A DNA stretch of 64,000 nucleotides. It comes from an uncultured Prevotellaceae bacterium. GTDB taxonomy: Bacteria > Bacteroidota > Bacteroidia > Bacteroidales > Bacteroidaceae. Location of the stretch: contig CADCBZ010000049.1 of the NCBI GenBank assembly GCA_902799765.1, forward strand, positions 18,179 to 82,178, read 5' to 3'. Positions 1 through 64,000 of the stretch are shown one piece after another; position 1 is the stretch's first letter, and each line of letters opens with the position of its first letter. Under the pieces are notes generated by a model, which ran no database searches, was not told where the DNA came from, and saw nothing but the letters and a program-made list of their open reading frames with translations. Position numbers and translations under genes: made by a program.

Positions 1-1439
1 TTTCTGCTGACGCAGACGAGTCATCAGGTCGTGGTTCTCAGGATTCGTAGAGATGGCACCTGTATTTGAATCCTTCTCTAAGCCACCAAGGATGTGGGTG
101 AAGCCCTCACGACCAGGCACAGCCCAGTAGCGGGTGCCGTTCTCAGCACGCATATAAGGCGTCCATTTACCCTTCAGTTCCTCAGGAACATAAGGTGGGT
201 TGATGGGATCAAGAGTTTGAAAGCACCGGAACCGTTAGCCACGAAGGCATCGGTAAGCAGCACGACGGGTGTCATGTGCTCGAGGGCAATCTTACAAGCC
301 TGGTAAGCAGCATCGAAACAGTCGGTAGGACTGGTTGCTGCCATGACGGGCATGGGACTTTCACCGTTACGGCCGAAGAGGGCCTGCAGGAGGTCGGTCT
401 GCTCAGACTTCGTGGGAAGACCTGTGGCAGGACCACCACGCTGCACGTCGAGTACTACAAGTGGCAACTCCATGATGACAGCGAGGTTCATAGCCTCACT
501 CTTCAGACAGATACCAGGACCAGAGGTAGAGGTAACACCCAGTGCACAACCAGAGATCTCGTCCTCGCACTGAACGGTGATCACACCACAAGACTTATGC
601 TTAGAGAGTTCGTGCAGTACATCAGTAGCAGGGGTGATAGGATAAGAACCCAGATAGAGTTTCAGACCTGCCTTCTCAGCAGCAGCGATGAAACCGTAGG
701 CCGTAGCCTTGTTACCAGTGATATCCATATAGCGTCCAGGCACCTTCTCCTTAGACTCTACGCGATAGACGTTGACGGTAGAAGAGTGGGTGTTGTGTCC
801 GTAGTCGTAACCAGCCTGGATCACCTTGATGTTTGCCTCAGCGATGGCAGGCTTCTTGGCGAACTTCTCGCGCAGGAAGTTGGCTACGAGGTTCAGGTCG
901 CGATCGAAGAGCCAGCAGACGAGACCCAGGGCGAACATGTTACGGCACTTCATCATGGCCTTCATGTCCATACCAGAGTCAGCGAGACAGTCCTTCACCA
1001 TCGTGGTGAGTGGGCACTGGATCACGCGATCTGGGTCGATATTCATCTCACCGAGATAGTCTTCAGTCTGGAACTGAGCCTTCTCCAAGTCCTTGGGACC
1101 GAAGGAGTCGGTATCGATGATGATGGTGGCACCCGGCTTAGCATAACGGTACTGCGTCTTCAGCGCAGCAGCGTTCATGGCTACCAGCACGTCGCATTTG
1201 TCGCCAGGCGTATAGACCTGACCAGCGCCGATGTGAACCTGGAAACCAGACACACCGGTGAGCGAACCTTGCGGGGCGCGGATGTCAGCGGGATAGTCGG
1301 GAAATGTAGAGATGCCGTTACCAACGGTGGCACTGACCGTAGAGAAGATGTTTCCAGCGAGTTGCATACCGTCGCCAGAGTCACCCGAGAAGCGTACGAC
1401 CACTTGGTCAAGCTCCTTCACTTCTAATTTTTCAGCCAT
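1..1439 (-). CDS. korA: 2-oxoacid:acceptor oxidoreductase subunit alpha (KorA-like), frame-disrupted, partial
   Basis: Alpha subunit of a 2-oxoglutarate/2-oxoacid:ferredoxin oxidoreductase, which decarboxylates 2-oxoacids to acyl-CoA and reduces ferredoxin in the cytoplasm. The N-terminal gamma-type domain carries FSGDSGDGMQLAG; the pyrimidine-binding alpha domain begins near residue 240 with GNKATAYG and has GSYPITPATDVLHEL and DVQRGGPATGLPTKSEQ. The frame breaks at about 209-215: after GSGAFKL the reading shifts and the expected C-terminal sequence (DPINPPYVPEELKG onwards) continues in another frame to the window edge. A short proline-rich stretch usual at this point is missing, so this is a small deletion rather than a one-base slip. 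The 3' end lies outside the window. The gene starts 51 bases inside a good Bacteroidota promoter. Confidence 0.88.
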
Positions 1440-1489
1440 ATTCTTTAATAATTAACTAATGTTCTAGCAATGATTATTGAAAATCGCTG

Positions 1490-1521
1490 CAAAATTATTC
1501 AATTCTGCCCTAAATACCAAA
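1490..1521 (-). promoter_or_regulatory. korA promoter
   Basis: On the minus strand the -7 element TAATTTTG (1490-1497) lies 20 nt downstream of a TTTG -33 element (1518-1521), matching the Bacteroidota housekeeping sigma consensus. It points at korA. Confidence 0.6.
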
Positions 1522-1534
1522 AGAAAAACGTAAA

Positions 1535-1584
1535 AAATGCATATTTGCTTGCGAATTTTGGTAAATTCATGCAAATATGCATTT
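1535..1584. promoter_or_regulatory. 14-bp inverted repeat upstream of korA promoter
   Basis: AAATGCATATTTGC (1535-1548) and GCAAATATGCATTT (1571-1584) are perfect inverted repeats separated by 22 nt, with a second, slightly off-centre inner pair GAATTT/AAATTC. The element sits just upstream of the korA -33 box and immediately after the end of the nucleoside kinase gene. It could be a regulator site or a hairpin. There is no T-run, so a terminator is less likely. The binding protein is unknown. Confidence 0.5.
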
Positions 1585-1617
1585 CTCTTGCAATAAATAT
1601 TCAGTCCTTGGCGGGGA

Positions 1618-3315
1618 TTAATATTCGAATGATGAACCACCCAGGAACTCACGAAGCAGTGATGTCGGTGGGATCTGCGTCTCTGGAATCGGTTTAATGT
1701 ATTTCAGGAACTTCAGCAGGCGATAGGCCTCAGCATGCTCAGGACAGTCCTCAGGCACCTGCTCCAGCAGGGGCTCTGCCTGACTCTTGATAACAGCCAG
1801 TTCGAAAAGCATGGCTGTATTGAACATGGCGTCGGCATTCTCCTGATAGGGGAAGATCCACTTGTTCTCACCAGCACGGACTGACGGCCAACGGCGGATC
1901 GTGTCCAAAGCGGAGACACCACGATACTTATGATCGCGGATGATACGACGCAACATACGGTTGTCCGTCGTTGGGATATAATTGTGGTTGTCGAGCAGAA
2001 TGGTGGTCAGCGCTGAGGCATACACACGGAAGATCTGATCGTTGGGAATCTGGGCCGTTAGTTCAGGATTGAGGGCGTGGATACCTTCTACCACCAGCAC
2101 TTCATCGTCGTGCAGTGTCAGTTTCTTACCACTCATCACACTCTTTCCTGTGGGGAAGTCGTAACGGGGCAACTCCACCTCCTCGCCATTGAAGAGTTTG
2201 GTCAGTTGCTCGTTAAAGAGTGGCAGGTTCAGGGCATGCAGATGCTCGAAGTCATATTCGCCCTTCTCGTCGAGTGGTGTCTTTTCACGATCGAGGAAAT
2301 AGTCATCGAGGGAGATGCCAATGGGCTTGATGCCGTTGACAGCCAACTGGACACTGAGTCGCTTACAGGTGGTGGTCTTTCCAGATGACGACGGACCAGC
2401 AATGAGTACGAGTCTCACGCCCTTGCTGTTGCCCAAACCGAGGGAGGCTGGCGGATTGACACGCTGGGCAATCTCGTCGGCAATCCTTCCAATCTTCTTC
2501 TCCTGAAGGGCCTCACTGATCTGAATCAGTTGTGAGGATTTGCCGCTGATGATAGCCCCGTTCAGATCGCCGATGGTACGCAGGCCGATAATGTTCTGCC
2601 ACTGATGGTGTTCTTTGAAGATGCCGAACATCTTGTCCTGATGGGTCATCTCACCAAGCTCGTCAGGGTGATCACGGGAGGGCAGACGCAGCAACAGACC
2701 ATCATAATACTTCTCCACACCGAAAAGATAGAGTTGGGAGGTGTTGGTGAGCAATGCACCATAATAGTAATCCACATAGCCATCGATATCGTAATAGACG
2801 GTATAAAGTTTTCCTGTACTCTTCAGCAGTTTGACCTTTGAGCGGTTGTGCAGACTGTCAAAGAGTTCGATGGCCTCTTGTGTAGATGTCTCGTGGCGAT
2901 GGATGGGCATGGCGGCATCGATGATCTCCTGCATCTTGCGGCGGATGGCGCCTGCATCTTCGATGGTGACGGGACGGCCGATGTTCAGATTGACATAGTA
3001 GCCGTTTGAAACGGGGATGTCGATAGCCACCTTACAGGGATCGAAAAGCGCATGGGCTGCCTTGCAGAGTACGAAGAACAGACTGCGGGTGTAGGCACGG
3101 AGACCACTGGAGGATGTGATATCGAGAAACTCCACATCCTTTGGGGAGTACAAACGGTAGTGCATACCCTCCACCTTATTATTTACGTGCGCGCTAAGCG
3201 GACCGTATTGCATCTTCAAGCCTGACTTTTTATAGATATCCTCAAGGTTTGAACCTACAGGCACCTCGATGGTTGCTCCATTGTTCTTACAGCGAACCTG
3301 AATCGTTTTTTCCAT
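1618..3315 (-). CDS. nucleoside (uridine-type) kinase with TGS-like N-terminus
   Basis: A 565-residue protein of the Bacteroidota long nucleoside kinase family. The N-terminal part (about 1-60) resembles a TGS/ubiquitin-like domain, followed by a threonyl-tRNA-synthetase-like second domain. The C-terminal half is a P-loop uridine kinase/phosphoribulokinase domain with GPSSSGKTTTCKRL (Walker A, near residue 285) and LDDYFLDREKTPLDEKG. It probably phosphorylates uridine or cytidine for pyrimidine salvage, although the substrate cannot be read from sequence. The ATG at 3315 was chosen because it opens the conserved MEKTIQVRCKNNG and lies 34 nt from the promoter. The frame is open further upstream, but that extension covers the promoter. 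It is divergent from the Na/Pi symporter. Confidence 0.88.
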   Translation of the reverse strand: MEKTIQVRCKNNGATIEVPVGSNLEDIYKKSGLKMQYGPLSAHVNNKVEGMHYRLYSPKDVEFLDITSSSGLRAYTRSLFFVLCKAAHALFDPCKVAIDIPVSNGYYVNLNIGRPVTIEDAGAIRRKMQEIIDAAMPIHRHETSTQEAIELFDSLHNRSKVKLLKSTGKLYTVYYDIDGYVDYYYGALLTNTSQLYLFGVEKYYDGLLLRLPSRDHPDELGEMTHQDKMFGIFKEHHQWQNIIGLRTIGDLNGAIISGKSSQLIQISEALQEKKIGRIADEIAQRVNPPASLGLGNSKGVRLVLIAGPSSSGKTTTCKRLSVQLAVNGIKPIGISLDDYFLDREKTPLDEKGEYDFEHLHALNLPLFNEQLTKLFNGEEVELPRYDFPTGKSVMSGKKLTLHDDEVLVVEGIHALNPELTAQIPNDQIFRVYASALTTILLDNHNYIPTTDNRMLRRIIRDHKYRGVSALDTIRRWPSVRAGENKWIFPYQENADAMFNTAMLFELAVIKSQAEPLLEQVPEDCPEHAEAYRLLKFLKYIKPIPETQIPPTSLLREFLGGSSFEY

Positions 3316-3348
3316 ATCCTTACTTAATAGTTTTAGGTGAATTTTCTG

Positions 3349-3407
3349 CAAAGATAGTAATTTTCTTCCATCTTCATTCGTAATTTTTATTTTTTTTTGT
3401 ATCTTTG
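3349..3407. promoter_or_regulatory. divergent promoters of nucleoside kinase and Na/Pi symporter
   Basis: The minus-strand -7 element TATCTTTG (3349-3356) serves the kinase and the plus-strand TATCTTTG (3400-3407) serves the symporter. The region between is A/T-rich; T-rich sequence stands where the -33 elements are expected. Confidence 0.6.
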
Positions 3408-3439
3408 TAGCCGAAATATCAAATTTATAGCAAATCATT

Positions 3440-5120
3440 ATGTCGATTTGGATTATTTTTAAGCTTCTGGGTTCACTCGCCCTTCTGATGTTTGGTATGA
3501 AGTCGATGAGTGAAGCCTTGCAAAAGATGGCGGGTCCGCAGTTGCGACACGTCCTTGGTGCAATGACTACCAATCGTTTTACAGGTATGTTGACAGGTAT
3601 GCTGGTAACAGCGTCTGTCCAGTCTTCTACGGCAACGACGGTGATGACTGTCTCGTTTGTGAATGCTGGACTCTTGACGTTGGCTCAGGCCATCTCTGTC
3701 ATCATGGGTGCTAACATCGGAACCACGCTGACGGCATGGATTATGTCTGCTGGTATGTCGTTCGACATCACCAGTGCTGTCTATCCTGCCTTCTTCATGG
3801 GTATCATCCTGATCTATCTGAAGAAATACAGATATATCGGCGACTTCCTGTTTGGTCTGTCATTCCTGTTGTTGGGTCTGGGAACCCTCCGCATGACGGG
3901 TACAGAGATGCATCTGGGTGAGAATGAGGCTTTGCTCAATTTCTTCGCCTCGTTTGATCCAGATTCGTTCCTCACCACCCTGGTCTTCCTGTTCTTAGGT
4001 GGTGTGATGACCTTCTGCGTACAGTCGTCGGCAGCTGTGATGGCTATCACGATGATTCTCTGTTCCAGTGGCGCCCTGCCTATCTATCAGGGTATCGCGC
4101 TGGTGATGGGTGAGAACATCGGAACCACCGTTACCTCGAACCTCGCTGCGATGTCTGCCAATACCCAGGCTCGTCGCGCTGCTTTGGCCCACATGTTCTT
4201 TAATGTGTTTGGCGTCATCTGGATCCTGTTCGTCTTCCGTCCGTTCATCGATATGGTATGCGGATGGGTAGGCTATGATGTCGATATGCAGAAAGAGGCC
4301 GTTGAGACCAGCGTGTTCCTGGCCAACTCGGCTAAGCTGAGCTTTGTACTTGCTGCCTTCCACACAGCCTTCAATGTGGCGAATACCTTTATTCTCATCT
4401 GGTTTATTCCCCAGATTGAGCGCTTCGTCTGCTGGGTTATCAAACCTAAGAAGGTGGATGAGGAAGATGAGTTCCGTCTGCACTTCATTACTGCTGGCTT
4501 CATGAAGACCCCAGAGCTCTCAGTGTTAGAGGCTCAGAAGGAGATTCAGTCGTTCTCAGAGCGTATGCAGCGTATGTTTGGTATGGTGCGTGAGTTGCTG
4601 ACGCTTTCGAGCAGCGCCTCCAACAAGAAGGACAGCAAGGCAGGTGATTTCAATAAGCTTTATACGCGTATTGAGAAGTATGAGGGTATCAGTGATAACA
4701 TGGAGTTGGAGATTGCCAAGTATCTCGATTCCGTGAGTGATGCCCACCTCTCTGACGACACGAAGGCCAAGATCCGTGCAATGCTTCGTGAGATCTCCGA
4801 ACTGGAGTCGATCGGCGATGCCTGCTTTAACATGGCGCGCACCATCTCTCGTAAGTATAATGGTAAGGAGGATCACTTCATCGAGAAGCAGTATGATCAT
4901 ATCCATCAGATGATGGAACTCACGGATCAACCGTTCCTTCAATATCGAGCACGAGATCAACAACTACCGCAACCAGTTGAAGACACAGAACATCACTGAT
5001 GTAAATAACCACGAATACACTTATGCCGTAGGTACCATCTACATGGATCTCATCAACGAGTGCGAGAAACTTGGCGACTATGTCGTAAATGTCGTCGAGG
5101 CCCGCTTAGGTATCAGGTAA
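3440..5120 (+). CDS. Na/Pi cotransporter family protein, frame-disrupted near the 3' end
   Basis: Sodium-dependent phosphate symporter (NptA/PhoU-fusion type) of the inner membrane. The first 330 residues contain two inverted-repeat membrane halves, each with the family signature: SVQSSTATTVMTVSFVNAG with GANIGTTLTAW, and CVQSSAAVMAITM with GENIGTTVTSN. A PhoU-like helical domain follows from about residue 370. At 4930-4938 the frame shifts after MELTDQ. The PhoU tail (FNIEHEINNYRNQLK to VVEARLGIR) continues in another frame to a stop at 5120. Comparison with the usual family sequence suggests a missing linker of a few dozen nucleotides. Confidence 0.88.
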
Positions 5121-5146
5121 AGTCTATTGTTTTCAAACATATCAAA

Positions 5147-5223
5147 TTTGGCAGGGATTTCTAAAATTCCCTGCCATTTTCTTTTTGAGTTTCAAAAATA
5201 ATCCTTATCTTTGCCAACGAAAT
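5147..5223 (+). repeat. terminator-promoter repeat module, copy 1
   Basis: The hairpin GGCAGGGA (5150-5157) / TCCCTGCC (5168-5175) is followed by a T-rich run and then a Bacteroidota promoter: TTTG (5184-5187), 18 nt, TATCTTTG (5206-5213). The same roughly 75-nt unit recurs at 5638 and 6520. Here it ends the symporter gene and starts the nucleotidyltransferase. Confidence 0.75.
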
Positions 5224-5234
5224 AGATAACGCTT

Positions 5235-5528
5235 ATGTTAGACAGAACACAGACGATAGAAAAGCTGAAGTCCACCCGTGAGTACCTTAGTGAGCACTAC
5301 GGGGTTAGTTCGATGCTTCTTTTTGGTTCCGTTGCCAGAAATGAACAAAAGGAAGGTAGCGATGTTGACGTATGTGTTGAAATGAAGCCCAATCTCTTCA
5401 AACAGGCTGGAGTAAAATGTTATCTACAAGAACTTTTAGGTTGCTCCGTCGATGTTGTCCGTATGAGAGAAAGTATGAATCAATTGTTTAAACAACAAAT
5501 TCAAAAGTATGGAATTCGAGTCTACTGA
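5235..5528 (+). CDS. MntA-type nucleotidyltransferase (possible antitoxin)
   Basis: A 97-residue minimal nucleotidyltransferase. The Pol-beta signature is clear: LLFGSVARNEQKEGSDVDV (residues 28-46) supplies the GS motif and the two metal-binding Asp residues. Such proteins pair with HEPN toxins and can AMPylate them. Here the expected HEPN gene is absent: the next frame, overlapping the stop as TGATG, encodes only 31 residues. It is transcribed from repeat module copy 1. It may be an orphan or remnant of a MntA/HEPN module. Confidence 0.75.
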   Translation: MLDRTQTIEKLKSTREYLSEHYGVSSMLLFGSVARNEQKEGSDVDVCVEMKPNLFKQAGVKCYLQELLGCSVDVVRMRESMNQLFKQQIQKYGIRVY

Positions 5529-5623
5529 TGAATGCTGTATTTGACATTATCAAGAATGACCTTAATCCGCTAAAAGAAGCAATAAACTATTTCAAAGAAC
5601 ACCTTTACCAAGACAACAAGTAA
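5528..5623 (+). CDS. 31-residue ORF coupled to the nucleotidyltransferase; possible HEPN remnant
   Basis: The ATG overlaps the stop of the preceding gene (TGATG), suggesting translational coupling. The peptide begins MNAVFDIIKNDLNPLKEAI and ends YQDNK. It is predicted helical but has no recognisable motif, and it lacks the RxxxxH motif of HEPN toxins. It could be the stub of a deleted partner gene. Repeat module copy 2 starts 14 nt downstream. Confidence 0.35.
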   Translation: MNAVFDIIKNDLNPLKEAINYFKEHLYQDNK

Positions 5624-5637
5624 TAATCAAACTTTAA

Positions 5638-5714
5638 TTTGGCAGGGATTTCCAAAATTTCCCTGCCATTTTCTTTTGAGTTTCAGAAATAATTCTTATC
5701 TTTGCCCTCGAAAT
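5638..5714 (+). repeat. terminator-promoter repeat module, copy 2
   Basis: Near-identical to copy 1: stem GGCAGGGA (5641-5648) / TCCCTGCC (5660-5667), the same T-rich tail, and -7 element TATCTTTG (5697-5704). Confidence 0.75.
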
Positions 5715-5745
5715 CATATTTGTTTAACTCTTAAACTATTTAATT

Positions 5746-5826
5746 ATGAGAAAGAAAATACTATTTTTAGTGCTAAAGCGTCAAATTGTTACTGATTTAT
5801 TTGGAAGTTGTTCATTAATTGATTAA
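5746..5826 (+). pseudogene. 26-residue remnant ORF behind repeat copy 2
   Basis: An ATG at 5746 opens a peptide beginning MRKKILFLVLKRQ that stops at 5826, within the -7 box of the higB promoter. A lysine-rich start followed by hydrophobic residues looks like the 5' end of an exported-protein gene cut short. There is nothing else to identify it, and it may not be a gene. Confidence 0.25.
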
Positions 5827-5831
5827 CTTTG
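5800..5831 (+). promoter_or_regulatory. higBA promoter
   Basis: TTTG (5800-5803), 20 nt, TAACTTTG (5824-5831). The predicted start is within about 8 nt of the ATG at 5845, so the mRNA leader is very short. Confidence 0.6.
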
Positions 5832-5844
5832 CGGAGGATTTCTG

Positions 5845-6186
5845 ATGGAAAAGATCAGGTCAATCAAATTATTCGGGAATTACTATAAGGAATTCTACGT
5901 AGCACAAACAGCACCTGTCCGTGATAAGATAAATCAGGTACTGAAGCTGATTGAAACCCAACGATTGATTCCTGCAAAGTTCTTTAGATACTTAGAGAAC
6001 TCGGATGGAATATATGAGATCAGGGTAGAGGTTGGTAATAATATCTATCGGATATTTTGCTGTTTTGACGAAGGCGCAGTCATTGTACTGTTTCATGGCA
6101 TCCAAAAGAAAAGTCAAAAGACACCGCCAAAAGAAATCAGACGTGCAGAAGCTATAAAAAAGGAATATTTTAAAAGTAAGGTATAA
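5845..6186 (+). CDS. higB: RelE/HigB-like toxin (Gp49-type)
   Basis: A 113-residue basic protein of the phage-derived Gp49/HigB-like branch of the RelE superfamily. Typical features are the N-terminal KEFYVAQTAPVRDKI helix, the central YLENSDGIYEIRVEVGNNIYRIFCCFDEG sheet region (two parts) and LFHGIQKKSQKTPPKEIRRAE, which includes the conserved F-x-KK-x-x-K-T-P motif. Family members are mRNA-cleaving toxins. It comes first in its pair, as in host-inhibition-of-growth systems, and the antitoxin follows after one base. Confidence 0.82.
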   Translation: MEKIRSIKLFGNYYKEFYVAQTAPVRDKINQVLKLIETQRLIPAKFFRYLENSDGIYEIRVEVGNNIYRIFCCFDEGAVIVLFHGIQKKSQKTPPKEIRRAEAIKKEYFKSKV

Positions 6187-6187
6187 T

Positions 6188-6499
6188 ATGACAGACGAGA
6201 AGAAAAAAGCAATCATGAGTTGCACTTCATTCGATGAAATATTGAATGAGGAATATGGTGCTATGGGAACGCCAGAGCGTATGAAGTTTGAGGCAGATGC
6301 AGAAGCCTTCTGCTTGGCAGAGACACTGAAAGAGCAGCGTCGTCTTGCAGGTCTTACTCAACAGGAATTGGCAGATAAGATTGGAACCAAGAAAAGCTAT
6401 ATCTCCAAATTGGAGAATGGCCACGCAGATATCCAGCTTTCTACACTTTTCCGCATATTTGCTGGTTTAGGCAAACGAGTATCGCTTACTATATTATAA
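6188..6499 (+). CDS. higA: XRE-family HTH antitoxin (HigA-like)
   Basis: A 103-residue antitoxin. Residues 50-100 form a Cro/C1 helix-turn-helix (LAGLTQQELADKIGTKKSYI, then SKLENGHADIQLSTLFRI). The first 45 residues probably neutralise the toxin. It starts 1 nt after higB in the same transcript and is expected to bind the toxin and repress their shared promoter. Repeat module copy 3 follows the stop by 20 nt. Confidence 0.85.
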   Translation: MTDEKKKAIMSCTSFDEILNEEYGAMGTPERMKFEADAEAFCLAETLKEQRRLAGLTQQELADKIGTKKSYISKLENGHADIQLSTLFRIFAGLGKRVSLTIL

Positions 6500-6519
6500 T
6501 TGTAGTTGATTCGATTTTA

Positions 6520-6590
6520 TTTGGCAGGGATTTCTAAAATTTCCCTGCCATTTCCTTTTTAGTTTCAGAAATTATTTTTAACTTTGCCCC
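6520..6590 (+). repeat. terminator-promoter repeat module, copy 3
   Basis: Stem GGCAGGGA (6523-6530) / TCCCTGCC (6542-6549), T-rich tail, then a promoter with -7 TAACTTTG (6579-6586). It ends the higBA transcript and starts the structured RNA candidate. Confidence 0.72.
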
Positions 6591-6591
6591 G

Positions 6592-6911
6592 TCTTTACTC
6601 TTAAAGCTTTTAGCGTAAGCAGAAGCGGATGGGTGGGGACTACATAATAGAAAAGGTGTCTGCTTGACGCTTTGTTCTTTGACTACTCAAAGTCTCGCAA
6701 ACTATTGAATCCTGTCAAAGCAAAGCAACGGTAGATGTCCATTGGGTATGTTTATATAGACAGCCCTTATTGTGCTTTTCCAAGCACAAGGGGTAATCGT
6801 ATATACATAGCTTGTGTGGGCTTCTGCGTTGCTCGTTTCGGACAGGATGGGCAATGCGAGACGCCTTGAGTAGTGGGACGAGTAACAGGTACAGCAACCC
6901 ACACTTTTTTT
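6592..6911 (+). ncRNA. candidate structured RNA with own promoter and terminator
   Basis: This stretch has no convincing ORF but is rich in pairing: AGCGTAAGCAGA (6612-6623) with TCTGCTTGACGCT (6659-6671); CTTTGA/TCAAAG (6677-6692); TTGTGCTT/AAGCACAA with a TTCC loop (6770-6789); GCGTTGCTC (6826-6834) with GGGCAATGC (6849-6857, includes G-U pairs); and GTGTGGG (6814-6820) with CCCACAC (6898-6904), followed by seven T (6905-6911). A Bacteroidota promoter sits at its 5' edge. It could be a free small RNA or an attenuating leader of the cotH gene 79 nt downstream. I could not match it to tmRNA, RNase P, SRP or 6S RNA. Confidence 0.5.
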
Positions 6912-6945
6912 ATGATGTACCACAACAATACTATTAATATAAAAG

Positions 6946-6971
6946 GTCTTATCCGGGGATGCTTGTAAGAC
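6946..6971 (+). promoter_or_regulatory. hairpin in the cotH leader
   Basis: GTCTTA (6946-6951) pairs with TAAGAC (6966-6971), 18 nt before the cotH start. No separate promoter is obvious between 6912 and 6989, so cotH may depend on read-through from the RNA upstream. Confidence 0.35.
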
Positions 6972-6989
6972 ATAGAGATATTGACTCAA

Positions 6990-8558
6990 ATGAAAAAACT
7001 ACTCTATTGTGTATTTGCATCAATCTTATTGTCCGCATGTAGTACAGATCTTACTGATGTAGAAAAAAGGTTGGACAATTTAGAAGGAGAAACAAAAAGC
7101 GCAAGCGAACAAATTGATGAATTAAAGAGAAAAGAACCACAGTTGCTCTCTATCTCTTTTCTTTCGAAAGACAATTCTATGCAATTGGTTGAGGATGTAA
7201 AAGGAGAGATAATAGGCGATAGTATTGTGGAGTGTTGGATTAAGAATATAGTGAATGATAAACTACTGATTCCACATTTTGAATATACTGGTGAGAGTGT
7301 AACTATCGATAATGTATCCGCTAAAAGTGATGAAACCCAAATCGACTTCAAGACTCCTATCAAACTGACTGTTTCCAATCAAGGAAAGACAAAAGATTAT
7401 ACCGTTTATGTGCACTCCTTTACAGGACTGCCTGTTTTGTGGATTGAAACAGAAGGTAGAGCTGAAATCACATCTAAGGATGATTACCTGAATGCACATC
7501 TAAAACTTGTGGAGGATGTACGTACTCGTTCTGCTGGTGGAGTAATGGAAGCAGATGTGAAGATTAAGGGTCGTGGAAATTCTACTTGGGGAATGCCTAA
7601 AAAGCCTTATGCCCTAAAGTTTGATGAGAAAACATCGCTTCTCGATGAACCAGAGGATAAGTCATGGGTGTTACTTGCTAACTATGCAGATAAGACATCT
7701 CTTCGCAATCAGACAGCCTTCTATATGGGAAGTATCAGTAATCTTGATTACACACCACGATTCCATTATGTTGATTTAATGCTAAATGGCAGATATAACG
7801 GAACCTATCAACTTGGTGACAAACTGAAAATCAGCAAAAATAGGGTGAATGTTGGGGATGATGGTTTTTTAATGGAGATTGACGCAAAGGCGGGAGCTGA
7901 TGAAATTACGTTTAAAACTAACCATTTAGGTCAGCCCGTTAATATTAAAGACCCAGATGTCGAAGTAAATGACGAAAATTACAATTACATTAAGGATTAT
8001 GTGATTACAGCTGAGAGTGCATTGTTTTCTGACGACTTTAAGGATATGGATAAAGGTTGGCAGAAATATATGGATATGGATTCATTCGTAGATTGGTACC
8101 TTATCAATGAGATTGCCAAGAATAATGACGCTTGTCTATTTACCAGCTGTTATATGAATTTAAAGCGTGGCGAAAAACTGAAAATGGGGCCTCTTTGGGA
8201 TTTTGATATTGCGTTTGGTAATGTGAACTATAATGGAACCTATCTTACTGATGGCTTTTGGATTAAAAACACTACATGGTATTCTCGTCTTTTCGAAGAT
8301 CCTGCATTCGTTACCAAAGTAAAGGAACGTTTCGATTATTTCTATAATCGCAAAAACGATATTATGAATGAGATAAACGCTAATGCCCAATATCTTAGAT
8401 ATTCAGCCCAAGAGAACAATAACAAATGGCATACATTATATACCTATACTTGGCCTAACTATGATATTTGGGGTAGCTATCAGAATGAAGTCCAGTCTAT
8501 GAAAGAGTGGCTCAATGCTCGCTTCGAATGGTTGAAGACAGAATTTGATAAGATGTAA
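6990..8558 (+). CDS. CotH-family lipoprotein
   Basis: A 522-residue outer-envelope lipoprotein. Signal peptide MKKLLYCVFASILLSAC with lipobox LSAC; the ATG at 6990 opens this signal. A short coiled coil (DVEKRLDNLEGETKSASEQ) follows, then a beta-rich domain to about residue 150. A CotH kinase-like domain comes next: KGRGNSTWGMPKKPYALKF, LNGRYNGTYQLGDKL, LMEIDAK and PLWDFDIAFGN. CotH proteins are atypical protein kinases related to spore-coat CotH and are common as surface proteins in gut Bacteroidota; the role here is unknown. It lies downstream of a structured RNA and ends 38 nt before the convergent Fic gene. Confidence 0.85.
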   Translation: MKKLLYCVFASILLSACSTDLTDVEKRLDNLEGETKSASEQIDELKRKEPQLLSISFLSKDNSMQLVEDVKGEIIGDSIVECWIKNIVNDKLLIPHFEYTGESVTIDNVSAKSDETQIDFKTPIKLTVSNQGKTKDYTVYVHSFTGLPVLWIETEGRAEITSKDDYLNAHLKLVEDVRTRSAGGVMEADVKIKGRGNSTWGMPKKPYALKFDEKTSLLDEPEDKSWVLLANYADKTSLRNQTAFYMGSISNLDYTPRFHYVDLMLNGRYNGTYQLGDKLKISKNRVNVGDDGFLMEIDAKAGADEITFKTNHLGQPVNIKDPDVEVNDENYNYIKDYVITAESALFSDDFKDMDKGWQKYMDMDSFVDWYLINEIAKNNDACLFTSCYMNLKRGEKLKMGPLWDFDIAFGNVNYNGTYLTDGFWIKNTTWYSRLFEDPAFVTKVKERFDYFYNRKNDIMNEINANAQYLRYSAQENNNKWHTLYTYTWPNYDIWGSYQNEVQSMKEWLNARFEWLKTEFDKM

Positions 8559-8596
8559 GACATTCGTTTTAAACACTTCTTTCCCTCCTCAATACT

Positions 8597-9484
8597 TCAA
8601 AATTCTAGCTTGAAGTATCTGAGGAGGTCTTTATATTGGTCTTGGGCTGTGAGGCAGGTATCTGTTAGGTAGCCATCGATGTGGCCCCATTCCTTGAGAC
8701 CTCGATAATAGAATAGCTTGAGTTCGTCTGTGATGATAAAGGGGATGATGCCGTTTGCGAGACATTCCTTGAACATCACGAGACGTCCGACTCTGCCGTT
8801 TCCGTCCTGGAAAGGGTGAATCTGCTCGAAACGTACGTGAAAGTCAAGGATGTCCTCAAATGATTTTGGACGCTTTTGACGGTATTCAGCCAGCAAAGCC
8901 TTCAACCTTTTATGCACTTCCTCAGGAGGACAGGTATCAATGCCACCTACCTCATTGGGAAGGCGCTTGTAATCGCCTACAGCAAACCAGTCTTTTCGGC
9001 TATCTGAGGTTCCAGTCTTCAAAAGCAGATGAAGATGCTTGATAAAATCTTCATTGAGTCGTTCCTCAGCGTGATCGATGATATAGTCTATGCAACGGAA
9101 ATGGTTGACAGTCTCAACGATATCATCCACATTCACAGCACTATCCGTTATACCTATGGTATTCGTCTCAAAGATGTAGCGCGTCTGATCGTGTGTCAGT
9201 TTGCTACCCTCCATATGATTGGAGTTATACGTCAGATCGATTTGGGTGCGATGATAGATGCTGCCTTTCAGTTTTGATGCTTTCTGTTCTCTCAGCACTT
9301 TCAACAAAGGCATTATTTTCTCTTTGACTTTGCCTCGTTTGGGTAAAGTGGCATCAGCAGGGATGTTCCATGTTTTACCTGTCAGGAAAGCACCTTCGAT
9401 CTTTCCCTGGGCACAATAGTTGCGGGTTGTGCGCTCTGAGATACCATATTTCTCTGCAAACTGAATAACTGATATATACTCCAT
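8597..9484 (-). CDS. Fic family protein with N-terminal HTH
   Basis: A 295-residue Fic-domain protein, which transfers AMP or a similar group to hydroxyl side chains. The active-site motif HPFQDGNGRVGR is intact (near residue 215). SNHMEGS (about residue 90) fits the inhibitory motif S/TxxxE(G/N), placed before the Fic fold. Residues 1-45 resemble an excisionase/MerR-like helix-turn-helix (EYISVIQFAEKYGISERT), so the protein may repress itself. The start at 9484 was chosen because upstream in-frame codons fall inside the promoter and operator. It is convergent with cotH. Confidence 0.88.
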   Translation of the reverse strand: MEYISVIQFAEKYGISERTTRNYCAQGKIEGAFLTGKTWNIPADATLPKRGKVKEKIMPLLKVLREQKASKLKGSIYHRTQIDLTYNSNHMEGSKLTHDQTRYIFETNTIGITDSAVNVDDIVETVNHFRCIDYIIDHAEERLNEDFIKHLHLLLKTGTSDSRKDWFAVGDYKRLPNEVGGIDTCPPEEVHKRLKALLAEYRQKRPKSFEDILDFHVRFEQIHPFQDGNGRVGRLVMFKECLANGIIPFIITDELKLFYYRGLKEWGHIDGYLTDTCLTAQDQYKDLLRYFKLEF

Positions 9485-9493
9485 CTTTCTGTC

Positions 9494-9560
9494 TATCGGC
9501 AAGTTTGGAAGCCGATTCTTGCTGCAAAGATAGTGATTTTTGCCGATATCGGCAAGTTTA
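9494..9560 (-). promoter_or_regulatory. fic promoter with repeated TTGCCGATA operator
   Basis: The minus-strand -7 element TATCTTTG lies at 9525-9532. A perfect 16-bp palindrome TTGCCGATATCGGCAA (9540-9555) covers the region upstream of it, and a third half-site in the context AAACTTGCCGATA repeats between the start of transcription and the ATG (9494-9506). This arrangement fits autorepression by the HTH of the Fic protein. Confidence 0.6.
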
Positions 9561-9688
9561 TTCGTGGTTTTTTTGTTGGTGATGATGTCTTGGTGTAAAG
9601 GAATTATGCCTAAATTTAACACTTCGGAATGAGGTGTTCTAGGAGAAGGGTGGGAGAGGCTGCGGGCGAGAAGTAAGCAAACCAGGCG

Positions 9689-9767
9689 TTCCCAGTAAGG
9701 GAATATGCCGTTAGGTTATGGCGTTCTTACTGCATAGTTATGAAAAAATTGTTCCCATTAATGGGAA
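9689..9767. repeat. TTCCC...GGGAA inverted repeats
   Basis: The imperfect repeat TTCCCAGTAAGGGAA (9689-9703) and the perfect palindrome TTCCCATTAATGGGAA (9752-9767) resemble the TTCCCAnnnTGGGAA units found at 21251-21309. No gene is seen between 9485 and 10241. Confidence 0.55.
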
Positions 9768-9853
9768 AAAGTGCTAGATTTAAAGGTAAAAAGTGCCGGA
9801 ATTAATAGTAAAAAGTAACCAAACGAGGCATAAAAAGTTACTTTTCAAGGCGA
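9744..9853. repeat. 22-nt periodic array with A-tracts (five units)
   Basis: A5 tracts begin at 9744, 9766, 9788, 9810 and 9832, exactly 22 nt apart; the last four read AAAAAGT. The 15 nt between them are mostly unrelated. Phased A-tracts at about two helical turns would be expected to curve DNA, and the array could also be a row of protein sites. No ORF covers it. Confidence 0.6.
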
Positions 9854-9995
9854 TTTTCCGAAACTAAAAAAGAGGCGGTTTTATAAGTATCAGAGTGTCA
9901 GCGGCTTACAAAACAGGTCATAATTCGCGTATTTGAGACCTGAGTTCGGATTGGTGGATTCCGCGCGATTCTCAGGCATCGGTTTGTAAAGTTTG

Positions 9996-10123
9996 TTTGC
10001 TCGCTTATTCGTATCTCTGAGCTGCGCTCAATTTGCACTACCTTTGAGCTGTGCTCGAAGGTACTCACGCTCGAAAATACAAAAAAATCACGATTTATTT
10101 TGTATTTTGCTCGCTTATTCGTA
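9996..10123. repeat. repeated TTTGCTCGCTTATTCGTA and GAGCTG palindromes
   Basis: The 18-mer TTTGCTCGCTTATTCGTA occurs at 9996-10013 and 10106-10123. Between them lie the palindrome TGAGCTGCGCTCA (10018-10030) and a 23-nt inverted repeat (10040-10062, arms ACCTTtGAGC and GCTCgAAGGT). It looks like a small REP-type element that also supplies promoter sequence to the thiamin operon. Confidence 0.5.
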
Positions 10124-10129
10124 CCTTTG
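10099..10129 (+). promoter_or_regulatory. thiamin operon promoter
   Basis: TTTG (10099-10102), 19 nt, TACCTTTG (10122-10129), directly upstream of the TPP riboswitch. Confidence 0.65.
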
Positions 10130-10137
10130 CAGCCGAT

Positions 10138-10192
10138 TTCAAGGGGTGCCTGCGGGTGCAGGCTGAGATGATACCCTCTAACCTGATCCAAC
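10138..10192 (+). promoter_or_regulatory. TPP riboswitch (THI element), 3' part apparently missing
   Basis: The conserved THI-box segments are present in order: AAGGGGTGCC, a short stem, GGCTGAGATG, ATACCC, AACCTGATCC. The closing part of the element (usually TAATnCCnGCG followed by AGGGA, re-pairing with the 5' strand) is absent. The sequence runs straight into ACACACTTACCCCC. That absence fits the short deletions seen in nearby genes, so the aptamer as written may be non-functional. Control of thiamin uptake genes by TPP is the expected role. Confidence 0.8.
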
Positions 10193-10241
10193 ACACTTAC
10201 CCCCTTTACATTATTAAATAATTAAAGGTACAACAAAAGGT

Positions 10242-12510
10242 ATGAAAAGATTTGTTTTAGGAATGACTGCGCTGGTGTGCGCAGTGAGTATGGAAGCGTC
10301 GAAACCTCTGGTGTCGCCAGAGATTGATCCGAGTGAACTTGATACGCTCAAGTCAGTAGAGCTGCAGGGTGTGCAGGTGACCTCTACTCGTGCTTCGAAG
10401 AAGACACCTGTGGCTTACACCAACATGTCGAAGGAAGAGCTGAAGGCCGTGAACTTCGGACGGGATATCCCTTACCTGCTCTCGCTGACTCCCAGCATCA
10501 CGATGACCTCAGATGCTGGTAACGGCATCGGCTATACCTCGCTCCGTGTGCGTGGTACTGATCCCAGCCGTATTAACATAACTGCCAACGGCATCCCCGT
10601 CAACGATGCGGAGAGTGCCCAGCTCTATTGGGTGAATATGGGCGACTTCGCCAGTAGCGTGCAGTCGATGCAGATACAGCGTGGTGTGGGTACGTCAACG
10701 AATGGTGCAGGAGCCTTTGGCGCGACAATCAATATGCAGACAGAGAATATCGGCATGAAACCTTACTTCGGACTCGACCTCTCTGGTGGCTCCTACTATT
10801 CGCATAAGGAGACGCTGCGCTTCGGAACGGGTCTGCTCAAAGATCATTGGGGTATTCAGGGACGACTCTCGAACATCGGTTCGAAGGGTTATCTCGATCG
10901 CGCCTCCACGAAGTTGAACAGCTATTTCATTCAGGGTGGATACTTCTCTGACAATACTGTGGTGAAGTTTATCACCTGGAACGGCATTGAGGAGACCTAT
11001 CACGCCTGGAACTACACCTCGAAGTATGAGCAGAGCCTCTACGGACGCACCTATAACTCCTGTGGCGAGTATTACGACGAGCAGGGTAATGTGCATTATT
11101 ATGATGGACAGACTGACAACTACCATCAGCAGAACTATCAGCTCTTGTGGAACCAGCGCCTTTCACGCAATCTGAATCTGAATGTGGCTGGTCACTATAC
11201 CAAGGGAAAAGGCTATTACGAGGAGTACAAGACGGGGCGCAAACTTATTGAATATCTGCCTAACGGGTACTGGTTCGATAGCGGTTTTGGCGGCGACAAG
11301 CTGAAGAGCGACCTGATCCGCCAGAAGAAGATGGATAACGACTTCTTTGCTGTTGTGGCTTCGTTGATGTATAACAACCAGGATAACATCGAGGCGATCC
11401 TGGGTGGCGGATGGAATAAATATGACGGCGATCACTTCGGACTCGTGAAATGGGTGAAGAACGTGCCGCAAGGTTTGGAGCTGCTGCCCGACTACGAGTA
11501 TTATCGCAACAATGCCAAGAAGACCGACTGGAACATCTATGGCAAGGTGAACTATGAGTTCGTGAAGGGACTGAACGGCTTCCTCGACCTGCAGTATCGC
11601 CATATCGGCTATCGGATGCAGGATCCACGACGAGTTCAACTTCTTCAATCCGAAGTTTGGCCTGAACTACGACATCACGCCTCATCATAAAGTCTATGCC
11701 TCGTATGCCATCGCCCATAAGGAGCCGACTCGTAATGACTATGAGGATAATATTGGCACAGATCTGAAGGCTGAGCGGCTGAACGATCTGGAGGTCGGTT
11801 ATAAGTTCCTGAGTGCGACATTCTCTGCTGGTGCTAATCTCTATTGGATGAGTTATAAGGATCAGTTTGTACTGACTGGTGAACTGAATCATATCGGAGA
11901 GCCTATCGCCAAGAACGTAGGTAAAAGTTATCGTCTGGGTGTCGAACTGGAGGCTGCTTGGAAACCTATCGACTGGTTCCGCTGGGATGCCAACGCCACC
12001 TTCTCGAAGAATCGTGCGGAGAACTGGGAGGTGACGCTGATGGACGGCTCTGTGGAGAGTCTTGGTGACACCCCGCTGTCGTTCTCTCCCAGTGTGATCT
12101 TCAATAATATCTTCAACTTCGAGTATAAAGGCTTGACGGCCAGTATCCAGAGCCAGTATATCGGTGAACAATATCTGACAAACACAGGCTTCAAGAGTTA
12201 TCAGACGCTCGATGACAATGGCAAACCCATCGATGTCAGTATGATACTCGACGGACATTTTACCACCAATATCGACCTCAGTTATACGTTCAGTATGAAG
12301 CAGTTAGGTGTGAAGGACCTCACCGTTGGCATCAGTCTCTACAACATCTTCTCTGCCAAATTTGACAATAACGGTTGGGCAGCACCTGCCTTCACCAAGG
12401 AGAATGGCAGACTGATTGCTACAGGCTGGGATACCTCCGACCAGTATGAGGCAGGTTTCGCACCCTCGGCTCCATTCAATGCGATGGCACATCTGTCAAT
12501 CAATTTCTAA
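10242..12510 (+). CDS. TonB-dependent outer-membrane receptor, probable thiamin receptor, frame-disrupted
   Basis: Outer-membrane beta-barrel transporter. The N-terminal signal is MKRFVLGMTALVCAVSMEA; the plug domain follows (LQGVQVTSTRASKKTPVAYT, YTSLRVRGTDPSRINITANG), then barrel strands. At 11626-11631 the frame breaks after YRMQDP. The barrel resumes in another frame with DEFNFFNPKFGLNYDITPHH and runs to the C-terminal AHLSINF, ending in aromatic F as expected. The missing piece is probably an extracellular loop segment of a few dozen nucleotides. Its place behind a TPP riboswitch and ahead of pnuT and a thiamin pyrophosphokinase indicates uptake of thiamin or a precursor. Confidence 0.87.
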
Positions 12511-12511
12511 A

Positions 12512-13074
12512 ATGCTGGAATTTCTAAGCGGGCATTGGCTCGACATATTGACAACGGTACTCGGCCTGATCTACATCTGGCTCGAGTATCGTGCGTCTAT
12601 AGCCCTCTGGGTTGTAGGCATCATCATGCCTGCTCTTGATATCTAATGGCTTGTTACTACACGTTGGCTGCCTTTTATGGCTTCTATGTCTGGAAGTTCA
12701 AAAAGACCAGGAAACTGAAACAGGAACTGCCCATCATCCACATGCCAAGAAGACAGTATCTGCCTGCAACGGTGTGCTTCTTTCTGGCCTGGGGAGCCAT
12801 CTATTACATCCTGATCACATGGACCAACTCCACTGTGCCCGTACTCGATTCGTTTACCAATGCCTTGTCTTTCATCGGCCTCTGGGCCTTGGCACGTAAG
12901 TACCTTGAACAGTGGTTGTTCTGGATGGTGGTCGATGTCGTATGTTGTATGCTTTATGTCCAAAAGGGTATTCCTTTCAAGGCAGGACTCTACGGACTAT
13001 ATGTCCTTATTGCCATTGCTGGCTATTACAAGTGGAAGAAGATGACCAAAATTACCAAGTATGAACGAGTTTGA
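12512..13074 (+). CDS. pnuT: PnuC-family thiamin transporter (PnuT), frame-disrupted
   Basis: Inner-membrane PnuC-type facilitator; in Bacteroidota, members in TPP-controlled operons carry thiamin. The first 44 residues (MLEFLSGHWLDILTTVLGLI to IIMPALDI) end at a frame break at 12643-12646, after which MACYYTLAAFYGFYVWKF resumes. The usual family sequence between these points is about 13 residues, so about 37 nt are missing. The C-terminal half keeps WGAIYYILITWTN and the helical run to YYKWKK. It starts 1 nt after the receptor stop and overlaps the kinase gene by 14 nt. Confidence 0.83.
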
Positions 13075-13675
13075 TGCTGTTATTCTGGCCAATGGCGCGT
13101 TTCCGACAGCTGACGAGCCGTTGAGACTATTGCGCGAAGCCCGTTTTGTGGTATGTTGTGATGGTGCAGCCCGTCACTGGCCGCAGTGCGATGCCATCGT
13201 TGGAGACGGCGACTCAGTACCAGAGGCTCTGAGGGATCGTCTGATTCAGATCGAAGAACAGGAGGACAACGACCTGACTAAAGCGACGCGTTACTGTCTG
13301 TCGAAGGGTATGCGGCGTATCGCCTATCTGGGTTCAACAGGGAAGCGTGAGGATCATACGTTGGGGAATATCTCATTGATTGCCAGATATAAGCAGGAGA
13401 TGGGTGTCGAGCCCTTTCTGGCTACGGATTACGGCTGGTTTGTCGTAGCGGAAGGCGAGTCGTCATTCGATTCATTCAAGGGTCAACAGGTTAGCATTTT
13501 CAACATGACTTGCAATGCGCTTTCTTCTGAAGGCCTTCTCTGGCAAGCCTATCCTTATAGCCAGTGGTGGCAAGGTACCCTGAACGAGTCGGCAGGTGAC
13601 TCTTTTACGCTGAAAGGTGACGGTTTTTATCTGGTATATCGAACCTATCAGGCTAAGGAGACAGCCCTAAAATGA
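13061..13675 (+). CDS. thiamine diphosphokinase
   Basis: A 204-residue cytoplasmic enzyme that transfers pyrophosphate from ATP to thiamin, giving TPP. Motifs seen: CCDGAARHW, AIVGDGDSVP (metal-binding DGDS), EDNDLTKATRYC and LGSTGKREDHTLGN, all typical of the TPK catalytic domain. The C-terminal TPK-binding region is shorter but present. It is the last gene of the riboswitch operon, so uptake and trapping of thiamin are made together. Confidence 0.9.
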   Translation: MNEFDAVILANGAFPTADEPLRLLREARFVVCCDGAARHWPQCDAIVGDGDSVPEALRDRLIQIEEQEDNDLTKATRYCLSKGMRRIAYLGSTGKREDHTLGNISLIARYKQEMGVEPFLATDYGWFVVAEGESSFDSFKGQQVSIFNMTCNALSSEGLLWQAYPYSQWWQGTLNESAGDSFTLKGDGFYLVYRTYQAKETALK

Positions 13676-13692
13676 AAATAATCCTTAGATAA

Positions 13693-13724
13693 TTTGGCTA
13701 TCTGCATCATTTTACGTACTTTTG
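13693..13724 (+). promoter_or_regulatory. promoter of acyl-CoA ligase operon
   Basis: TTTG (13693-13696), 20 nt, TACTTTTG (13717-13724), 22 nt before the ATG. Confidence 0.65.
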
Positions 13725-13746
13725 CAGCGGATTAACGAAAGTAGAT

Positions 13747-15521
13747 ATGCAGACGAACAGTCACTTATCTCGTCTGATTCATGATCAGGCGAAGAAATAT
13801 GGCGACCGCGAAGTACTGATCTATAAGGACTTTGGTGGGTCGGAGTGGAAATCATATTCCTGGAACCAGTTCTCGGATATGGTGAAGAGGGTGTCGAACG
13901 CTCTCTTGAACCTTGGAGTGAAGGTACAGGAGAATGTTGGCGTGTTCTCACAGAACTCCGTTCAGTATCTTTTCTGTGACTTTGGTGCATGGGGCATCCG
14001 TGCCGTCACTATCCCCTTCTATGCCACCAGCTCTGAACAGCAGATCCAGTTTATGATCAGCGACGCGAAAATGAGATTCCTTTTTGTAGGTGAGCAGGAT
14101 CAGTATGACAAGGCGCGTCGTGTGGTATCGATGTGCCAGACGTTGGAGCGCATCATCGTCTTCGATCGTAACGTTAAGCTCTCTGCCCAGGATTCGAATG
14201 CGATGTACTTCGACGACTTCCTGAAGTTGGGTGAGAACTATCCCCGTCAGTCGGAAGTGGAGCAGTTGCAGGTGCAGGCTTCGATGGATGATATTGCCAA
14301 TATCCTCTATACCAGTGGTACAACAGGCGATTCGAAAGGTGTGATCCTGACATGTGGACAGTATTATGCCGCTTTTGAAGCCAATAATAAGTGTGTGCCT
14401 GTGGGTGAGCAGGATCGCGTGTTGAACTTCCTGCCGTTTACGCATATCTTCGAGAAGGGCTGGAAGATCCTGTGTCTGACAGAGGGTGCCCGTCTGATTG
14501 TGAACACCTATCCTCAGGAGGTACAACAGTCGATGCGCGAGACGCATCCGACTTGTATGTCGTCTGTGCCCCGTTTCTGGGAAAAAGTCTATATCGGTGT
14601 ATTGGAGAAGATCGAGAGTGCCAGTACGATGCAGCGTAAACTCTTCCTGCATGCCCTGAGTGTAGGTAAGAAACATAATATCGACTATCTGTCAAAGGGT
14701 AAGCGTCCGCCGTTGGCCCTGCATCTGGAATATGAGATGTTGAATCGTACTGTATTCTCACTGGTGCGTAAGGAGTTGGGGCTGGAGAATGCGCATTTCT
14801 TCCCCACAGCTGGTGCTACCGTTAATCCGAAGGTGGAGGAGTTTGTACATGCCATCGGCCTGAATATGGTGGTGGGCTATGGTCTGACAGAGAGTCTGGC
14901 CACTGTAAGTTGTAACCATCTGGGTGAGCCTTTCACTGTGGGTGGTTTAGTGACGAGGGTGAGGTCCTGCTGAAGGGTCCGACGATCACCAGAGGCTACT
15001 ACAACCGTGATGATCTGACCAAAGAGGCCTTTACAGAGGACGGCTATTTCCGTACAGGTGACTCTGGCTATCTGAAGGATGGCGAACTCTTCCTGAAGGA
15101 GCGTATCAAGGATCTTTATAAGACCTCGAATGGTAAGTATATCGCACCACAGATGATTGAGTCGAAACTGTTGGTTGATAAGTACATCGACCAGATCTGT
15201 ATTATCGCAGACCAGCGTAAGTTCGTGTCGGCTCTGATCATTCCTGTCTATTCACTGCTGGAGGAGTATGCCCGTGAGCATCAGATCCCGTTCGAGACCC
15301 GTGAACAGCTCTGTGCCGATCCGAAGATCATTGCGATGATGAAGGAGCGTATTGACACACTGCAGCAGCAGCTGGCTCACTACGAGCAGATCAAACGCTT
15401 CACTTTGTTGCCTCAGAATTTCACGATGGAACGTGGTGAACTGACGAACACACTGAAGATCAAGCGTCGTGTATTGAACCAGAATTACGCCAGGGAGATT
15501 GATGCGATGTACGCAGAGTAA
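13747..15521 (+). CDS. AMP-dependent long-chain acyl-CoA synthetase, frame-disrupted
   Basis: Acyl-adenylate-forming ligase that activates fatty acids with ATP and CoA. The P-loop-like motif ILYTSGTTGDSKGVIL (near residue 185), the PFTHIFEKGW segment and GYGLTESLATVS (A5) are intact. After GEPFTVGG the frame shifts at 14944-14951, then DEGEVLLKGPTITRGYYNRDD resumes and includes YFRTGDSGYLKDGELFLKER (A7/A8) and the final catalytic-lysine region GELTNTLKIKRR. About a dozen residues usual at the break are missing. It heads a run with prfB (21-nt gap). Confidence 0.88.
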
Positions 15522-15542
15522 TTTTAAGATTAGAGGAAATAG

Positions 15543-16667
15543 ATGATTACACAAGACCAACTGAAGGATGTGCTGGAGCGCGCTGATGCGCTGCACCGCT
15601 ATCTGGAAATTGATAAGAAGAAGATAGAATACGAAGAGGAAGACCTCCGTACGCAGGCACCTGACTTCTGGGAAGACCGTCAGCGTGCTGAAGAGCAGAT
15701 GAAGAAAGTGAAAGGCATCAAGAAATGGCTTGATGGCTATAAGGAAGTACGGACGATGGCTGACGAGTTGCAGCTGGCCTTCGATTTCTATAAGGACGAG
15801 ATGGTAACAGAGGAAGAGGTGGAAGCCGATTATGCCAAAGCCATCAAGGCCATTGAGGATCTGGAGCTGAAGAATATGCTTCGTCAGAAGGAAGACCCGA
15901 TGGAAGCCGTCCTGAAGATCAATAGTGGAGCTGGTGGTACTGAGGCACAGGACTGGGCTTCGATGCTGATGCGTATGTATATGCGTTGGGCAGAGGCTCA
16001 TGGCTATAAGGTGACCATCTCCAACCTGCTCGATGGCGATGAGGCAGGTATCAAGAGTGTGACAATGCAGATAGAGGGGGGCGATTATGCCTATGGCTAT
16101 CTGAAATCGGAGAATGGCGTCCATCGTCTGGTACGTGTATCGCCTTTCAATGCTCAGGGTAAGCGTATGACCTCCTTTGCGTCAGTCTTTGTGTCGCCTC
16201 TGGTAGATGATACGATTGAGGTCTATGTCGATCCTGCCAAACTCTCTTGGGATACGTTCCGTTCCTCAGGTGCTGGTGGACAGAATGTGAACAAGGTGGA
16301 GTCGGGTGTACGTCTGCGCTATTGGTACACAGATCCGGATACAGGTGAGGAAGAGGAAATCCTCATTGAGAATACGGAGACCCGTGACCAGCCCAAGAAT
16401 AAGGAGCGTGCTATGACCTTGCTGAAATCTCAGCTCTACGATCGCGCCATGAAAAAGCGTCTGGAGGCTCAGGCAAAGATTGAGGCTGGTAAGAAGAAGA
16501 TCGAGTGGGGCAGTCAGATCCGTTCCTATGTCTTTGATGATCGTCGTGTAAAAGACCATCGTACGAACTATCAGACGACAGATGTCGATGGTGTGATGGA
16601 TGGTAAGATCGACGAGTTTATCAAGGCTTATCTGATGGAGTTCCCTGTAAATGACGAAGAACAATAA
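15543..16667 (+). CDS. prfB: peptide chain release factor 2
   Basis: A 374-residue class I release factor recognising UGA/UAA. The N-terminal helical domain is followed by the GGQ catalytic loop in RSSGAGGQNVNKVESGVRLR (about residue 240) and the SPF stop-recognition tripeptide in VRVSPFNAQGKRMTSF. The gene is a single uninterrupted frame, so the autoregulatory +1 frameshift site common in prfB is not present near the start. One extra Gly (IEGGDYAYGY) is noted. It is probably co-transcribed with the acyl-CoA ligase upstream and the small membrane protein downstream. Confidence 0.95.
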   Translation: MITQDQLKDVLERADALHRYLEIDKKKIEYEEEDLRTQAPDFWEDRQRAEEQMKKVKGIKKWLDGYKEVRTMADELQLAFDFYKDEMVTEEEVEADYAKAIKAIEDLELKNMLRQKEDPMEAVLKINSGAGGTEAQDWASMLMRMYMRWAEAHGYKVTISNLLDGDEAGIKSVTMQIEGGDYAYGYLKSENGVHRLVRVSPFNAQGKRMTSFASVFVSPLVDDTIEVYVDPAKLSWDTFRSSGAGGQNVNKVESGVRLRYWYTDPDTGEEEEILIENTETRDQPKNKERAMTLLKSQLYDRAMKKRLEAQAKIEAGKKKIEWGSQIRSYVFDDRRVKDHRTNYQTTDVDGVMDGKIDEFIKAYLMEFPVNDEEQ

Positions 16668-16686
16668 CTAATAATAAATTACGATT

Positions 16687-16845
16687 ATGGCACAAATTGC
16701 AAAAGCGACAAAGTCAACCGCTAAGAAAGTGGCTTATGAGAAGAAGCAGGAAGAAGGTGGCAAGAAGGTTCTGGAGTGGATCTTCGGCGTACTGATTGTA
16801 CTGGCAGTCCTGTTTGTTATCTATTCTATCTGGATTGTTGCCTAA
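16687..16845 (+). CDS. small single-pass membrane protein
   Basis: A 52-residue protein. A basic soluble start (MAQIAKATKSTAKKVAYEKK) is followed by one hydrophobic helix (WIFGVLIVLAVLFVIYSIWI). It lies 19 nt after prfB and 3 nt before the CYTH gene, so it is probably in the same transcript. The function is unknown. Confidence 0.6.
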   Translation: MAQIAKATKSTAKKVAYEKKQEEGGKKVLEWIFGVLIVLAVLFVIYSIWIVA

Positions 16846-16848
16846 GGC

Positions 16849-17304
16849 ATGAGTGGACTGGAGATAGAACGTAAGTTTCTGGTCCGTCATGCAGATTATA
16901 AAAGGCAGGCTTTCAGTAGCAGCCACATCCAACAAGGTTACATCTGCAGTAGTCACGGACGCACTGTCAGACCTTCTGATGAAAAGGGTATGAGCCGTTA
17001 TGAGTTTGAGAAAGAGATTACGCTCGAAGAGGCTCAGGAGTTGATGAAACTCTGCGAACCAGGTAGTATCGACAAGGTGCGCTATCTGGTGAAGAGTGGT
17101 TCACATACCTTCGAGGTTGATGAGTTCCATGGTGAGAACGAAGGTCTGGTGATGGCTGAGGTGGAGCTCCAGTCAGAAGAAGAGCCCTACGAAAAGCCCG
17201 ATTTCATTGGAGAGGAGGTCACTGGTGATCGCCGTTATTACAATGCTTATCTGACAAAATGTCCATTTACCTCCTGGCCAGAGCATAAATCAGTAGACCG
17301 ATAA
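16849..17304 (+). CDS. CYTH-domain protein with in-frame internal deletion
   Basis: Triphosphate-tunnel-type CYTH protein. The opening MSGLEIERKFLV gives the EIERKF signature. YRYLVKSG-type and VDEF...VMAEVELQSEEE segments follow. Immediately after GRTVR (16968-16973) the expected VRIR...LTIKG segment, about 14 residues supplying conserved Arg and Lys of the tunnel, is missing, and PSDEKGMSRYEFEKEI follows directly. The reading frame is kept. If real, catalysis would be lost; it matches the size of the neighbouring out-of-frame deletions (about 42 nt). The last 38 nt overlap the convergent VanZ gene. Confidence 0.82.
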   Translation: MSGLEIERKFLVRHADYKRQAFSSSHIQQGYICSSHGRTVRPSDEKGMSRYEFEKEITLEEAQELMKLCEPGSIDKVRYLVKSGSHTFEVDEFHGENEGLVMAEVELQSEEEPYEKPDFIGEEVTGDRRYYNAYLTKCPFTSWPEHKSVDR

Positions 17305-17659
17305 CGGCTGCAAGGGTGATGCCTGTGCTGTTGGCTGCCAGATCAAGCCATTCCCCACTTCTTGTTCCCCCTGTACAGTATTCTTGTAGCAGTTCGATGA
17401 TGCCGCTCATGGCGACAGGCATCAGCCATGCCCAGAAGAAGAGCTTTTCGTAGTCAGGCGACTGATGTTTCCGGATGTATTCTATCCATAGCACGGTGAA
17501 GGTGCCTCCATACATGATGATATGTACCCATTTGTCAATGAATTCCACATTGTCGAGTGGTGTCTCTGGAAAAAAAGGAACAAAGGAAAGAATCCATATC
17601 AGTGCGATACAGAAGACTGAAAACGGGTATTTTCTCAATAAATGAAACAAAAAATGCAT
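17267..17659 (-). CDS. VanZ-like membrane protein
   Basis: A 130-residue protein with about four membrane helices. It shows the VanZ-like pattern DKWVHIIMYGGTFTVLWIEY, WLMPVAMSGIIELLQEYCTG and RSGEWLDLAANSTGITLA; the E-L-x-Q and D-x-x-A-N-x-x-G motifs are conserved. The molecular function of this family is not established outside teicoplanin resistance. It is convergent with, and overlaps, the CYTH gene, and is divergent from the symporters. Confidence 0.82.
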   Translation of the reverse strand: MHFLFHLLRKYPFSVFCIALIWILSFVPFFPETPLDNVEFIDKWVHIIMYGGTFTVLWIEYIRKHQSPDYEKLFFWAWLMPVAMSGIIELLQEYCTGGTRSGEWLDLAANSTGITLAAVIGLLIYALARR

Positions 17660-17679
17660 ATTTACTTAAAATTTTGCTG

Positions 17680-17707
17680 CAAAATTAAGAAATAATTTAT
17701 ACTTTTG
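17680..17707. promoter_or_regulatory. divergent promoters vanZ / symporter
   Basis: Minus-strand -7 TAATTTTG at 17680-17687 serves vanZ, and plus-strand TACTTTTG at 17700-17707 serves the first symporter. Confidence 0.55.
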
Positions 17708-17731
17708 CAACGAATTATGAGAAAAGTGCAT

Positions 17732-19052
17732 ATGTCAAAACTGGAAAGAGCAAGTTTCGGCAGTAAACTTGGTGTGATTCTAGCGACAGCAGGTTCTGCT
17801 GTAGGACTGGGTAATATCTGGCGTTTCCCCTATATGACGGGTCAGAACGGTGGAGCTGTGTTCATTATCATCTACGTCTTCTGTGTGTTGTTGCTTGGCA
17901 TCCCCTGTATGGTCAGCGAATTCATTATCGGTCGTCATGGACAATCCAATACGGCACGGGCATTCAGTAAGATCTCCGGTGGTTCTGCTTGGACGCTGAT
18001 CGGTTATATGGGTGTGTTGACTGGTTTCCTGATATCCAGTTACTATGCTGTGGTCTCAGGATGGTGTCTTGAATACGTATGGGCCTCGCTTCTTGGAAAA
18101 CTACAAGGCGATCCGGCATATATCAGTTCTTATTTCGAGACTTTCTCTCAGGATCCGGTCAAGCCTGTGTTCTGGACATTCCTTATCCTCCTGGCTACTT
18201 ATCTGATTATTGAGAACGGCGTGCGTGATGGTATTGAGCGGGCTTCAAAATTCATGATGCCTATCCTCTTTATCTTATTGCTGATCATCGTGGTGGCCTC
18301 TTGCATGTTGCCTAATGCAGATAAAGGTATAGAATTCCTACTGAGTCCTGATATCTCAAAGGTGAATGGCGACGTGTTCCTTGCTGCTCTCGGACAGTCG
18401 TTCTATTCCCTCAGCATCGCCATGGGCTGTATCTGTACATATGCCAGTTATTTCTCTAAACATACCAGTGGCATTACTTGCAGGTTTGGTTATCTTCCCT
18501 GCTGCTTTTTCTGTAGGTACGAATCCTGACAGTGGTCCCTCGTTGCTCTTTATTACTTTGCCCAATGTATTCCAACAGGCCTTTAGTGCTATTCCTGGTT
18601 TGGGTTACATCATAGCCATGCTGTTCTATATCCTTCTGTCAATGGCAGCCTTGACGTCTTTGATGTCATTGCATGAGGTGAGTACGGCATTTCTGGAAGA
18701 GGAGATGGGAACCACCCGTAAGAGTGCAGCCTTGATTGTCGCTATTAGTTGCATGTTTTTAGCCATCTTCTGTTCCCTTTCTCTGGGTGCTGTGGAGCGT
18801 TACCACTTCTTTGGTATGTCACTATTCAGTCTCTTCGACTTTGTCACAGGACAGTTGTTCTTGCCTATCGTGGGCTTCCTAACCTGCATCCTGATTGGTT
18901 GGTTTGTGCCCCATAAGATTGTGCGCGATGAATTCACCAATAGGGGAACACTTGATAATGGTGGTTTGTTCCATATTTATCTCTTCCTGGTGAAATATGT
19001 GTGTCCCATTTGTATCTTGTTTATTTTCCTTCGTCAGTTTGGGCTGCTTTAA
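17732..19052 (+). CDS. sodium-dependent symporter of the SNF family, copy 1, frame-disrupted
   Basis: Neurotransmitter:sodium symporter (LeuT fold), probably importing an amino acid with Na+. The signature GVILATAGSAVGLGNIWRFP opens TM1, followed by YMTGQNGGAVF. The frame breaks at 18466-18469 after SYFSKHT and resumes at VALLAGLVIFPAAFSVG. Alignment to copy 2 shows that 15 residues (YLLCSATQIALLDSG in copy 2) are absent, a 44-nt loss. The start at 17732 fits the family N-terminus; an in-frame ATG at 17717 is possible but lies very near the predicted transcription start. Copy 2 follows with no gap. Confidence 0.88.
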
Positions 19053-20365
19053 ATGGAGGGAAGAGGCGTATTCGGTAGTAAAATAGCCATAGTCCTTGCT
19101 ACGGCAGGTTCTGCTGTAGGTTTGGGTAATGTGTGGCGTTTCCCCTTTATGACAGGGCAGAATGGAGGAGCGGCCTTTATCCTGGTTTATTTCGGATGCG
19201 TGTTGCTGCTGGGTATTCCTGGAATGGTCAGCGAGTTTCTAATTGGCCGATATGCCCAGTCAAATGCAGCCTCGGTTATCTGGGTATTCTGACATCTACG
19301 ATCATCCTGGGTTTCTATGCAGTAGTGGCTGGCTGGTGCCTGCAGTATCTGTATGCATCGATTGTTGGTCAGTTGAATGGCGATGCAGCCTATGTCGTCA
19401 ACTACTTCAAGACTTTCTCCAGTGATCCGTTCTGGCCTTGTCTGTGGGCTGTGGTCTTCGTATTGATCACGCATTTCGTGGTGGCACGTGGTGTGAATAA
19501 AGGGATTGAACGGGTTGCCAAACTGTTAATGCCACTGCTCCTGCTGTTGTTGATCATCATTGTGGTGGCCTCTTGTCTGTTGCCTGGTGCAGAGAAGGGA
19601 ATCTCTTTTTTGCTGAAGCCCGACTTCTCGAAGGTGAGTACGAATGTATTTCTGGAGGCTTTAGGACAGGCGTTCTTCTCCCTGAGTCTGGGAACAGCCT
19701 GCCTGTGTACTTATGGCTCCTATTTCAAACGCGATACTTATCTGTTGTGTTCTGCCACTCAGATTGCATTACTCGACTCAGGTATTGCCGTCCTGGCTGG
19801 TCTGATGATCTTTCCTGCAGCCTTCTCTGTGGGCGTACAACCAGATAGTGGTCCGTCGTTGATATTTATCACATTACCTAATGTGTTCCAGCAGGCATTT
19901 AGTGGAATGCCTGTGGTGGGTTATGTCATCTCTATCATGTTTTATGCACTGTTGGTGTTCGCGGCTCTGACCTCCACAGTCTCTATGCATGAGATCGGTA
20001 CGGCCTTCTTCCATGAGGAATTGAAGATCTCGCGCCAGCATGCTGCTTGGATATTGACATCCGTCTGTGCATTGTTGGCTATATTCTGCTCGTTCTCTGT
20101 TGGTGCCTATAGCGGATTACAACTCTTCGGAATGTCACTGATGGATTTCTGTGATTTCCTGACAGCCCAACTGATGCTGCCGACAGGCGCATTCCTGACG
20201 AGTATTATGCTGGGATGGTTTGTGAGTGAGAAACTGTTAAGGGATGAGTTTACAAATGGCGGAACGATCGGCCACTCCTTTTTCTATGTATGGCGCTTTA
20301 CCATTCGTTTTATTGTGCCCATCTGCATCCTCTTGATTTTCCTCCATCAGTTCGGCATTCTATGA
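19053..20365 (+). CDS. sodium-dependent symporter of the SNF family, copy 2, frame-disrupted
   Basis: Tandem paralogue of the preceding gene, with ATG immediately after its TAA. GVFGSKIAIVLATAGSAVGL and NVWRFPFMTGQNGG mark TM1. The frame breaks at 19270-19274 after GRYAQSNAA and resumes at GYLGILTSTIILGFYAVVAG. Copy 1 has 15 further residues here (RAFSKISGGSAWTLI), so 43 nt are missing. The remainder to FLHQFGIL is intact and supplies the segment lacking in copy 1. Substrate unknown; tandem copies may differ in specificity. Confidence 0.88.
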
Positions 20366-21237
20366 TGCGGGAATTTTTTTATCTTCAGAAATCCGATCGT
20401 AAGGTGATACTCGCCTTACTGACTGTGATTGTGATAGCATTAGGAATAATCTTATTCACTGGTAGTCCCAGTACTTCTAGTATTTCTGGAACTTCTAGAG
20501 ATTCTAGCCATGTTAGAAATGTCAGCAACTCTTCTCTTCCCACTCGGCAGGTCGAACGTTTCTTTTTTGACCCCAATACTGCAGACAGTGCCCAATTACG
20601 ACGGTTGGGGCTTCAGACTTGGCAGATTAGGAATATTTATAAATACCGTGCAGCTGGTGGTATCTATCGTGAGAAGACTGACTTTGCCCGCCTCTATGGC
20701 TTGACAGTGAAGGAGTATCGTGAATTGGAACCTTATATCCGTATCTCATCGGATTACCTGCCTGCTGCGACGTTGGTAAAGGAAAGCGCATCAGCCACTG
20801 CTAAGCATGACACCACGTTTGTGCATCATTATCCTCAGAAGATTGCAGAGACGGCGCATGTGGTCCTGAATACGGCTGACACCACAGAACTGATGACAGT
20901 ACCTGGCATCGGTCCATATTTTGCCAGAAAGATCGTACAGTATGGACAACGTCTGGGAGGATATGTAAACGTTGATCAACTCGATGAAATCGAGAATTTT
21001 CCTGCAGAGTCCAAACGCTTTCTCGTTGTTGAGGGAGCCACTCCGCAGAAGTTGAATGTCAATAAACTGACCTTGAATGAACTGAAACGTCACCCTTACA
21101 TTAACTTTTATCAGGCGAAGGATATTACCGATTATCGCCGTCTGCACGGACCTTTGCACTCTCTCAATGATCTCCGGCTCTCACGCGATTTCCCTCCTGA
21201 GGTCATCACCCGCCTGCTCCCCTATGTGGAGTTCTAA
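20362..21237 (+). CDS. ComEA-like helix-hairpin-helix protein
   Basis: A 291-residue protein with one N-terminal membrane anchor (VILALLTVIVIALGIILF), a Ser/Thr-rich linker encoded by a 9-nt-periodic DNA tract (20463-20510), and repeated helix-hairpin-helix units: LNTADTTELMTVPGIGPYFA, FDPNTADSAQLRRLGLQTWQ and LNVNKLTLNELKRHPYINF. Proteins of this type bind DNA non-specifically; ComEA serves DNA uptake, but the Bacteroidota versions are not well studied. The ATG at 20362 overlaps the symporter stop by 4 nt. Confidence 0.82.
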   Translation: MMREFFYLQKSDRKVILALLTVIVIALGIILFTGSPSTSSISGTSRDSSHVRNVSNSSLPTRQVERFFFDPNTADSAQLRRLGLQTWQIRNIYKYRAAGGIYREKTDFARLYGLTVKEYRELEPYIRISSDYLPAATLVKESASATAKHDTTFVHHYPQKIAETAHVVLNTADTTELMTVPGIGPYFARKIVQYGQRLGGYVNVDQLDEIENFPAESKRFLVVEGATPQKLNVNKLTLNELKRHPYINFYQAKDITDYRRLHGPLHSLNDLRLSRDFPPEVITRLLPYVEF

Positions 21238-21250
21238 AGGTGGTTTTTTA

Positions 21251-21309
21251 TTCCCAACGTGGGAATGTTTTGTTCCCAGTGTGGGAACATTTCATTCCCA
21301 GTGTGGGAA
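21251..21309. repeat. three TTCCCAnnnTGGGAA palindromes at 22-nt spacing
   Basis: TTCCCAACGTGGGAA (21251-21265), TTCCCAGTGTGGGAA (21273-21287) and the same 15-mer again (21295-21309) start exactly 22 nt apart, separated by 7-nt spacers. They lie between the comEA-like stop and the tatA promoter. Confidence 0.8.
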
Positions 21310-21338
21310 CAATTTGTTTTCAAAAAGTCGCCGTAAAG

Positions 21339-21370
21339 TTTGGTGCTTTCGGCTTTTTTGATTAACTTTG
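21339..21370 (+). promoter_or_regulatory. tat operon promoter
   Basis: TTTG (21339-21342), 20 nt, TAACTTTG (21363-21370). Confidence 0.7.
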
Positions 21371-21384
21371 CCCACGTATACTAA

Positions 21385-21591
21385 ATGCTTAAGATTATGT
21401 TTGGATCGCAATTACTTTTTATGAACTTAGGCCCCACTGAGATTCTGATCATCGCATTTGTTGTTCTACTTCTCTTTGGCGGCAAGAAGATCCCAGAACT
21501 GATGAAAGGACTGGGTAAAGGCGTGAAGAATTTCAAGGAGGGCATGAATGAGGTGACAGACGTCACGAAGGAAGAGAAAAAGGATGAGTGA
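21385..21591 (+). CDS. tatA: twin-arginine translocase subunit TatA/E
   Basis: Small Tat pore component. One membrane helix ([15 protein letters not shown]) is followed by the [16 protein letters not shown] hinge and amphipathic helix, then a charged tail (VTKEEKKDE). The start is uncertain: ATGs at 21385, 21397 and 21421 are all in frame, and the predicted transcript begins at about 21377. It overlaps tatC by 8 nt. Confidence 0.9.
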
Positions 21592-22330
21592 AGTCCCACC
21601 AATGACCTTCTGGGATCATCTTGACGAACTGCGCTCTGTTCTTATTCGGATTCTCGTAGTGACAGTTCTGATTGCTGCATTTGCCTTCTGTCTGAAAGAT
21701 GAGTTGTTTGCTGTGGTGTTAGCACCCCGTACCAGCGATTTCATCACTTATAGGCTGATGGGCGTGGAACCGTTCAGTATCCATCTGATGAACACGGGTT
21801 TGACGGAGCAGTTTATGATTCATATGAAGACCGCCTTCTATGCGGGTGTATTAGTGGCTTCACCTTATATATTATATGTACTCTTCCGATTTGTGTCACC
21901 AGCGCTCTATGACAATGAGAAAAGATACGCCACATTGCTTGTGGGCACTGGCTATGTGATGTTCATGTTGGGAACGGTTCTCAATTACCTGCTCATTTTC
22001 CCTTTGACGGTGAAGTTTCTTGGAACCTATCAGGTGAGTCCCGACGTTGCGAATATGCTGACATTGCAGTCGTATATCGATACGCTGTTGATGATGTGTC
22101 TTATGATGGGTATCATCTTTGAACTACCAGTGGTTAGTTGGCTCTTGGGTAAGATGGGCTTGATCAATGCCTCAATGATGCAGAAATGGCGCAAACATGC
22201 TATCGTGACGATACTTGTGGCTGCTGCGATCATTACGCCGACGACAGATGCCTTCACGCTGTTCGTTGTTGCTCTGCCGATATGGCTGCTCTATGAACTG
22301 AGCATCCTGATTGTGAAACTCAACGGGTAA
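21584..22330 (+). CDS. tatC: twin-arginine translocase subunit TatC
   Basis: A 248-residue six-helix receptor for twin-arginine signal peptides. The N-terminal [17 protein letters not shown] motif is diagnostic, as are the [15 protein letters not shown] and [15 protein letters not shown] segments and the final [20 protein letters not shown]. With tatA it forms a minimal Tat system. The last gene of this run has an obvious Tat signal, so translocase and a substrate are encoded together. Confidence 0.95.
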
Positions 22331-22361
22331 AGAAGTGAAACTAAACAAATATGAGATAACC

Positions 22362-23837
22362 ATGTTACGTAAAATCAGAACAATCCTCGCAGCTGTGGTT
22401 TTCGTACTGATAACCCTGCTCTTCCTCGATTTCACGGGGACGCTGCATTGTTGGCTGGGATGGCTCGCTAAGATCCAGTTCCTGCCTGCCGTGATGGCAC
22501 TCAATGTCATTGTCGTTGTGGCACTTGTCCTACTGACACTCGTCTTCGGACGTATCTACTGCTCCGTTATCTGCCCGTTAGGCATCTTTCAGGATGTCTT
22601 GGCCCGATTCCATCGGAAGAAGAACAAGTACAGTTACTCCGCAGAATTGAAATGGCTGCGCTATCCGATGCTGATGGTGTTTGTCATTGCCGGTGTGTCT
22701 GGTGTGGGTTCATTGTTCCAGTTGCTGGCACCATATAGCGCCTATGGTCGTATAGCCACAATGATCTTCCAGCCTATCTGGAAATTCGGCAATAACCTGT
22801 TGGCGATGGTGGCAGAACATTATGAGAGCTATGCTTTCTATAGTGTGGATACCTGGATGCGCTCATTGCCTGTATTTATCATAGCTGCCGTGACAGTGGT
22901 GGTACTCTTTGTATTAGCATGGCGTGGTGGACGTACTTATTGTAATACGATCTGCCCTGTGGGAACCATCCTCTCTTTCTTTGCCCGTTTCTCATGGTTG
23001 AAGATCCGTTTCGATGCCGATAAGTGCAAGAACTGCTCCCTCTGTTCGAAGAACTGCAAGGCTGCTTGTATCGACTTCAAGACTCACACGGTGGATTACA
23101 GCCGTTGCGTGGTTTGTGGTAACTGTATCGACAGTTGTAAGTTTGGGGCTCTGAAGTATTCTTGTCAGACTAGTCGAACTAGTGGTCCTAGTAGTTCTAG
23201 TCCAGTCGATACCTCTAAGCGCTCATTCCTTCTGGCCTCTGCTCTGGTGACAACAGCTGCGATGGCTCAAAAGAAGGAGAAACTCATGGATGGTGGCTTG
23301 GCGGATATAGAAGATAAAGTGGCTCCTAAACGCCAGTCACCATTGACGCCTCCAGGTTCTCTTTCGGTCGTTCATTATGCTCAGCATTGTACGGGTTGTC
23401 TGCTCTGTGTATCGGAATGTCCCAATCAAGTGCTTCGTCCGTCTTCAGATCTGATGCACTTGATGTTGCCTTTGATGTCATATGAGCATGGCTATTGTCG
23501 CCCTGAGTGTACGAGGTGTTCTGAGGTCTGTCCTGCAGGGGCGATTATAAAGGTTGACAAGGCAGAGAAATCATCCGTTCAGATCGGTCATGCCGTATGG
23601 ATTAAGAAGAATTGTGTGGTACTGACCGATGAGGTGGAGTGTGGTAACTGTGCCCGCCATTGTCCTTCTGGTGCTATTGAGATGGTGCCGCTCGATCCGA
23701 ATAACGAGGAGTCTCCGATGGTTCCTGCCATCAACGAGGCTGCCTGTATCGGTTGTGGCGCCTGTGAGTATGTGTGTCCGTCGCGTCCGTTCTCGGCTAT
23801 CTACGTTGAGGGACATGAAGTGCATAAACATATATAA
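22362..23837 (+). CDS. multi-[4Fe-4S] membrane ferredoxin (NapH/RdxA-like)
   Basis: A 491-residue electron-transfer protein. The N-terminal half has about five membrane helices and two copies of the NapH-type motif (IYCSVICPLGIFQD and TYCNTICPVGTILS). Ferredoxin-type clusters follow: CKNCSLCSKNCKAAC, CVVCGNCIDSC, CTGCLLCVSECP, CTRCSEVCPAGAI, CGNCARHCPSGAI and CIGCGACEYVCP. Between them a hydrophobic segment (RSFLLASALVTTAAMA) resembles an internal Tat-like signal or anchor. A GTG at 22335 is in frame, but the ATG at 22362 matches family N-termini. It probably passes electrons from the quinone pool to a periplasmic partner, perhaps the reductase encoded next. Confidence 0.85.
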   Translation: MLRKIRTILAAVVFVLITLLFLDFTGTLHCWLGWLAKIQFLPAVMALNVIVVVALVLLTLVFGRIYCSVICPLGIFQDVLARFHRKKNKYSYSAELKWLRYPMLMVFVIAGVSGVGSLFQLLAPYSAYGRIATMIFQPIWKFGNNLLAMVAEHYESYAFYSVDTWMRSLPVFIIAAVTVVVLFVLAWRGGRTYCNTICPVGTILSFFARFSWLKIRFDADKCKNCSLCSKNCKAACIDFKTHTVDYSRCVVCGNCIDSCKFGALKYSCQTSRTSGPSSSSPVDTSKRSFLLASALVTTAAMAQKKEKLMDGGLADIEDKVAPKRQSPLTPPGSLSVVHYAQHCTGCLLCVSECPNQVLRPSSDLMHLMLPLMSYEHGYCRPECTRCSEVCPAGAIIKVDKAEKSSVQIGHAVWIKKNCVVLTDEVECGNCARHCPSGAIEMVPLDPNNEESPMVPAINEAACIGCGACEYVCPSRPFSAIYVEGHEVHKHI

Positions 23838-23852
23838 TAAGGAGGATACATC

Positions 23853-25265
23853 ATGGAAAAGAAGAATATTTCGCGCCGCTCGTTTTTGAAGCTGTTTGGA
23901 GCAGGTAGTGTTGCCACTGCTGCAGCGCTTACCGGTTGCAAGAAAGGTAATAAGGCAGAGAGTCAGGCTGCTGAGGAATATAAGAATCAGGTGGAACCGT
24001 CAGTTGGCAAAATGACCTATCGGGAGAATCCCAAGACCAAGGAGAAGGTTTCTATCTTAGGCTATGGCATGATGCGCCTGCCGACGAAAGTTGATAACAG
24101 CGATGAGTTTGATCAGGATATGATCAACAAGCAGATTGACTATGCCATCGAACACGGCATGAACTACTTCGACACCTCTCCTGTCTATTGTCAGGGCAAG
24201 TCGGAGCATTGTACTGGTATCGCCCTCAGTCGTCATCAACGTAGTGAGTACTTCGTGGCAACGAAACTCTCGAACTTCAATCGCGACTACTGGGCTGCAG
24301 ATAAGGCAAAGGAAATGTACCACAACTCGATGAAGGAGCTGCAGGTTGACTATCTCGACTACTATCTGCTCCACGCCGTGGGTGGCAGTATGGATGAGTT
24401 TAATAGTCGCTATGTTGACAACGGCATTATGGACTACCTGCTGAAAGAGCGTGAGGCGGGTCGTATCCGTAACCTCGGCTTCTCGTTCCACGGTAAACAG
24501 GAGGTGTTTGATGAGGTGCTGGCTATGCATGACAAGTATCACTGGGACTTTGTGCAGATAGAGTTGAACTACCTCGACTGGGACTATGCCAACGAGATCA
24601 ATGACCGTAATGTCGATGCGAGTTACCTCTATGCAGAGTTACAGAAACGTGGTATCCCTGCTGTCATCATGGAACCCCTGTTAGGTGGTCGTTTGGCAAA
24701 TCTGCCGCAGTATCTGGCTACTGAACTGAAGAGTCATGCCCCTGAACGCAGTGTCGCTTCATGGGCTTTCCGTTATGCAGGTACGCCAGAAGGAGTGCTG
24801 ACCGTCCTGTCGGGTATGACCTATATGGAACATCTGAAAGACAATCTGCTGTCCTATTGTCCATTGGTTCCGTTGTCTGATGAGGAGATGCGTTATCTCG
24901 ATACGGAAGTAGCCCAGAAGATCGTCGGTCTGGAGAACATTCCCTGTAACGACTGTAAGTATTGTATGCCTTGTCCTTATGGCATCGATATACCAGCCAT
25001 CTTCATCCATTATAATAAGTGCAAGAATGAAGGATCATTGCCGATGGGGGCAGGTGATCAGGAGTATCGCCAGCATCGTCGCCAGTATCTCATATCCCTG
25101 GATCGGGTCGTACCGCGTGAGCGTCAGCCAGACCATTGTATCGGCTGTCATCAGTGCGAGCCTCATTGTCCGCAGAACATCCGTATCACTCGTGAACTCC
25201 ATAAGATCAGTGATATGATTGAAGAACTGAAGCGCAATCCTTCGGGTATAGAGTCTAAGGTATAA
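23853..25265 (+). CDS. Tat-exported aldo/keto reductase with C-terminal ferredoxin domain
   Basis: A 470-residue protein. The N-terminus has the twin-arginine motif SRRSFLKLF and then ALTGCKK, which fits a Tat lipoprotein. An aldo/keto reductase TIM barrel follows (YGMMRLPTKVDNSDEFDQD, FDTSPVYCQGKSE, DYLDYYLLHAVGG). The C-terminus carries CNDCKYCMPCPYGIDIP and CIGCHQCEPHCPQNIR, two [4Fe-4S] sites. A strong Shine-Dalgarno (AAGGAGG, 23839-23845) precedes the ATG, rare for this phylum. Being last after tatA, tatC and an iron-sulfur membrane protein, it is probably a folded periplasmic reductase fed by that protein. Confidence 0.87.
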   Translation: MEKKNISRRSFLKLFGAGSVATAAALTGCKKGNKAESQAAEEYKNQVEPSVGKMTYRENPKTKEKVSILGYGMMRLPTKVDNSDEFDQDMINKQIDYAIEHGMNYFDTSPVYCQGKSEHCTGIALSRHQRSEYFVATKLSNFNRDYWAADKAKEMYHNSMKELQVDYLDYYLLHAVGGSMDEFNSRYVDNGIMDYLLKEREAGRIRNLGFSFHGKQEVFDEVLAMHDKYHWDFVQIELNYLDWDYANEINDRNVDASYLYAELQKRGIPAVIMEPLLGGRLANLPQYLATELKSHAPERSVASWAFRYAGTPEGVLTVLSGMTYMEHLKDNLLSYCPLVPLSDEEMRYLDTEVAQKIVGLENIPCNDCKYCMPCPYGIDIPAIFIHYNKCKNEGSLPMGAGDQEYRQHRRQYLISLDRVVPRERQPDHCIGCHQCEPHCPQNIRITRELHKISDMIEELKRNPSGIESKV

Positions 25266-25288
25266 AATAGAGGGGGAAGGAGCGCCCT

Positions 25289-26611
25289 TTATGACACAAG
25301 CGAAGCCCGAATCTTAGAGGCAAAGTAAAAGGCAACCAACATTGAAGTGAAATCAACTATCGGCTGCACCCACATGCAGCCGAACAAAGGCCATAGCGCA
25401 TTCATGACAATGAGCAGGGGAATATCGACAACACCTTTTCGCAGGATACTGCAGATAAGGGCCTCTCGTGAACGCTCCATAGCTTGAAAGAGCGTGATGG
25501 AGGGATAGCACACCGCCATGAATGGCATGGCTACTACCTGTATCCGGAGAAAAGGTACGATGTATGATACCGTGAGCGACTCCTGTGTGAACAGCATGGC
25601 CAATTGGTATGCCCAAATTTCAAAGACAGTGAAGCACAGCATGGCAAATCCGAACGAAATGATACAGCCGCACTTGAACACGTGATTGCGCCGGGCAACG
25701 TTGCCCGACGAGTGGTTGTAGGCAAGCAGTGGTAGGATGCCTTGAGAAAGTCCGATGGTAAAGTAGAGCGGCAGATAGTCAAGCCGTTTCACAATGCCAA
25801 GGGCTGCTGTTGCCTCAGTGTTATATTGGGCAACAAAGTGTGTCAGGGCTGCTACGGCAACCACCGTCAGCATATATTGTATATAGTGCCTAGTGTAGCG
25901 CAGAAGCTGTGGTGCAAAGGTCAGCACACCAGTCTTTCGGCGACGCCAGATGACGACAATCAGCCACAATACCGAAACCATGTTTGATACTGCCGTGGCG
26001 ATACCTGCACCAACAATACCCATATTACCCATGCTCGGCAGCATGAGCAGAGGATCGAGCAGGCAATTCAATATACCTCCTGCCGAGATGCCGATGGAAG
26101 CCTGGAGTGCCATGCCCTCTGCTCTGACCAGATTGGCAAGCACGAGATTCATGATGACCGGTATGCCGCCGATGGTAATCACCCAGAACGCATACTCCTG
26201 GGCGGGGGCAAGGGTTCGTTCGTTGGCACCGATGAGGCTCAGTAGCATGTCGCTATACAACGGAAAGGACAAACAGCATACCAATGCCAGTATCATACCC
26301 ATCCAGAAGGTGATCGATGCCACGCGTTGCGCCCCTGTATAATCGTGCTTGCCCAGATGATTTGCAAACTGGCTTCCGCCGCCAACTCCAGGCAGGTTGC
26401 CGATGGCGGTCAGCATCAGATAGAGGGGCAGTACAATGGTAGCCGCCGCCACCAGTTCCGGCTTGTTCAGTCGTGCCAGGAAAAAAGTGTCTGCCCAGTT
26501 GTAGAGAAGAACTATCAGTTGAGCCACAATGGCTGGGATGCTTTGGGCTAGTACAGCCCTTGCAACAGGCATTCGCTCAAAGACTTCTATGTCAACCTTA
26601 TAGGAACGCAT
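25289..26611 (-). CDS. MATE-family efflux transporter
   Basis: A 440-residue multidrug/toxin extrusion (MATE/NorM) protein with twelve predicted membrane helices in two homologous halves. Typical segments are SIPAIVAQLIVLLYNWADTF in TM1, NLPGVGGGSQFANHLG and the second-half LGIVKRLDYLPLYFTIGLSQ. It uses a Na+ or H+ gradient to export organic cations or metabolites. It lies 8 nt after the FAD oxidoreductase gene in the same operon, so its cargo may be linked to those redox enzymes. Confidence 0.9.
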   Translation of the reverse strand: MRSYKVDIEVFERMPVARAVLAQSIPAIVAQLIVLLYNWADTFFLARLNKPELVAAATIVLPLYLMLTAIGNLPGVGGGSQFANHLGKHDYTGAQRVASITFWMGMILALVCCLSFPLYSDMLLSLIGANERTLAPAQEYAFWVITIGGIPVIMNLVLANLVRAEGMALQASIGISAGGILNCLLDPLLMLPSMGNMGIVGAGIATAVSNMVSVLWLIVVIWRRRKTGVLTFAPQLLRYTRHYIQYMLTVVAVAALTHFVAQYNTEATAALGIVKRLDYLPLYFTIGLSQGILPLLAYNHSSGNVARRNHVFKCGCIISFGFAMLCFTVFEIWAYQLAMLFTQESLTVSYIVPFLRIQVVAMPFMAVCYPSITLFQAMERSREALICSILRKGVVDIPLLIVMNALWPLFGCMWVQPIVDFTSMLVAFYFASKIRASLVS

Positions 26612-26619
26612 TTTAATAG

Positions 26620-27788
26620 CTACACATGTTCATTATACACTCCCAGTAGTCCAGCCTGTTCCACCCGCTGCCTGATGGCTTCAATGTCGGTGGTGTATAG
26701 CTGCTTTTCCTTCATGCGGTTGAAGTAGTTTCCTCCTGAGAAGGTAAAGCGCTCCATGGTGTCGTGCCTTTCCTTGATAGCACTGTTAGCCGCTGCAATG
26801 AGGTCGCCTACGGCAAGAGTCTGCGGCAGTGTCAGCAAGGGCTTGGCGGCAGTCAGTCGTGCAGCATTGTGACCAGCCAAGGTTCCCGTGGTAATGGCCT
26901 CTGTGTGACCTATAAACAGACCACTTTTCTCGCCGGCGCAAAGCAGGTTGCTGATACCATCCACAGTCATGGCATTTGAGCGGTAGGCTACTGAGAGGTA
27001 ACGTATGGAGTTGCCCTTGCTGCCAGCACATGGATCCACGTAACGGGCATTTTCCATGCCGGGCAGCCGCCTCAACTTCTCGACGGGATAGTAGCTGGTC
27101 ATGAGCTTGGCGTCGCCAGTATCGAGTAGGATCATATTCTCAGAGAAATCCTTGATGGCATATTGCTTACAGGCCTTAATCTTCAGTTTGTCGTAATTGA
27201 TCTCCTCCTTAGGAAGTGGTGTTCGCCCTGATAATCCTGACCTCCACAACGCTCAGTGATGCTGATGCGCGGACCAAAGGCTGGGCAGCGCAGCACGCAC
27301 ATGCAGCAGCCATTGCCGTATTTCAAGCAGTTACCCATTGGACCGGCACTGCCTGTAGTCTCAATGAAGACATCACCTTCGAAAAGGTCGCCAGAGTCGG
27401 AATAGACACCTTCCAACCGATTGTTATCACACGCTACATCGCAGATGTGTGTAGAGCAGCGTACATCAATGCCCATTTCCAAAACCAGCCTACGAACATG
27501 TGCCTCGATGGTGTTGACCGGATAGAGTGTGGTGTGATGATGACCAGGGAACTCCACGTTGCGGTGCAGCGCAATGCGGTCAATCAACTGGAACAGTTCG
27601 CCGCCTCCCAGTGCAATCATCTCTTCGGCAGCCGTGAACCGACCGTTGTTACGCATGATTCCACCTGCATTGCCACATCCCAGCAACATATCTGTTTTCT
27701 CTATCAGACAAACCTCGGCGCCAGCTTTTCTTGCTGCTATCGCAGCGGCTGTACCAGCCCATCCGCCTCCTATGATAATAACTCTCAT
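26620..27788 (-). CDS. FAD-dependent oxidoreductase, frame-disrupted
   Basis: Flavoprotein of the PF12831 type. The N-terminal dinucleotide-binding motif is VIIIGGGWAGTAAAIAARKAG with CLIEKTDMLLGCGNAGG. A Cys-rich stretch (GNGCCMCVLRCPAFGPRISI) may bind a cluster. The frame breaks at 27217-27224 after GGQDYQGE and resumes at PLPKEEINYDKLKIKACKQY. A segment normally present, perhaps some 30 residues, is missing. The C-terminal part has GISNLLCAGEKSGLFIGHTE and TGTLAGHNAARL, the FAD-binding closure. It starts 7 nt after the PyrK-like gene, with which it probably exchanges electrons. Confidence 0.83.
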
Positions 27789-27795
27789 ATAACGT

Positions 27796-28758
27796 TTATT
27801 TTATTTTTACTTGTTCTTTACAATGATGAATGACCCGTCTGTCGGCAGTTATTTCCGTGCATGCGCCGCACACACCTTCGCCGCAACACATTTTGGCATT
27901 GTTGCAAGCCGAGAGCTTTACATGACTGCTGCCGATATATTGCAGATAGGCGGCCACCTGGTGTATCACATATTCCGAAGCGCCGACATGAATCAGACTG
28001 CCGCCATCAGTCACGAATCGCCTGATGAGGTGCTTGGCAGATGTGCTGAGCTCACTATCGTCATCAAGCAGAGTCAAAGGTCTGTATGGAAGTTCAAACA
28101 GATCGAGCTGGAACTTCAGGATGGAAGGTGAGAAGTTTCCTTCGTCAACATACAATTCTGTTTCGTTATGTCTTGATTGTAGATACATCACTGCTGATAC
28201 CGATGGCAATAAACCAATGCCCTTGGTCAGTATCAGGCAGCGACTCGATTGTTGCGCTTCCAGATGCTGCAATCCTAACAGGCCGTTGTTGAACGGGCCG
28301 CGTAGCAGCAGCGTGTCACCCTCGGCCAAGTCCTTGAACTGGTTCGTCTTAACACCACGAAAAAGTAGCGTCATTCCTATACTGCCCACCATCATCTCCT
28401 CAAATTGTACGGAGATGGGGACATCGTACCAGGAAACCGTATCTTTACGGCGTACAAACACAAAGCCGCCCGGACGTTTTACCTCCCTCTCTAATGATAA
28501 AGGTACCTTAACCCTAAAAAACACCAAGCCGTCGTAATGAATTACCGACATCACCTCGCATTCATACGTCAACCGACTGGGTTTCGCCTTCCCACCATTT
28601 CTGAGCAGTTCCTGCTTGATGCAGATACCACCACTGGCCTTACAGTCGCAAAAGGCCTTGCCATTGACCTGACTGCAAACTGCACAACCACCCGTCACTG
28701 CCAATATACATGGGCAGAAACGGCTGCCATAGTCAGCACATAATCCGTTTATAATCAC
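27796..28758 (-). CDS. PyrK/ferredoxin-NADP reductase-like flavoprotein with Cys-rich N-terminus
   Basis: About 320 residues. The first 50 are rich in Cys (GLCADYGSRFCPCILA, GGCAVCSQVNGKAFCDC, GGICI), a possible extra Fe-S domain. An FAD-binding barrel, an NAD-binding domain (LILTKGIGLLPSVSAVMYL) and a terminal [2Fe-2S]-type motif CNNAKMCCGEGVCGACT follow, as in dihydroorotate dehydrogenase electron-transfer subunits. The start is uncertain. The open frame extends to a TTG inside the -7 box, so the GTG at 28758, about 20 nt into the transcript, is preferred. No pyrD is nearby; the partner is probably the FAD oxidoreductase. Confidence 0.78.
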   Translation of the reverse strand: MIINGLCADYGSRFCPCILAVTGGCAVCSQVNGKAFCDCKASGGICIKQELLRNGGKAKPSRLTYECEVMSVIHYDGLVFFRVKVPLSLEREVKRPGGFVFVRRKDTVSWYDVPISVQFEEMMVGSIGMTLLFRGVKTNQFKDLAEGDTLLLRGPFNNGLLGLQHLEAQQSSRCLILTKGIGLLPSVSAVMYLQSRHNETELYVDEGNFSPSILKFQLDLFELPYRPLTLLDDDSELSTSAKHLIRRFVTDGGSLIHVGASEYVIHQVAAYLQYIGSSHVKLSACNNAKMCCGEGVCGACTEITADRRVIHHCKEQVKIK

Positions 28759-28788
28759 AAACTCTAATTTTTCAATTAATAGATGCTG

Positions 28789-28796
28789 CAAATATA
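28789..28796 (-). promoter_or_regulatory. promoter -7 element of the reductase-MATE operon
   Basis: TATATTTG on the minus strand, in A/T-rich surroundings, about 30 nt before the GTG start. Confidence 0.5.
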
Positions 28797-28886
28797 AGAC
28801 GAAATATCTGAATTTGGACTAATTTAATTATTAATAATTGTTAAGACGATGTCATTTCAAATCCCTGCCAGCCCGAGATGACAGAA

Positions 28887-28926
28887 AATGAACGAGGGCG
28901 TGTCAATCGACACACCCTCGTTCATT
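28887..28926. terminator. hairpin terminator
   Basis: AATGAACGAGGGCGTGTC (28887-28904) pairs with GACACACCCTCGTTCATT (28909-28926) around an AATC loop, with one mismatch. It ends the minus-strand gene at 28944. Confidence 0.8.
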
Positions 28927-28943
28927 TAATGAATTGATTTTTC

Positions 28944-29306
28944 TTACTTGTTCAGACCACGATTGTTAATCGTAGAATTCAGCAATGTGAGATAGGTACG
29001 GAACTGCTTGTCGTTCAGAACATAGCGCATCCACTTCACGTCGTTATCCAGTGCACGTGCAACCAGTTTCTTACGGTCGTTAGCACCATACTGGGCAGCG
29101 AACATCAGCTCAGAAGCGAATGTGTGGTGAATGTCAGCAACAGCCTCTTTCTGATCATCGGCCAGATTAAGGGCCTCGGAGAGCTTATCCATGTTCACAT
29201 TCAGCTCGTAAGCCTCCATATTGCTTGTACCCATTGCCATCTCACCTTCTGCAAATGCGGTTGTCATACTCAGCATTGCAACTAATGTCAAAATCATCTT
29301 TTTCAT
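28944..29306 (-). CDS. small exported protein of unknown function
   Basis: A 120-residue protein with a clear signal peptide (MKKMILTLVAMLSMTTAFA, cleavage before EGE). The mature part is mostly helical (MDKLSEALNLADDQKEAVAD, LNDKQFRTYLTLLNSTINN) and loosely resembles small periplasmic helical proteins of Bacteroidota. An upstream in-frame start would add a basic leader (LRVKKRKGKK) and is less likely. It is monocistronic with its own promoter and terminator. Confidence 0.7.
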   Translation of the reverse strand: MKKMILTLVAMLSMTTAFAEGEMAMGTSNMEAYELNVNMDKLSEALNLADDQKEAVADIHHTFASELMFAAQYGANDRKKLVARALDNDVKWMRYVLNDKQFRTYLTLLNSTINNRGLNK

Positions 29307-29398
29307 CTTTTTACCCTTTCTTTTCTTTACTCGGAGCATTGTCTATTTTCGCTCCTACTTTAATAATGTTATCCTGTCTTTTTTTTCTTTTGACGGTG

Positions 29399-29406
29399 CA
29401 AAGGTA
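29399..29406 (-). promoter_or_regulatory. promoter -7 element of the small exported protein
   Basis: TACCTTTG on the minus strand, leaving a leader of about 85 nt. Between 29307 and 29769 I see only this promoter and the tRNA below. Confidence 0.5.
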
Positions 29407-29627
29407 AGACGATTTTTTGGATTACGCAAACGTTTTCGGAAAATTGTGCACGTGCACAGTGTTTTTATTGATGCATATCAAATAATTCTTTTGAAGGAAA
29501 AGATGGTTATATGGAATGATTTCATTATCTTTGCAGATGAATCAAAAAAAGAGGAAATCAAGAGGCTATAAAAAGGAAAAAGTGGCGCCGAAGCAACCAC
29601 TCATTCACGCTGTAAGGTTTTCAAAAG

Positions 29628-29700
29628 TCGGGATGAGGCGACTCGAACGCCCGACCCCTACGTCCCGAACGTAGTGCGCTACCAACTGCGCTACATCCCG
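29628..29700 (-). tRNA. tRNA-Pro (CGG)
   Basis: Cloverleaf on the minus strand: acceptor CGGGATG/CATCCCG, D-arm GCGCAGTTGGTAGCGC, anticodon stem-loop CTACG-TTCGGGA-CGTAG giving anticodon CGG, and T-arm GGGCGTTCGAGTCGCCT. The discriminator is A and CCA is not encoded. It reads the proline codon CCG. Confidence 0.95.
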
Positions 29701-29769
29701 ATTTTGCGGGTGCAAAGGTACTGTAATTTTTTGAAATACGTGCAAGAAATAGGATAAAAATTTAGATAT

Positions 29770-30831
29770 ATGATAAAAATCAAGGCTTTATGTATTGTTT
29801 TCATGTTCCTGTTGAGTTATTCTGTGAATGCGGAGGAACAAGTGATTGTAGTGAAGAAAGGTGACGTCGCAAGTTTGCTGGAAGCTATTGACCAAGCTAA
29901 CAAACAAAATGCAGACTCGCTTTCAGAGCGTATCTATATCCTGATACCTGATGGATTATACGATCTGAAGACCACAGCACTGACCACTATTAAGGGACAT
30001 AACATCTCACTCGTTGGCCAGAGTATGTACTTTACCATCATCCGTAATGCACCACCCATTGAAATGGAAGGTATTGATAAAACCGCCACAATTCTCAATA
30101 CTGGTTCTGGGTTGTATATGCAGGATCTGACCCTACAGAATGATCTCAATTACTATCAGGCTGGGTTTGCAGGTCGAGGTGTCGCTTTCCAGGATCAGGG
30201 TACGCGAACCATCTGTAACCATGTGAGACTAATGTCCTACCAGGACACCTATTATACTGACAATGCATTGGGACAGTCGTATCTCTATTGCTCGGAGATA
30301 CATGGTACGGTTGATTTTATCTGCGGAGATGGTGATGCGTACTTCGATCTTTGCAGTATTGTGACGGAACGCCGTTCAGCCGATGGCTCTGGTCGAAATG
30401 TGATTGCAGCTCCCCGCACCTCCCAGACGAAGTGGGGCTATGTGTTCATGAACTGTGATATCTATAACCGCGATTCTGACTTCCAGTATGCCCGTGGCTG
30501 GCGGGAAACACCTCGTTGCGTTTGGATAAACACGCGTCTGATGACACCGGAAAAACTGAAGGAACCCCGTTTCGAGCCAAAGGGTATGAGGACTATCAAA
30601 AGTTATTTCAAGGAGTATAATACCAAGGATGCTAATGGTGAGAATATCACACCGAAGTCGAATGTCGTGACGTTCACACTCAATGGTGAGGAGAATGCCG
30701 TTGAAACGATCCTGACTAAACAAGAGGCTAAACAATATCAGCTAAATAATATATTCCCCGACTGGAAGCCGAGGAATATAGTCTTTAAGCTTGCCGATAA
30801 GGCGGCCAAGTTACGGAAGCAGCATCTTTAA
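29770..30831 (+). CDS. pectinesterase (carbohydrate esterase family 8)
   Basis: A 353-residue secreted enzyme that removes methyl esters from pectin. Signal peptide MIKIKALCIVFMFLLSYSVNA. The right-handed beta-helix carries the active-site motifs LMSYQDTYYT (Gln and Asp), GTVDFICGDGDAYFD (catalytic Asp; Cys replaces the usual second Phe) and YARGWRETPRCVW (Arg of the usual LGRPW). It stands alone on the plus strand, with its last 4 nt overlapping the end of the convergent gene. It suggests pectin as a carbon source, in line with KdgK at 40.3 kb. Confidence 0.88.
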   Translation: MIKIKALCIVFMFLLSYSVNAEEQVIVVKKGDVASLLEAIDQANKQNADSLSERIYILIPDGLYDLKTTALTTIKGHNISLVGQSMYFTIIRNAPPIEMEGIDKTATILNTGSGLYMQDLTLQNDLNYYQAGFAGRGVAFQDQGTRTICNHVRLMSYQDTYYTDNALGQSYLYCSEIHGTVDFICGDGDAYFDLCSIVTERRSADGSGRNVIAAPRTSQTKWGYVFMNCDIYNRDSDFQYARGWRETPRCVWINTRLMTPEKLKEPRFEPKGMRTIKSYFKEYNTKDANGENITPKSNVVTFTLNGEENAVETILTKQEAKQYQLNNIFPDWKPRNIVFKLADKAAKLRKQHL

Positions 30832-32870
30832 TGGAACACCTTCCTGAACTGGATATATTCATCACAACGCGATACGTACTGACTGGTATGTGTCGCGTTT
30901 TGCTTTTCGAAGTTGGCTAAAGCCGCAAAGGCACTGTACTGTTGTGTATTGGAAACTGTCTTACGATCGTATTCGTAAGTTTCGTTGTTCCATTCTCTCG
31001 TGAACCACCTCTGCTCCTCCTTATAGAGCTCAGCATAGCTGAGGGCAAAGAGAGCTTTCTCCTTCAAGGCAATATCTGTGGTCTGGCTGGCCTTCTGTAA
31101 CAGTTCCTTGGTCTTTGCCCGCAGATCGACCTCATTCACGCGGAGCGTATCACATACACTCTTACCATCACGCATCAGCCACCAACAGTCACCGGTAAAG
31201 TTGGCTTGTGCATAGTAGGTGGCCAGATTATAGCAGCGCTGGCAGAGTGCTTTGCCTGAGAGAACGTTCATTGTGCCCTCCATCATCTGCATCTCTTTGG
31301 CGAATAGCAGTTTCGGATTCTCACTTACGGTCCAGTTGTAGGTTTCGGCACGATCCACATCAGCGTCCTTGATCCACTGTCTGGTGATCCATGGCTCTAC
31401 TGATACCTTCCGTAACAGGACGTACATACGGTAGCCTGCCTCATTATAGAAGGATGCTGGAACGTACGCCAACCACTTGATGGCTTTATCCCACTGACAG
31501 AGGCGCAGATACTTTGTGCCGATCAGGTCTGTCATGGCCTTCTCGTCTATTTTCAGATTCGCTTTCAGGAATTTGTCGAGGTTCGTCTTGGCAGGGGTGT
31601 TCGTATATGCAAAATATTTCTCCAACTGACTGACACGCATGGTGTCGATGTATTCTGTATAATGATAGTTGTTGGTGACATCCATCAAAGCAATCAACTT
31701 ATCAGTGTTGTTCTGATAATGCTTCATCAGTGCCTGATGCGACAATCTCGTCTTTGCACGGTAGAAATAGCCATCTTCCTCTTTCTTTTCCATCTCTTTG
31801 ATCCAGGCAAGCTCATCGGCGAGGTAATTGTCAAAGGCTTCGCTGTCCGATGCCTGGTTGGCTGTGATAAAGAGCATCAGCACACGGGCACAGTCTTTCA
31901 TACGGTCAGTTCCATCGAGCTTGCTGGCTTCCAGGATGTCTGATGTGGCTTGTTTCTGATGGCCATATAGGTATTCCAACCAGGCCTTGGCTGATTTCCA
32001 CATGATGGGCGTCTCAGTCTTACCTTCACGGACGACGGTCTCGCAGAACTGTCTCATCTGGGTGGCTTCCTGTTCGGTGATCCTACGGACGAAGAGTTTG
32101 CCGTTGAACCATTCCCCACCATTGGCATCTATCACTTCCTGACAGTTGTTCACAAAGTCCTGTAACAGGAAAGGCAGCACCTTTGAGTTAGGATTCTTTA
32201 GATAATGCTGACGGATGGCCTGGAAAGAACGCTTGCGGTAGAACTGGGTCATCAGACTCTGATAATCCCCCATTTCCGCAAACAGCTCACCGGCTTTCTC
32301 TTCCTGTCCTGTCTTATAGAGGGCACCGGCATAGATGTTTTGCATCATGTCCTTATAGACGGTCTCAATCAACTGGCTGGCAGTCTGCTCCCAGTAGTTG
32401 ATATTCTCCTGGTGTCGTCCCAGCATCATGTTACAACGCATATAGAGCAGTGCATGCTGTGAGCGCAGCTTTGTTTTGGTATTACCGAGCGCATAGGTAC
32501 GGATAGCCTGCAGGTCACGCTGTTGTGCGGCAATCTCCTCCTTAGAGGGATAGTTCCACTCATATTGTTTTGATTGTTCCACATCGACACACTTGAGATA
32601 CTTCTGCAGGTTCTTCACATAGCTGACCATCAGACCGTCGCTCTTGTGCTGGGCAGCCTTGATGACATCATCGGCATTAAACCAGAAGTATTCTTCTGAT
32701 GTGCCCAGATAGGCTTGCCAGTTGTCGTTACAGATTTTCTCCACACGTTCTTTGAACTCAGTTCTTCTGTACATACTGAACAGATAGGGGTTGGTGAGTT
32801 CTCCCCAGATACAAGCCAATGTCGGCAATGTCATGGCAGACAATAGGCTAATGATGATAAATTTTCTCAT
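30828..32870 (-). CDS. large exported protein of unknown function
   Basis: A 680-residue protein with signal peptide MRKFIIISLLSAMTLPTLAC. The body is helical and rich in Trp, Tyr and Gln, with recurring A-x-x-Y/L patterns (HALLYMRCNMMLGRHQENIN, TGQEEKAGELFAEMGDYQSL), compatible with TPR-like solenoid repeats. No catalytic motif is seen. It overlaps the preceding lipoprotein gene by 23 nt and is third after murF. The operon position suggests an envelope role, but I cannot name one. Confidence 0.7.
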   Translation of the reverse strand: MRKFIIISLLSAMTLPTLACIWGELTNPYLFSMYRRTEFKERVEKICNDNWQAYLGTSEEYFWFNADDVIKAAQHKSDGLMVSYVKNLQKYLKCVDVEQSKQYEWNYPSKEEIAAQQRDLQAIRTYALGNTKTKLRSQHALLYMRCNMMLGRHQENINYWEQTASQLIETVYKDMMQNIYAGALYKTGQEEKAGELFAEMGDYQSLMTQFYRKRSFQAIRQHYLKNPNSKVLPFLLQDFVNNCQEVIDANGGEWFNGKLFVRRITEQEATQMRQFCETVVREGKTETPIMWKSAKAWLEYLYGHQKQATSDILEASKLDGTDRMKDCARVLMLFITANQASDSEAFDNYLADELAWIKEMEKKEEDGYFYRAKTRLSHQALMKHYQNNTDKLIALMDVTNNYHYTEYIDTMRVSQLEKYFAYTNTPAKTNLDKFLKANLKIDEKAMTDLIGTKYLRLCQWDKAIKWLAYVPASFYNEAGYRMYVLLRKVSVEPWITRQWIKDADVDRAETYNWTVSENPKLLFAKEMQMMEGTMNVLSGKALCQRCYNLATYYAQANFTGDCWWLMRDGKSVCDTLRVNEVDLRAKTKELLQKASQTTDIALKEKALFALSYAELYKEEQRWFTREWNNETYEYDRKTVSNTQQYSAFAALANFEKQNATHTSQYVSRCDEYIQFRKVFH

Positions 32871-33690
32871 AGGTCTCAGGTTTATATCTATTTATATTAT
32901 CTTTGTCGAGGTGGTAGGTGATGATGGCATGCTTGAGATTGCTGCGTTTCTTCTCAACAGCCTCTTTGACGCGAAGAATCTCATCGGCTCCAACGGTATG
33001 CTCAATCCGGATGTTTCTGATTGTTCTTACCCACTGATAAACCGGATAGGCTGCCGCTAAGGGCAGGGGATAGCTGTCGAGTCGTTTCAGATAGGGTTGA
33101 ACGTCACGGATGTCAAGGATGGGATTACGCTCTTCCCACTTCTTAGGATCACCGGTGTTGTAGATCATCAGCACACCATAATCCACAGGCGGTGCCTCCA
33201 TGGAGAGCTGGTGCAGGCGGATGGTTGTCGAGAGCGTCTGTCCCCAGGCTTGTTTCACTTCTTCCAGGAACTGGTAGTAAACTTTCTTGCTCTTCGATGT
33301 GTAGTCACAGTCAATCTGTATCTCACTAACGGGCTTGATGTCATTGGTCTCATTCATCTGTCGGATGCGTTTCACGATCTTCTCTGCCAGCCCTTGGTGC
33401 TTCTGGTGCATACAGTCTTCTGTGATATAGATTGTCGGTATGAGCTCAATGCTGTCAGGCAGTGTGCTGGAAAAGGAGATGGTTGCGTTAGGTCTCGGTT
33501 CTGCACCTTCCTCGTTGATGACCACATCAAAGTAACGACAATACACCTTATTAATATGGTTGCATTGAAGAAAAGCCCATTCTGTCGAGTCGAGTCTGAA
33601 GTCTGTGCGCCAGTAATACACGGCGTTACTCTCTGATAACTCCTCCCGTTCACTGCATCCTGCTATCAGCAGACACAGCAACAGGCTCAT
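32848..33690 (-). CDS. lipoprotein of unknown function
   Basis: A 280-residue lipoprotein: MSLLLCLLIAGCSEREE with lipobox LIAGC. The fold appears alpha/beta (IELIPTIYITEDCM, SEIQIDCDYTSKSKKVYYQF, GVLMIYNTGDPKKWEERNPI), perhaps a TIM-barrel-like domain of the glycoside hydrolase type. The ATG at 33690 is chosen; the open frame extends to a TTG inside a heptamer-repeat leader. It lies between murF and the large exported protein, overlapping the latter by 23 nt. Confidence 0.65.
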   Translation of the reverse strand: MSLLLCLLIAGCSEREELSESNAVYYWRTDFRLDSTEWAFLQCNHINKVYCRYFDVVINEEGAEPRPNATISFSSTLPDSIELIPTIYITEDCMHQKHQGLAEKIVKRIRQMNETNDIKPVSEIQIDCDYTSKSKKVYYQFLEEVKQAWGQTLSTTIRLHQLSMEAPPVDYGVLMIYNTGDPKKWEERNPILDIRDVQPYLKRLDSYPLPLAAAYPVYQWVRTIRNIRIEHTVGADEILRVKEAVEKKRSNLKHAIITYHLDKDNINRYKPETYEKIYHH

Positions 33691-33702
33691 CCATATTATT
33701 TT

Positions 33703-33724
33703 TCTCTTAACTCTCAACTCTCAA
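33703..33724 (-). repeat. 7-nt periodic tract after murF stop
   Basis: On the minus strand the unit GAGAGTT is repeated and followed by AAGAGAA, spanning the murF stop and the leader of the next gene. Confidence 0.6.
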
Positions 33725-35061
33725 AGCAGTTCGGGCAGTTGGAACAGTTTATTGCTGTTACTCCCCTTGATAAGTATATAGCGACCTTCTGGTTGCTGCT
33801 CTCGGATGGCGGCTTTCACTTCCTCTACATCATGGAACTTACGAAAGGCACAGGGGATATCAGCAAAGTTATCTCCGACAAGCCACACTTCTTCAAAGCC
33901 TGAGGCTTCAAGGTCGGCTACCAGCTGACGATGTTCTGCATCGCTCTCCGTACCCAGTTCTCCCATCTGTCCGAGGATAGCCATCTTATGGGGTACCTCC
34001 ATCCGACGGAAGTTGTCGAGCGCCGCCTGCATCGAGGTGGGGTTGGCGTTATAGGCATCTACAACGAGGTGGTTCTTTTCCGTCACAGTCATCTGTGAGC
34101 GGTTATTGCTGGGTGTATAAGCCTCTAAGGCCGCACAGATCTTTTTGCGATCCACTCCAAAATTGATACCGACGGCAATGGCTGCCAGCAGATTATCGAT
34201 GTTGTAGGAACCGATGAGTTGTGTCTGTACTTTATGCCATTTCGTGGAGCGTCCTTCTTCCTCAAGGGTCATCAGAGGCTCACGCCAACGGAACTTCAGA
34301 AACGGGTCGCAGGCAATGATCTCACCGCTGATACAGGTGTATTGGTTCTCCGGATCGGTGGAGTAGGGAGAGAGCCATATCTCTTCTTCGTCACCAATCT
34401 GATCAACGAGATGGTCGTTGTCGGCGTTGATGAAGATGAGGCCGTTCTCACGTGTCCGCAGGAAATCGTAGAGTTCGCATTTGGTCTTGATAACACCTTC
34501 GAAGGAGCCGAAGCCCTGAAGGTGAGCTTTGCCCACATTGGTGATCAGCCCACAGGTGGGTTCTGCCGTCTCTGCTAAGGTCTTGATGTCCCCAGGGTGA
34601 CTGGCGCCCATCTCGATGACGGCGATCTCATGTTCCTTCGTCAAACGGAACAGCGTCTTAGGCACGCCAACATCATTGTTGAAATTACCCTGCGTATAGA
34701 GCACATTGTATTTCTGGGAGAGCACAGCAGCCACAAGTTCCTTGGTGGTTGTCTTGCCGTTGGTACCCGTGATGCCGATAACGGGGATATCGAACTGGCG
34801 ACGGTGTTCACGGGCCAGATCCTTGAAGGTCTGCAGACAGTCATCGACAAAGATGAACCGGTCGTCGTTTGCAGGCATCACAGATTGGTCGTCGATGATG
34901 GCATAGGCGCAACCTTTCTCAAGGGCTGATACTGCAAATTTATTGCCGTCGAACGACTCTCCTTTCAGAGCCAGGAAGATACTCCCTTTTGGACAGTCAC
35001 GGCTATCGGTCGTGATGCATGGGTGCTGCTGATAAAGCTGATATAGTTCCTTAATTTCCAT
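33721..35061 (-). CDS. murF: UDP-N-acetylmuramoyl-tripeptide--D-alanyl-D-alanine ligase
   Basis: A 446-residue Mur ligase completing the cytoplasmic peptidoglycan precursor. N-terminal UDP-binding part with CITTDSRDCPKGSIFLALKG, ATP-binding motif PVIGITGTNGKTTTKELVAA (about residue 97), central QGNFNNDVGVPKTLFRL and EMGASHPGDIKTL, and C-terminal NNRSQMTVTEKN with DAYNANPTSMQAAL. The start at 35061 opens MEIKELYQLY; upstream in-frame codons fall in the promoter. It heads an operon with two exported proteins and is divergent from folP. Confidence 0.95.
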   Translation of the reverse strand: MEIKELYQLYQQHPCITTDSRDCPKGSIFLALKGESFDGNKFAVSALEKGCAYAIIDDQSVMPANDDRFIFVDDCLQTFKDLAREHRRQFDIPVIGITGTNGKTTTKELVAAVLSQKYNVLYTQGNFNNDVGVPKTLFRLTKEHEIAVIEMGASHPGDIKTLAETAEPTCGLITNVGKAHLQGFGSFEGVIKTKCELYDFLRTRENGLIFINADNDHLVDQIGDEEEIWLSPYSTDPENQYTCISGEIIACDPFLKFRWREPLMTLEEEGRSTKWHKVQTQLIGSYNIDNLLAAIAVGINFGVDRKKICAALEAYTPSNNRSQMTVTEKNHLVVDAYNANPTSMQAALDNFRRMEVPHKMAILGQMGELGTESDAEHRQLVADLEASGFEEVWLVGDNFADIPCAFRKFHDVEEVKAAIREQQPEGRYILIKGSNSNKLFQLPELL

Positions 35062-35081
35062 AAACTTCGTGAATTTTGCTG

Positions 35082-35119
35082 CAAAGATAGTGAAAATTCT
35101 TAATTCATAATTCTTAATT
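35082..35119. promoter_or_regulatory. murF promoter and 7-nt periodic leader of folP
   Basis: The minus-strand -7 TATCTTTG is at 35082-35089. At 35095-35119 units AATTCTT, AATTCAT, AATTCTT and AATT run at a strict 7-nt period up to 5 nt before the folP ATG. Confidence 0.6.
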
Positions 35120-35124
35120 GCGAT

Positions 35125-35925
35125 ATGGACTATACGATCAATGTACATGGGCAGTTAATGGAGCTGTCACAGCCACAGGTGATGGGTATCCTGAACGTGA
35201 CGCCCGACTCTTTTTTTGCAGGGAGCCGCATGCAGACTGAGCAGGCGATAGTTGGGCGTGTCCATCAGGTTGTGGCCGAAGGAGCTACGATGATAGATGT
35301 CGGTGGTTGCTCTACGCGTCCTGGCTCGGAACCGGTCTCTGAGGTTGAGGAGATGCAGCGTCTTCGTCTGGCCTTAGGTGTGGTCCGCCGTGAACAGCCT
35401 CATGCCGTCGTGTCCGTTGATACCTTCCGTCCCGATGTGGCGCGAATGGCAGTCGAGGAGTTTGGAGCTGATATCATCAATGATGTCAGTGAGGGAAGTG
35501 CAGAGATGTATAGGATGATTGCTCGCTTGCGCGTACCTTATATATTAATGTCAGTTCAGCCGACCCTCCGTGATATGTTACTGGCATTCGCCCGTGAGGT
35601 TCAGCTGTTACGTGACTTCGGTGTCAAAGATATCATTCTCGACCCTGGTTTCGGGTTTGGTAAGACTGTCGCCCAGAATTATCAGGTGATGAACAATTTA
35701 GAACGACTCCAGGTCATGGAGTTGCCTCTCTTGGTGGGTATCTCCCGCAAGTCGATGATCTTCAAACTACTGGGCTTGACGCCTGATGAATCACTGAACG
35801 GCACGTCTGTGCTCAACACCATTGCACTGATGAAAGGAGCCAGTATCCTTCGTGTGCATGATGTGAAGGAAGCTATTGAGTGCGTGAGAATAGTAGAATC
35901 CCTAAATGGTCAAATAGATAAGTAG
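35125..35925 (+). CDS. folP: dihydropteroate synthase
   Basis: A 266-residue folate-pathway enzyme joining pterin pyrophosphate and p-aminobenzoate; the target of sulfonamides. It has QVMGILNVTPDSFFAGSR, MIDVGGCSTRPGSEPVS, SVDTFRPDVARMA, DIINDVSEG, ILDPGFGFGKTVAQNYQ and LLVGISRKSMIFKLL, covering all substrate-binding loops of the TIM barrel. It is followed after 3 nt by cdaA, the usual pairing in Bacteroidota. Confidence 0.95.
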   Translation: MDYTINVHGQLMELSQPQVMGILNVTPDSFFAGSRMQTEQAIVGRVHQVVAEGATMIDVGGCSTRPGSEPVSEVEEMQRLRLALGVVRREQPHAVVSVDTFRPDVARMAVEEFGADIINDVSEGSAEMYRMIARLRVPYILMSVQPTLRDMLLAFAREVQLLRDFGVKDIILDPGFGFGKTVAQNYQVMNNLERLQVMELPLLVGISRKSMIFKLLGLTPDESLNGTSVLNTIALMKGASILRVHDVKEAIECVRIVESLNGQIDK

Positions 35926-35928
35926 CCT

Positions 35929-36705
35929 ATGTTCATCGAGTTCGGATTAATAGATATTATCGATATCTTCCTGGTGGCGTTGATGTTGTTCTACATCTAC
36001 CGCCTGATGCGTGAGTCGCGTTCCTTGAATGTGTTCATCGGCATCATGGTATTTGTCGTCATCTGGCTCTTTGTGTCGCAGATCATCCGGATGCGCCTGC
36101 TTGGTTCTATTCTCGACAAGTTGGTCAGTGTGGGTGTGATTGCGTTGATTGTGCTTTTCCAGGAAGAAATCCGTATGTTCCTCTATAATCTGGGTGCTCA
36201 TCGGCGTATGAGAAGTTTCATGCGGTTCTTCTCGAAAGAAAAGGGAAAAGACAAGAAGGAAGTGAAGGAGACCATCATGCCAATCGTGATGTCGTGCATG
36301 AACTTAAGTAAAGGAAAGGTTGGTGCCTTGATAGTGATAGAGCGTACGGTGCCTTTGGATGATATTGTGCGGACGGGTGATACGATTGATGCCGCCATCA
36401 ATCAACGCTTGATAGAGAATATATTCTTTAAGAACTCCCCCTTGCACGACGGTGCCATGATCATCTCTAAGCAACGTATCAAAGCTGCCGGTTGTATCCT
36501 CCCTGTCAGTCACGATCTGGACATTCCGAAGGAGTTGGGATTGCGTCATCGTGCTGCGATGGGGATGTCGCAAGAGAGTGATGCCCTGGCTGTCGTGGTA
36601 TCGGAAGAGACAGGAGGCATTTCCGTGGCAGTGAGGGGAGAATTCCGTCTCCGTCTCTCGGCAGAGGAGCTTGAGGCTATCCTGACAAAGGAACTGGGAG
36701 ATTGA
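35929..36705 (+). CDS. cdaA: diadenylate cyclase (CdaA-type)
   Basis: A 258-residue membrane enzyme making cyclic di-AMP from ATP. Three membrane helices at the N-terminus (IDIFLVALMLFYIYRL, VFIGIMVFVVIWLFV, SVGVIALIVLFQEEI) precede the DAC domain with the catalytic DGA motif (FFKNSPLHDGAMIIS) and RHR motif (ELGLRHRAAMGMSQ). c-di-AMP governs cell-wall and ion homeostasis. It is probably co-transcribed with folP; a terminator follows at 36733. Confidence 0.94.
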   Translation: MFIEFGLIDIIDIFLVALMLFYIYRLMRESRSLNVFIGIMVFVVIWLFVSQIIRMRLLGSILDKLVSVGVIALIVLFQEEIRMFLYNLGAHRRMRSFMRFFSKEKGKDKKEVKETIMPIVMSCMNLSKGKVGALIVIERTVPLDDIVRTGDTIDAAINQRLIENIFFKNSPLHDGAMIISKQRIKAAGCILPVSHDLDIPKELGLRHRAAMGMSQESDALAVVVSEETGGISVAVRGEFRLRLSAEELEAILTKELGD

Positions 36706-36732
36706 ACGTAAAGGATTTCATTTAATTTTTCG

Positions 36733-36773
36733 AAAAATAATCCCCAATCCTGCACGGGTTTCAGATTATTTTT
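36733..36773 (+). terminator. cdaA terminator
   Basis: AAAAATAATC (36733-36742) pairs with GATTATTTTT (36764-36773), with an inner CCC/GGG pair. Confidence 0.65.
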
Positions 36774-36774
36774 G

Positions 36775-36782
36775 TATTTTTG
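36775..36782 (+). promoter_or_regulatory. pta-ackA promoter -7 element
   Basis: TATTTTTG directly behind the terminator, about 60 nt before the pta ATG. Confidence 0.5.
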
Positions 36783-36842
36783 CAATCTCAATGTTACAAA
36801 CAGACCATCTAAGAACATTATTCATTTAAATAAAAGCAAACT

Positions 36843-37853
36843 ATGGATTTATTAAGTCAAATTGTAGCGCGTGCTAAGTCAAACAAGCAGCGCATCGTGC
36901 TCCCCGAGGCAGAAGAAGAGCGTACACTTTGTGCAGCCGATAAGGCTCTGGCTGATGACATTGCAGACATCATCCTGATTGGTAACCCTGCGAAGGTTGA
37001 GGCTCTCGCAAAGGAAAAAGGTCTGACCAACATCGGCAAGGCCACTCTCATTGATCCTGAGAACTACGAAAAGAGCGAGGAACTGGCAGAGAAGCTGGCA
37101 GAGATCCGCAAGTCTAAGGGCATGACCATTGAGGAGGCTCGCAAACTGATTAAGAACCCGCTGTACCTGGGATGTATGATCATCAAGACCGAGGGTGCTG
37201 ACGGTCAGATCAGTGGTGCTCTCTCTACGACAGGTGACACCCTGCGTCCAGCCCTGCAGATTATCAAGTGTGAGCCAGGCATCACCTGCGTCAGCGGTGG
37301 ACTGCTGCTCATCTCTAAGCAGAAGCAGTATGGTGAGGACGGTGTACTTGTTGTGGCCGACGTGGCCGTAACCCCGATGCCCGATGCTAATCAGCTTGCT
37401 CAGATTGCTGTCTGCACGGCTCGTATGGCAAAGGCTGTGGCTGGTTTTGAGGATCCCCGTGTGGCTATGTTGAGCTTCTCTACGAAGGGATCTGCAAAGC
37501 ACGAGGTCTGCGATAAGGTGATTGAGGCTACACGTCTGGCCAAGGAAATGGCTCCTGATCTGAAGATCGACGGTGAGTTGCAGGCTGATGCTGCGCTGGT
37601 TCCAAGTGTTGGTGCCAAGAAAGCTCCTGGTTCTGATATCGCAGGTAAGGCCAATGTACTCGTATTCCCGAACCTTGAGGTTGGAAACATCGGTTATAAG
37701 ATGGTTCAGCGTCTGGGTGATGCCATCGCCATCGGTCCGGTTCTGCAGGGTATCGCACGTCCTGTCAACGACCTCTCTCGCGGTTGCTCTATCGACGACA
37801 TCTACTACATGATTGCCATCACCTCATGTCAGGCCATGGACGCCAAAAAGTAA
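36843..37853 (+). CDS. pta: phosphate acetyltransferase
   Basis: A 336-residue PTA_PTB enzyme converting acetyl-CoA and phosphate to acetyl phosphate. It has the compact form without the DRTGG domain. Motifs: RIVLPEAEEERTLCAADKAL, GCMIIKTEGADGQISGALST, DGELQADAALVPSVGAKKAP and NVLVFPNLEVGNIGYKMVQR. With ackA (30 nt downstream) it forms the acetate-producing, ATP-yielding fermentation route. Confidence 0.96.
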   Translation: MDLLSQIVARAKSNKQRIVLPEAEEERTLCAADKALADDIADIILIGNPAKVEALAKEKGLTNIGKATLIDPENYEKSEELAEKLAEIRKSKGMTIEEARKLIKNPLYLGCMIIKTEGADGQISGALSTTGDTLRPALQIIKCEPGITCVSGGLLLISKQKQYGEDGVLVVADVAVTPMPDANQLAQIAVCTARMAKAVAGFEDPRVAMLSFSTKGSAKHEVCDKVIEATRLAKEMAPDLKIDGELQADAALVPSVGAKKAPGSDIAGKANVLVFPNLEVGNIGYKMVQRLGDAIAIGPVLQGIARPVNDLSRGCSIDDIYYMIAITSCQAMDAKK

Positions 37854-37856
37854 TAC

Positions 37857-37883
37857 ATTAAACATTAAAGATTAAACATTAAA
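37857..37883 (+). repeat. 7-nt periodic tract before ackA
   Basis: Units ATTAAAC, ATTAAAG, ATTAAAC and ATTAAA run from 4 nt after the pta stop to the ackA ATG at strict 7-nt spacing. Confidence 0.7.
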
Positions 37884-39074
37884 ATGAAGATATTAGTATT
37901 GAATTGTGGCTCATCGTCTATCAAGTATGCCTTGTACAATATGGACGACAAGAGTGTGATGACCAGTGGCGGTGCTGAGCGTGTAGGCTTGGATGGTGCA
38001 TTCGTGAAGGTGAAGTTGGCCAATGGTGAGAAAAAGCAGATCATGCACGATATCCCCGAGCATACAGAGGGTGTGAAGTTCATCTTCTCTCTGCTCACCG
38101 ACCCTGAGATCGGTGTGATCAAGAGTCTCGACGAGATTGATGCTGTGGGTCACCGTATGGTGCATGGCGGCGAGAAGTTCAATAAGTCAGTTATCCTCAC
38201 TGATGAGGTGCTGAAGACCTTTGAGGAGTGCTCTGATTTGGCTCCGTTGCACAACCCTGCCAACTTGAAGGGTGTAAACGCTGTGAAGGAGTTGATGCCT
38301 GGTCTGCCTCAGGTCGGCGTGTTCGACACCGCTTTCCATCAGACGATGCCACAGTATGCATACATGTATGCAATCCCCTACGAGTTGTACGAGAAGTATG
38401 GTATCCGTCGTTACGGATTCCACGGAACTTCTCACCGTTACGTATCGGCTCGTGCCTGCGAGTTCCTTGGTGTGAAACCCGAAGATGTCAAGGTGATTAC
38501 CTGCCATATTGGTAATGGCGGCTCTATCGCTGCCGTTAAGAATGGCAAGTGCGTTGACACCTCTATGGGTTTGACGCCGCTGGAGGGTCTGATGATGGGT
38601 ACTCGTGCAGGTGATATCGATGGAGGTGCCGTAACCTTCATCCAGAAGAAACTCGGTCTGAGTGCCGATGAGATGAGCGACCTGCTCAACAAGAAGAGTG
38701 GTGTACTGGGCATCTCGGGTGTCTCTTCTGATATGCGTGAGGTCGAGGCCGCCGAGAAGGCTGGCAATCCGCGTGCCATTCTCGCTATGGAGATGTACAA
38801 CTATTATATCAAGAAGTACATCGGCTCTTACGCTTTCGCCATGGGTGGTGTTGATGTCATCGTATTTACCGCTGGCGTAGGCGAGAACCAGATTAGCATG
38901 CGCGCTGGAGTCTGTAAGGATCTGGAGATCTTCGGCATAAAGATTGATCCCGAGAAGAATAATGTTCGTGGAAAAGAGGCCGTTATTTCAGCCGATGATT
39001 CACGTGTCAAAGTCGTTGTCATCCCTACTGATGAGGAGTTGATGATTGCTACCGATACGATGAACCTGCTGTAA
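37884..39074 (+). CDS. ackA: acetate kinase
   Basis: A 396-residue enzyme making ATP and acetate from acetyl phosphate. ASKHA-fold signatures: MKILVLNCGSSSIKYALYNM at the N-terminus, VGHRMVHGGEKF, YGFHGTSHRYVS, THIGNGGS-type CHIGNGGSIAAVKNG, DTSMGLTPLEGLMMGTRAGD and VIVFTAGVGENQ. The length is normal. It is the second gene of the pta-ackA operon; a hairpin terminator follows. Confidence 0.97.
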   Translation: MKILVLNCGSSSIKYALYNMDDKSVMTSGGAERVGLDGAFVKVKLANGEKKQIMHDIPEHTEGVKFIFSLLTDPEIGVIKSLDEIDAVGHRMVHGGEKFNKSVILTDEVLKTFEECSDLAPLHNPANLKGVNAVKELMPGLPQVGVFDTAFHQTMPQYAYMYAIPYELYEKYGIRRYGFHGTSHRYVSARACEFLGVKPEDVKVITCHIGNGGSIAAVKNGKCVDTSMGLTPLEGLMMGTRAGDIDGGAVTFIQKKLGLSADEMSDLLNKKSGVLGISGVSSDMREVEAAEKAGNPRAILAMEMYNYYIKKYIGSYAFAMGGVDVIVFTAGVGENQISMRAGVCKDLEIFGIKIDPEKNNVRGKEAVISADDSRVKVVVIPTDEELMIATDTMNLL

Positions 39075-39096
39075 GCAGAAAAATCATATCATAAAG

Positions 39097-39125
39097 AATA
39101 ATCCCCGCCAAAAGTGGGGATTATT
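39097..39125 (+). terminator. ackA terminator
   Basis: AATAATCCCC (39097-39106) pairs with GGGGATTATT (39116-39125), followed by TTT. Confidence 0.8.
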
Positions 39126-39139
39126 TTGTAGAAAATGCG

Positions 39140-39147
39140 TATCTTTG
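39140..39147 (+). promoter_or_regulatory. promoter -7 element of sufT-lpxH-kdgK
   Basis: TATCTTTG, 8 nt before the ATG at 39156. The -33 region coincides with the terminator tail. Confidence 0.55.
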
Positions 39148-39155
39148 CAGCGATT

Positions 39156-39476
39156 ATGACACAAGAAGAAAAGACTCAGATAGAAGAACGGATCGTGGAT
39201 GTGCTGAAAACCGTCTATGATCCTGAGATTCCCGTCAACATCTACGACCTGGGAATGATATACAAGATTGATGTGCAGGAGGACTATACAGTCAATCTGG
39301 ATATGACCTTTACCGCACCGAATTGTCCTGCTGCCGACTATATCTTGGAAGATGTACGCACGAAAGTGGAGAGTTTGGATGGTGTGAAAAGTGCTAATGT
39401 CAATCTCGTCTTCGAACCTGCCTGGGATCAGAGTATGATGAGTGAGGAAGCGCGTGTCGAACTGGGTTTCGACTGA
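39156..39476 (+). CDS. MIP18/DUF59 iron-sulfur assembly protein (SufT-like)
   Basis: A 106-residue DUF59 protein. It has VYDPEIPVNIYDLGMIYKI, with the conserved DPEIP and DLG motifs, and MTFTAPNCPAADYI with the conserved Cys. Members help mature Fe-S proteins. An ATG at 39135 is in frame but lies in the promoter; the start at 39156 follows the -7 box. It leads a run with lpxH and kdgK. Confidence 0.88.
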   Translation: MTQEEKTQIEERIVDVLKTVYDPEIPVNIYDLGMIYKIDVQEDYTVNLDMTFTAPNCPAADYILEDVRTKVESLDGVKSANVNLVFEPAWDQSMMSEEARVELGFD

Positions 39477-39497
39477 GAAGTGAAAAATGAGAAGTAA
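39475..39497 (+). repeat. 7-nt periodic tract before lpxH-like gene
   Basis: GAGAAGT, GAAAAAT, GAGAAGT, then AA and the ATG at 39498. It starts within the preceding stop codon. Confidence 0.6.
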
Positions 39498-40262
39498 ATG
39501 AAGAATATCTATTTCCTCTCCGATGCCCATCTTGGGTCGCTGGCTATTCCGCATGGACGCATGCAGGAACGGCGGTTGGTACGTTTCCTGGACTCCATCA
39601 AGGAAAAAGCTGCAGCTATCTACTTGTTAGGTGACATGTTCGACTTCTGGTACGAATATAAGTTTGTCGTGCCAAAAGGTTACACCCGTTTTCTCGGCAA
39701 GCTTTCTGAGTTGACGGATATGGGTGTGGAGGTGCATTACTTCACTGGCAACCACGATATCTGGGCTTACGACTATCTGGAGAAGGAGTGTGGCGTGATC
39801 CTGCATAAACAACCAGAGACAACGGAGATCTATGGTAAGATGTTCTACCTGGCACACGGTGACGGACTGGGAGACCCCGATAAGAAGTTTAAGTTCATTA
39901 AGAGTATCTTCCATAATAAGGTCTGCCAGTGGGCATTCTCAGGTCTTCATCCCCGTTGGGGTATGTGGTTCGGCCTGAACTGGGCCAAGCACTCCCGCAT
40001 GAAGCGGCCTAATGGAGAAGAGCCTCCCTATATGGGCGAGAACAAGGAGCATCTGGTGCTCTTCACGAAGCAATACATCCAATATCACTCCAACGTGGAT
40101 TACTTCATTTATGGCCATCGACACATCGAAGTGGACCTGCAACTGACGAAAAAAGCCCGTATGCTGATTCTCGGAGATTGGATTAATCACTTCACCTATG
40201 CTGTCTATGACGGCGACCATCTGTTGATGCTGCAATACATCGAAGGCGAGAGCCGTCCATAA
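39498..40262 (+). CDS. UDP-2,3-diacylglucosamine diphosphatase-type metallophosphatase (LpxH-like)
   Basis: A 254-residue calcineurin-like phosphoesterase. Metal ligands are seen in order: FLSDAHLGS, LLGDMFDFWYEY, YFTGNHDIWAYDY, YLAHGDGLGDPD and YFIYGHRHIEVDL. The DMFDFW and GNHD forms match the LpxH branch, which cleaves UDP-diacylglucosamine to lipid X in lipid A synthesis. The fit with an outer-membrane-bearing host is good. Confidence 0.9.
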   Translation: MKNIYFLSDAHLGSLAIPHGRMQERRLVRFLDSIKEKAAAIYLLGDMFDFWYEYKFVVPKGYTRFLGKLSELTDMGVEVHYFTGNHDIWAYDYLEKECGVILHKQPETTEIYGKMFYLAHGDGLGDPDKKFKFIKSIFHNKVCQWAFSGLHPRWGMWFGLNWAKHSRMKRPNGEEPPYMGENKEHLVLFTKQYIQYHSNVDYFIYGHRHIEVDLQLTKKARMLILGDWINHFTYAVYDGDHLLMLQYIEGESRP

Positions 40263-40286
40263 AGGATAAAACTACAGAGACTAAAT

Positions 40287-41345
40287 ATGAAAAAAAAGAT
40301 TGTAACTTTCGGAGAACTCCTGTTAAGATTCTCCAAACCTCATCACTTGAGACTGACACAGGGCGACATGTTCACCAGCAAATATGGCGGCAGTGAGGCT
40401 AATGTGGCCGTCTCGCTGGCTACCCAAGGTGAGGATGTGACCTATATTACCCGTTTACCAGATACACCTGTCGGACATGCCGGTGCGATGAACCTGGCAC
40501 AGTTGGGTGTAAATACCAGCCAAGTGATCTATGGTGGACAGCGCATCGGTACCTATTATTTCGAGCCTGCTGCTGGCATGCGAGCTCCCAAGGTGATCTA
40601 CGACCGTGCCAACTCTGCCTATTTCGACCTGAAGCCTGAGATGATCCCCTGGCGTGAGATCTTAAAGGACTGTGATTACTTCCATGTCTCAGGTATCACG
40701 GCTGCCATCTCACCACAGGCTGCTATGGCGACCTTTGAGGCTCTAGAAATTGCCGACGAATTAGGCGTGACCGTCTGCTTCGATATCAACTACCGTAAGA
40801 ATCTTTGGAAATATGAAGGCGCCGATCCCCGTGGCGTCTTGAGTCACATGCTCTCCCGTTGTGACATGATGTTTGGTGACGCTGTAGAATTCGACTGGCT
40901 GACCCAGCATCCGCAGCCTCCCTTTACGGCTTTAGACTCCAACTTCCAGATGCAGATGGATGAATACAGGGCTTGGTTTGACGAACTGCACGCCACCTAT
41001 CCCCGTGTGAAGAACTGGATGATGGGTATGCGTAACGAGATATCTTCGAAGCATCATACGCTGACAGGTCTGCTTTGGACGGAAGGTAAGCTGTTGCAGG
41101 CACCGATTATGGACATCCCCGATGTGATAGATCCCGTTGGTGTGGGTGATGCCTTCATGGGTGGTTGGCTGCATGCCATCTCGCTGTTCCCTGACGACAG
41201 ACAGAAACAGTTGAACTATTCACTGGCTGCGGCAGCCCTGAAGAATACCATCCCTGGTGATTTCAACCTCTCCACAGAAGAAGAGATCCTGGACGTGATG
41301 GAAAATAGATATAATGCCTCAACGCTTTACAAAACCATCGAATAA
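40287..41345 (+). CDS. kdgK: PfkB-family sugar kinase, probable 2-keto-3-deoxygluconate kinase
   Basis: A 352-residue ribokinase-fold enzyme. It opens KKKIVTFGELLLRFSKPHH, has KYGGSEANVAVSLATQG and RIGTYYFEPAAGMRAP for substrate binding, and PVGVGDAFMGGWLHA near the C-terminus with the catalytic Asp and anion hole. The family and the long insert match KdgK, which phosphorylates 2-keto-3-deoxygluconate from pectin or uronate breakdown. That fits the pectinesterase at 29.8 kb. Its stop abuts the radC stop. Confidence 0.85.
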   Translation: MKKKIVTFGELLLRFSKPHHLRLTQGDMFTSKYGGSEANVAVSLATQGEDVTYITRLPDTPVGHAGAMNLAQLGVNTSQVIYGGQRIGTYYFEPAAGMRAPKVIYDRANSAYFDLKPEMIPWREILKDCDYFHVSGITAAISPQAAMATFEALEIADELGVTVCFDINYRKNLWKYEGADPRGVLSHMLSRCDMMFGDAVEFDWLTQHPQPPFTALDSNFQMQMDEYRAWFDELHATYPRVKNWMMGMRNEISSKHHTLTGLLWTEGKLLQAPIMDIPDVIDPVGVGDAFMGGWLHAISLFPDDRQKQLNYSLAAAALKNTIPGDFNLSTEEEILDVMENRYNASTLYKTIE

Positions 41346-42032
41346 TCAGCACCTGCCGGATTCGTGGTAACTATAATACTGTCCATCGGTGATGATGACA
41401 TGATCGAGGAAGTGGATGCGCATCAGTTCACTGGCCCGTTTGATGTCTTTGGTCAGATGGTCATCCTGACTGCTGGGCGACAGGTTACCTGAAGGGTGGT
41501 TGTGGCAGACGGCGAGGATGGTGGCGTTGGCAAGGACGGCCTCCTTCATGATGATGCGGATATCGACGGCGGTCTCTGTGATACCACCATGCGAGATGCG
41601 TATTTTCTTGATGAGACGATAGTGCTGATTCATGAGTAACACCCAGAACTCCTCCACATCGAGATCTTGCATGACGGGGTGCATGTGGTTATAGATGCGG
41701 GTGGCTGTACCTAAGTCGGGACGCTCTTCCGGCGATTCCATCTGACGGCGTTTTCCCAGTTCGCAGGCTGCCAGGATAGAAATGGCCTTGGCCTCCCCGA
41801 TACCGTTGTAATGACAGAGTTCGCGGATGCTCATCTTGCCGAGGGTGTTCAGATTGTTTTTGCAGTCTGCCAGAATCCGTTTCATCAGGGAAACGGCGTC
41901 TTCTTTCGCAGACCCTTTACCAATGAGTATTGCTAACAATTCTGCATCACTCAGCGCCTCAGTGCCAAGTTTTTCCATTTTCTCTCTTGGGCGATCTTCC
42001 TCTGCCCATTGCTTGATGTTAAGCTTTTCCAT
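41346..42032 (-). CDS. radC: RadC/YsnA family JAB-domain protein
   Basis: A 228-residue protein. The N-terminal helix-hairpin-helix region (LCHYNGIGEAKAISILAACE) precedes a JAB1/MPN metalloprotease-like domain with the metal motif CHNHPSGNLSPSSQDD. RadC was once linked to DNA repair; its true role is unclear. The leader carries a 7-nt periodic tract (42033-42060) between the upstream glycosyltransferase stop and its ATG. Confidence 0.93.
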   Translation of the reverse strand: MEKLNIKQWAEEDRPREKMEKLGTEALSDAELLAILIGKGSAKEDAVSLMKRILADCKNNLNTLGKMSIRELCHYNGIGEAKAISILAACELGKRRQMESPEERPDLGTATRIYNHMHPVMQDLDVEEFWVLLMNQHYRLIKKIRISHGGITETAVDIRIIMKEAVLANATILAVCHNHPSGNLSPSSQDDHLTKDIKRASELMRIHFLDHVIITDGQYYSYHESGRC

Positions 42033-42060
42033 AGAGATTTAAAGTTTAAAGGGTTTATTT
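42033..42060 (-). repeat. 7-nt periodic tract before radC
   Basis: On the minus strand TTTAAAC and TTTAAAT units precede CTCT and the radC ATG. Confidence 0.5.
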
Positions 42061-43115
42061 TATTTGTAGAATGTTCGCTCGAAGGCTTGAAATTCGTCTT
42101 GTTTGAGGATGCATCGTTTCCACCACGACTCGATGAAGCCCAGTCCGTAGCCCATCAATTGGACGAAAGCTGCAGGAACCGATAGCAGCCCGACATACAG
42201 ACTCTTGTTCTTGATGCTGGAGTCGATACAAATCAGAAGACTATATAAAAGAATAGGTATCCAGGGGGCAAAGCACATCCAGTAGAACTGGTCGCGATCG
42301 ACATAGTGCATCAGGGCGCGCCCCACAGCAGAGATGAGTATCAGGCCGATCACACCGAGGGTGAAGACGGTGGGCAGCAAGTGCACGAGCTTCATCGTGC
42401 CAGGATGGCGCTTCTCTAAGTTGATACGGGCGATGCCACTGTTATAAACCTGACGGAAGAACTTACGGAAATCCGTACGACGCTTGTGCCAAACCCAGGC
42501 ATCAGGGAAGAGACGGGGCTTGTAGCCAGCCTCAACGATGCGATAGGAGAAATCGATGTCTTCGCCAAAACGCATCTTGGTGAAACCGCCCAGTTGCTGA
42601 TAGACATCACGGCGGATGCCCATATTGAACGAACGGGGATAGAACTTGTCGAGCTTGGCCTTTCCGCCTCGGATGCCACCGGTGGTGAAGAAAGAGGTCA
42701 TCGCATAGCTGATGGCCTTCTGTACAGGTGTGAAGTCGGGATGGGCTGCATCGGGGCCCCCGAAAGCGACTATCTCAGAGGAGAGTGGAGAGTGGAGAGA
42801 GGAGAGAGCATTGTCAACAGCCTGCAGATAACCTTGAGGTAATACCACATCCGAGTCAAGGATGATGACATATTCTCCGTTGGCACGTTCGGCACCGTAG
42901 TTACGACTCTGTCCTGGGCCGCTGTTCTCCTTGGCGTAATAATGCAAAGAAAGGATGCCTGCATATTTGTTGCAGACATCCTTACATGGGTTTATCGATC
43001 CGTCTTCTACGATGATGACCTCGAAGTCCTTTATCGTCTGTTCGCAGAGACTCTGCAACAACTCATCGACCTCGTCGGGCCGATTATAGACCGGAACGAT
43101 AATGGAGTATTTCAT
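42060..43115 (-). CDS. family 2 glycosyltransferase
   Basis: A 351-residue GT-A glycosyltransferase with a C-terminal membrane part. It has YSIIVPVYNRPDEVDELLQS, IIVEDGS, YVIILDSDVVLPQGYL with the DxD-type DSD, RFGEDIDFSYRIVEAGY and two or three membrane helices near 245-320. A 28-nt heptamer tract (42780-42808) is built into the coding sequence and encodes SLHSPLSS in a loop after the DSD motif. Its start overlaps the efp stop by 1 nt (TAATG). Sugar and acceptor are unknown. Confidence 0.87.
   Translation of the reverse strand: MKYSIIVPVYNRPDEVDELLQSLCEQTIKDFEVIIVEDGSINPCKDVCNKYAGILSLHYYAKENSGPGQSRNYGAERANGEYVIILDSDVVLPQGYLQAVDNALSSLHSPLSSEIVAFGGPDAAHPDFTPVQKAISYAMTSFFTTGGIRGGKAKLDKFYPRSFNMGIRRDVYQQLGGFTKMRFGEDIDFSYRIVEAGYKPRLFPDAWVWHKRRTDFRKFFRQVYNSGIARINLEKRHPGTMKLVHLLPTVFTLGVIGLILISAVGRALMHYVDRDQFYWMCFAPWIPILLYSLLICIDSSIKNKSLYVGLLSVPAAFVQLMGYGLGFIESWWKRCILKQDEFQAFERTFYK
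42780..42808 (-). repeat. GGAGAGT heptamer tract inside the glycosyltransferase gene
   Basis: Read on the plus strand: two GGAGAGT units, then two GGAGAGA units, 7-nt period. The same DNA occurs at 54032-54056 in an unrelated gene. Confidence 0.75.
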
Positions 43116-43681
43116 TATTCCTTCACTCTCTGGAGGTAAGAACCGTCACGGGTATCTACCTGGATCAGATCGCCTTCGTTGATGAAGAGGGGAACGCGTA
43201 CCTCAACACCAGTCTCCAAGGTGGCAGGCTTCAGGGTGTTGGTAGCGGTGTCGCCCTTGATACCCGGCTCAGAGTGGGTCACGCGGAGCACGGTCTTAAC
43301 AGGCATTTCTGCATAGAGGATGGTTCCGTCGGTGGTGTCGCTGACAACCTCCACGATATCGCTCTCTTTCATGTACTCATGACCGATCACGAGCTCGTTG
43401 TCGATGGGAATCTGCTCGAAAGTCTCCTGATTCATGAAGATACGACCAGACTGATCCTCATAGAGGTACTGGTAGGGACGGCGCTCGATGACCACATCCT
43501 CCAGTTTCTCACCGATATTGAAACGGCGCTCCAGCACACGTCCGTCAGAAACGTTCTTTACCTTGATGATCATAATAGTGTTACCCTTGCCTGGCTTGCG
43601 GTGCTGGAAATCGATGCACACCCAGATGCCACCATCCATGCGGATAGCGGTGCCTTTTTTAATGTCTTGTGAATTAATCAT
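43115..43681 (-). CDS. efp: elongation factor P
   Basis: A 188-residue translation factor that relieves ribosome stalling at polyproline. The three beta-barrel (KOW, OB, C-terminal) domains are present. The modifiable tip of domain I reads QHRKPGKGNTIMI, with Lys at the usual position. It ends VDTRDGSYLQRVKE, the typical C-terminus. It is divergent from rpmH and translationally coupled to the glycosyltransferase downstream. Confidence 0.96.
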   Translation of the reverse strand: MINSQDIKKGTAIRMDGGIWVCIDFQHRKPGKGNTIMIIKVKNVSDGRVLERRFNIGEKLEDVVIERRPYQYLYEDQSGRIFMNQETFEQIPIDNELVIGHEYMKESDIVEVVSDTTDGTILYAEMPVKTVLRVTHSEPGIKGDTATNTLKPATLETGVEVRVPLFINEGDLIQVDTRDGSYLQRVKE

Positions 43682-43719
43682 ATTCCTATAAAATGTTACT
43701 TTTGTTTCGTTTTCGGGTG

Positions 43720-43809
43720 CAAAGTTACTTCTTTTTTAGTAAAAAACGCAAAAAGTTGCACTAAATTTCTGATATTTCTTGCGTAATTCAAAAGAAATGA
43801 GTACTTTTG
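43720..43809. promoter_or_regulatory. divergent promoters efp / rpmH
   Basis: Minus-strand TAACTTTG (43720-43727) serves efp and plus-strand TACTTTTG (43802-43809) serves rpmH. Confidence 0.6.
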
Positions 43810-43854
43810 CACCCCAAATCGTTGGAAACATAACAAATATAAAAGTATAAAGCA

Positions 43855-44010
43855 ATGAAAAGAACATTTCAACCCCACAATCGCCGTCGCGTGAACAAGC
43901 ACGGTTTCCGTGAGAGAATGGCCACCAAGAATGGTCGTCGCGTTCTGGCCGCTCGTCGTGCTAAGGGCCGCAAGAAGTTAACGGTTTCTGATGAGCATCA
44001 CGGAAAGTAA
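43855..44010 (+). CDS. rpmH: 50S ribosomal protein L34
   Basis: A 51-residue basic ribosomal protein: [20 protein letters not shown], then [20 protein letters not shown] and the tail [11 protein letters not shown]. The KRTFQP and KHGFRxRM signatures are unmistakable. Followed by a strong terminator, so probably monocistronic. Confidence 0.97.
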
Positions 44011-44045
44011 TCCGCTGTCGTTCATAAGGTAAATTGGTGAAAAAT

Positions 44046-44087
44046 AGAAAGAAGTAGGGTGTAATCTCTGCTTCTTTCTGTTTTTTT
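44046..44087 (+). terminator. rpmH terminator
   Basis: AGAAAGAAG (44046-44054) pairs with CTTCTTTCT (44071-44079), followed by a run of seven T (44081-44087). Confidence 0.75.
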
Positions 44088-44174
44088 GTGTCTTTTCGCC
44101 TATTTTGGATAAATTTCTCACGCTCAAGAAAGCAAATAAATTGGCTTTCTCTTCGCTAAATCGAAATTTTGCAC

Positions 44175-44182
44175 TAACTTTG
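44175..44182 (+). promoter_or_regulatory. promoter -7 element of PASTA-rluD-ddl operon
   Basis: TAACTTTG, 20 nt before the ATG at 44202. Confidence 0.6.
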
Positions 44183-44201
44183 CAGCCAAAGTAGAAGAAA
44201 A

Positions 44202-44807
44202 ATGGAAGCAAAAGAATTCTTCGGTAAGTTTGCAAGCGGTTTTCTTTGGGGCAACATCCTGGCTATGGTGCTGGTGGCCTATACGCGTCATGGTGAATGT
44301 ATTGTAGTGCCAAAGGTCGAGGGGGTGGATTGTCAGAGAGCCCGTGTCCTGATGGAAGAGCGTGGACTGTATCTCGTGGTGACAGACTCTGGGTATAACA
44401 AGCGTCTGCCAGCCAACAGCATCCTTGTTCAGAACCCTGGTCCAGGCATGAAGGTCAAAGAGGGGCATACGATCTATGTCACAGTCAACTCACCGTCTTC
44501 ACCCTCATTTGCTATCCCTGATCTGGTGGATAACAGTAGTTTCCGTGAGGCAGAGGCCAAGCTGACGGCCATCGGCTTTAAGTTAACGCCCCCTCAGTCT
44601 GTGGAGGGAGAGAAAGACTGGGTCTATGGTATTCTCTGCCGAGGTCGAAGGGTCTCTACGGGTGATCGCATATCCATCGATTCCCCGCTGACTTTGCTGG
44701 TTGGTAACGGCCATTATGGCGCGGAGGAAGCTATCGACTACATTGGGTCTGAGATTCAGCCTATGCAGGAGGGTGAGACCGACGAATTCGAAGAAATAGT
44801 CGAATGA
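44202..44807 (+). CDS. PASTA-domain membrane-anchored protein
   Basis: A 201-residue protein with one N-terminal helix (GFLWGNILAMVLVAY) and two or three PASTA repeats: VPKVEGVDCQRARVLMEERG with VQNPGPGMKVKEGHTIYVTV, and IPDLVDNSSFREAEAKLTAI with STGDRISIDSPLTLLVG. PASTA domains bind peptidoglycan or muropeptides; no kinase domain is attached. It heads an operon with rluD-like, ddl and an acyltransferase, overlapping the next gene by 4 nt. Confidence 0.87.
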   Translation: MEAKEFFGKFASGFLWGNILAMVLVAYTRHGECIVVPKVEGVDCQRARVLMEERGLYLVVTDSGYNKRLPANSILVQNPGPGMKVKEGHTIYVTVNSPSSPSFAIPDLVDNSSFREAEAKLTAIGFKLTPPQSVEGEKDWVYGILCRGRRVSTGDRISIDSPLTLLVGNGHYGAEEAIDYIGSEIQPMQEGETDEFEEIVE

Positions 44808-45820
44808 TGGATTTCGTTGAAGACGATGAGCTCTATGAGCATTTCCGGATAGAGGTGGATAAGGGGCAGGAGCCTGTCCGTATCGACAAATATCTGTCGG
44901 AACATCAACCGCACTCCAGTCGTAACCGTATTCAGAAAGCGGCAGATGCGGGTTTCATTCATGTAAATGGTCGTCCGGTAAAGAGTAATTATAAGGTGCG
45001 CGCGGGTGATGTCGTCACCCTGATGTTGGACCGTCCGCATTATGATACCACCATAGAACCTGAGGATATTCCGCTCGAGGTGGTGTATGAGGACGATGAC
45101 CTGATGGTCATCAACAAACCGGCAGGTATGGTGGTACATCCGGGCTGTGGTAATTTCAACGGCACACTGGTGAACGCTATCGCCTGGCATCTGAAGGATC
45201 TGGAGAGCTACGACCCGAACGATCCTGAGGTGGGCCTCGTTCATCGCATCGATAAGGATACCAGTGGTCTGCTTGTGGTGGCAAAGACACCCGATGCCAA
45301 GACCTCGTTGGGTAAGCAGTTCTTCAACAAGACCACACATCGCAGTTACAACGCTCTGGTGTGGGGCAATTTCGTAGAGGATGAGGGACGGATAGAAGGT
45401 AATATCGGCCGTGACCCGAAGGATCGTCTCCGTATGGAGGTGTTTCCGCCAGACTCAGAGGTTGGCAAACCTGCCGTGACACATTACCATGTGATGGAGC
45501 GCTATGGCTATACCACGTTGGTGGAGTGTGTGTTGGAGACAGGACGTACTCATCAGATCAGGGCTCACATGAAGCATATCGGTCATCCGCTGTTCTGTGA
45601 CGAGCGCTATGGCGGGACGGAGATCCTCAGAGGGGAGCGCACGGCCAGCTATAAGGCCTATATCCAGAACTGTTTCAAGCTCTGTCCGCGACAGGTGCTG
45701 CACGCCAAGACTTTAGGTTTCTTGCATCCCACGACAGGCCAGCAGCTGGACTTTACCTCAGAATGGCCCGAGGATATGGCGGCCCTGATAGATAAATGGA
45801 GAAAATACATTAAACATTAA
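44804..45820 (+). CDS. rluD: RluA-family 23S rRNA pseudouridine synthase (RluD-like)
   Basis: A 338-residue enzyme. The N-terminal S4 RNA-binding domain (VRIDKYLSEHQPHSSRNRIQ) is followed by the catalytic domain with VGLVHRIDKDTSGLLVVAKT, holding the catalytic Asp, and CVLETGRTHQIRAHMKHIGH. The layout is that of RluD, which modifies helix 69 of 23S rRNA. The last codons (YIKH and stop) are part of a 7-nt periodic tract. Confidence 0.93.
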   Translation: MMDFVEDDELYEHFRIEVDKGQEPVRIDKYLSEHQPHSSRNRIQKAADAGFIHVNGRPVKSNYKVRAGDVVTLMLDRPHYDTTIEPEDIPLEVVYEDDDLMVINKPAGMVVHPGCGNFNGTLVNAIAWHLKDLESYDPNDPEVGLVHRIDKDTSGLLVVAKTPDAKTSLGKQFFNKTTHRSYNALVWGNFVEDEGRIEGNIGRDPKDRLRMEVFPPDSEVGKPAVTHYHVMERYGYTTLVECVLETGRTHQIRAHMKHIGHPLFCDERYGGTEILRGERTASYKAYIQNCFKLCPRQVLHAKTLGFLHPTTGQQLDFTSEWPEDMAALIDKWRKYIKH

Positions 45821-45841
45821 AGATTATATATTAAATATTCA
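45809..45841 (+). repeat. 7-nt periodic tract across rluD stop and ddl leader
   Basis: ATTAAAC, ATTAAAG, ATTATAT, ATTAAAT and ATTCA run directly into the ddl ATG at 45842. The first two units equal those before ackA. Confidence 0.7.
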
Positions 45842-46834
45842 ATGGAACAGCAGAAGAGAACGATTGCCATCGTTTGTGGTGGCGATTCATCAGAACACGA
45901 TGTGTCACTGCGCTCTGCACAGGGACTCTATTCTTTCTTTGACAAGGAACGTTATGATATCTACATCGTTGATATCAAGGGACAGGACTGGCATGTGGAA
46001 CTTCCTGACGGGACAACGGCCAAGATCGACCGCAATGATTTCTCGTTCATGGAGAATGGGAAGGCCCGTTTGTTCGACTATGCTTATATCACCATCCATG
46101 GCACCCCGGGCGAGAATGGCCTGCTGCAGGGCTACTTCGATCTGATCGGTCTGCCTTACAGCACTAGCAGTGTCCTGGTGGAAGCCATGACCTTTGATAA
46201 GTTCGTACTCAACCAGTATCTGCGTGGCTATGGTGTCAGCGTGGCCGACTCCCTGTTGATCCGCAAGGGCTATGAGGAGCTTGTGTCCGACGATGAGATC
46301 GAGGAGCGTATCGGCATGCCGTGTTTTGTGAAGCCTGCTGCCGACGGTTCTTCTTTCGGCGTGTCGAAGGTGAAGAACAAGGATCAGCTCGCTCCTGCCA
46401 TCCGTAAGGCGATGTTGGAGAGCCCGGAAATTATGGTTGAGGGTTTCCTCGAAGGCACGGAAATCTCTATTGGTGTCTATAAGACGAAGGAGAAGACTGT
46501 GGTATTGCCTGCAACCGAGGTGGTTACCAGCAACGAGTTCTTTGATTACGATGCGAAGTACAACGGCCAGGTTCAGGAGATCACACCGGCTCGTCTGCCG
46601 GAGGATGTCACGGAACGCGTGCGCCAGATTACCTCACACATCTACGACATCCTCCACTGCAATGGCATCATCCGCATCGACTACATCATCTCTAAGGAGG
46701 GAAAGATCTCGATGCTGGAGGTGAACACCACCCCGGGTATGACGGCCACCAGCTTCATTCCTCAGCAGGTACGTGCTGCAGGCCTGAACATGGCTGATGT
46801 TTTGACTGATATTGTTGAGAACCAGTTTATTTAA
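45842..46834 (+). CDS. ddl: D-alanine--D-alanine ligase
   Basis: A 330-residue ATP-grasp ligase making the D-Ala-D-Ala used by MurF. It has VCGGDSSEHDVSLRSAQGLY, HGTPGENGLLQGYFDLIGLP, CFVKPAADGSSFGVSKVKN, EITPARLP, and MLEVNTTPGMTATSFIPQQ at the Mg site. Operon mates with PASTA and rluD genes place it in cell-wall supply. Confidence 0.95.
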   Translation: MEQQKRTIAIVCGGDSSEHDVSLRSAQGLYSFFDKERYDIYIVDIKGQDWHVELPDGTTAKIDRNDFSFMENGKARLFDYAYITIHGTPGENGLLQGYFDLIGLPYSTSSVLVEAMTFDKFVLNQYLRGYGVSVADSLLIRKGYEELVSDDEIEERIGMPCFVKPAADGSSFGVSKVKNKDQLAPAIRKAMLESPEIMVEGFLEGTEISIGVYKTKEKTVVLPATEVVTSNEFFDYDAKYNGQVQEITPARLPEDVTERVRQITSHIYDILHCNGIIRIDYIISKEGKISMLEVNTTPGMTATSFIPQQVRAAGLNMADVLTDIVENQFI

Positions 46835-46836
46835 AT

Positions 46837-48018
46837 ATGCAAGAGTTCGACGAGATCAGGCCGTATGAGGCGGAGGAGATGAAGCAGGCGTTTGAGGATT
46901 TGCTCAACGACCGTCAGTTCCAGTTGATTCTGAAGGGTTTTGTACCCTGGCTACCCAAGAGTCTGCGCAACGGATTCTTGAAGCTGGCCTTCACGGGCAT
47001 CAAGACACCGCTCGACTTCCAGTTGCGGTTCATGAAACCCATCGTGAAGTACATCATCCGCAAGCATACCGATGGATGCTCCTTCGATGATCGTGATCTG
47101 AAGGGAGTTGATCCTCAGAAGGTGGGGCGTTATACATTCGTCTCTAACCATCGTGACATAGTGCTCGACTCTGCCTTCCTCGATGTGATGCTCGTTGCCA
47201 ATGGTTATCCGACAACCGTTGAGATAGGTATCGGTGACAATCTACTCATCTATCCCTGGATTAAACGACTCGTGCGGATGAACAAGGCGTTTACGGTGCG
47301 TCGCGGACTCTCTCCAAAAGAAATGCTGCGCTCCAGTCAGCTGATGAGCCGTTACATCCATTATGCCGTCACTAAGAAACAGGAGAACATCTGGATTGCC
47401 CAGCGTGAGGGTAGGGCGAAGGACTCTAACGACCGCACGCAGGACTCTGTGCTGAAGATGTTGGCGATGGGAGCCCCTGATGAGCTGAAGAACCCGGCTG
47501 ATCGCCTGCGCGAACTGAATATCGTGCCGCTTACCATCAGTTATGAGTTCGATCCCTGCGACTATCTGAAAGCTCAGGAACTTCAGGAGAAACGCGACAT
47601 CCCTGGCTTCAAGAAAAGTCGTCAGGATGACCTCGATAATATGAAGACGGGCATCTTCGGTTATAAGGGTAGGGTGATGTATCACTGTGCAGCCCCTGTC
47701 AACACCTGGATTGATGAACTGGCAGAACTGCCAAAGACGGAGTTCTTCACAGCCCTCGCCCAGCGCATGGACAAGGATATCCATCGTGGCTATCAGCTCT
47801 TCCCCTGCAACTATATCGCGTTGGATGAACTGGAAGGCTCTGCTGCCCATGCGACTCATTATACGGCTGACGACAAGACCCGCTTCGAGACCTATCTTGC
47901 CGGACAACTGGCCAAGATCTCCATTCCGAACAAAGATGAGGCCTTCCTACGGGAGTGTATGCTCAAGATGTATGCCAACCCGGCAGTAAACCAGATAGAA
48001 GTGAAAAGTGAGAAGTGA
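46837..48018 (+). CDS. 1-acyl-glycerol-3-phosphate acyltransferase family protein
   Basis: A 393-residue PlsC/GPAT-like acyltransferase. The catalytic motif is FVSNHRDIVLDSAFLDVML (NHxxxxD type) and the substrate motif is IWIAQREGRAKDSNDRTQDS. The family transfers acyl chains to glycerophospholipid precursors; this long Bacteroidota form may act on other lipids. It begins 2 nt after ddl. The last codons (VKSEK) come from a heptamer tract. Confidence 0.85.
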   Translation: MQEFDEIRPYEAEEMKQAFEDLLNDRQFQLILKGFVPWLPKSLRNGFLKLAFTGIKTPLDFQLRFMKPIVKYIIRKHTDGCSFDDRDLKGVDPQKVGRYTFVSNHRDIVLDSAFLDVMLVANGYPTTVEIGIGDNLLIYPWIKRLVRMNKAFTVRRGLSPKEMLRSSQLMSRYIHYAVTKKQENIWIAQREGRAKDSNDRTQDSVLKMLAMGAPDELKNPADRLRELNIVPLTISYEFDPCDYLKAQELQEKRDIPGFKKSRQDDLDNMKTGIFGYKGRVMYHCAAPVNTWIDELAELPKTEFFTALAQRMDKDIHRGYQLFPCNYIALDELEGSAAHATHYTADDKTRFETYLAGQLAKISIPNKDEAFLRECMLKMYANPAVNQIEVKSEK

Positions 48019-48035
48019 AAAGTGAGAGGTTAAAA
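48001..48035 (+). repeat. 7-nt periodic tract between acyltransferase and NigD-like gene
   Basis: GTGAAAA and GTGAGAA alternate twice, then GTTAAAA, then the ATG at 48036. It contains the stop of the gene upstream. Confidence 0.75.
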
Positions 48036-48752
48036 ATGAAAAGTTTTGGTACATATCATGTTTGGTATTGGAGATGGGGCATTCTTTCTCTACTTATTAC
48101 TTTCCACTTCTCACTCCTCACTTCTTGTACCCGGGATGCCTACGAGAAAGGCGAGGGGGCATATTCTCTGATGCGGGGCGATTTCGCTGAGGCGAATGTC
48201 AATAGTAACTGTGAGATCACCTCCATCACTACAGATGATGGTGAGACCCTGCCCCTGACGATCCTGCAGACGGCACAATGGATCTCAAGTCCCGATACCA
48301 TCTATCGTTGCATGTTATATTATAATAAGGTGAAGGCTGCTGATGGAAAGCCTGCGGCTGAGGTGATCTCATTAGGTAAAGTGTCATGTCTGTATATTAT
48401 GCCCCTTGCCATGTCTGAGAAGACCTATAAGGATGATCCTGTGAAGTTCGAGAGTCTCTGGCGGAGTAAGTCGGGCAAATATCTGAACCTGCATCTTCAG
48501 TTGAAGACAGGCTATACGGAGGATTCGACAGCTGTGCAGAAGTTGAATGTCGTTTCAGACACACTGATAACCTACCCTGATGGTCAACGTACCTTGTCAG
48601 TACTACTTTATCACGACCAGGCAAATGTTCCTGAATATTATTCCACCCAGGCCTATGTCAGCATCCCGACAACGGGTCTTGGCGTTGACTCTATCCGTCT
48701 TTACATCAACACCTATTCCGGTCCCGTCATCAAGACGTTGCCTCTTCAATAG
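48036..48752 (+). CDS. NigD-like lipoprotein
   Basis: A 238-residue lipoprotein resembling the NigD-like family of Bacteroidota. Its signal peptide (WGILSLLITFHFSLLTSC, lipobox LTSC) is itself encoded by a 7-nt periodic tract (48094-48128). The mature part is beta-rich (GEGAYSLMRGDFAEANVNSN, YINTYSGPVIKTLPL). Family function is unknown; nigD was named from a bacteriocin locus. A GTG at 48015 is in frame but lies in the repeat. It is last in the operon. Confidence 0.72.
   Translation: MKSFGTYHVWYWRWGILSLLITFHFSLLTSCTRDAYEKGEGAYSLMRGDFAEANVNSNCEITSITTDDGETLPLTILQTAQWISSPDTIYRCMLYYNKVKAADGKPAAEVISLGKVSCLYIMPLAMSEKTYKDDPVKFESLWRSKSGKYLNLHLQLKTGYTEDSTAVQKLNVVSDTLITYPDGQRTLSVLLYHDQANVPEYYSTQAYVSIPTTGLGVDSIRLYINTYSGPVIKTLPLQ
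48094..48128 (+). repeat. 7-nt periodic tract encoding the NigD signal peptide
   Basis: TTATTAC, TTTCCAC, TTCTCAC, TCCTCAC and TTCTTGT at 7-nt spacing, encoding the hydrophobic core and lipobox. Confidence 0.65.
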
Positions 48753-48755
48753 CCT

Positions 48756-50021
48756 TTATTTCAGATAGTCGTTGATGAATGCTTCGCGGGGGTGGAGAAA
48801 CTTCTCTTCCCAAGGGGAGCGTAAATCACCAGAGGGCCAGGCGTGGGTGCGATAGGGCACACAATTGATGGTCTTTTTGCCGGGTGCATTGTTCAGCGAC
48901 GAGAAGACGGCTGAGGGTGGACAGGTGGTATCGATGAGACCAATCTCGCAGTAGATTTCGGCTTTTGAGTAACGGATGAGTTGGGCACCGTCAAAATAGG
49001 GTAGTGTGTTATCGAGTTGTGTCGAAGAGAGGGCCTGGTGGTTTTCGATAGGCTGTGGCCATCCGCTAAGGCGTCCCTTACGCGCACCGCCCAGGTCCTG
49101 CATGGCAGGCACATTGAGCACCACCGCAGAGACACGCGGGTCCAGACTGGCAGCGGCTACGGCTTGTCCACCGCCCTGACTCTCACCGACAACGAGGATG
49201 CGTCGCCGGTCCCATTCCGGTTGCTTTGTCATGTACTCGATGGCACGTAAGACACGCAGATACATACCACGGAAATAGTAAGTCTCACGGTCGGCGGCGT
49301 TATATTCAAAATAGTTCTTTAGCAGACCATCTTCGAGCATCTGATAATAATCGTCAGATTGTCCGTTGAGCATGCCGTGGGCATTGAGATCAAGGCTGAG
49401 TGCACCGTTTCCTAAGGCAGCATTCCCCACACACTCATTCACCGAACAGCGGCACCAGTCGCCTTTCACACCAGCGGCACGACAGAGGATGATGATGGGC
49501 AGTGACTTCTCCTTGGCTCCTACGGGCTTGGCTACATAGGCGCGCATGGGGGCAGGACCGAGACAGTTAATCTCCACGTCCTCACAGGTATATTTGTCCT
49601 GATACTGTTGTGGCACCGCCAACGGTGTAGCCTTCACCTGCATCGGTAATGCTTTGAGTTGCTGCTTCAGGTTATCCCAGTAGTCCATTAGGTCGGCTGG
49701 CTCTTCATAGCCGGCTTGGAACCCTTCTGGAGCCACCACATAACCGATACTGGCAGACGCCCCTGAACGCTCCTTCACCTCTATGGAGACAGCACAGGTA
49801 CTATCTAACACCTGTTCCAATACGGTGAAGTCAATAGATGTCGGTAGAATACTGAATTCTTGACCTACCTTATTATTATAGGACACACTCACGAACAACG
49901 AATCCGTAGGCACGATGTCGGTATGACATGTAACCACAGCGCGCTCACCTTTCTCATAGACGCCGCTTTCCTTGTTGATGCTGAGATTAAAGAGTAATAA
50001 AGAAAGAATACTAAGTATCAT
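48756..50021 (-). CDS. acetylxylan esterase (carbohydrate esterase family 7)
   Basis: A 421-residue alpha/beta hydrolase that deacetylates xylan oligosaccharides or cephalosporin-like esters. Short signal MILSILSLLLFNLSI, then an N-terminal beta domain and the catalytic domain with PIIILCRAAGVKGDW, nucleophile elbow VVGESQGGGQAVAAA, acid GLIDTTCPPSAVFSSLN and His in PYRTHAWPSG. It is convergent with the NigD gene (3-nt gap). Transcription probably starts near 50117, about 95 nt upstream. Confidence 0.88.
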   Translation of the reverse strand: MILSILSLLLFNLSINKESGVYEKGERAVVTCHTDIVPTDSLFVSVSYNNKVGQEFSILPTSIDFTVLEQVLDSTCAVSIEVKERSGASASIGYVVAPEGFQAGYEEPADLMDYWDNLKQQLKALPMQVKATPLAVPQQYQDKYTCEDVEINCLGPAPMRAYVAKPVGAKEKSLPIIILCRAAGVKGDWCRCSVNECVGNAALGNGALSLDLNAHGMLNGQSDDYYQMLEDGLLKNYFEYNAADRETYYFRGMYLRVLRAIEYMTKQPEWDRRRILVVGESQGGGQAVAAASLDPRVSAVVLNVPAMQDLGGARKGRLSGWPQPIENHQALSSTQLDNTLPYFDGAQLIRYSKAEIYCEIGLIDTTCPPSAVFSSLNNAPGKKTINCVPYRTHAWPSGDLRSPWEEKFLHPREAFINDYLK

Positions 50022-50122
50022 AACATATATATTCGTTTATTTAATGTTTCCAGTAATCCATGAAAACAAAACCACTTCCCAAATATTCCGATAAAGTCAT
50101 TATAATTATACCTTAACGGGGA

Positions 50123-50130
50123 CAAATATA
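50123..50130 (-). promoter_or_regulatory. promoter -7 element of acetylxylan esterase
   Basis: TATATTTG on the minus strand. Between 50022 and 50567 there is no gene: I see this promoter, two GTTAC...GTAAC-type inverted repeats (50213-50229, 50247-50261) and the array below. Confidence 0.45.
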
Positions 50131-50340
50131 GTCATATTTCTATAATAATATACCATATCAGGTATAAATTTAATGATTTTTATCGTTATTACACCCGATT
50201 TGTTGCTTTGTTGTTACCACGAGGATAACTGATTAGGAATTAGTTGGTTACTGGTGGTAACAATAAAGTGCAGGGTGACAACAAAATTGATTATGATTTT
50301 ACTTAAATGCAGTTTTTCCCAGAATTAAATCCCGCACTTG

Positions 50341-50539
50341 TTACATTTAAATGTAGCAAGATTTAGATTTAAATGTAGCAAAGATATATTTACAGCAGAC
50401 TTGTAACGCCATTACAGTAGGCTTGTAAGAGCATTACAGTAGTCATGTAACGGGTTTACAAATAACTTGTAATAGGGGTGAAGGATTATCTGAACGATTC
50501 GGACATGACTGATGAACGAGCGTTACATGGCTTATGTAA
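50341..50539. repeat. TTACA-N7-TGTAA palindrome array with 22-nt spacing
   Basis: Four 17-mers start at 50390, 50412, 50434 and 50456, exactly 22 nt apart: TTACAGCAGACTTGTAA, TTACAGTAGGCTTGTAA, TTACAGTAGTCATGTAA and TTACAAATAACTTGTAA. Two related units with a TTTAAATGTAGCAA core start at 50341 and 50363, also 22 nt apart and 27 nt before the first. A further TTACATGGCTTATGTAA lies at 50523-50539. The array borders the end of the AAA ATPase gene. Confidence 0.8.
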
Positions 50540-50567
50540 CAACAAAACAACAAATCTGACAAATAAA

Positions 50568-51701
50568 TTAATTAATATACCCTCTTTTCCTTAACCAAAT
50601 CTGGAAGAAATAGTCATAGACATAATACTCGTTGTTCTCTTGCGTAATAAAGTCTTTCTCAAGAAGGCCTCTTACTGCAGAGACAACAGAACTAGATGAT
50701 GCGAGGTGATATTTATGGATAAATTGGCTGCCTGATATGTTCTTGGCTCTCTTTTCCATAGCAATAGCAAGGAACACCAGACGTTGTTTCTCAGACATCT
50801 GGCTATATAGCGTCTCATAATGCTCGGAGTTTAAGTTGATGATAAAATCTATGGCATCTTCAATCATCTCAGCCGTACATTTACCTCCTTTTTCCGTATT
50901 CAGATAAAGGACATTCATCACTCTCTGCAAATAAGCTGTCACACCATCAAAACGGTTGTACACTTGTTGGACGACATCTCCGTCGATTGATTTGCCATTT
51001 TTCTTAAACAGCTGTTGGGCAAATGCGGTGTACTTCTCCTCCGAAATAGGATTTAATCCCATCGTTATGACCGACTGATAAAAAGGCCGGGATGGTGAAA
51101 GGAATATCTCTGTCATCAGATGACGTTTGGAACCACAGAAAAGGAACGTGGCATTAGTGCATCTCTGGATATGCGTCCGCAGCGCAGCCTCCACGTTCTG
51201 ACCATCAGGATAGTCGGTAATCCTCTGAAACTCGTCAATAGCAACCATACAGGGCTTACCAGCAGAATTCAGATAATTAAAAATCTCATCGAGTGTTGTT
51301 GAGGGATTTGCCGATATTCCTAATCCCAACCCCCACACAGGATTCCCATTGATGTCAAATGAGATCTGTTGTTGGATAGATTTGATGGTATTAAAGAATC
51401 CTTCCCAGACCTTCCGTCCTAAAGGCTTGAGGGTATCAAAGATAACCCTGCCAAAGACCTCCACAAAATCTGCCAACGAGTTGGTGGCATAGATATCAAT
51501 GATAAAGGTATAGTAATGCTTCTGAATCGATGGCTGGGCGAAACAATGATGGATTAGATCAGTCTTGCCTATCCTTCGAGGCGATATGAGGGCCATATTA
51601 TTTTCGTTGGTGAGCAGTTTCACCAAATCCTCTGTCTCTTTCACGCGATCGCAGAAATAGTCTGGTCCTGCATAGCCTTTTGTTACAAACGGATTATTCA
51701 T
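50568..51701 (-). CDS. AAA+ ATPase (archaeal-type ATPase / DUF234-like)
   Basis: A 377-residue P-loop ATPase of the family common in Bacteroides and Archaea. N-terminal NNPFVTKGYAGPDYFCDR, Walker A ALISPRRIGKTDLIHH (about residue 45), Walker B PCMVAIDEFQRITDY, sensor LFCGSKRHLM, and a winged-helix-like C-terminus (ASSSSVVSAVRGLLEKDFIT). Function is unknown; some relatives accompany mobile or defence loci. The ATG at 51701 is 18 nt past the probable transcript start (-7 TATCTTTG about 51726-51733); an ATG at 51719 is also possible. A 22-nt-spaced palindrome array follows the stop. Confidence 0.85.
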   Translation of the reverse strand: MNNPFVTKGYAGPDYFCDRVKETEDLVKLLTNENNMALISPRRIGKTDLIHHCFAQPSIQKHYYTFIIDIYATNSLADFVEVFGRVIFDTLKPLGRKVWEGFFNTIKSIQQQISFDINGNPVWGLGLGISANPSTTLDEIFNYLNSAGKPCMVAIDEFQRITDYPDGQNVEAALRTHIQRCTNATFLFCGSKRHLMTEIFLSPSRPFYQSVITMGLNPISEEKYTAFAQQLFKKNGKSIDGDVVQQVYNRFDGVTAYLQRVMNVLYLNTEKGGKCTAEMIEDAIDFIINLNSEHYETLYSQMSEKQRLVFLAIAMEKRAKNISGSQFIHKYHLASSSSVVSAVRGLLEKDFITQENNEYYVYDYFFQIWLRKRGYIN

Positions 51702-51764
51702 ATTGCCGGTTTTTATCATTTCCGCTGCAAAGATAAACAATCTATTTTAATTATCCAAATAATA

Positions 51765-51784
51765 ATTATCAAAAGTTTGATAAT
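51765..51784. promoter_or_regulatory. 20-bp inverted repeat upstream of the AAA ATPase gene
   Basis: ATTATCAAAAGTTTGATAAT, 9-bp arms, about 45 nt upstream of the predicted transcript start and also 26 nt after the stop of the propeller gene. It could be an operator or a weak terminator stem. Confidence 0.4.
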
Positions 51785-51809
51785 CATATTTATGATAAAA
51801 TGAGAAAGG

Positions 51810-53291
51810 TTATCGCACGCCGAAGTTCTTTCTGTATTCATTGTTGATGGCTTGGGTGGCCTGGCGGCTGTCGAAGCGTGTCGGGGCGGTGATGAAGTCG
51901 GGCACGTTGAACGACATGAAGCGTCCGCGGTAGAACTGTCTGGGGTTGCGCTGCGGCAGCATGAAGGCCTTGGTTACGTTTCCCTCTTTATCTACATGAC
52001 AGAAATAGGGCCGTGTGAAGAGACCGTCGTCGCGGCGGGAACTCACCACGAGCCAGCGGGAGTTGGTACTCCAGTTGTGGAACGACTCCGTGTCCTTGGA
52101 GTTCGCCCCGTCCATGGGAAGGCTCTCTCCCGTGGCCAGGTCCAACAGCCAGAGGTCGGCCTCGTGGTGCCAGATGCTGAACTGCCCGTAGTCCGACAGT
52201 GTGTAACAAAGGAACCGCCCATCATAGGAAGGACGGGGGAAGGAGACGGACTTCTGCTGTGAGACGGCATCCACAACCGTCTCTATCTGGTCGCCGAAGG
52301 TCCCCGTCTCAGGATTAAAGTCGATACGGCAGAGGTTATAGCGGATGGAATCAAGCTGATGGCTGCCCTCCGGCAGGGCGCGGGCGGCACAGTAATACAG
52401 TGAGCGGCCGTCGGCGGAGAAGACGGGATAGGTCTCATAGACGGAGTCCTGCTTGAGCAGGGGCGAGAGCAGCAGCTCGTTCTTCTCCACGTCATAGACC
52501 TGCAGGTCGGAGGCGGTGTCGAACACCTCGACGCGATTCTTGCCAGCACTGTGGAACAGCTGGTTCGTGGTGTTGGTGGAATAGGCGATGTAACGTCCCG
52601 ACGGATGCCAGTAGGGATAGACGCAGAGACCGAGGGTATGGTCCGTCCTGGTGTTGTAGGCGGTGACGGGGCCGTAATCCTTCCTCAGCAGCGTGGCACC
52701 GTGTGGCCCGCGGATATGCAGGCTCATGTCCTTGGGATCGGCGCGGTTGAAACTGTGACAGTTGACGCAGCCCTCGAACTGGGTGTTCTCGATCAGCGGC
52801 TGCTCCTCGAAGCTGGACAAGTCGCGCTCGTAGATGCCCATCTTGCTCCACACCTCGTAGCCCGGTTCGATCAGACGGTAGCAGAGGCCGTAGTCGATGC
52901 TGTCGGGACTGACGTAGATGGAGAACGGTTTATAAGTATGCCAGCCGTCCTCGTACTTCGCCGAGACAACGACGCTGAGCGAATCCCCGCGGTTCTGAGC
53001 GAGCAGTCCGTGCCACTCGTCAAGGTCGAAATCGACAGATTCCTCGCCCTGGGCATGCAGGCTACCGCCGTGGCTATCGGTGACGACGGCATCGATGCGC
53101 AGCACTGTTTCATCCGCCATGTTAAAACAGAGAGGGGCGATATTCACGGGTATAGTCACACCAGTGTAGTCAGGATAGATCCGGGGCTGTGCCGCCTCCT
53201 GTTTGGCATCGCCGACGGTCTCGGTGCAGGCCATCAGCAGGAGCGCCATGCTAACGAACAGTGTATAGTGTATAGTGAATAACTTTCTCAT
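51810..53291 (-). CDS. TolB-like beta-propeller lipoprotein with CxxCH motif, copy 1
   Basis: A 493-residue lipoprotein (lipobox LLMAC). Residues 30-140 form a beta-sandwich-like domain (YPDYTGVTIPVNIAPLCFNM). At about 185 stands EGCVNCHSF, a single c-type heme attachment motif. WD40/PD40-like propeller blades follow (YPYWHPSGRYIAYSTNTTNQ, YPVFSADGRSLYYCAARALP, SFPRPSYDGRFLCYTLSDYG, WSTNSRWLVVSSRRDDG). It overlaps the membrane-protein gene by 4 nt (ATGA). The start codons lie in a heptamer tract (53261-53284). It is a paralogue of the gene at 54690. Some relatives are named cytochrome c biosynthesis proteins; the true role is unknown. Confidence 0.75.
   Translation of the reverse strand: MRKLFTIHYTLFVSMALLLMACTETVGDAKQEAAQPRIYPDYTGVTIPVNIAPLCFNMADETVLRIDAVVTDSHGGSLHAQGEESVDFDLDEWHGLLAQNRGDSLSVVVSAKYEDGWHTYKPFSIYVSPDSIDYGLCYRLIEPGYEVWSKMGIYERDLSSFEEQPLIENTQFEGCVNCHSFNRADPKDMSLHIRGPHGATLLRKDYGPVTAYNTRTDHTLGLCVYPYWHPSGRYIAYSTNTTNQLFHSAGKNRVEVFDTASDLQVYDVEKNELLLSPLLKQDSVYETYPVFSADGRSLYYCAARALPEGSHQLDSIRYNLCRIDFNPETGTFGDQIETVVDAVSQQKSVSFPRPSYDGRFLCYTLSDYGQFSIWHHEADLWLLDLATGESLPMDGANSKDTESFHNWSTNSRWLVVSSRRDDGLFTRPYFCHVDKEGNVTKAFMLPQRNPRQFYRGRFMSFNVPDFITAPTRFDSRQATQAINNEYRKNFGVR
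53261..53284 (-). repeat. 7-nt periodic tract encoding the propeller-1 N-terminus
   Basis: On the plus strand GTGTATA twice, then GTGAATA. It encodes the TIHYTL segment of the signal peptide. Confidence 0.65.
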
Positions 53292-54718
53292 TGCTTGATA
53301 GAGGAAATGAAGTTGTTATAGCCTTCCTGGTCGCCCGTCAGCAGGTAGTAGGCCACCAGGTACTGGTAGGCCAGGCCGTTGTCCCTATTCCTGAGATAGA
53401 GACTCTGCAGCATCTCAGGCGTCACGTGGTCACTGAAGTAGAAATCATCATCGTAGGCCATCTTTCGTAGGCGTCCGTATTCGGGATGCTTGGCTATCGC
53501 CGCCTCGTCGCCCAGCAGCGGGAGCGTCTCGTTGGCCCAGTCACGGTAAAAGAGAGTCTTCTGCAGGGCGGTGAGGTACTTGCGTGCTACCTCATATTGG
53601 CCGTTGATTAGGTTGGTCTGTGCCAGCCGCACGTAGCACCGGCTGCTCTTCTGGAAGTCGAGGATCGCCTCCTGGGCCTCGAACACCGTCCGCTGGGCGA
53701 CGTTGATCATACCCAGCTGGTAGAAGGCCTCTGCGGTGGGCAGTGGACTGGTGGCGTCTTCCTTGACGTCGGGCAACAGTCCTGCGATGCCGTTCTGGTG
53801 ATAGTTGAACAGCTGGTCCAGGAGCACGCCGTGCATCGCCAGGGCCAGGTTCTGCACCGTCACGCCGATCTGGTTGTTGGGTTTTTCCCTGTTGGCGGTC
53901 TCTAGGATGCGGTTCCATTGCTGGTGACGCGCCATGAAGTCATACTGCATCACTTTCTCCGCCCTGAAGTTGGCGTTCTTCCAGACGAAACTTCCCATGA
54001 TGGCAACAACAAGTGCTGTCAAGAGGTGGGAGGAGAGTGGAGAGTGGAGAGAGAAATGTTTCGGGAAGCGATGGATCAGGAGCGCTATTCCCATCAGCCC
54101 CCAGATAGAAAAAGCTGCGCCCCAGAGCAGCCATGGGAATACCGTCGGATAGCGGTGGTAGTGTGCGCCAGTCCACAGGCTCTCAATCGGTATTGGCAGA
54201 CAGACAGGGCCCACCAGGAGATAGAGCACCAGGATGGCTACGATCGTGAATAGTGAATAGCTGATAGTGGATAGTTTCTTGCGCAACGAAAGGATCCCCC
54301 AGGCGGCGAGCAGGGAGAGCAGGACGGCCCAGACGCCACCCATCAGCGCATTCTCGTCGAGCAGGAAGAGCCAGAGCAGGAACGCAGGCACGAAACTCAG
54401 ACCGTAGAGGCTTCCCGAGCCCGACAACCGGAGCGTCAGGAGTTGCACTGCTGCGAGCAGCAGCCCGATAATCAGCGCCCCTACCCAAGCATAGAGGAAA
54501 AACTGTGTGGAGAAGCGCCCCAGCAGGTCAGCCACGCCACCCGGCACCCTGACAATCTCCCACACGTAAGTACTGTCGAAGAGGAACAACTGGAATTGTT
54601 CCTGATAGTGCAGATGGTGCGGGTAGCCCAGTGCGAAGAAAAGCACCACCGCCACACCAAATAGGAGCGTGCATAAAAGATGTAAATTCTTACTTATCAA
54701 AGACTTTACTGAACTCAT
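53288..54718 (-). CDS. polytopic membrane protein with soluble C-terminal domain, copy 1
   Basis: A 476-residue protein. About seven membrane helices occupy residues 15-260 (LCTLLFGVAVVLFFALGY, YAWVGALIIGLLLAAVQLL, PAFLLWLFLLDENALMGGVW, HLLTALVVAIMGSFVW). The last 220 residues are soluble and helical, TPR-like (QKSSRCYVRLAQTNLINGQY, EVARKYLTALQKT). It resembles a Bacteroidota family I recall as DUF6057. Two heptamer tracts lie inside the coding sequence (54032-54056 and 54246-54273), at loop and helix edges. The ATG at 54718 overlaps the upstream propeller gene by 29 nt. Confidence 0.7.
   Translation of the reverse strand: MSSVKSLISKNLHLLCTLLFGVAVVLFFALGYPHHLHYQEQFQLFLFDSTYVWEIVRVPGGVADLLGRFSTQFFLYAWVGALIIGLLLAAVQLLTLRLSGSGSLYGLSFVPAFLLWLFLLDENALMGGVWAVLLSLLAAWGILSLRKKLSTISYSLFTIVAILVLYLLVGPVCLPIPIESLWTGAHYHRYPTVFPWLLWGAAFSIWGLMGIALLIHRFPKHFSLHSPLSSHLLTALVVAIMGSFVWKNANFRAEKVMQYDFMARHQQWNRILETANREKPNNQIGVTVQNLALAMHGVLLDQLFNYHQNGIAGLLPDVKEDATSPLPTAEAFYQLGMINVAQRTVFEAQEAILDFQKSSRCYVRLAQTNLINGQYEVARKYLTALQKTLFYRDWANETLPLLGDEAAIAKHPEYGRLRKMAYDDDFYFSDHVTPEMLQSLYLRNRDNGLAYQYLVAYYLLTGDQEGYNNFISSIKQ
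54032..54056 (-). repeat. GGAGAGT heptamer tract in membrane protein 1
   Basis: GGAGAGT twice then GGAGAGA on the plus strand; encodes SLHSPLSS, as in the glycosyltransferase at 42780. Confidence 0.75.
54246..54273 (-). repeat. GTGAATA heptamer tract in membrane protein 1
   Basis: GTGAATA twice, GCTGATA, GTGGATA on the plus strand; encodes part of STISYSLFTI at the start of a membrane helix. Confidence 0.65.
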
Positions 54719-56186
54719 CGACACTGATCTTAACAGGTTCAACCATGAACTCCGGACGGTTGTAGCTCTTTAACAGGAAGGTATGGAGTTCGGGATCCTC
54801 CTGCGGCATCAGAAACGCCTTCTCTGCCTTCCCGTCGTGGAAGTAGGAGAAATAGACGCGGCAGAAGTTACCGTCCTCACGGCGGCTGGCAACCATCATC
54901 CAGTGACCGTTGCTCGACCATGAGGGGTAACTGTCAGGACGACCTTCGTAGTTCACCTTGCTGAGGTCGATCGTCTGTGTCAGGGGCATCGCCTGGTCCA
55001 ACGGCATACAGACGATGTCGCCGTCATTGTGCCTGATATGGAAACAGCCGTACTGACCCTGGGCAAAGAGCAGGTAACGCCCGTCGGGACTGATGCGCGG
55101 CAGAGTGGCACTCTTGTCCCGTCCGGCGGCATCATACACCAGTTCCTCCTCGCCGAAATTGTGCGTCTTCACGTCGAACGAGCGGCGGTAGAGGTTATAC
55201 TGTATCTTCGGATAGGTGGTTCTGATGTCTTTATCGCGCATCTCCTCAGGCAGCGGCACCGACTTACAGTAATAGAGGTACTTGCCGTCGGGCGACCAGG
55301 TGGGATAGACCTCCAGCAGGGTGGAGTCGTTGCTGACAACCTGCACCGAATCGGTCTTCACGTCATAGAGGATCAGGTCGCTTTTCAGGTCATAGACCTC
55401 AATCTTGTTGGGGTTCAACGTATGGAATCCCTGTCGTGTCAGGTCGGTAGAGAAGGCAATCAGTTTCTCGGTGGGATGCCAGGAAGGATAGACACCCGAG
55501 GAGATGGTATAGTCGCGCTTCAGGTTGACCTTCGATATCTTACCATCGTTCACAATGACGGTACCGCTGTTGGCCAGACGCACATGGAAGAGCATATTGT
55601 CCGTCTTATAGTTCTGGTAGCTATGGCAGTTGACGCACTGGCCGATCTTACGGTCGTTCATGGTGATCTCATTGTTGAAGATCTGCGTCTCCTCGAACGA
55701 AGTGAGGTTACGCTGGGCAATCTCCATAAAGGTCCATGCTACATACGACGGTTCGATCAGACGGTACGACACATAGTCGTCAATGGGTTCCGAGGCAACG
55801 CGGATCTCGAAGGGATTGAACGCCAGCCATTCGCCCTCCTTCTGGCCCCAGACTTCCACTTTAATACGCTTGCCTTTTGCGGCGGTGAGCATGCCGCGCC
55901 ATTCCTGCAGGGGAATCTGCACCTTCACACCATCGCCATAGGTCTGCTGCTTACCGTCGGGCGTGGTGAGACGTGCCACGCAGGCCTCGTATTCGTCGGC
56001 GGGGAGCATAAAGTTCAACGGTGCAATGTTACAGGGGATCGTCACGTCGCAATAGTCAGGGAAGATGGCAGGCAGGCACTTGGCGGCCTTGCTGGAGCCG
56101 GGCACGTCGGGATGACTTGCACAGGATGCTAACAGCCCAATAGCGGCTGCCAATATCAGGGTATAAATATGGATATGTCTTTTCAT
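54690..56186 (-). CDS. TolB-like beta-propeller lipoprotein with CxxCH motif, copy 2
   Basis: A 498-residue paralogue of the gene at 51810. Signal MKRHIHIYTLILAAAIGLLASC (two parts, lipobox LASC). Sandwich-like domain with FPDYCDVTIPCNIAPLNFML, heme-type motif GQCVNCHSYQN (about residue 200), and propeller blades YPSWHPTEKLIAFSTDLTRQ, YPTWSPDGKYLYYCKSVPLP, LPRISPDGRYLLFAQGQYG and YPSWSSNGHWMMVASRREDG. The ATG at 56186 sits 8 nt after the upstream stop; an ATG at 56210 would overlap it. The conserved order in both copies is membrane protein, then propeller. Confidence 0.75.
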   Translation of the reverse strand: MKRHIHIYTLILAAAIGLLASCASHPDVPGSSKAAKCLPAIFPDYCDVTIPCNIAPLNFMLPADEYEACVARLTTPDGKQQTYGDGVKVQIPLQEWRGMLTAAKGKRIKVEVWGQKEGEWLAFNPFEIRVASEPIDDYVSYRLIEPSYVAWTFMEIAQRNLTSFEETQIFNNEITMNDRKIGQCVNCHSYQNYKTDNMLFHVRLANSGTVIVNDGKISKVNLKRDYTISSGVYPSWHPTEKLIAFSTDLTRQGFHTLNPNKIEVYDLKSDLILYDVKTDSVQVVSNDSTLLEVYPTWSPDGKYLYYCKSVPLPEEMRDKDIRTTYPKIQYNLYRRSFDVKTHNFGEEELVYDAAGRDKSATLPRISPDGRYLLFAQGQYGCFHIRHNDGDIVCMPLDQAMPLTQTIDLSKVNYEGRPDSYPSWSSNGHWMMVASRREDGNFCRVYFSYFHDGKAEKAFLMPQEDPELHTFLLKSYNRPEFMVEPVKISVDEFSKVFDK

Positions 56187-56193
56187 TTTCTTC

Positions 56194-57987
56194 TTATGAT
56201 TGCACTTCATTATGTTTCATAATAACGGCATTGGAATACTTTCTTCCAAAGATATTATAATACCAATAGGTGTCTCCCCATTCTTCACGCATTTCTTCGG
56301 CTACCGTTCCAAGTGTCACACCAGGCTTTACTTTCTGTCCCATGACCTCCCAGAACTGCTTGTAACGTTCATAGATAGCCTGATCCACGGGGAGCATCAT
56401 TCGTTTCTCCTCAGGGGCTTTGTCCATATACAGGATATAAGCCTCTTGCGCATGCACAGGAAATTCCTCGTTCATGTGCAGCTTCACGAAATTGCGCAAT
56501 GCGGCCCAAAAGCGGCGGGAATCGCAGCGCATCATGGCATAGAGCAACGCCTGTTCCGAGGCTACCTTACTATCGGAGTCGGACCAGAGACTGATGATAC
56601 TGACAATATAACTGTCGCTGTTCTCAACACCGGTGATCTCGTCGGGGAAGCAACCCTGCAGAGACTTGATTTTTTCTGTGACGGGCGCCGGCTGCCAGTC
56701 GCCACAGAACGGCAAATGGTGCAACAACGTGGTATAGCGTTCCACCAGTTCCTTGTCTCCCTTTGCTAAGGCACAGCGGGCCAATACCTTTAGGTAGAAG
56801 GGGGAGAAACCTGACTGGATGGCATTCTCGAAATTCAGACGGATGCCTTCATTAATCATACCATAATTGTAATAGACCAGCGGCGAGGCAATATCCAAAA
56901 GACTGGAATGGACGGAATCGGGATTATGGGGGGGATATTCAATATTCCCTATCTTAAATGAGCGGTCGAGCAACCCACCTTCGTTCATCAGGGCTACATT
57001 TTTGAGGAATACCATTGTGGTGGTCGGCTTCTTGCTCTCTTCCGCTATCTGAAGCACCTCTTTCCAATTGTCGTCCTCGGCATAGTGCACCATACGCATC
57101 TCATCGATATAGTTCTGATCGTGGTACATCAGCGACCAGGTGAAAATGAAGCCCGCAACGGCACATAGTACGGGAACGAAAGCCTTGATTACCGTCCGTG
57201 CCTTAATCAGATAACTGCTGCACAGCGCAATCAACACGGAGACGATTCCGAGCGCCCAGAACGGATAGGTCAGGTGCGGGGTATTATCGCTCGGGGTTAT
57301 GAAGCGGGGCAGACCCGCCATGACGACATCGTCGGCCTTCAGGTTGGGATAGAGTTGCGTATGCCAGATGCCGGCCGTGAAGAGCAGCAGGACAATCGCC
57401 AAGAACTCACGCCAGGTGGGCTTTTCGGCAACCACTAAACACAGCACGAAGAGCAGGGCGAACCAACCGAGTATCGGGTAAAGGCATACGCCTATCAGAT
57501 ACCAGACGAGGTGCCATTTGCGCGGGGTACAGCGAGCCGCCCACAGTAGCAGCAGCATGACGAGATAACCGATCGACTGTGAGAACCAATAGCCTCTGAT
57601 GGTTGAGACATAGATCCAGTAGCCGAGATCGACTACTGACGTGAGCAGGCAGGCTACAGGCAAGAGCATCAGCGCAGAAGCACTTCCTTGTAACCGGAAT
57701 GCTTTGATTCCCACCAAGAAAATCAACACCCAGATAGCCGCCAGTACAACAGAACCGAAAGCGGGACGGCAGAAAAGCTGGGTTAGCCAGGCACCTATAT
57801 ACTGCATCAGGCCGAAAGGTTTCGACAGCAAGGTATGGAAGAAGGGGGCTCCGTAAATGAATTCGGAACGGTCGTGCGCCGTATAAAACACCTCCTGATT
57901 GATGTATAGGATATATACAACAAATGAAATGAACGCCAACAAACTGACGTAGAGGATAATACTGGATATTTTGTTTTTTGTATTCAT
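56194..57987 (-). CDS. polytopic membrane protein with soluble C-terminal domain, copy 2
   Basis: A 597-residue paralogue of the gene at 53288. Eight or nine helices fill residues 8-290 (ISSIILYVSLLAFISFVVYI, LYPILGWFALLFVLCLVVAE, VLCAVAGFIFTWSLMYHDQN). A soluble domain of about 300 residues follows, with TPR-like helices (YNYGMINEGIRLNFENAIQS). First gene of the four-gene run. The ATG at 57987 lies about 10 nt past the -7 box; the upstream TTG extension falls inside the promoter. The function is unknown. Confidence 0.72.
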   Translation of the reverse strand: MNTKNKISSIILYVSLLAFISFVVYILYINQEVFYTAHDRSEFIYGAPFFHTLLSKPFGLMQYIGAWLTQLFCRPAFGSVVLAAIWVLIFLVGIKAFRLQGSASALMLLPVACLLTSVVDLGYWIYVSTIRGYWFSQSIGYLVMLLLLWAARCTPRKWHLVWYLIGVCLYPILGWFALLFVLCLVVAEKPTWREFLAIVLLLFTAGIWHTQLYPNLKADDVVMAGLPRFITPSDNTPHLTYPFWALGIVSVLIALCSSYLIKARTVIKAFVPVLCAVAGFIFTWSLMYHDQNYIDEMRMVHYAEDDNWKEVLQIAEESKKPTTTMVFLKNVALMNEGGLLDRSFKIGNIEYPPHNPDSVHSSLLDIASPLVYYNYGMINEGIRLNFENAIQSGFSPFYLKVLARCALAKGDKELVERYTTLLHHLPFCGDWQPAPVTEKIKSLQGCFPDEITGVENSDSYIVSIISLWSDSDSKVASEQALLYAMMRCDSRRFWAALRNFVKLHMNEEFPVHAQEAYILYMDKAPEEKRMMLPVDQAIYERYKQFWEVMGQKVKPGVTLGTVAEEMREEWGDTYWYYNIFGRKYSNAVIMKHNEVQS

Positions 57988-57996
57988 AATTGGGTG

Positions 57997-58028
57997 CAAA
58001 GGTAGTAACTATATTTAGAAATACCAAA
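57997..58028 (-). promoter_or_regulatory. promoter of the membrane/propeller operon
   Basis: Minus-strand TTTG (58025-58028), 20 nt, TACCTTTG (57997-58004). Confidence 0.7.
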
Positions 58029-58055
58029 TATTTGCTGAAAATAATAATCATAAAA

Positions 58056-58083
58056 TGAGGGTGTGACAAGCGTCACACCCTCA
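58056..58083 (-). terminator. terminator of the Sus operon
   Basis: Perfect 12-bp stem TGAGGGTGTGAC / GTCACACCCTCA with AAGC loop, 27 nt after the lipoprotein stop. Confidence 0.8.
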
Positions 58084-58110
58084 CTGATTGATTATACTGA
58101 TAAGGAACGA

Positions 58111-58836
58111 TTATTCCTCATAGTAAACTGAGTTGAGAGTAAAGCTACCACTCTTAAGCAAGAGCTGGAGGTCTTTTCCATCACCACCCTTAGCACACTC
58201 CTTAGCTATGGTCTCAGTGATCTGGAGCTCATTCAGGCCTGATACAAGTGGCCAATCCGAAATATAGGTATTACTCCACCAACCGTTGTGAACCATTACA
58301 TTACAATCTGCACTAGCATCTGACACGTCAACGATAAGGGTCTTCAGGCCGAAGTAAACATCATCGGGAATCGTGGGCAGGTGAGCACCTTCAGTAGAAC
58401 TGAAACGCATATCTGCAGCTACCCATGCACCAGGCTGGAATGGCGGCTCCTTTTCAGGATCTGCACCATAGATGTAGTACTTAACGAGTGGATCAGTGAT
58501 TTCCTGACATTCAACCTGATAAGTAGTTGAAAGCACTGTACCGTCAGCGCAAAGGGCTGTCAGAACCACGTCATGCGTGCCAACCTTCATCTTCTTCTGA
58601 GCATAATTAGCAATAAAATCCTTACCACCAATGGTCCACTTGGCATTGACAGGAGCAAGGGTCTGACAAGAAATGACATTACCATTCAAGCCACTGGCTG
58701 CCTTGTCAACCGTCACAGTGGTCTTCGCCTTCAGCTCGTCAATCGTGATGTGACCGTCATTGCTGATCTTCTCATGCGTCGGATCGCAAGCAAAGAGCGC
58801 ACATACTGCGACAAAAAGCAAAAATATCTTTTTCAT
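58111..58836 (-). CDS. Sus-operon lipoprotein, possible surface glycan-binding protein
   Basis: A 241-residue lipoprotein (MKKIFLLFVAVCALFAC, lipobox LFAC). A PKD/Ig-like domain (KMKVGTHDVVLTALCADGTV) is followed by a beta-sandwich region (KYYIYGADPEKEPPFQPGAW, ELQITETIAKECAKGGDGKD) that could bind carbohydrate. It stands where SusE/SusF-type proteins usually lie, third after susC and susD, but sequence similarity to them is not evident. A terminator follows. Confidence 0.7.
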   Translation of the reverse strand: MKKIFLLFVAVCALFACDPTHEKISNDGHITIDELKAKTTVTVDKAASGLNGNVISCQTLAPVNAKWTIGGKDFIANYAQKKMKVGTHDVVLTALCADGTVLSTTYQVECQEITDPLVKYYIYGADPEKEPPFQPGAWVAADMRFSSTEGAHLPTIPDDVYFGLKTLIVDVSDASADCNVMVHNGWWSNTYISDWPLVSGLNELQITETIAKECAKGGDGKDLQLLLKSGSFTLNSVYYEE

Positions 58837-58855
58837 ATTGATTTCTTATTATTAA

Positions 58856-60766
58856 TTAATAAATCACTTTATATTGTGTATCAGGATCGTCAAGGTTCCA
58901 GCCTTCGTTCTGAACCATACCACCATTCATCAGCGTGATCTGAGCCTGAGGCTTGGGCAGGAAGCCCTTGGTAGCAGCGTAACGCTTAGCCCATGAGCTG
59001 GTCATGTGGTGCATTGCACGCTTGTTAGCCTTATCGCCAAGGCAGACAACCATCTTACCATCCTGAGCCTGAAGAGCCTTTGCAGCGTAAGAAGACTCAC
59101 TGTGACCAGCAGCTCCTGACCAACGACGCATATCGTTGAAGCGCAGTCCCTCCATAGCGAACTCCCAACGACGCTCGTTCTGAAGGTTCGTCAAAGTATA
59201 AGCTGTCTGAGGTACACCGGCACGGGCCTGAACCTGATTCATGTACTGGGCATCACCTGTGAGCTCAGAAAGCATCAACAGCACGTCAGCATAACGCATC
59301 AGGTAGTAGTCCTCGAAGTGGTCACCCTGCTGTGGATTGTCAAGAGAGCTGGAGGTATAACCAGGAGCCTGTTTCCACCAAGAATCATTATCGGCAGGGT
59401 TAGCATCCAGGTTGACATCAGCGTACTTCTTCACAGAATAACCAGACTCCTCACAGTCATCCTTCTCATAGGTATATTGCTGGAGCTCATTGTCAAGGTC
59501 GATCAAAGAAGCGCGCTTACGTAAATCTGTATAACCGCCATTATTCTCTGCGTATGTCCAGTCATCCCAGATGTTACATGAAGGTGTGCCCTGGCCCCAA
59601 CCCTGGTTGAACGGATATGTCATATCACGCTTACCATTGTTGTTGGTAGCACCATTACGGAGACCCCAGAAACATGAGAGGTAGTTAGAATACATACGTG
59701 AGTTGTTGTAAGTACCAGAGATAGCCCACTTAGAGGCGTTCAAGAATTGGATCTGGAAGATCTCCTCATCATTTCCATTACCATTGCCTGCAACGTCGAA
59801 ACAATCAGCAGGATCCATATCTGCAATAAAGGCGTATGCATGACCTTCGCCATCGAGTGCCTCTTTCAAAAGGAAACTGTTAGAGTACTGCCAAAGTGAA
59901 CGGAAGTCCTTCAGGAGTCTGTAACGACCGCTTGAAACGATATCCTTCAGATAGTTCACGACATCAGCCTTAGAGATGGAAGCCTTGGTGCAACCCTCCT
60001 GATCTTCAACCAGGTTAATGGTAGCGTCACCAGAAGAGAGGTCAGCCACACCCTTATAGAAGCCAGCCCAGAACATATAGGCACGGGCGAGCATAGCCTC
60101 AGCAGCATACTTGTTGGCATGACCGTCGCCCTGCAAGCCTAAACCAGAACCTTCGTTCATCAGGGTTATACCAGAAACGAAGTCAGAGATAATCTGCGGA
60201 TAGATCTCCTCCTCTGCGCTATTCTGCACATAGTCATCAGCAGTAATAGTGGTAGAGGTGATCAGGGGGACGTCGCCATACAGCTGGCTCAGCCACAGAT
60301 AATAGAGACCGCGCATGAAATAGCCCTCACCAAGGAGCTGGTTACGCGTGTTGATATTCTTTTCTGTCCATTCCACGTTATCGATGGTCTCGATCTGGTT
60401 GTTGGCACGTGAGATACCACCATAGAGAAGGATGAAATCCTGCTCATACTGGTTGGCACTGGCCGTTGTGAAATGATGCAGTGACTTAGCCACGTTATCC
60501 TGCAGACCGCCACTTCCGTAGCAATCGTCAGACATCAAGCACCACCAGTAGAATGGGTTATTCAAGAGACCGCTCTGATCACCGCCACCCAGTGTATTCA
60601 TGATACTGTAGGTAGCTGCATTCAACGCCTCTACATCTGCAGGTTTACCGGGGAAGGTAGCCGCAGTCAACTCTGTAACACGCGGATCAGTGTCCAAATT
60701 GTCGTTACAGGATGTAAACACAGTTGCTGCTGAAACAACTAATGCTGATAAAATATATTTCTTCAT
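58856..60766 (-). CDS. SusD/RagB-family outer-membrane lipoprotein
   Basis: A 636-residue starch-binding-like lipoprotein. Signal MKKYILSALVVSAATVFTSC (lipobox FTSC). SusD features: LGEGYFMRGLYYLWLSQLYG in the TPR core, KYAAEAMLARAYMFWAGFYK, LMRYADVLLMLSELTGDAQY and NERRWEFAMEGLRFNDMRRW near the C-terminus. It forms the lid over the SusC barrel and captures glycan. It lies 15 nt downstream of susC. Confidence 0.93.
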   Translation of the reverse strand: MKKYILSALVVSAATVFTSCNDNLDTDPRVTELTAATFPGKPADVEALNAATYSIMNTLGGGDQSGLLNNPFYWWCLMSDDCYGSGGLQDNVAKSLHHFTTASANQYEQDFILLYGGISRANNQIETIDNVEWTEKNINTRNQLLGEGYFMRGLYYLWLSQLYGDVPLITSTTITADDYVQNSAEEEIYPQIISDFVSGITLMNEGSGLGLQGDGHANKYAAEAMLARAYMFWAGFYKGVADLSSGDATINLVEDQEGCTKASISKADVVNYLKDIVSSGRYRLLKDFRSLWQYSNSFLLKEALDGEGHAYAFIADMDPADCFDVAGNGNGNDEEIFQIQFLNASKWAISGTYNNSRMYSNYLSCFWGLRNGATNNNGKRDMTYPFNQGWGQGTPSCNIWDDWTYAENNGGYTDLRKRASLIDLDNELQQYTYEKDDCEESGYSVKKYADVNLDANPADNDSWWKQAPGYTSSSLDNPQQGDHFEDYYLMRYADVLLMLSELTGDAQYMNQVQARAGVPQTAYTLTNLQNERRWEFAMEGLRFNDMRRWSGAAGHSESSYAAKALQAQDGKMVVCLGDKANKRAMHHMTSSWAKRYAATKGFLPKPQAQITLMNGGMVQNEGWNLDDPDTQYKVIY

Positions 60767-60781
60767 AACTGATTATCGAAA

Positions 60782-63700
60782 TTAGAATTTAATACTTGCA
60801 CCAACCAAGAATGTACGAGATGGCGGATACAGACCAAGGTCAATACCTGAAGCCCAGTTAGATCCACCTGCAGTGTTACCTACCTCAGGATCGAGGCCGG
60901 TGTAACCAGTGAAGGTCACGAGGTTCTGAGCCTGAACATAGAAGCGGAGCTGCTGCAGCGGACAAGCCTTCCATATATGCTTGAAGTCGTAACCAAGGGT
61001 AATGGTCTTGATCTTGAAGTAGTCAGCATTCTCCATATAGCGGGTAGATACCCAGTTGGTGTTCTGGTGACCAGTAGCAGAAATACGCGGCTGAGTGTTT
61101 GAAGTACCCTCACCATGCCAACGGTTGAAGATGGTGGTGTCGTAGTTCTGATAAGGTGCATCACTGAATGAACGGTAAGAGCGCATGATCTGCTGACCGA
61201 ATGCACCGGCACCGTTAACGGCGAAGTCGAAGCCCTTCCAAGAGCAGCCGAGGTTCACACCGAGCATCACATCGGGGTTCGGGTTACCGATCTCATGACG
61301 GTCACAAAGATCATTACCGTCTGCGTCTTTACCTACTGCATAGGTAATCACACCGTCACCATTCCAGTCATCCCAGATACAGTCACCAGGCTGTGCGTTG
61401 TCAAGAACGGCCTTACCAGCCAGACGGGCTGCATCGATCTCCTCCTGGTTCTGCCAGATGCCGCTGTAAGACATACCATAGAAGTAGCCGATAGGCTTGC
61501 CTTCCTCTGCACGATAACAGAACTCTGTACCCTGTGAGAGCACGCCGCTAGGACCATCGATATAGTGGTTATCATTAGCGATACGGGTTACCTCGTTCTT
61601 GTTGTAGGTGAAGTTCACGCCAATGTTATAGCTGAAGTCCTTACCGATTCTCCACCATTGATGGCAGCAGGGTTGGTACCCATGACAGCAATCATCGGGC
61701 CAGTGATCAGCCAGTCCTTCGTGGTCTTCTTATACCAGTCGAAGTTTACACCTAAGCGGCTGTTGAGCAGGCGGGCATCGAAACCGAAGTCGAGCTGCTC
61801 AGAGGTCTCCCAAGTCAGGTCGGGGTTCGGTACGATATTAGCATAAGCACCGGTCATTGGCGTACCACTGGTAGAGGTCTCAGTTGCAGAACCAAACTTA
61901 TAACCGCTGTCGCCAGACTCACCAGACAGTGCGATGGTAGCCAGATACTGGTACTTAGAGATGTTCTTGTTACCGTTCTGACCCCAAGATGCACGGATCT
62001 TGAAGAAGTCGAGCCAGCTCTTAGTGCCCTGCATGAACTTCTCGTTGGTCATTACCCAACCAGCAGATACAGAGGGGAAGAAGCCCCAGCGCTTACCGTC
62101 TGTGAAGATACTTGAACCATCATAACGTACGGTAACGGTAGCCATATAGGTCTCGTTCCAGTCCCAAGTCAAACGACCGAACCAAGAAGCGAGGTACTCC
62201 TCATCATTGGGCTTACCAGTCAGGGTGATATCGGGCGTATTCAGCAGCTTGAAGTTTGACAGCCAAGCTGAATCCCAACCTTTCAGGGTAGCGAGCTGCT
62301 CACCATAATTAACCTTATTGGATCCACCAATATTATAGCTCCAAGCGGTGCTCTGGAAGCTCTGACCAACCATGGCGCTAATCTTATGAGCACCCAGCAT
62401 CGGAAGATCATAAGTAATGGTGTTTTCAATTGACCAGTTGGTATTCAACCAAGCACTCTGGCTGACACTATATACAACTGAGGTAGCATTACCATAACCG
62501 GATGACTTAGGCTCGTTAAAATTACGATATGAACCGGAACCCCAGTTATAGTTGAACTGAGAACGCCATCTCAGACCCTTAATGGGCTGAACAGTCATGA
62601 ATGCGGTAGCACTGGTATTAACACTGCGGCTCTCAGCCAAAGAGTTGAAACCACCATGAATCAGGTTCTCCCATGGGTTGCTGAACATAGCTGTGCTCCA
62701 GCCCTGTCCATAGGCGGGTGTACCGTCAAATTCCTGGTAATAATAAACGTCACCATTGTCAGCATACTGTGGCAGCATCGGACAAGTCTGAAGCAGGCTG
62801 TGGATATAGCTCCAGTACATACCGTCCTCAGCCAGGTCGTGACTCTTGACATAAGAGACAGAAACGTTCTCACCGATGGTGATGGCATCGAAGTCCTTCG
62901 CCTTCAGCAGCACGTGGTCACTGTTGATACGGATGGTGTGACGGTTGTAGTTAGAAGCCTGCTCAGCACCCATGATACCCTGGTTACCAGTGTAGGTGTA
63001 AGACATGGCGAACTTAGAACGATCCGTACCACCGGTCAGGGTGACAGAATGGTTGTGCTGTACGGCATTCTTATTCTCGAATGCGCCCCACCAGTCAGTG
63101 CCTTCCCAGCCATTAGCCACCTTACTAAGGATGTCCTGGGGAACGAAGGCTGGCCAATCCAACTTAGTACCTGCGGTATTAAAGGTGTACTCATCCATGA
63201 TGGTCATATACTGCTGAGCATTGAGCAACTGCGGACGCTTGTAGGCGTTTGACCAACCGATAGCACCATTATAGCTGAGCTCGATCTTACCTTCCTTACC
63301 CTGCTTGGTAGTTACCAGGATCACACCGTTAGCAGCACGTGAACCGTAGATGGCTGCTGAGGCAGCATCCTTCAGCACGTCGATGCTCTCGATATCGTTG
63401 GGGTTGATGGCGTTGATGTCACCACCGGCTACACCGTCGATTACATAAAGAGGTGATGAATCACCAGTGGTACCGATACCACGGATGTAAACCTTGTAGC
63501 CCTTACCAGGCTGTGAAGAACTCTGGGTGATCTGTACACCAGGGGTGCTTGACTGCATAGCCTCCAAAGCACTGGTGGTGTTCAGCTTGGCGATTTCCTC
63601 ACCCTTTACCTGAACAGTAGCACCGGTAACCAGCTTCTTCTTCTGGACACCGTAACCTACGACAACCACTTCTTCAAGAACGGCATCATCCTCATTCAAG

Positions 63701-64000
63701 GTGATGTTGAAGTTTGACTGATTGCCTACCTTAATTTCCTGAGTCTCATAACCGATGTACGAGAGAACAATCGTTGCACCGGGATTGACATTGAGCGTGA
63801 AGTTACCGTCAAAGTCGGTAACTGTACCATTAGTGGTACCTTTCTCCATTACGCTGGCTCCGATAACGGGACCCTGAGCATCGACTACAGTACCTGTAAT
63901 CTTTTTTGTAGCCTGTTGTACGTTCTGAACGTCACCAGCGGCATAGGCGTTTGATGAATAGCCAAGGCCCAAAAGTGCCATGACACCCATCAGCAGCGCT
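60782..64000 (-). CDS. SusC/RagA-family TonB-dependent receptor, frame-disrupted, start outside window
   Basis: Outer-membrane glycan importer. The signal peptide is cut by the window edge (ALLMGVMALLGLGYSSNAYA). Then come the carboxypeptidase-like domain (ITGTVVDAQGPVIGASVMEK), TonB region EEVVVVGYGVQKKKLVTGA, plug (YIRGIGTTGDSSPLYVIDGV, DAASAAIYGSRAANGVILVT) and barrel. At 61647-61652 the frame breaks after NPAAINGG and resumes at IGKDFSYNIGVNFTYNKNEV. About 16-17 residues usual for the family (a VRNxGxE-type strand) are missing. It ends GLYPPSRTFLVGASIKF. First gene of the Sus operon. Confidence 0.92.

Follow-up and report, generated by a model that had tools for sequence, protein, structure and literature searches.

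The window analyzed here, a 64,000-nucleotide stretch of DNA from an uncultured Prevotellaceae bacterium, carries arrays of short units that recur at exact 22-nt steps with different core sequences. With a probability of about one half, we read them as several families of one REP-like dispersed element class whose pitch is fixed by a probably dimeric DNA-binding protein. Palindromic units follow one another in tandem with a pitch of exactly 22 bp, and the TTCCCA and ATTTAAAT families usually have three of them. In the Prevotella group, these data point to a DNA-binding or mobile repeat of a hitherto undescribed kind; searches of an open-access full-text library listed no description of arrays of this sort in Prevotella, which does not establish their absence from print. 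The features of the window are the following.

9689..9703, unstranded: TTCCCAGTAAGGGAA, an imperfect TTCCC near-palindrome upstream of array 1
9743..9838, unstranded: array 1, AAAAGTWAC family, an A-tract at 9743/9744 plus four copies of AAAAAGT
9752..9767, unstranded: palindrome TTCCCATTAATGGGAA adjoining array 1, similar to the units of array 2 and with a centre of 4 nt
21251..21309, unstranded: array 2, three TTCCCA-N3-TGGGAA units at 22-nt steps
50198..50555, unstranded: candidate composite element enclosing both 22-nt arrays of this region, with ATTTGTTGCTTTGTTGTTACC at 50198-50218 and an inverted copy, GTAACAACAAAACAACAAAT, at 50536-50555
50323..50374, unstranded: three-unit AWTTAAWT array, one of 15 in the genome of the window (“own genome” below)
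50390..50472, unstranded: array 3, four TTACA-N7-TGTAA units at 22-nt steps
50523..50539, unstranded: fifth TTACA-N7-TGTAA site, 67 nt from the start of the fourth unit

All three arrays named in the preliminary description were located as claimed. In array 1, AAAAAGT starts at 9766, 9788, 9810 and 9832, and the additional A-tract at 9743/9744 is the fifth that had been reported; the array was also said to adjoin a palindrome resembling array 2, and TTCCCATTAATGGGAA at 9752 is such a unit. The units of array 1 are imperfect palindromes, and a palindrome scan of the window caught arrays 2 and 3, not array 1. The three palindromes of array 2 start at 21251, 21273 and 21295, and the four of array 3 at 50390, 50412, 50434 and 50456. 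A “related pair” had further been described near array 3. Its 22-nt spacing was correct, but it consists of three AWTTAAWT units (starts 50323, 50345 and 50367), and we rejected it as part of array 3 because it is a member of the ATTTAAAT-centred family instead.

Array 3 has a second copy in the own genome (C18), in which both the 4+1 layout and the 67-nt offset are repeated, and the TTACA-N7-TGTAA pattern has 13 own-genome sites as compared to 1 for the reversed pattern. It is weakly possible that 50198..50555 forms one composite element with both of its 22-nt arrays. The window suggests terminal inverted repeats for array 3, but these are not kept in the second copy: in the alignment, the right-hand inverted copy is missing from C18.

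As a test of chance, 7-mers found three or more times at a single constant step of 15 to 35 nt were counted in the window. There are only three; all have step 22 and all lie in arrays 1 and 2, while 100 second-order Markov shuffles of the window gave a mean of 0.01. Tandem Repeats Finder likewise reported period 22 for all three arrays. When palindromic arrays with cores other than TTCCC were scanned for periods of 15 to 35, 13 were found at 22 (partly from loci that had been fetched because they bear arrays), 8 at 21 and 0-2 at any other period, and shuffled sequence yielded none. The eight arrays at 21 represent one palindrome family that adjoins TTCCCA arrays. The 22-nt period is not quite universal.

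With looser settings, a scan of 400 kb of the own genome, chosen from stretches away from the known TTCCCA arrays, gave 0 arrays at 22, 6 at 21 and 4 at 20; it has poor sensitivity for the ATTTAAAT family, having overlooked a known array (L275, G000:C2:6307) within the DNA scanned. Some of the matches at 20 and 21 are AT-rich noise.

The own genome holds 21 sites of the form TTCCCA-N(2-6)-TGGGAA and none of the reversed pattern; 18 of the 21 make up six arrays, each of exactly three units at 22 nt (control 0). Of 100 genomes from the same genus, 25 carry tandem TTCCCA pairs, with controls at 0 in all 100, and among the genome_contigs matches listed, 76 of 80 loci bear the label Prevotella, Prevotellaceae or Xylanibacter, isolate genomes included. 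In its three-unit form, the ATTTAAAT-centred pattern matches the own genome 15 times, each time at a different place, and its control gave 0. For array 1, the AAAAAGT pair pattern with one mismatch permitted gave counts close to control (10 and 14 against 9 and 7). The stricter three-unit AAAAGTWAC pattern gave 8 matches at four own-genome places, and controls of 0; members of this family are found in the own genome at C4, C10 and C62 and in genomes G025, G073 and G088. At an ABC-F linker, two relatives carry 22-nt arrays of other cores. The proposal that spacing is kept while the core differs holds in the remainder of the genome and in relatives, and so passes the test that the preliminary description had set for its own refutation. 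The earlier suggestion of tandem elements whose unit length is fixed fits as well.

There is also a preferred unit number. Among 154 distinct arrays in the fetched loci, 103 have three units, 6 have one, 16 two, 24 four, 4 five and 1 six; TTCCCA loci were fetched by an exact two-unit pattern, which biases these counts towards intact arrays. In 12 of 13 ATTTAAAT arrays checked with their flanks, no neighboring 22-nt position reached 7 of 8 core matches. The preferred number depends on the family, however: in G006, all seven checked loci exceed three units; four exact cores were seen in four of them, three and an additional 7/8 core in two, and more in one.

Within the arrays, the palindrome arms are almost perfect while centres and spacers vary. 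Allowing 3 mismatches over the 24 fixed positions raised the count of G000 pairs from 12 to 14; for TTCCC-N5-GGGAA, going from exact pairs to at most 3 mismatches raised it from 54 to 58 in G094 and from 42 to 46 in G035. G020 departs from this pattern of few decayed copies, with 14 exact pairs as compared to 29. Orthologous arrays in five ABC-F genes, a comparison that omits a sixth gene (27/36), agree at 32-35 of 36 arm positions and at 10-18 of 23 positions in centres and spacers. Array 2 behaves similarly. It begins 14 nt past the stop of a helix-hairpin-helix gene (20290-21237), with tatA about 110 nt further on, and is common to the window and G025 at an identical location; between the two, the arms are identical at 36/36 positions and the remainder at 21/23, while the stretch overall is 76% identical. 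Four relatives with both flanking genes lack the array, although at these empty sites divergence is too great to define the ends of the element.

Where the arrays lie bears on what they could be. Gene 3' flanks (n = 96) have a median distance of 95 bp, with 28 at ≤30 bp and 35 at ≤60 bp; gene 5' flanks (n = 68) have a median of 285 bp, with 0 and 4, respectively. Gaps holding arrays are convergent in 28 cases versus divergent in 14. Moreover, 38 of 146 arrays lie in or overlap frames of at least 150 aa, and 55 of 146 lie inside the longest local ORF (at least 70 aa), for example a 665-aa ABC-F ORF. Tandem cooperative sites of a transcription factor would account for the palindromes, the helical phasing and arms more constrained than centres, and array 2 does stand upstream of tatA, as 17 of 146 arrays stand upstream of VapE genes. 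Nevertheless, since the arrays are located in the vicinity of gene 3' ends or within open frames, and seldom close upstream of genes, they are not ordinary operators; a promoter-proximal location was not found, and we consider this reading very unlikely and reject it on position. The 3'-end location would suit hairpins in RNA that terminate transcription or stabilize the 3' ends of mRNAs, and TTCCCA and TGGGAA are able to pair as RNA. On the other hand, the other families are very AT-rich and would be expected to form weak hairpins, some arrays sit inside open frames, and Rfam at gathering score matched only tRNA in the window and none of the arrays; this is the least likely of the alternatives weighed here. 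A REP element mobilized by a RAYT (REP-associated tyrosine transposase, Y1_Tnp) would also be a dispersed palindrome close to gene 3' ends. Y1_Tnp matches are present in 64 of 100 genomes, and a 260-310 aa subfamily seemed, as read from the list, commoner in array carriers. One study reports that genes of subclass 2.6, which are specific to Bacteroidetes, have atypical structures at their flanks with copies elsewhere in the genome (PMC6006769), and we count this in favor of RAYTs. The co-occurrence looked promising, but the flanks, the neighbor search and carriers free of Y1_Tnp speak against mobilization: a RAYT-like ORF lies near 1 of 146 loci only, 20 Y1 loci inspected by eye had either GGGGACAGG-type palindromes of their own or no palindromes, with a TTCCCA array seen in none of the displayed flanks, carriers G020, G035 and G094 have no Y1_Tnp match, and GTAG/CGTC tags are absent from array edges. 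Mobilization by RAYTs is thus decidedly improbable.

Another possibility is that the arrays belong to VapE-type (phage-satellite-like) elements, as parts of the region that serves their replication or control, and that solitary arrays are left-overs or origin-like non-autonomous copies. A VapE-like gene lies 175-488 bp from 17 of 146 TTCCCA arrays and is transcribed away from the array in 17/17 cases, with Pfam VapE-like_dom in two. VapE matches number 10 in the own genome, with one in a 400-kb own-genome sample and none in 306 kb of G099. Direct repeats of about 11 nt, such as CACCTAACA, also occur upstream of VapE, and in G025 one AAAAGT array is about 0.2 kb from a VapE frame. Two 7-mers are enriched near arrays, CTACTAA (28 loci versus 2.9 expected) and ACCTAAC (27 versus 5.1), with a coding background that lowers the expectation. 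However, 129 of 146 TTCCCA loci have no VapE cluster member, and VapE is absent from 13 ATTTAAAT loci, 7 G006 loci, 4 AAAACC loci and the window. In addition, one TTCCCA core adjoins VapE genes with differing iteron cores, and VapE matches are lacking in 31 of 100 genomes, including array carriers G066, G085 and G098. We therefore regard this explanation as unlikely. A decisive autonomous element was also sought among the neighboring ORFs of the 146 loci: besides VapE (17 loci), the recurrent clusters are mostly host genes that carry or flank an array at shared places.

For the preferred reading, several families of one REP-like class, a mechanism can be sketched. Two dyads some 11 bp apart are present in each unit; inverted half-sites thus alternate with each helix turn, and the units all face the same side of the DNA. 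Judging from symmetry and pitch, a dimeric DNA-binding protein, one per core and perhaps as paralogues, would read the arms, and cooperative binding to neighboring units would fix the 22-bp pitch; such a dimer may polymerize along the arrays, as the preliminary description proposed. The elements would spread and persist in the manner of REPs, as non-autonomous repeats that are tolerated both downstream of genes and inside them. It counts against this reading that no binding protein, transposase, mobilizer or target-site duplication was identified for the arrays. The mismatched copies in G020, the larger unit numbers in G006, the family with period 21 and the lack of a period-22 hit in the 400 kb of own-genome DNA also weigh against it, as do the ways in which the TTCCCA loci and part of the 13 other-core arrays were obtained. 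It could more tentatively be speculated that lineages keep the helical pitch but replace the core, which a co-evolving family of cooperative DNA-binding proteins would read, giving a scattered, array-based chromosome-marking system in Prevotella, comparable to centromere-like or nucleoid-organizing sites, in which each species has its own core and several cores occur together.

If a protein sets the pitch, an as yet unrecognized DNA-binding family is predicted for bacteria that are among the most abundant in gut and rumen, together with a candidate binding motif for each species and the differing cores as natural replicates. If the arrays are mobile, they are repeats of unusually rigid architecture with a mobilizer still to be recognized. 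The arrays also insert peptide segments in frame into conserved proteins.

Several known systems resemble these arrays in part. The iterons of theta replicons (R6K, RK2) are direct repeats beside a rep gene, spaced by about 22 bp on one helix face. The arrays share this one-face spacing but are palindromes scattered over the chromosome, and no initiator gene was found to accompany them as a rule, VapE-like genes lying near 17 of 146 TTCCCA arrays and none in the window. REP/BIME sequences are short dispersed palindromes, single or grouped, some in ORFs, with several families per genome and GTAG or CGTC tags (PMC3733652). The arrays are likewise dispersed, extragenic and near 3' ends, with some in ORFs and several families per genome. 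Unlike REP/BIME as described there, they have an exact 22-nt pitch, a fixed unit number and no regular RAYT neighbor; a flank profile of 141 arrays found no GTAG or CGTC tag at their edges, W-T-R adjoining the array and a weak outer palindrome 22 nt outside. Rickettsia palindromic elements lie in frame inside protein genes, as some arrays do, but are about 150 bp long (PMC10969869), compared to 59-66 bp of 22-bp units here; with a three-unit core of 59 nt, the arrays do not match elements of that length that encode a conserved peptide. MITEs such as BrickBuilt of P. gingivalis are also small, non-coding, dispersed elements in Bacteroidales (PMC5771137, PMC10969869). In contrast to them, consistent terminal inverted repeats or target-site duplications were not found for the arrays, and BrickBuilt is reported to be strictly intergenic. 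REP, RPE and MITE are thus the nearest known kinds, and what is new is a single pitch common to many cores.

Scripts reproduced all array coordinates of the preliminary description, and arrays 1, 2 and 3 were the only period-22 rows of the window's Tandem Repeats Finder table. A set beside array 3, described as a related pair 22 nt apart, keeps that pitch but has three units; it is one of 15 three-unit ATTTAAAT-centered matches in the window's own genome, G000 (3.77 Mb, 152 contigs), where the window spans positions 18179-82178 of contig C49.

Repeat features of the window
9743..9838: array 1, AAAAGTWAC family
8597-9622: Fic/DOC-family gene, adjoining array 1
21251..21309: array 2, TTCCCA-N3-TGGGAA
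50323..50374: three ATTTAAAT-centered units
50390..50472: array 3, TTACA-N7-TGTAA
33704, 35095, 37373, 37855, 42777, 45807, 47999, 48086, 53260, 54032, 54246: period-7 rows, making up 11 of the 28 in the Tandem Repeats Finder table, several at gene junctions; 37855-37883 occupies the whole gap between two ORFs

The arrays have a defined architecture, are dispersed and are constrained. In G000, 21 TTCCCA-N(2-6)-TGGGAA sites were found against none for the reversed control pattern, and 18 of them form six three-unit arrays with exact 22-nt steps (contigs C3, C9, C12 (two), C44 and C49). Of 100 genomes from the genus, 25 contained the tandem pair TTCCC-N5-GGGAA-N7-TTCCC-N5-GGGAA, with up to 72 per genome; the control gave 0 in all. 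Among the matches listed, 76 of 80 array loci from named records were labeled Prevotella, Prevotellaceae or Xylanibacter, three Bacteroidales or Bacteroidaceae, and one Clostridiales, which makes G000 itself probably a Prevotella-type genome. These matches include the isolates X. ruminicola Ga6B6, P. ruminicola KHT3 and Prevotella sp. ne3005, and the arrays are therefore no artefact of metagenome binning. Five stretches of viral contigs also carried the array, one inside an 83-aa open frame on a contig with a phage-integrase-like gene.

Three units predominated (103 of 154 distinct TTCCCA arrays, with one, two, four, five and six units in 6, 16, 24, 4 and 1) in a set that required at least one perfect palindrome and was fetched nearly entirely with a two-unit pattern. 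The 7-nt spacer has the consensus YRWWWYR, so that each unit contains two dyads spaced 11 bp apart, and the pooled flanks contain a weak palindrome, AGC-NNNNN-GCT, centered 22 nt outside the array.

By mechanical calling of open frames, 40 of 146 TTCCCA loci lay between tandem genes, 28 between convergent and 14 between divergent genes; 38 lay inside or overlapped frames of at least 150 aa, and 26, at locus edges, were undecidable. Of 96 flanking gene 3' ends, 35 lay within 60 bp of the array, against 4 of 68 flanking 5' ends. At these loci, 55 arrays fell within the longest locally called frame and leave it uninterrupted; three 22-bp units total 66 nt, which divides into whole codons. Reading frame alone is nonetheless insufficient to explain unit number, since ATTTAAAT arrays outside frames also have three units (at the 13 own-genome loci checked, no array was within a frame of 150 aa or more; one had a fourth core matching at 7 of 8 positions).

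The ATTTAAAT-centered units (e.g. GCTAGATTTAATTCTAGCACTT) occupied 15 own-genome places with a control of 0, and the three-unit pattern matched six of 100 genomes; G006 has different sequence around a similar core, and there the pattern, being near-symmetrical, gave 22 matches against 11 for its control. The AAAAGTWAC family had four own-genome places and matches in three other genomes. The TTACA family had two own-genome copies (window and contig C18; 81% identity over 151 nt), and in both of them a set of four units is followed by a fifth at a distance of 67 nt; outside the own genome, the 100 genomes gave short pieces and no full match. A further 22-nt family, AAAACCTATGGTTTT, was seen at L189:5821, L199:1439, L088:5879 and L182:182.

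When 2.18 Mb of fetched DNA was scanned across all periods between 15 and 35 for palindromic arrays of three units, period 22 gave 142 TTCCC-core arrays, in loci selected for them, and 13 with other cores. Period 21 gave eight CTTATT/AATAAG arrays and one TTCCC row, the remaining periods 0 to 2 arrays each, and shuffled sequence none. Yield was low in unselected DNA: 400 kb of the own genome gave no period-22 hit, and 306 kb of G099 gave two, one being an ABC-F stretch included deliberately. The CTTATT/AATAAG arrays directly adjoin TTCCCA arrays (L195:2121, L109:537, L171:612, L070:1437 and four more loci), and period-21 arrays of TTTCA..TGAAA-like units occur in unselected own-genome DNA (L269:5047, L275:15798, L287:16969).

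When up to three of the tandem pair's 24 fixed positions were allowed to differ, the count rose from 12 to 14 in G000, and was 58 against 54 exact TTCCC-N5-GGGAA in G094, 46 against 42 in G035 and, exceptionally, 29 against 14 in G020, the patterns compared differing at the inner A/T. Decayed copies are therefore rare, though centers and spacers are diverse. Orthologous sites were also compared. Among 29 aligned ABC-F loci, fetched by gene homology with an array-containing query, the variable linker carried TTCCC arrays in L209-L212, L218 and L219. Arrays in L213 and L214 had different cores, TTTTC..GAAAA and GTTTC..GAAAC respectively, and a pair of GTCCG..CGGAC units was recognized by eye in L216; linkers of other species were unrelated. 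Five of the six TTCCC arrays were identical at 32-35 of 36 arm positions and at 10-18 of 23 center and spacer positions; the sixth, L210, was partly decayed (27 of 36 arm positions). Among 11 relatives, six of which did not show the two genes close together in the match that was fetched, the tatA-site array was common to the window and G025 (arms 36/36) and missing in G013, G090, G031 and G020, although the genes on either side are retained in these four.

The commonest neighbor of TTCCCA arrays was a VapE-like gene, of the kind found in phage-satellite-like elements (17 of 146 loci, 175-488 bp off), always pointing away from the array. An origin of the arrays from VapE elements ranks next after the REP-like element proposed below, and we consider it unlikely: the other array families tested gave no VapE link save one AAAAGT array in G025, and some array-carrying genomes had no VapE match. 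The VapE-like upstream regions contain direct repeats of about 11 nt with differing cores; these iteron-like repeats (L049, L068, L101, L107, L109, L138, L139, L147, L152) have locus-specific cores, among them CCTAAC, CTCTAC and GACATA, and are often arranged as inverted sets.

The likeliest reading, to which we give a probability of about 0.5, is that the arrays are a REP-like, protein-bound, non-autonomous element. A dimeric protein would read the arms, and cooperativity between neighbors two turns apart would set the pitch. At the loci searched, genes for REP-associated tyrosine transposases (RAYT) were not regular neighbors of the arrays. Separately, Y1_Tnp genes of about 260-290 aa have palindromes on their flanks, for example GGGGACAGG..CCTGTCCCC or GGGGCC..GGCCCC (L249, L256, L258, L260, L264, L267 and others), and so resemble RAYT genes with repeats of their own.
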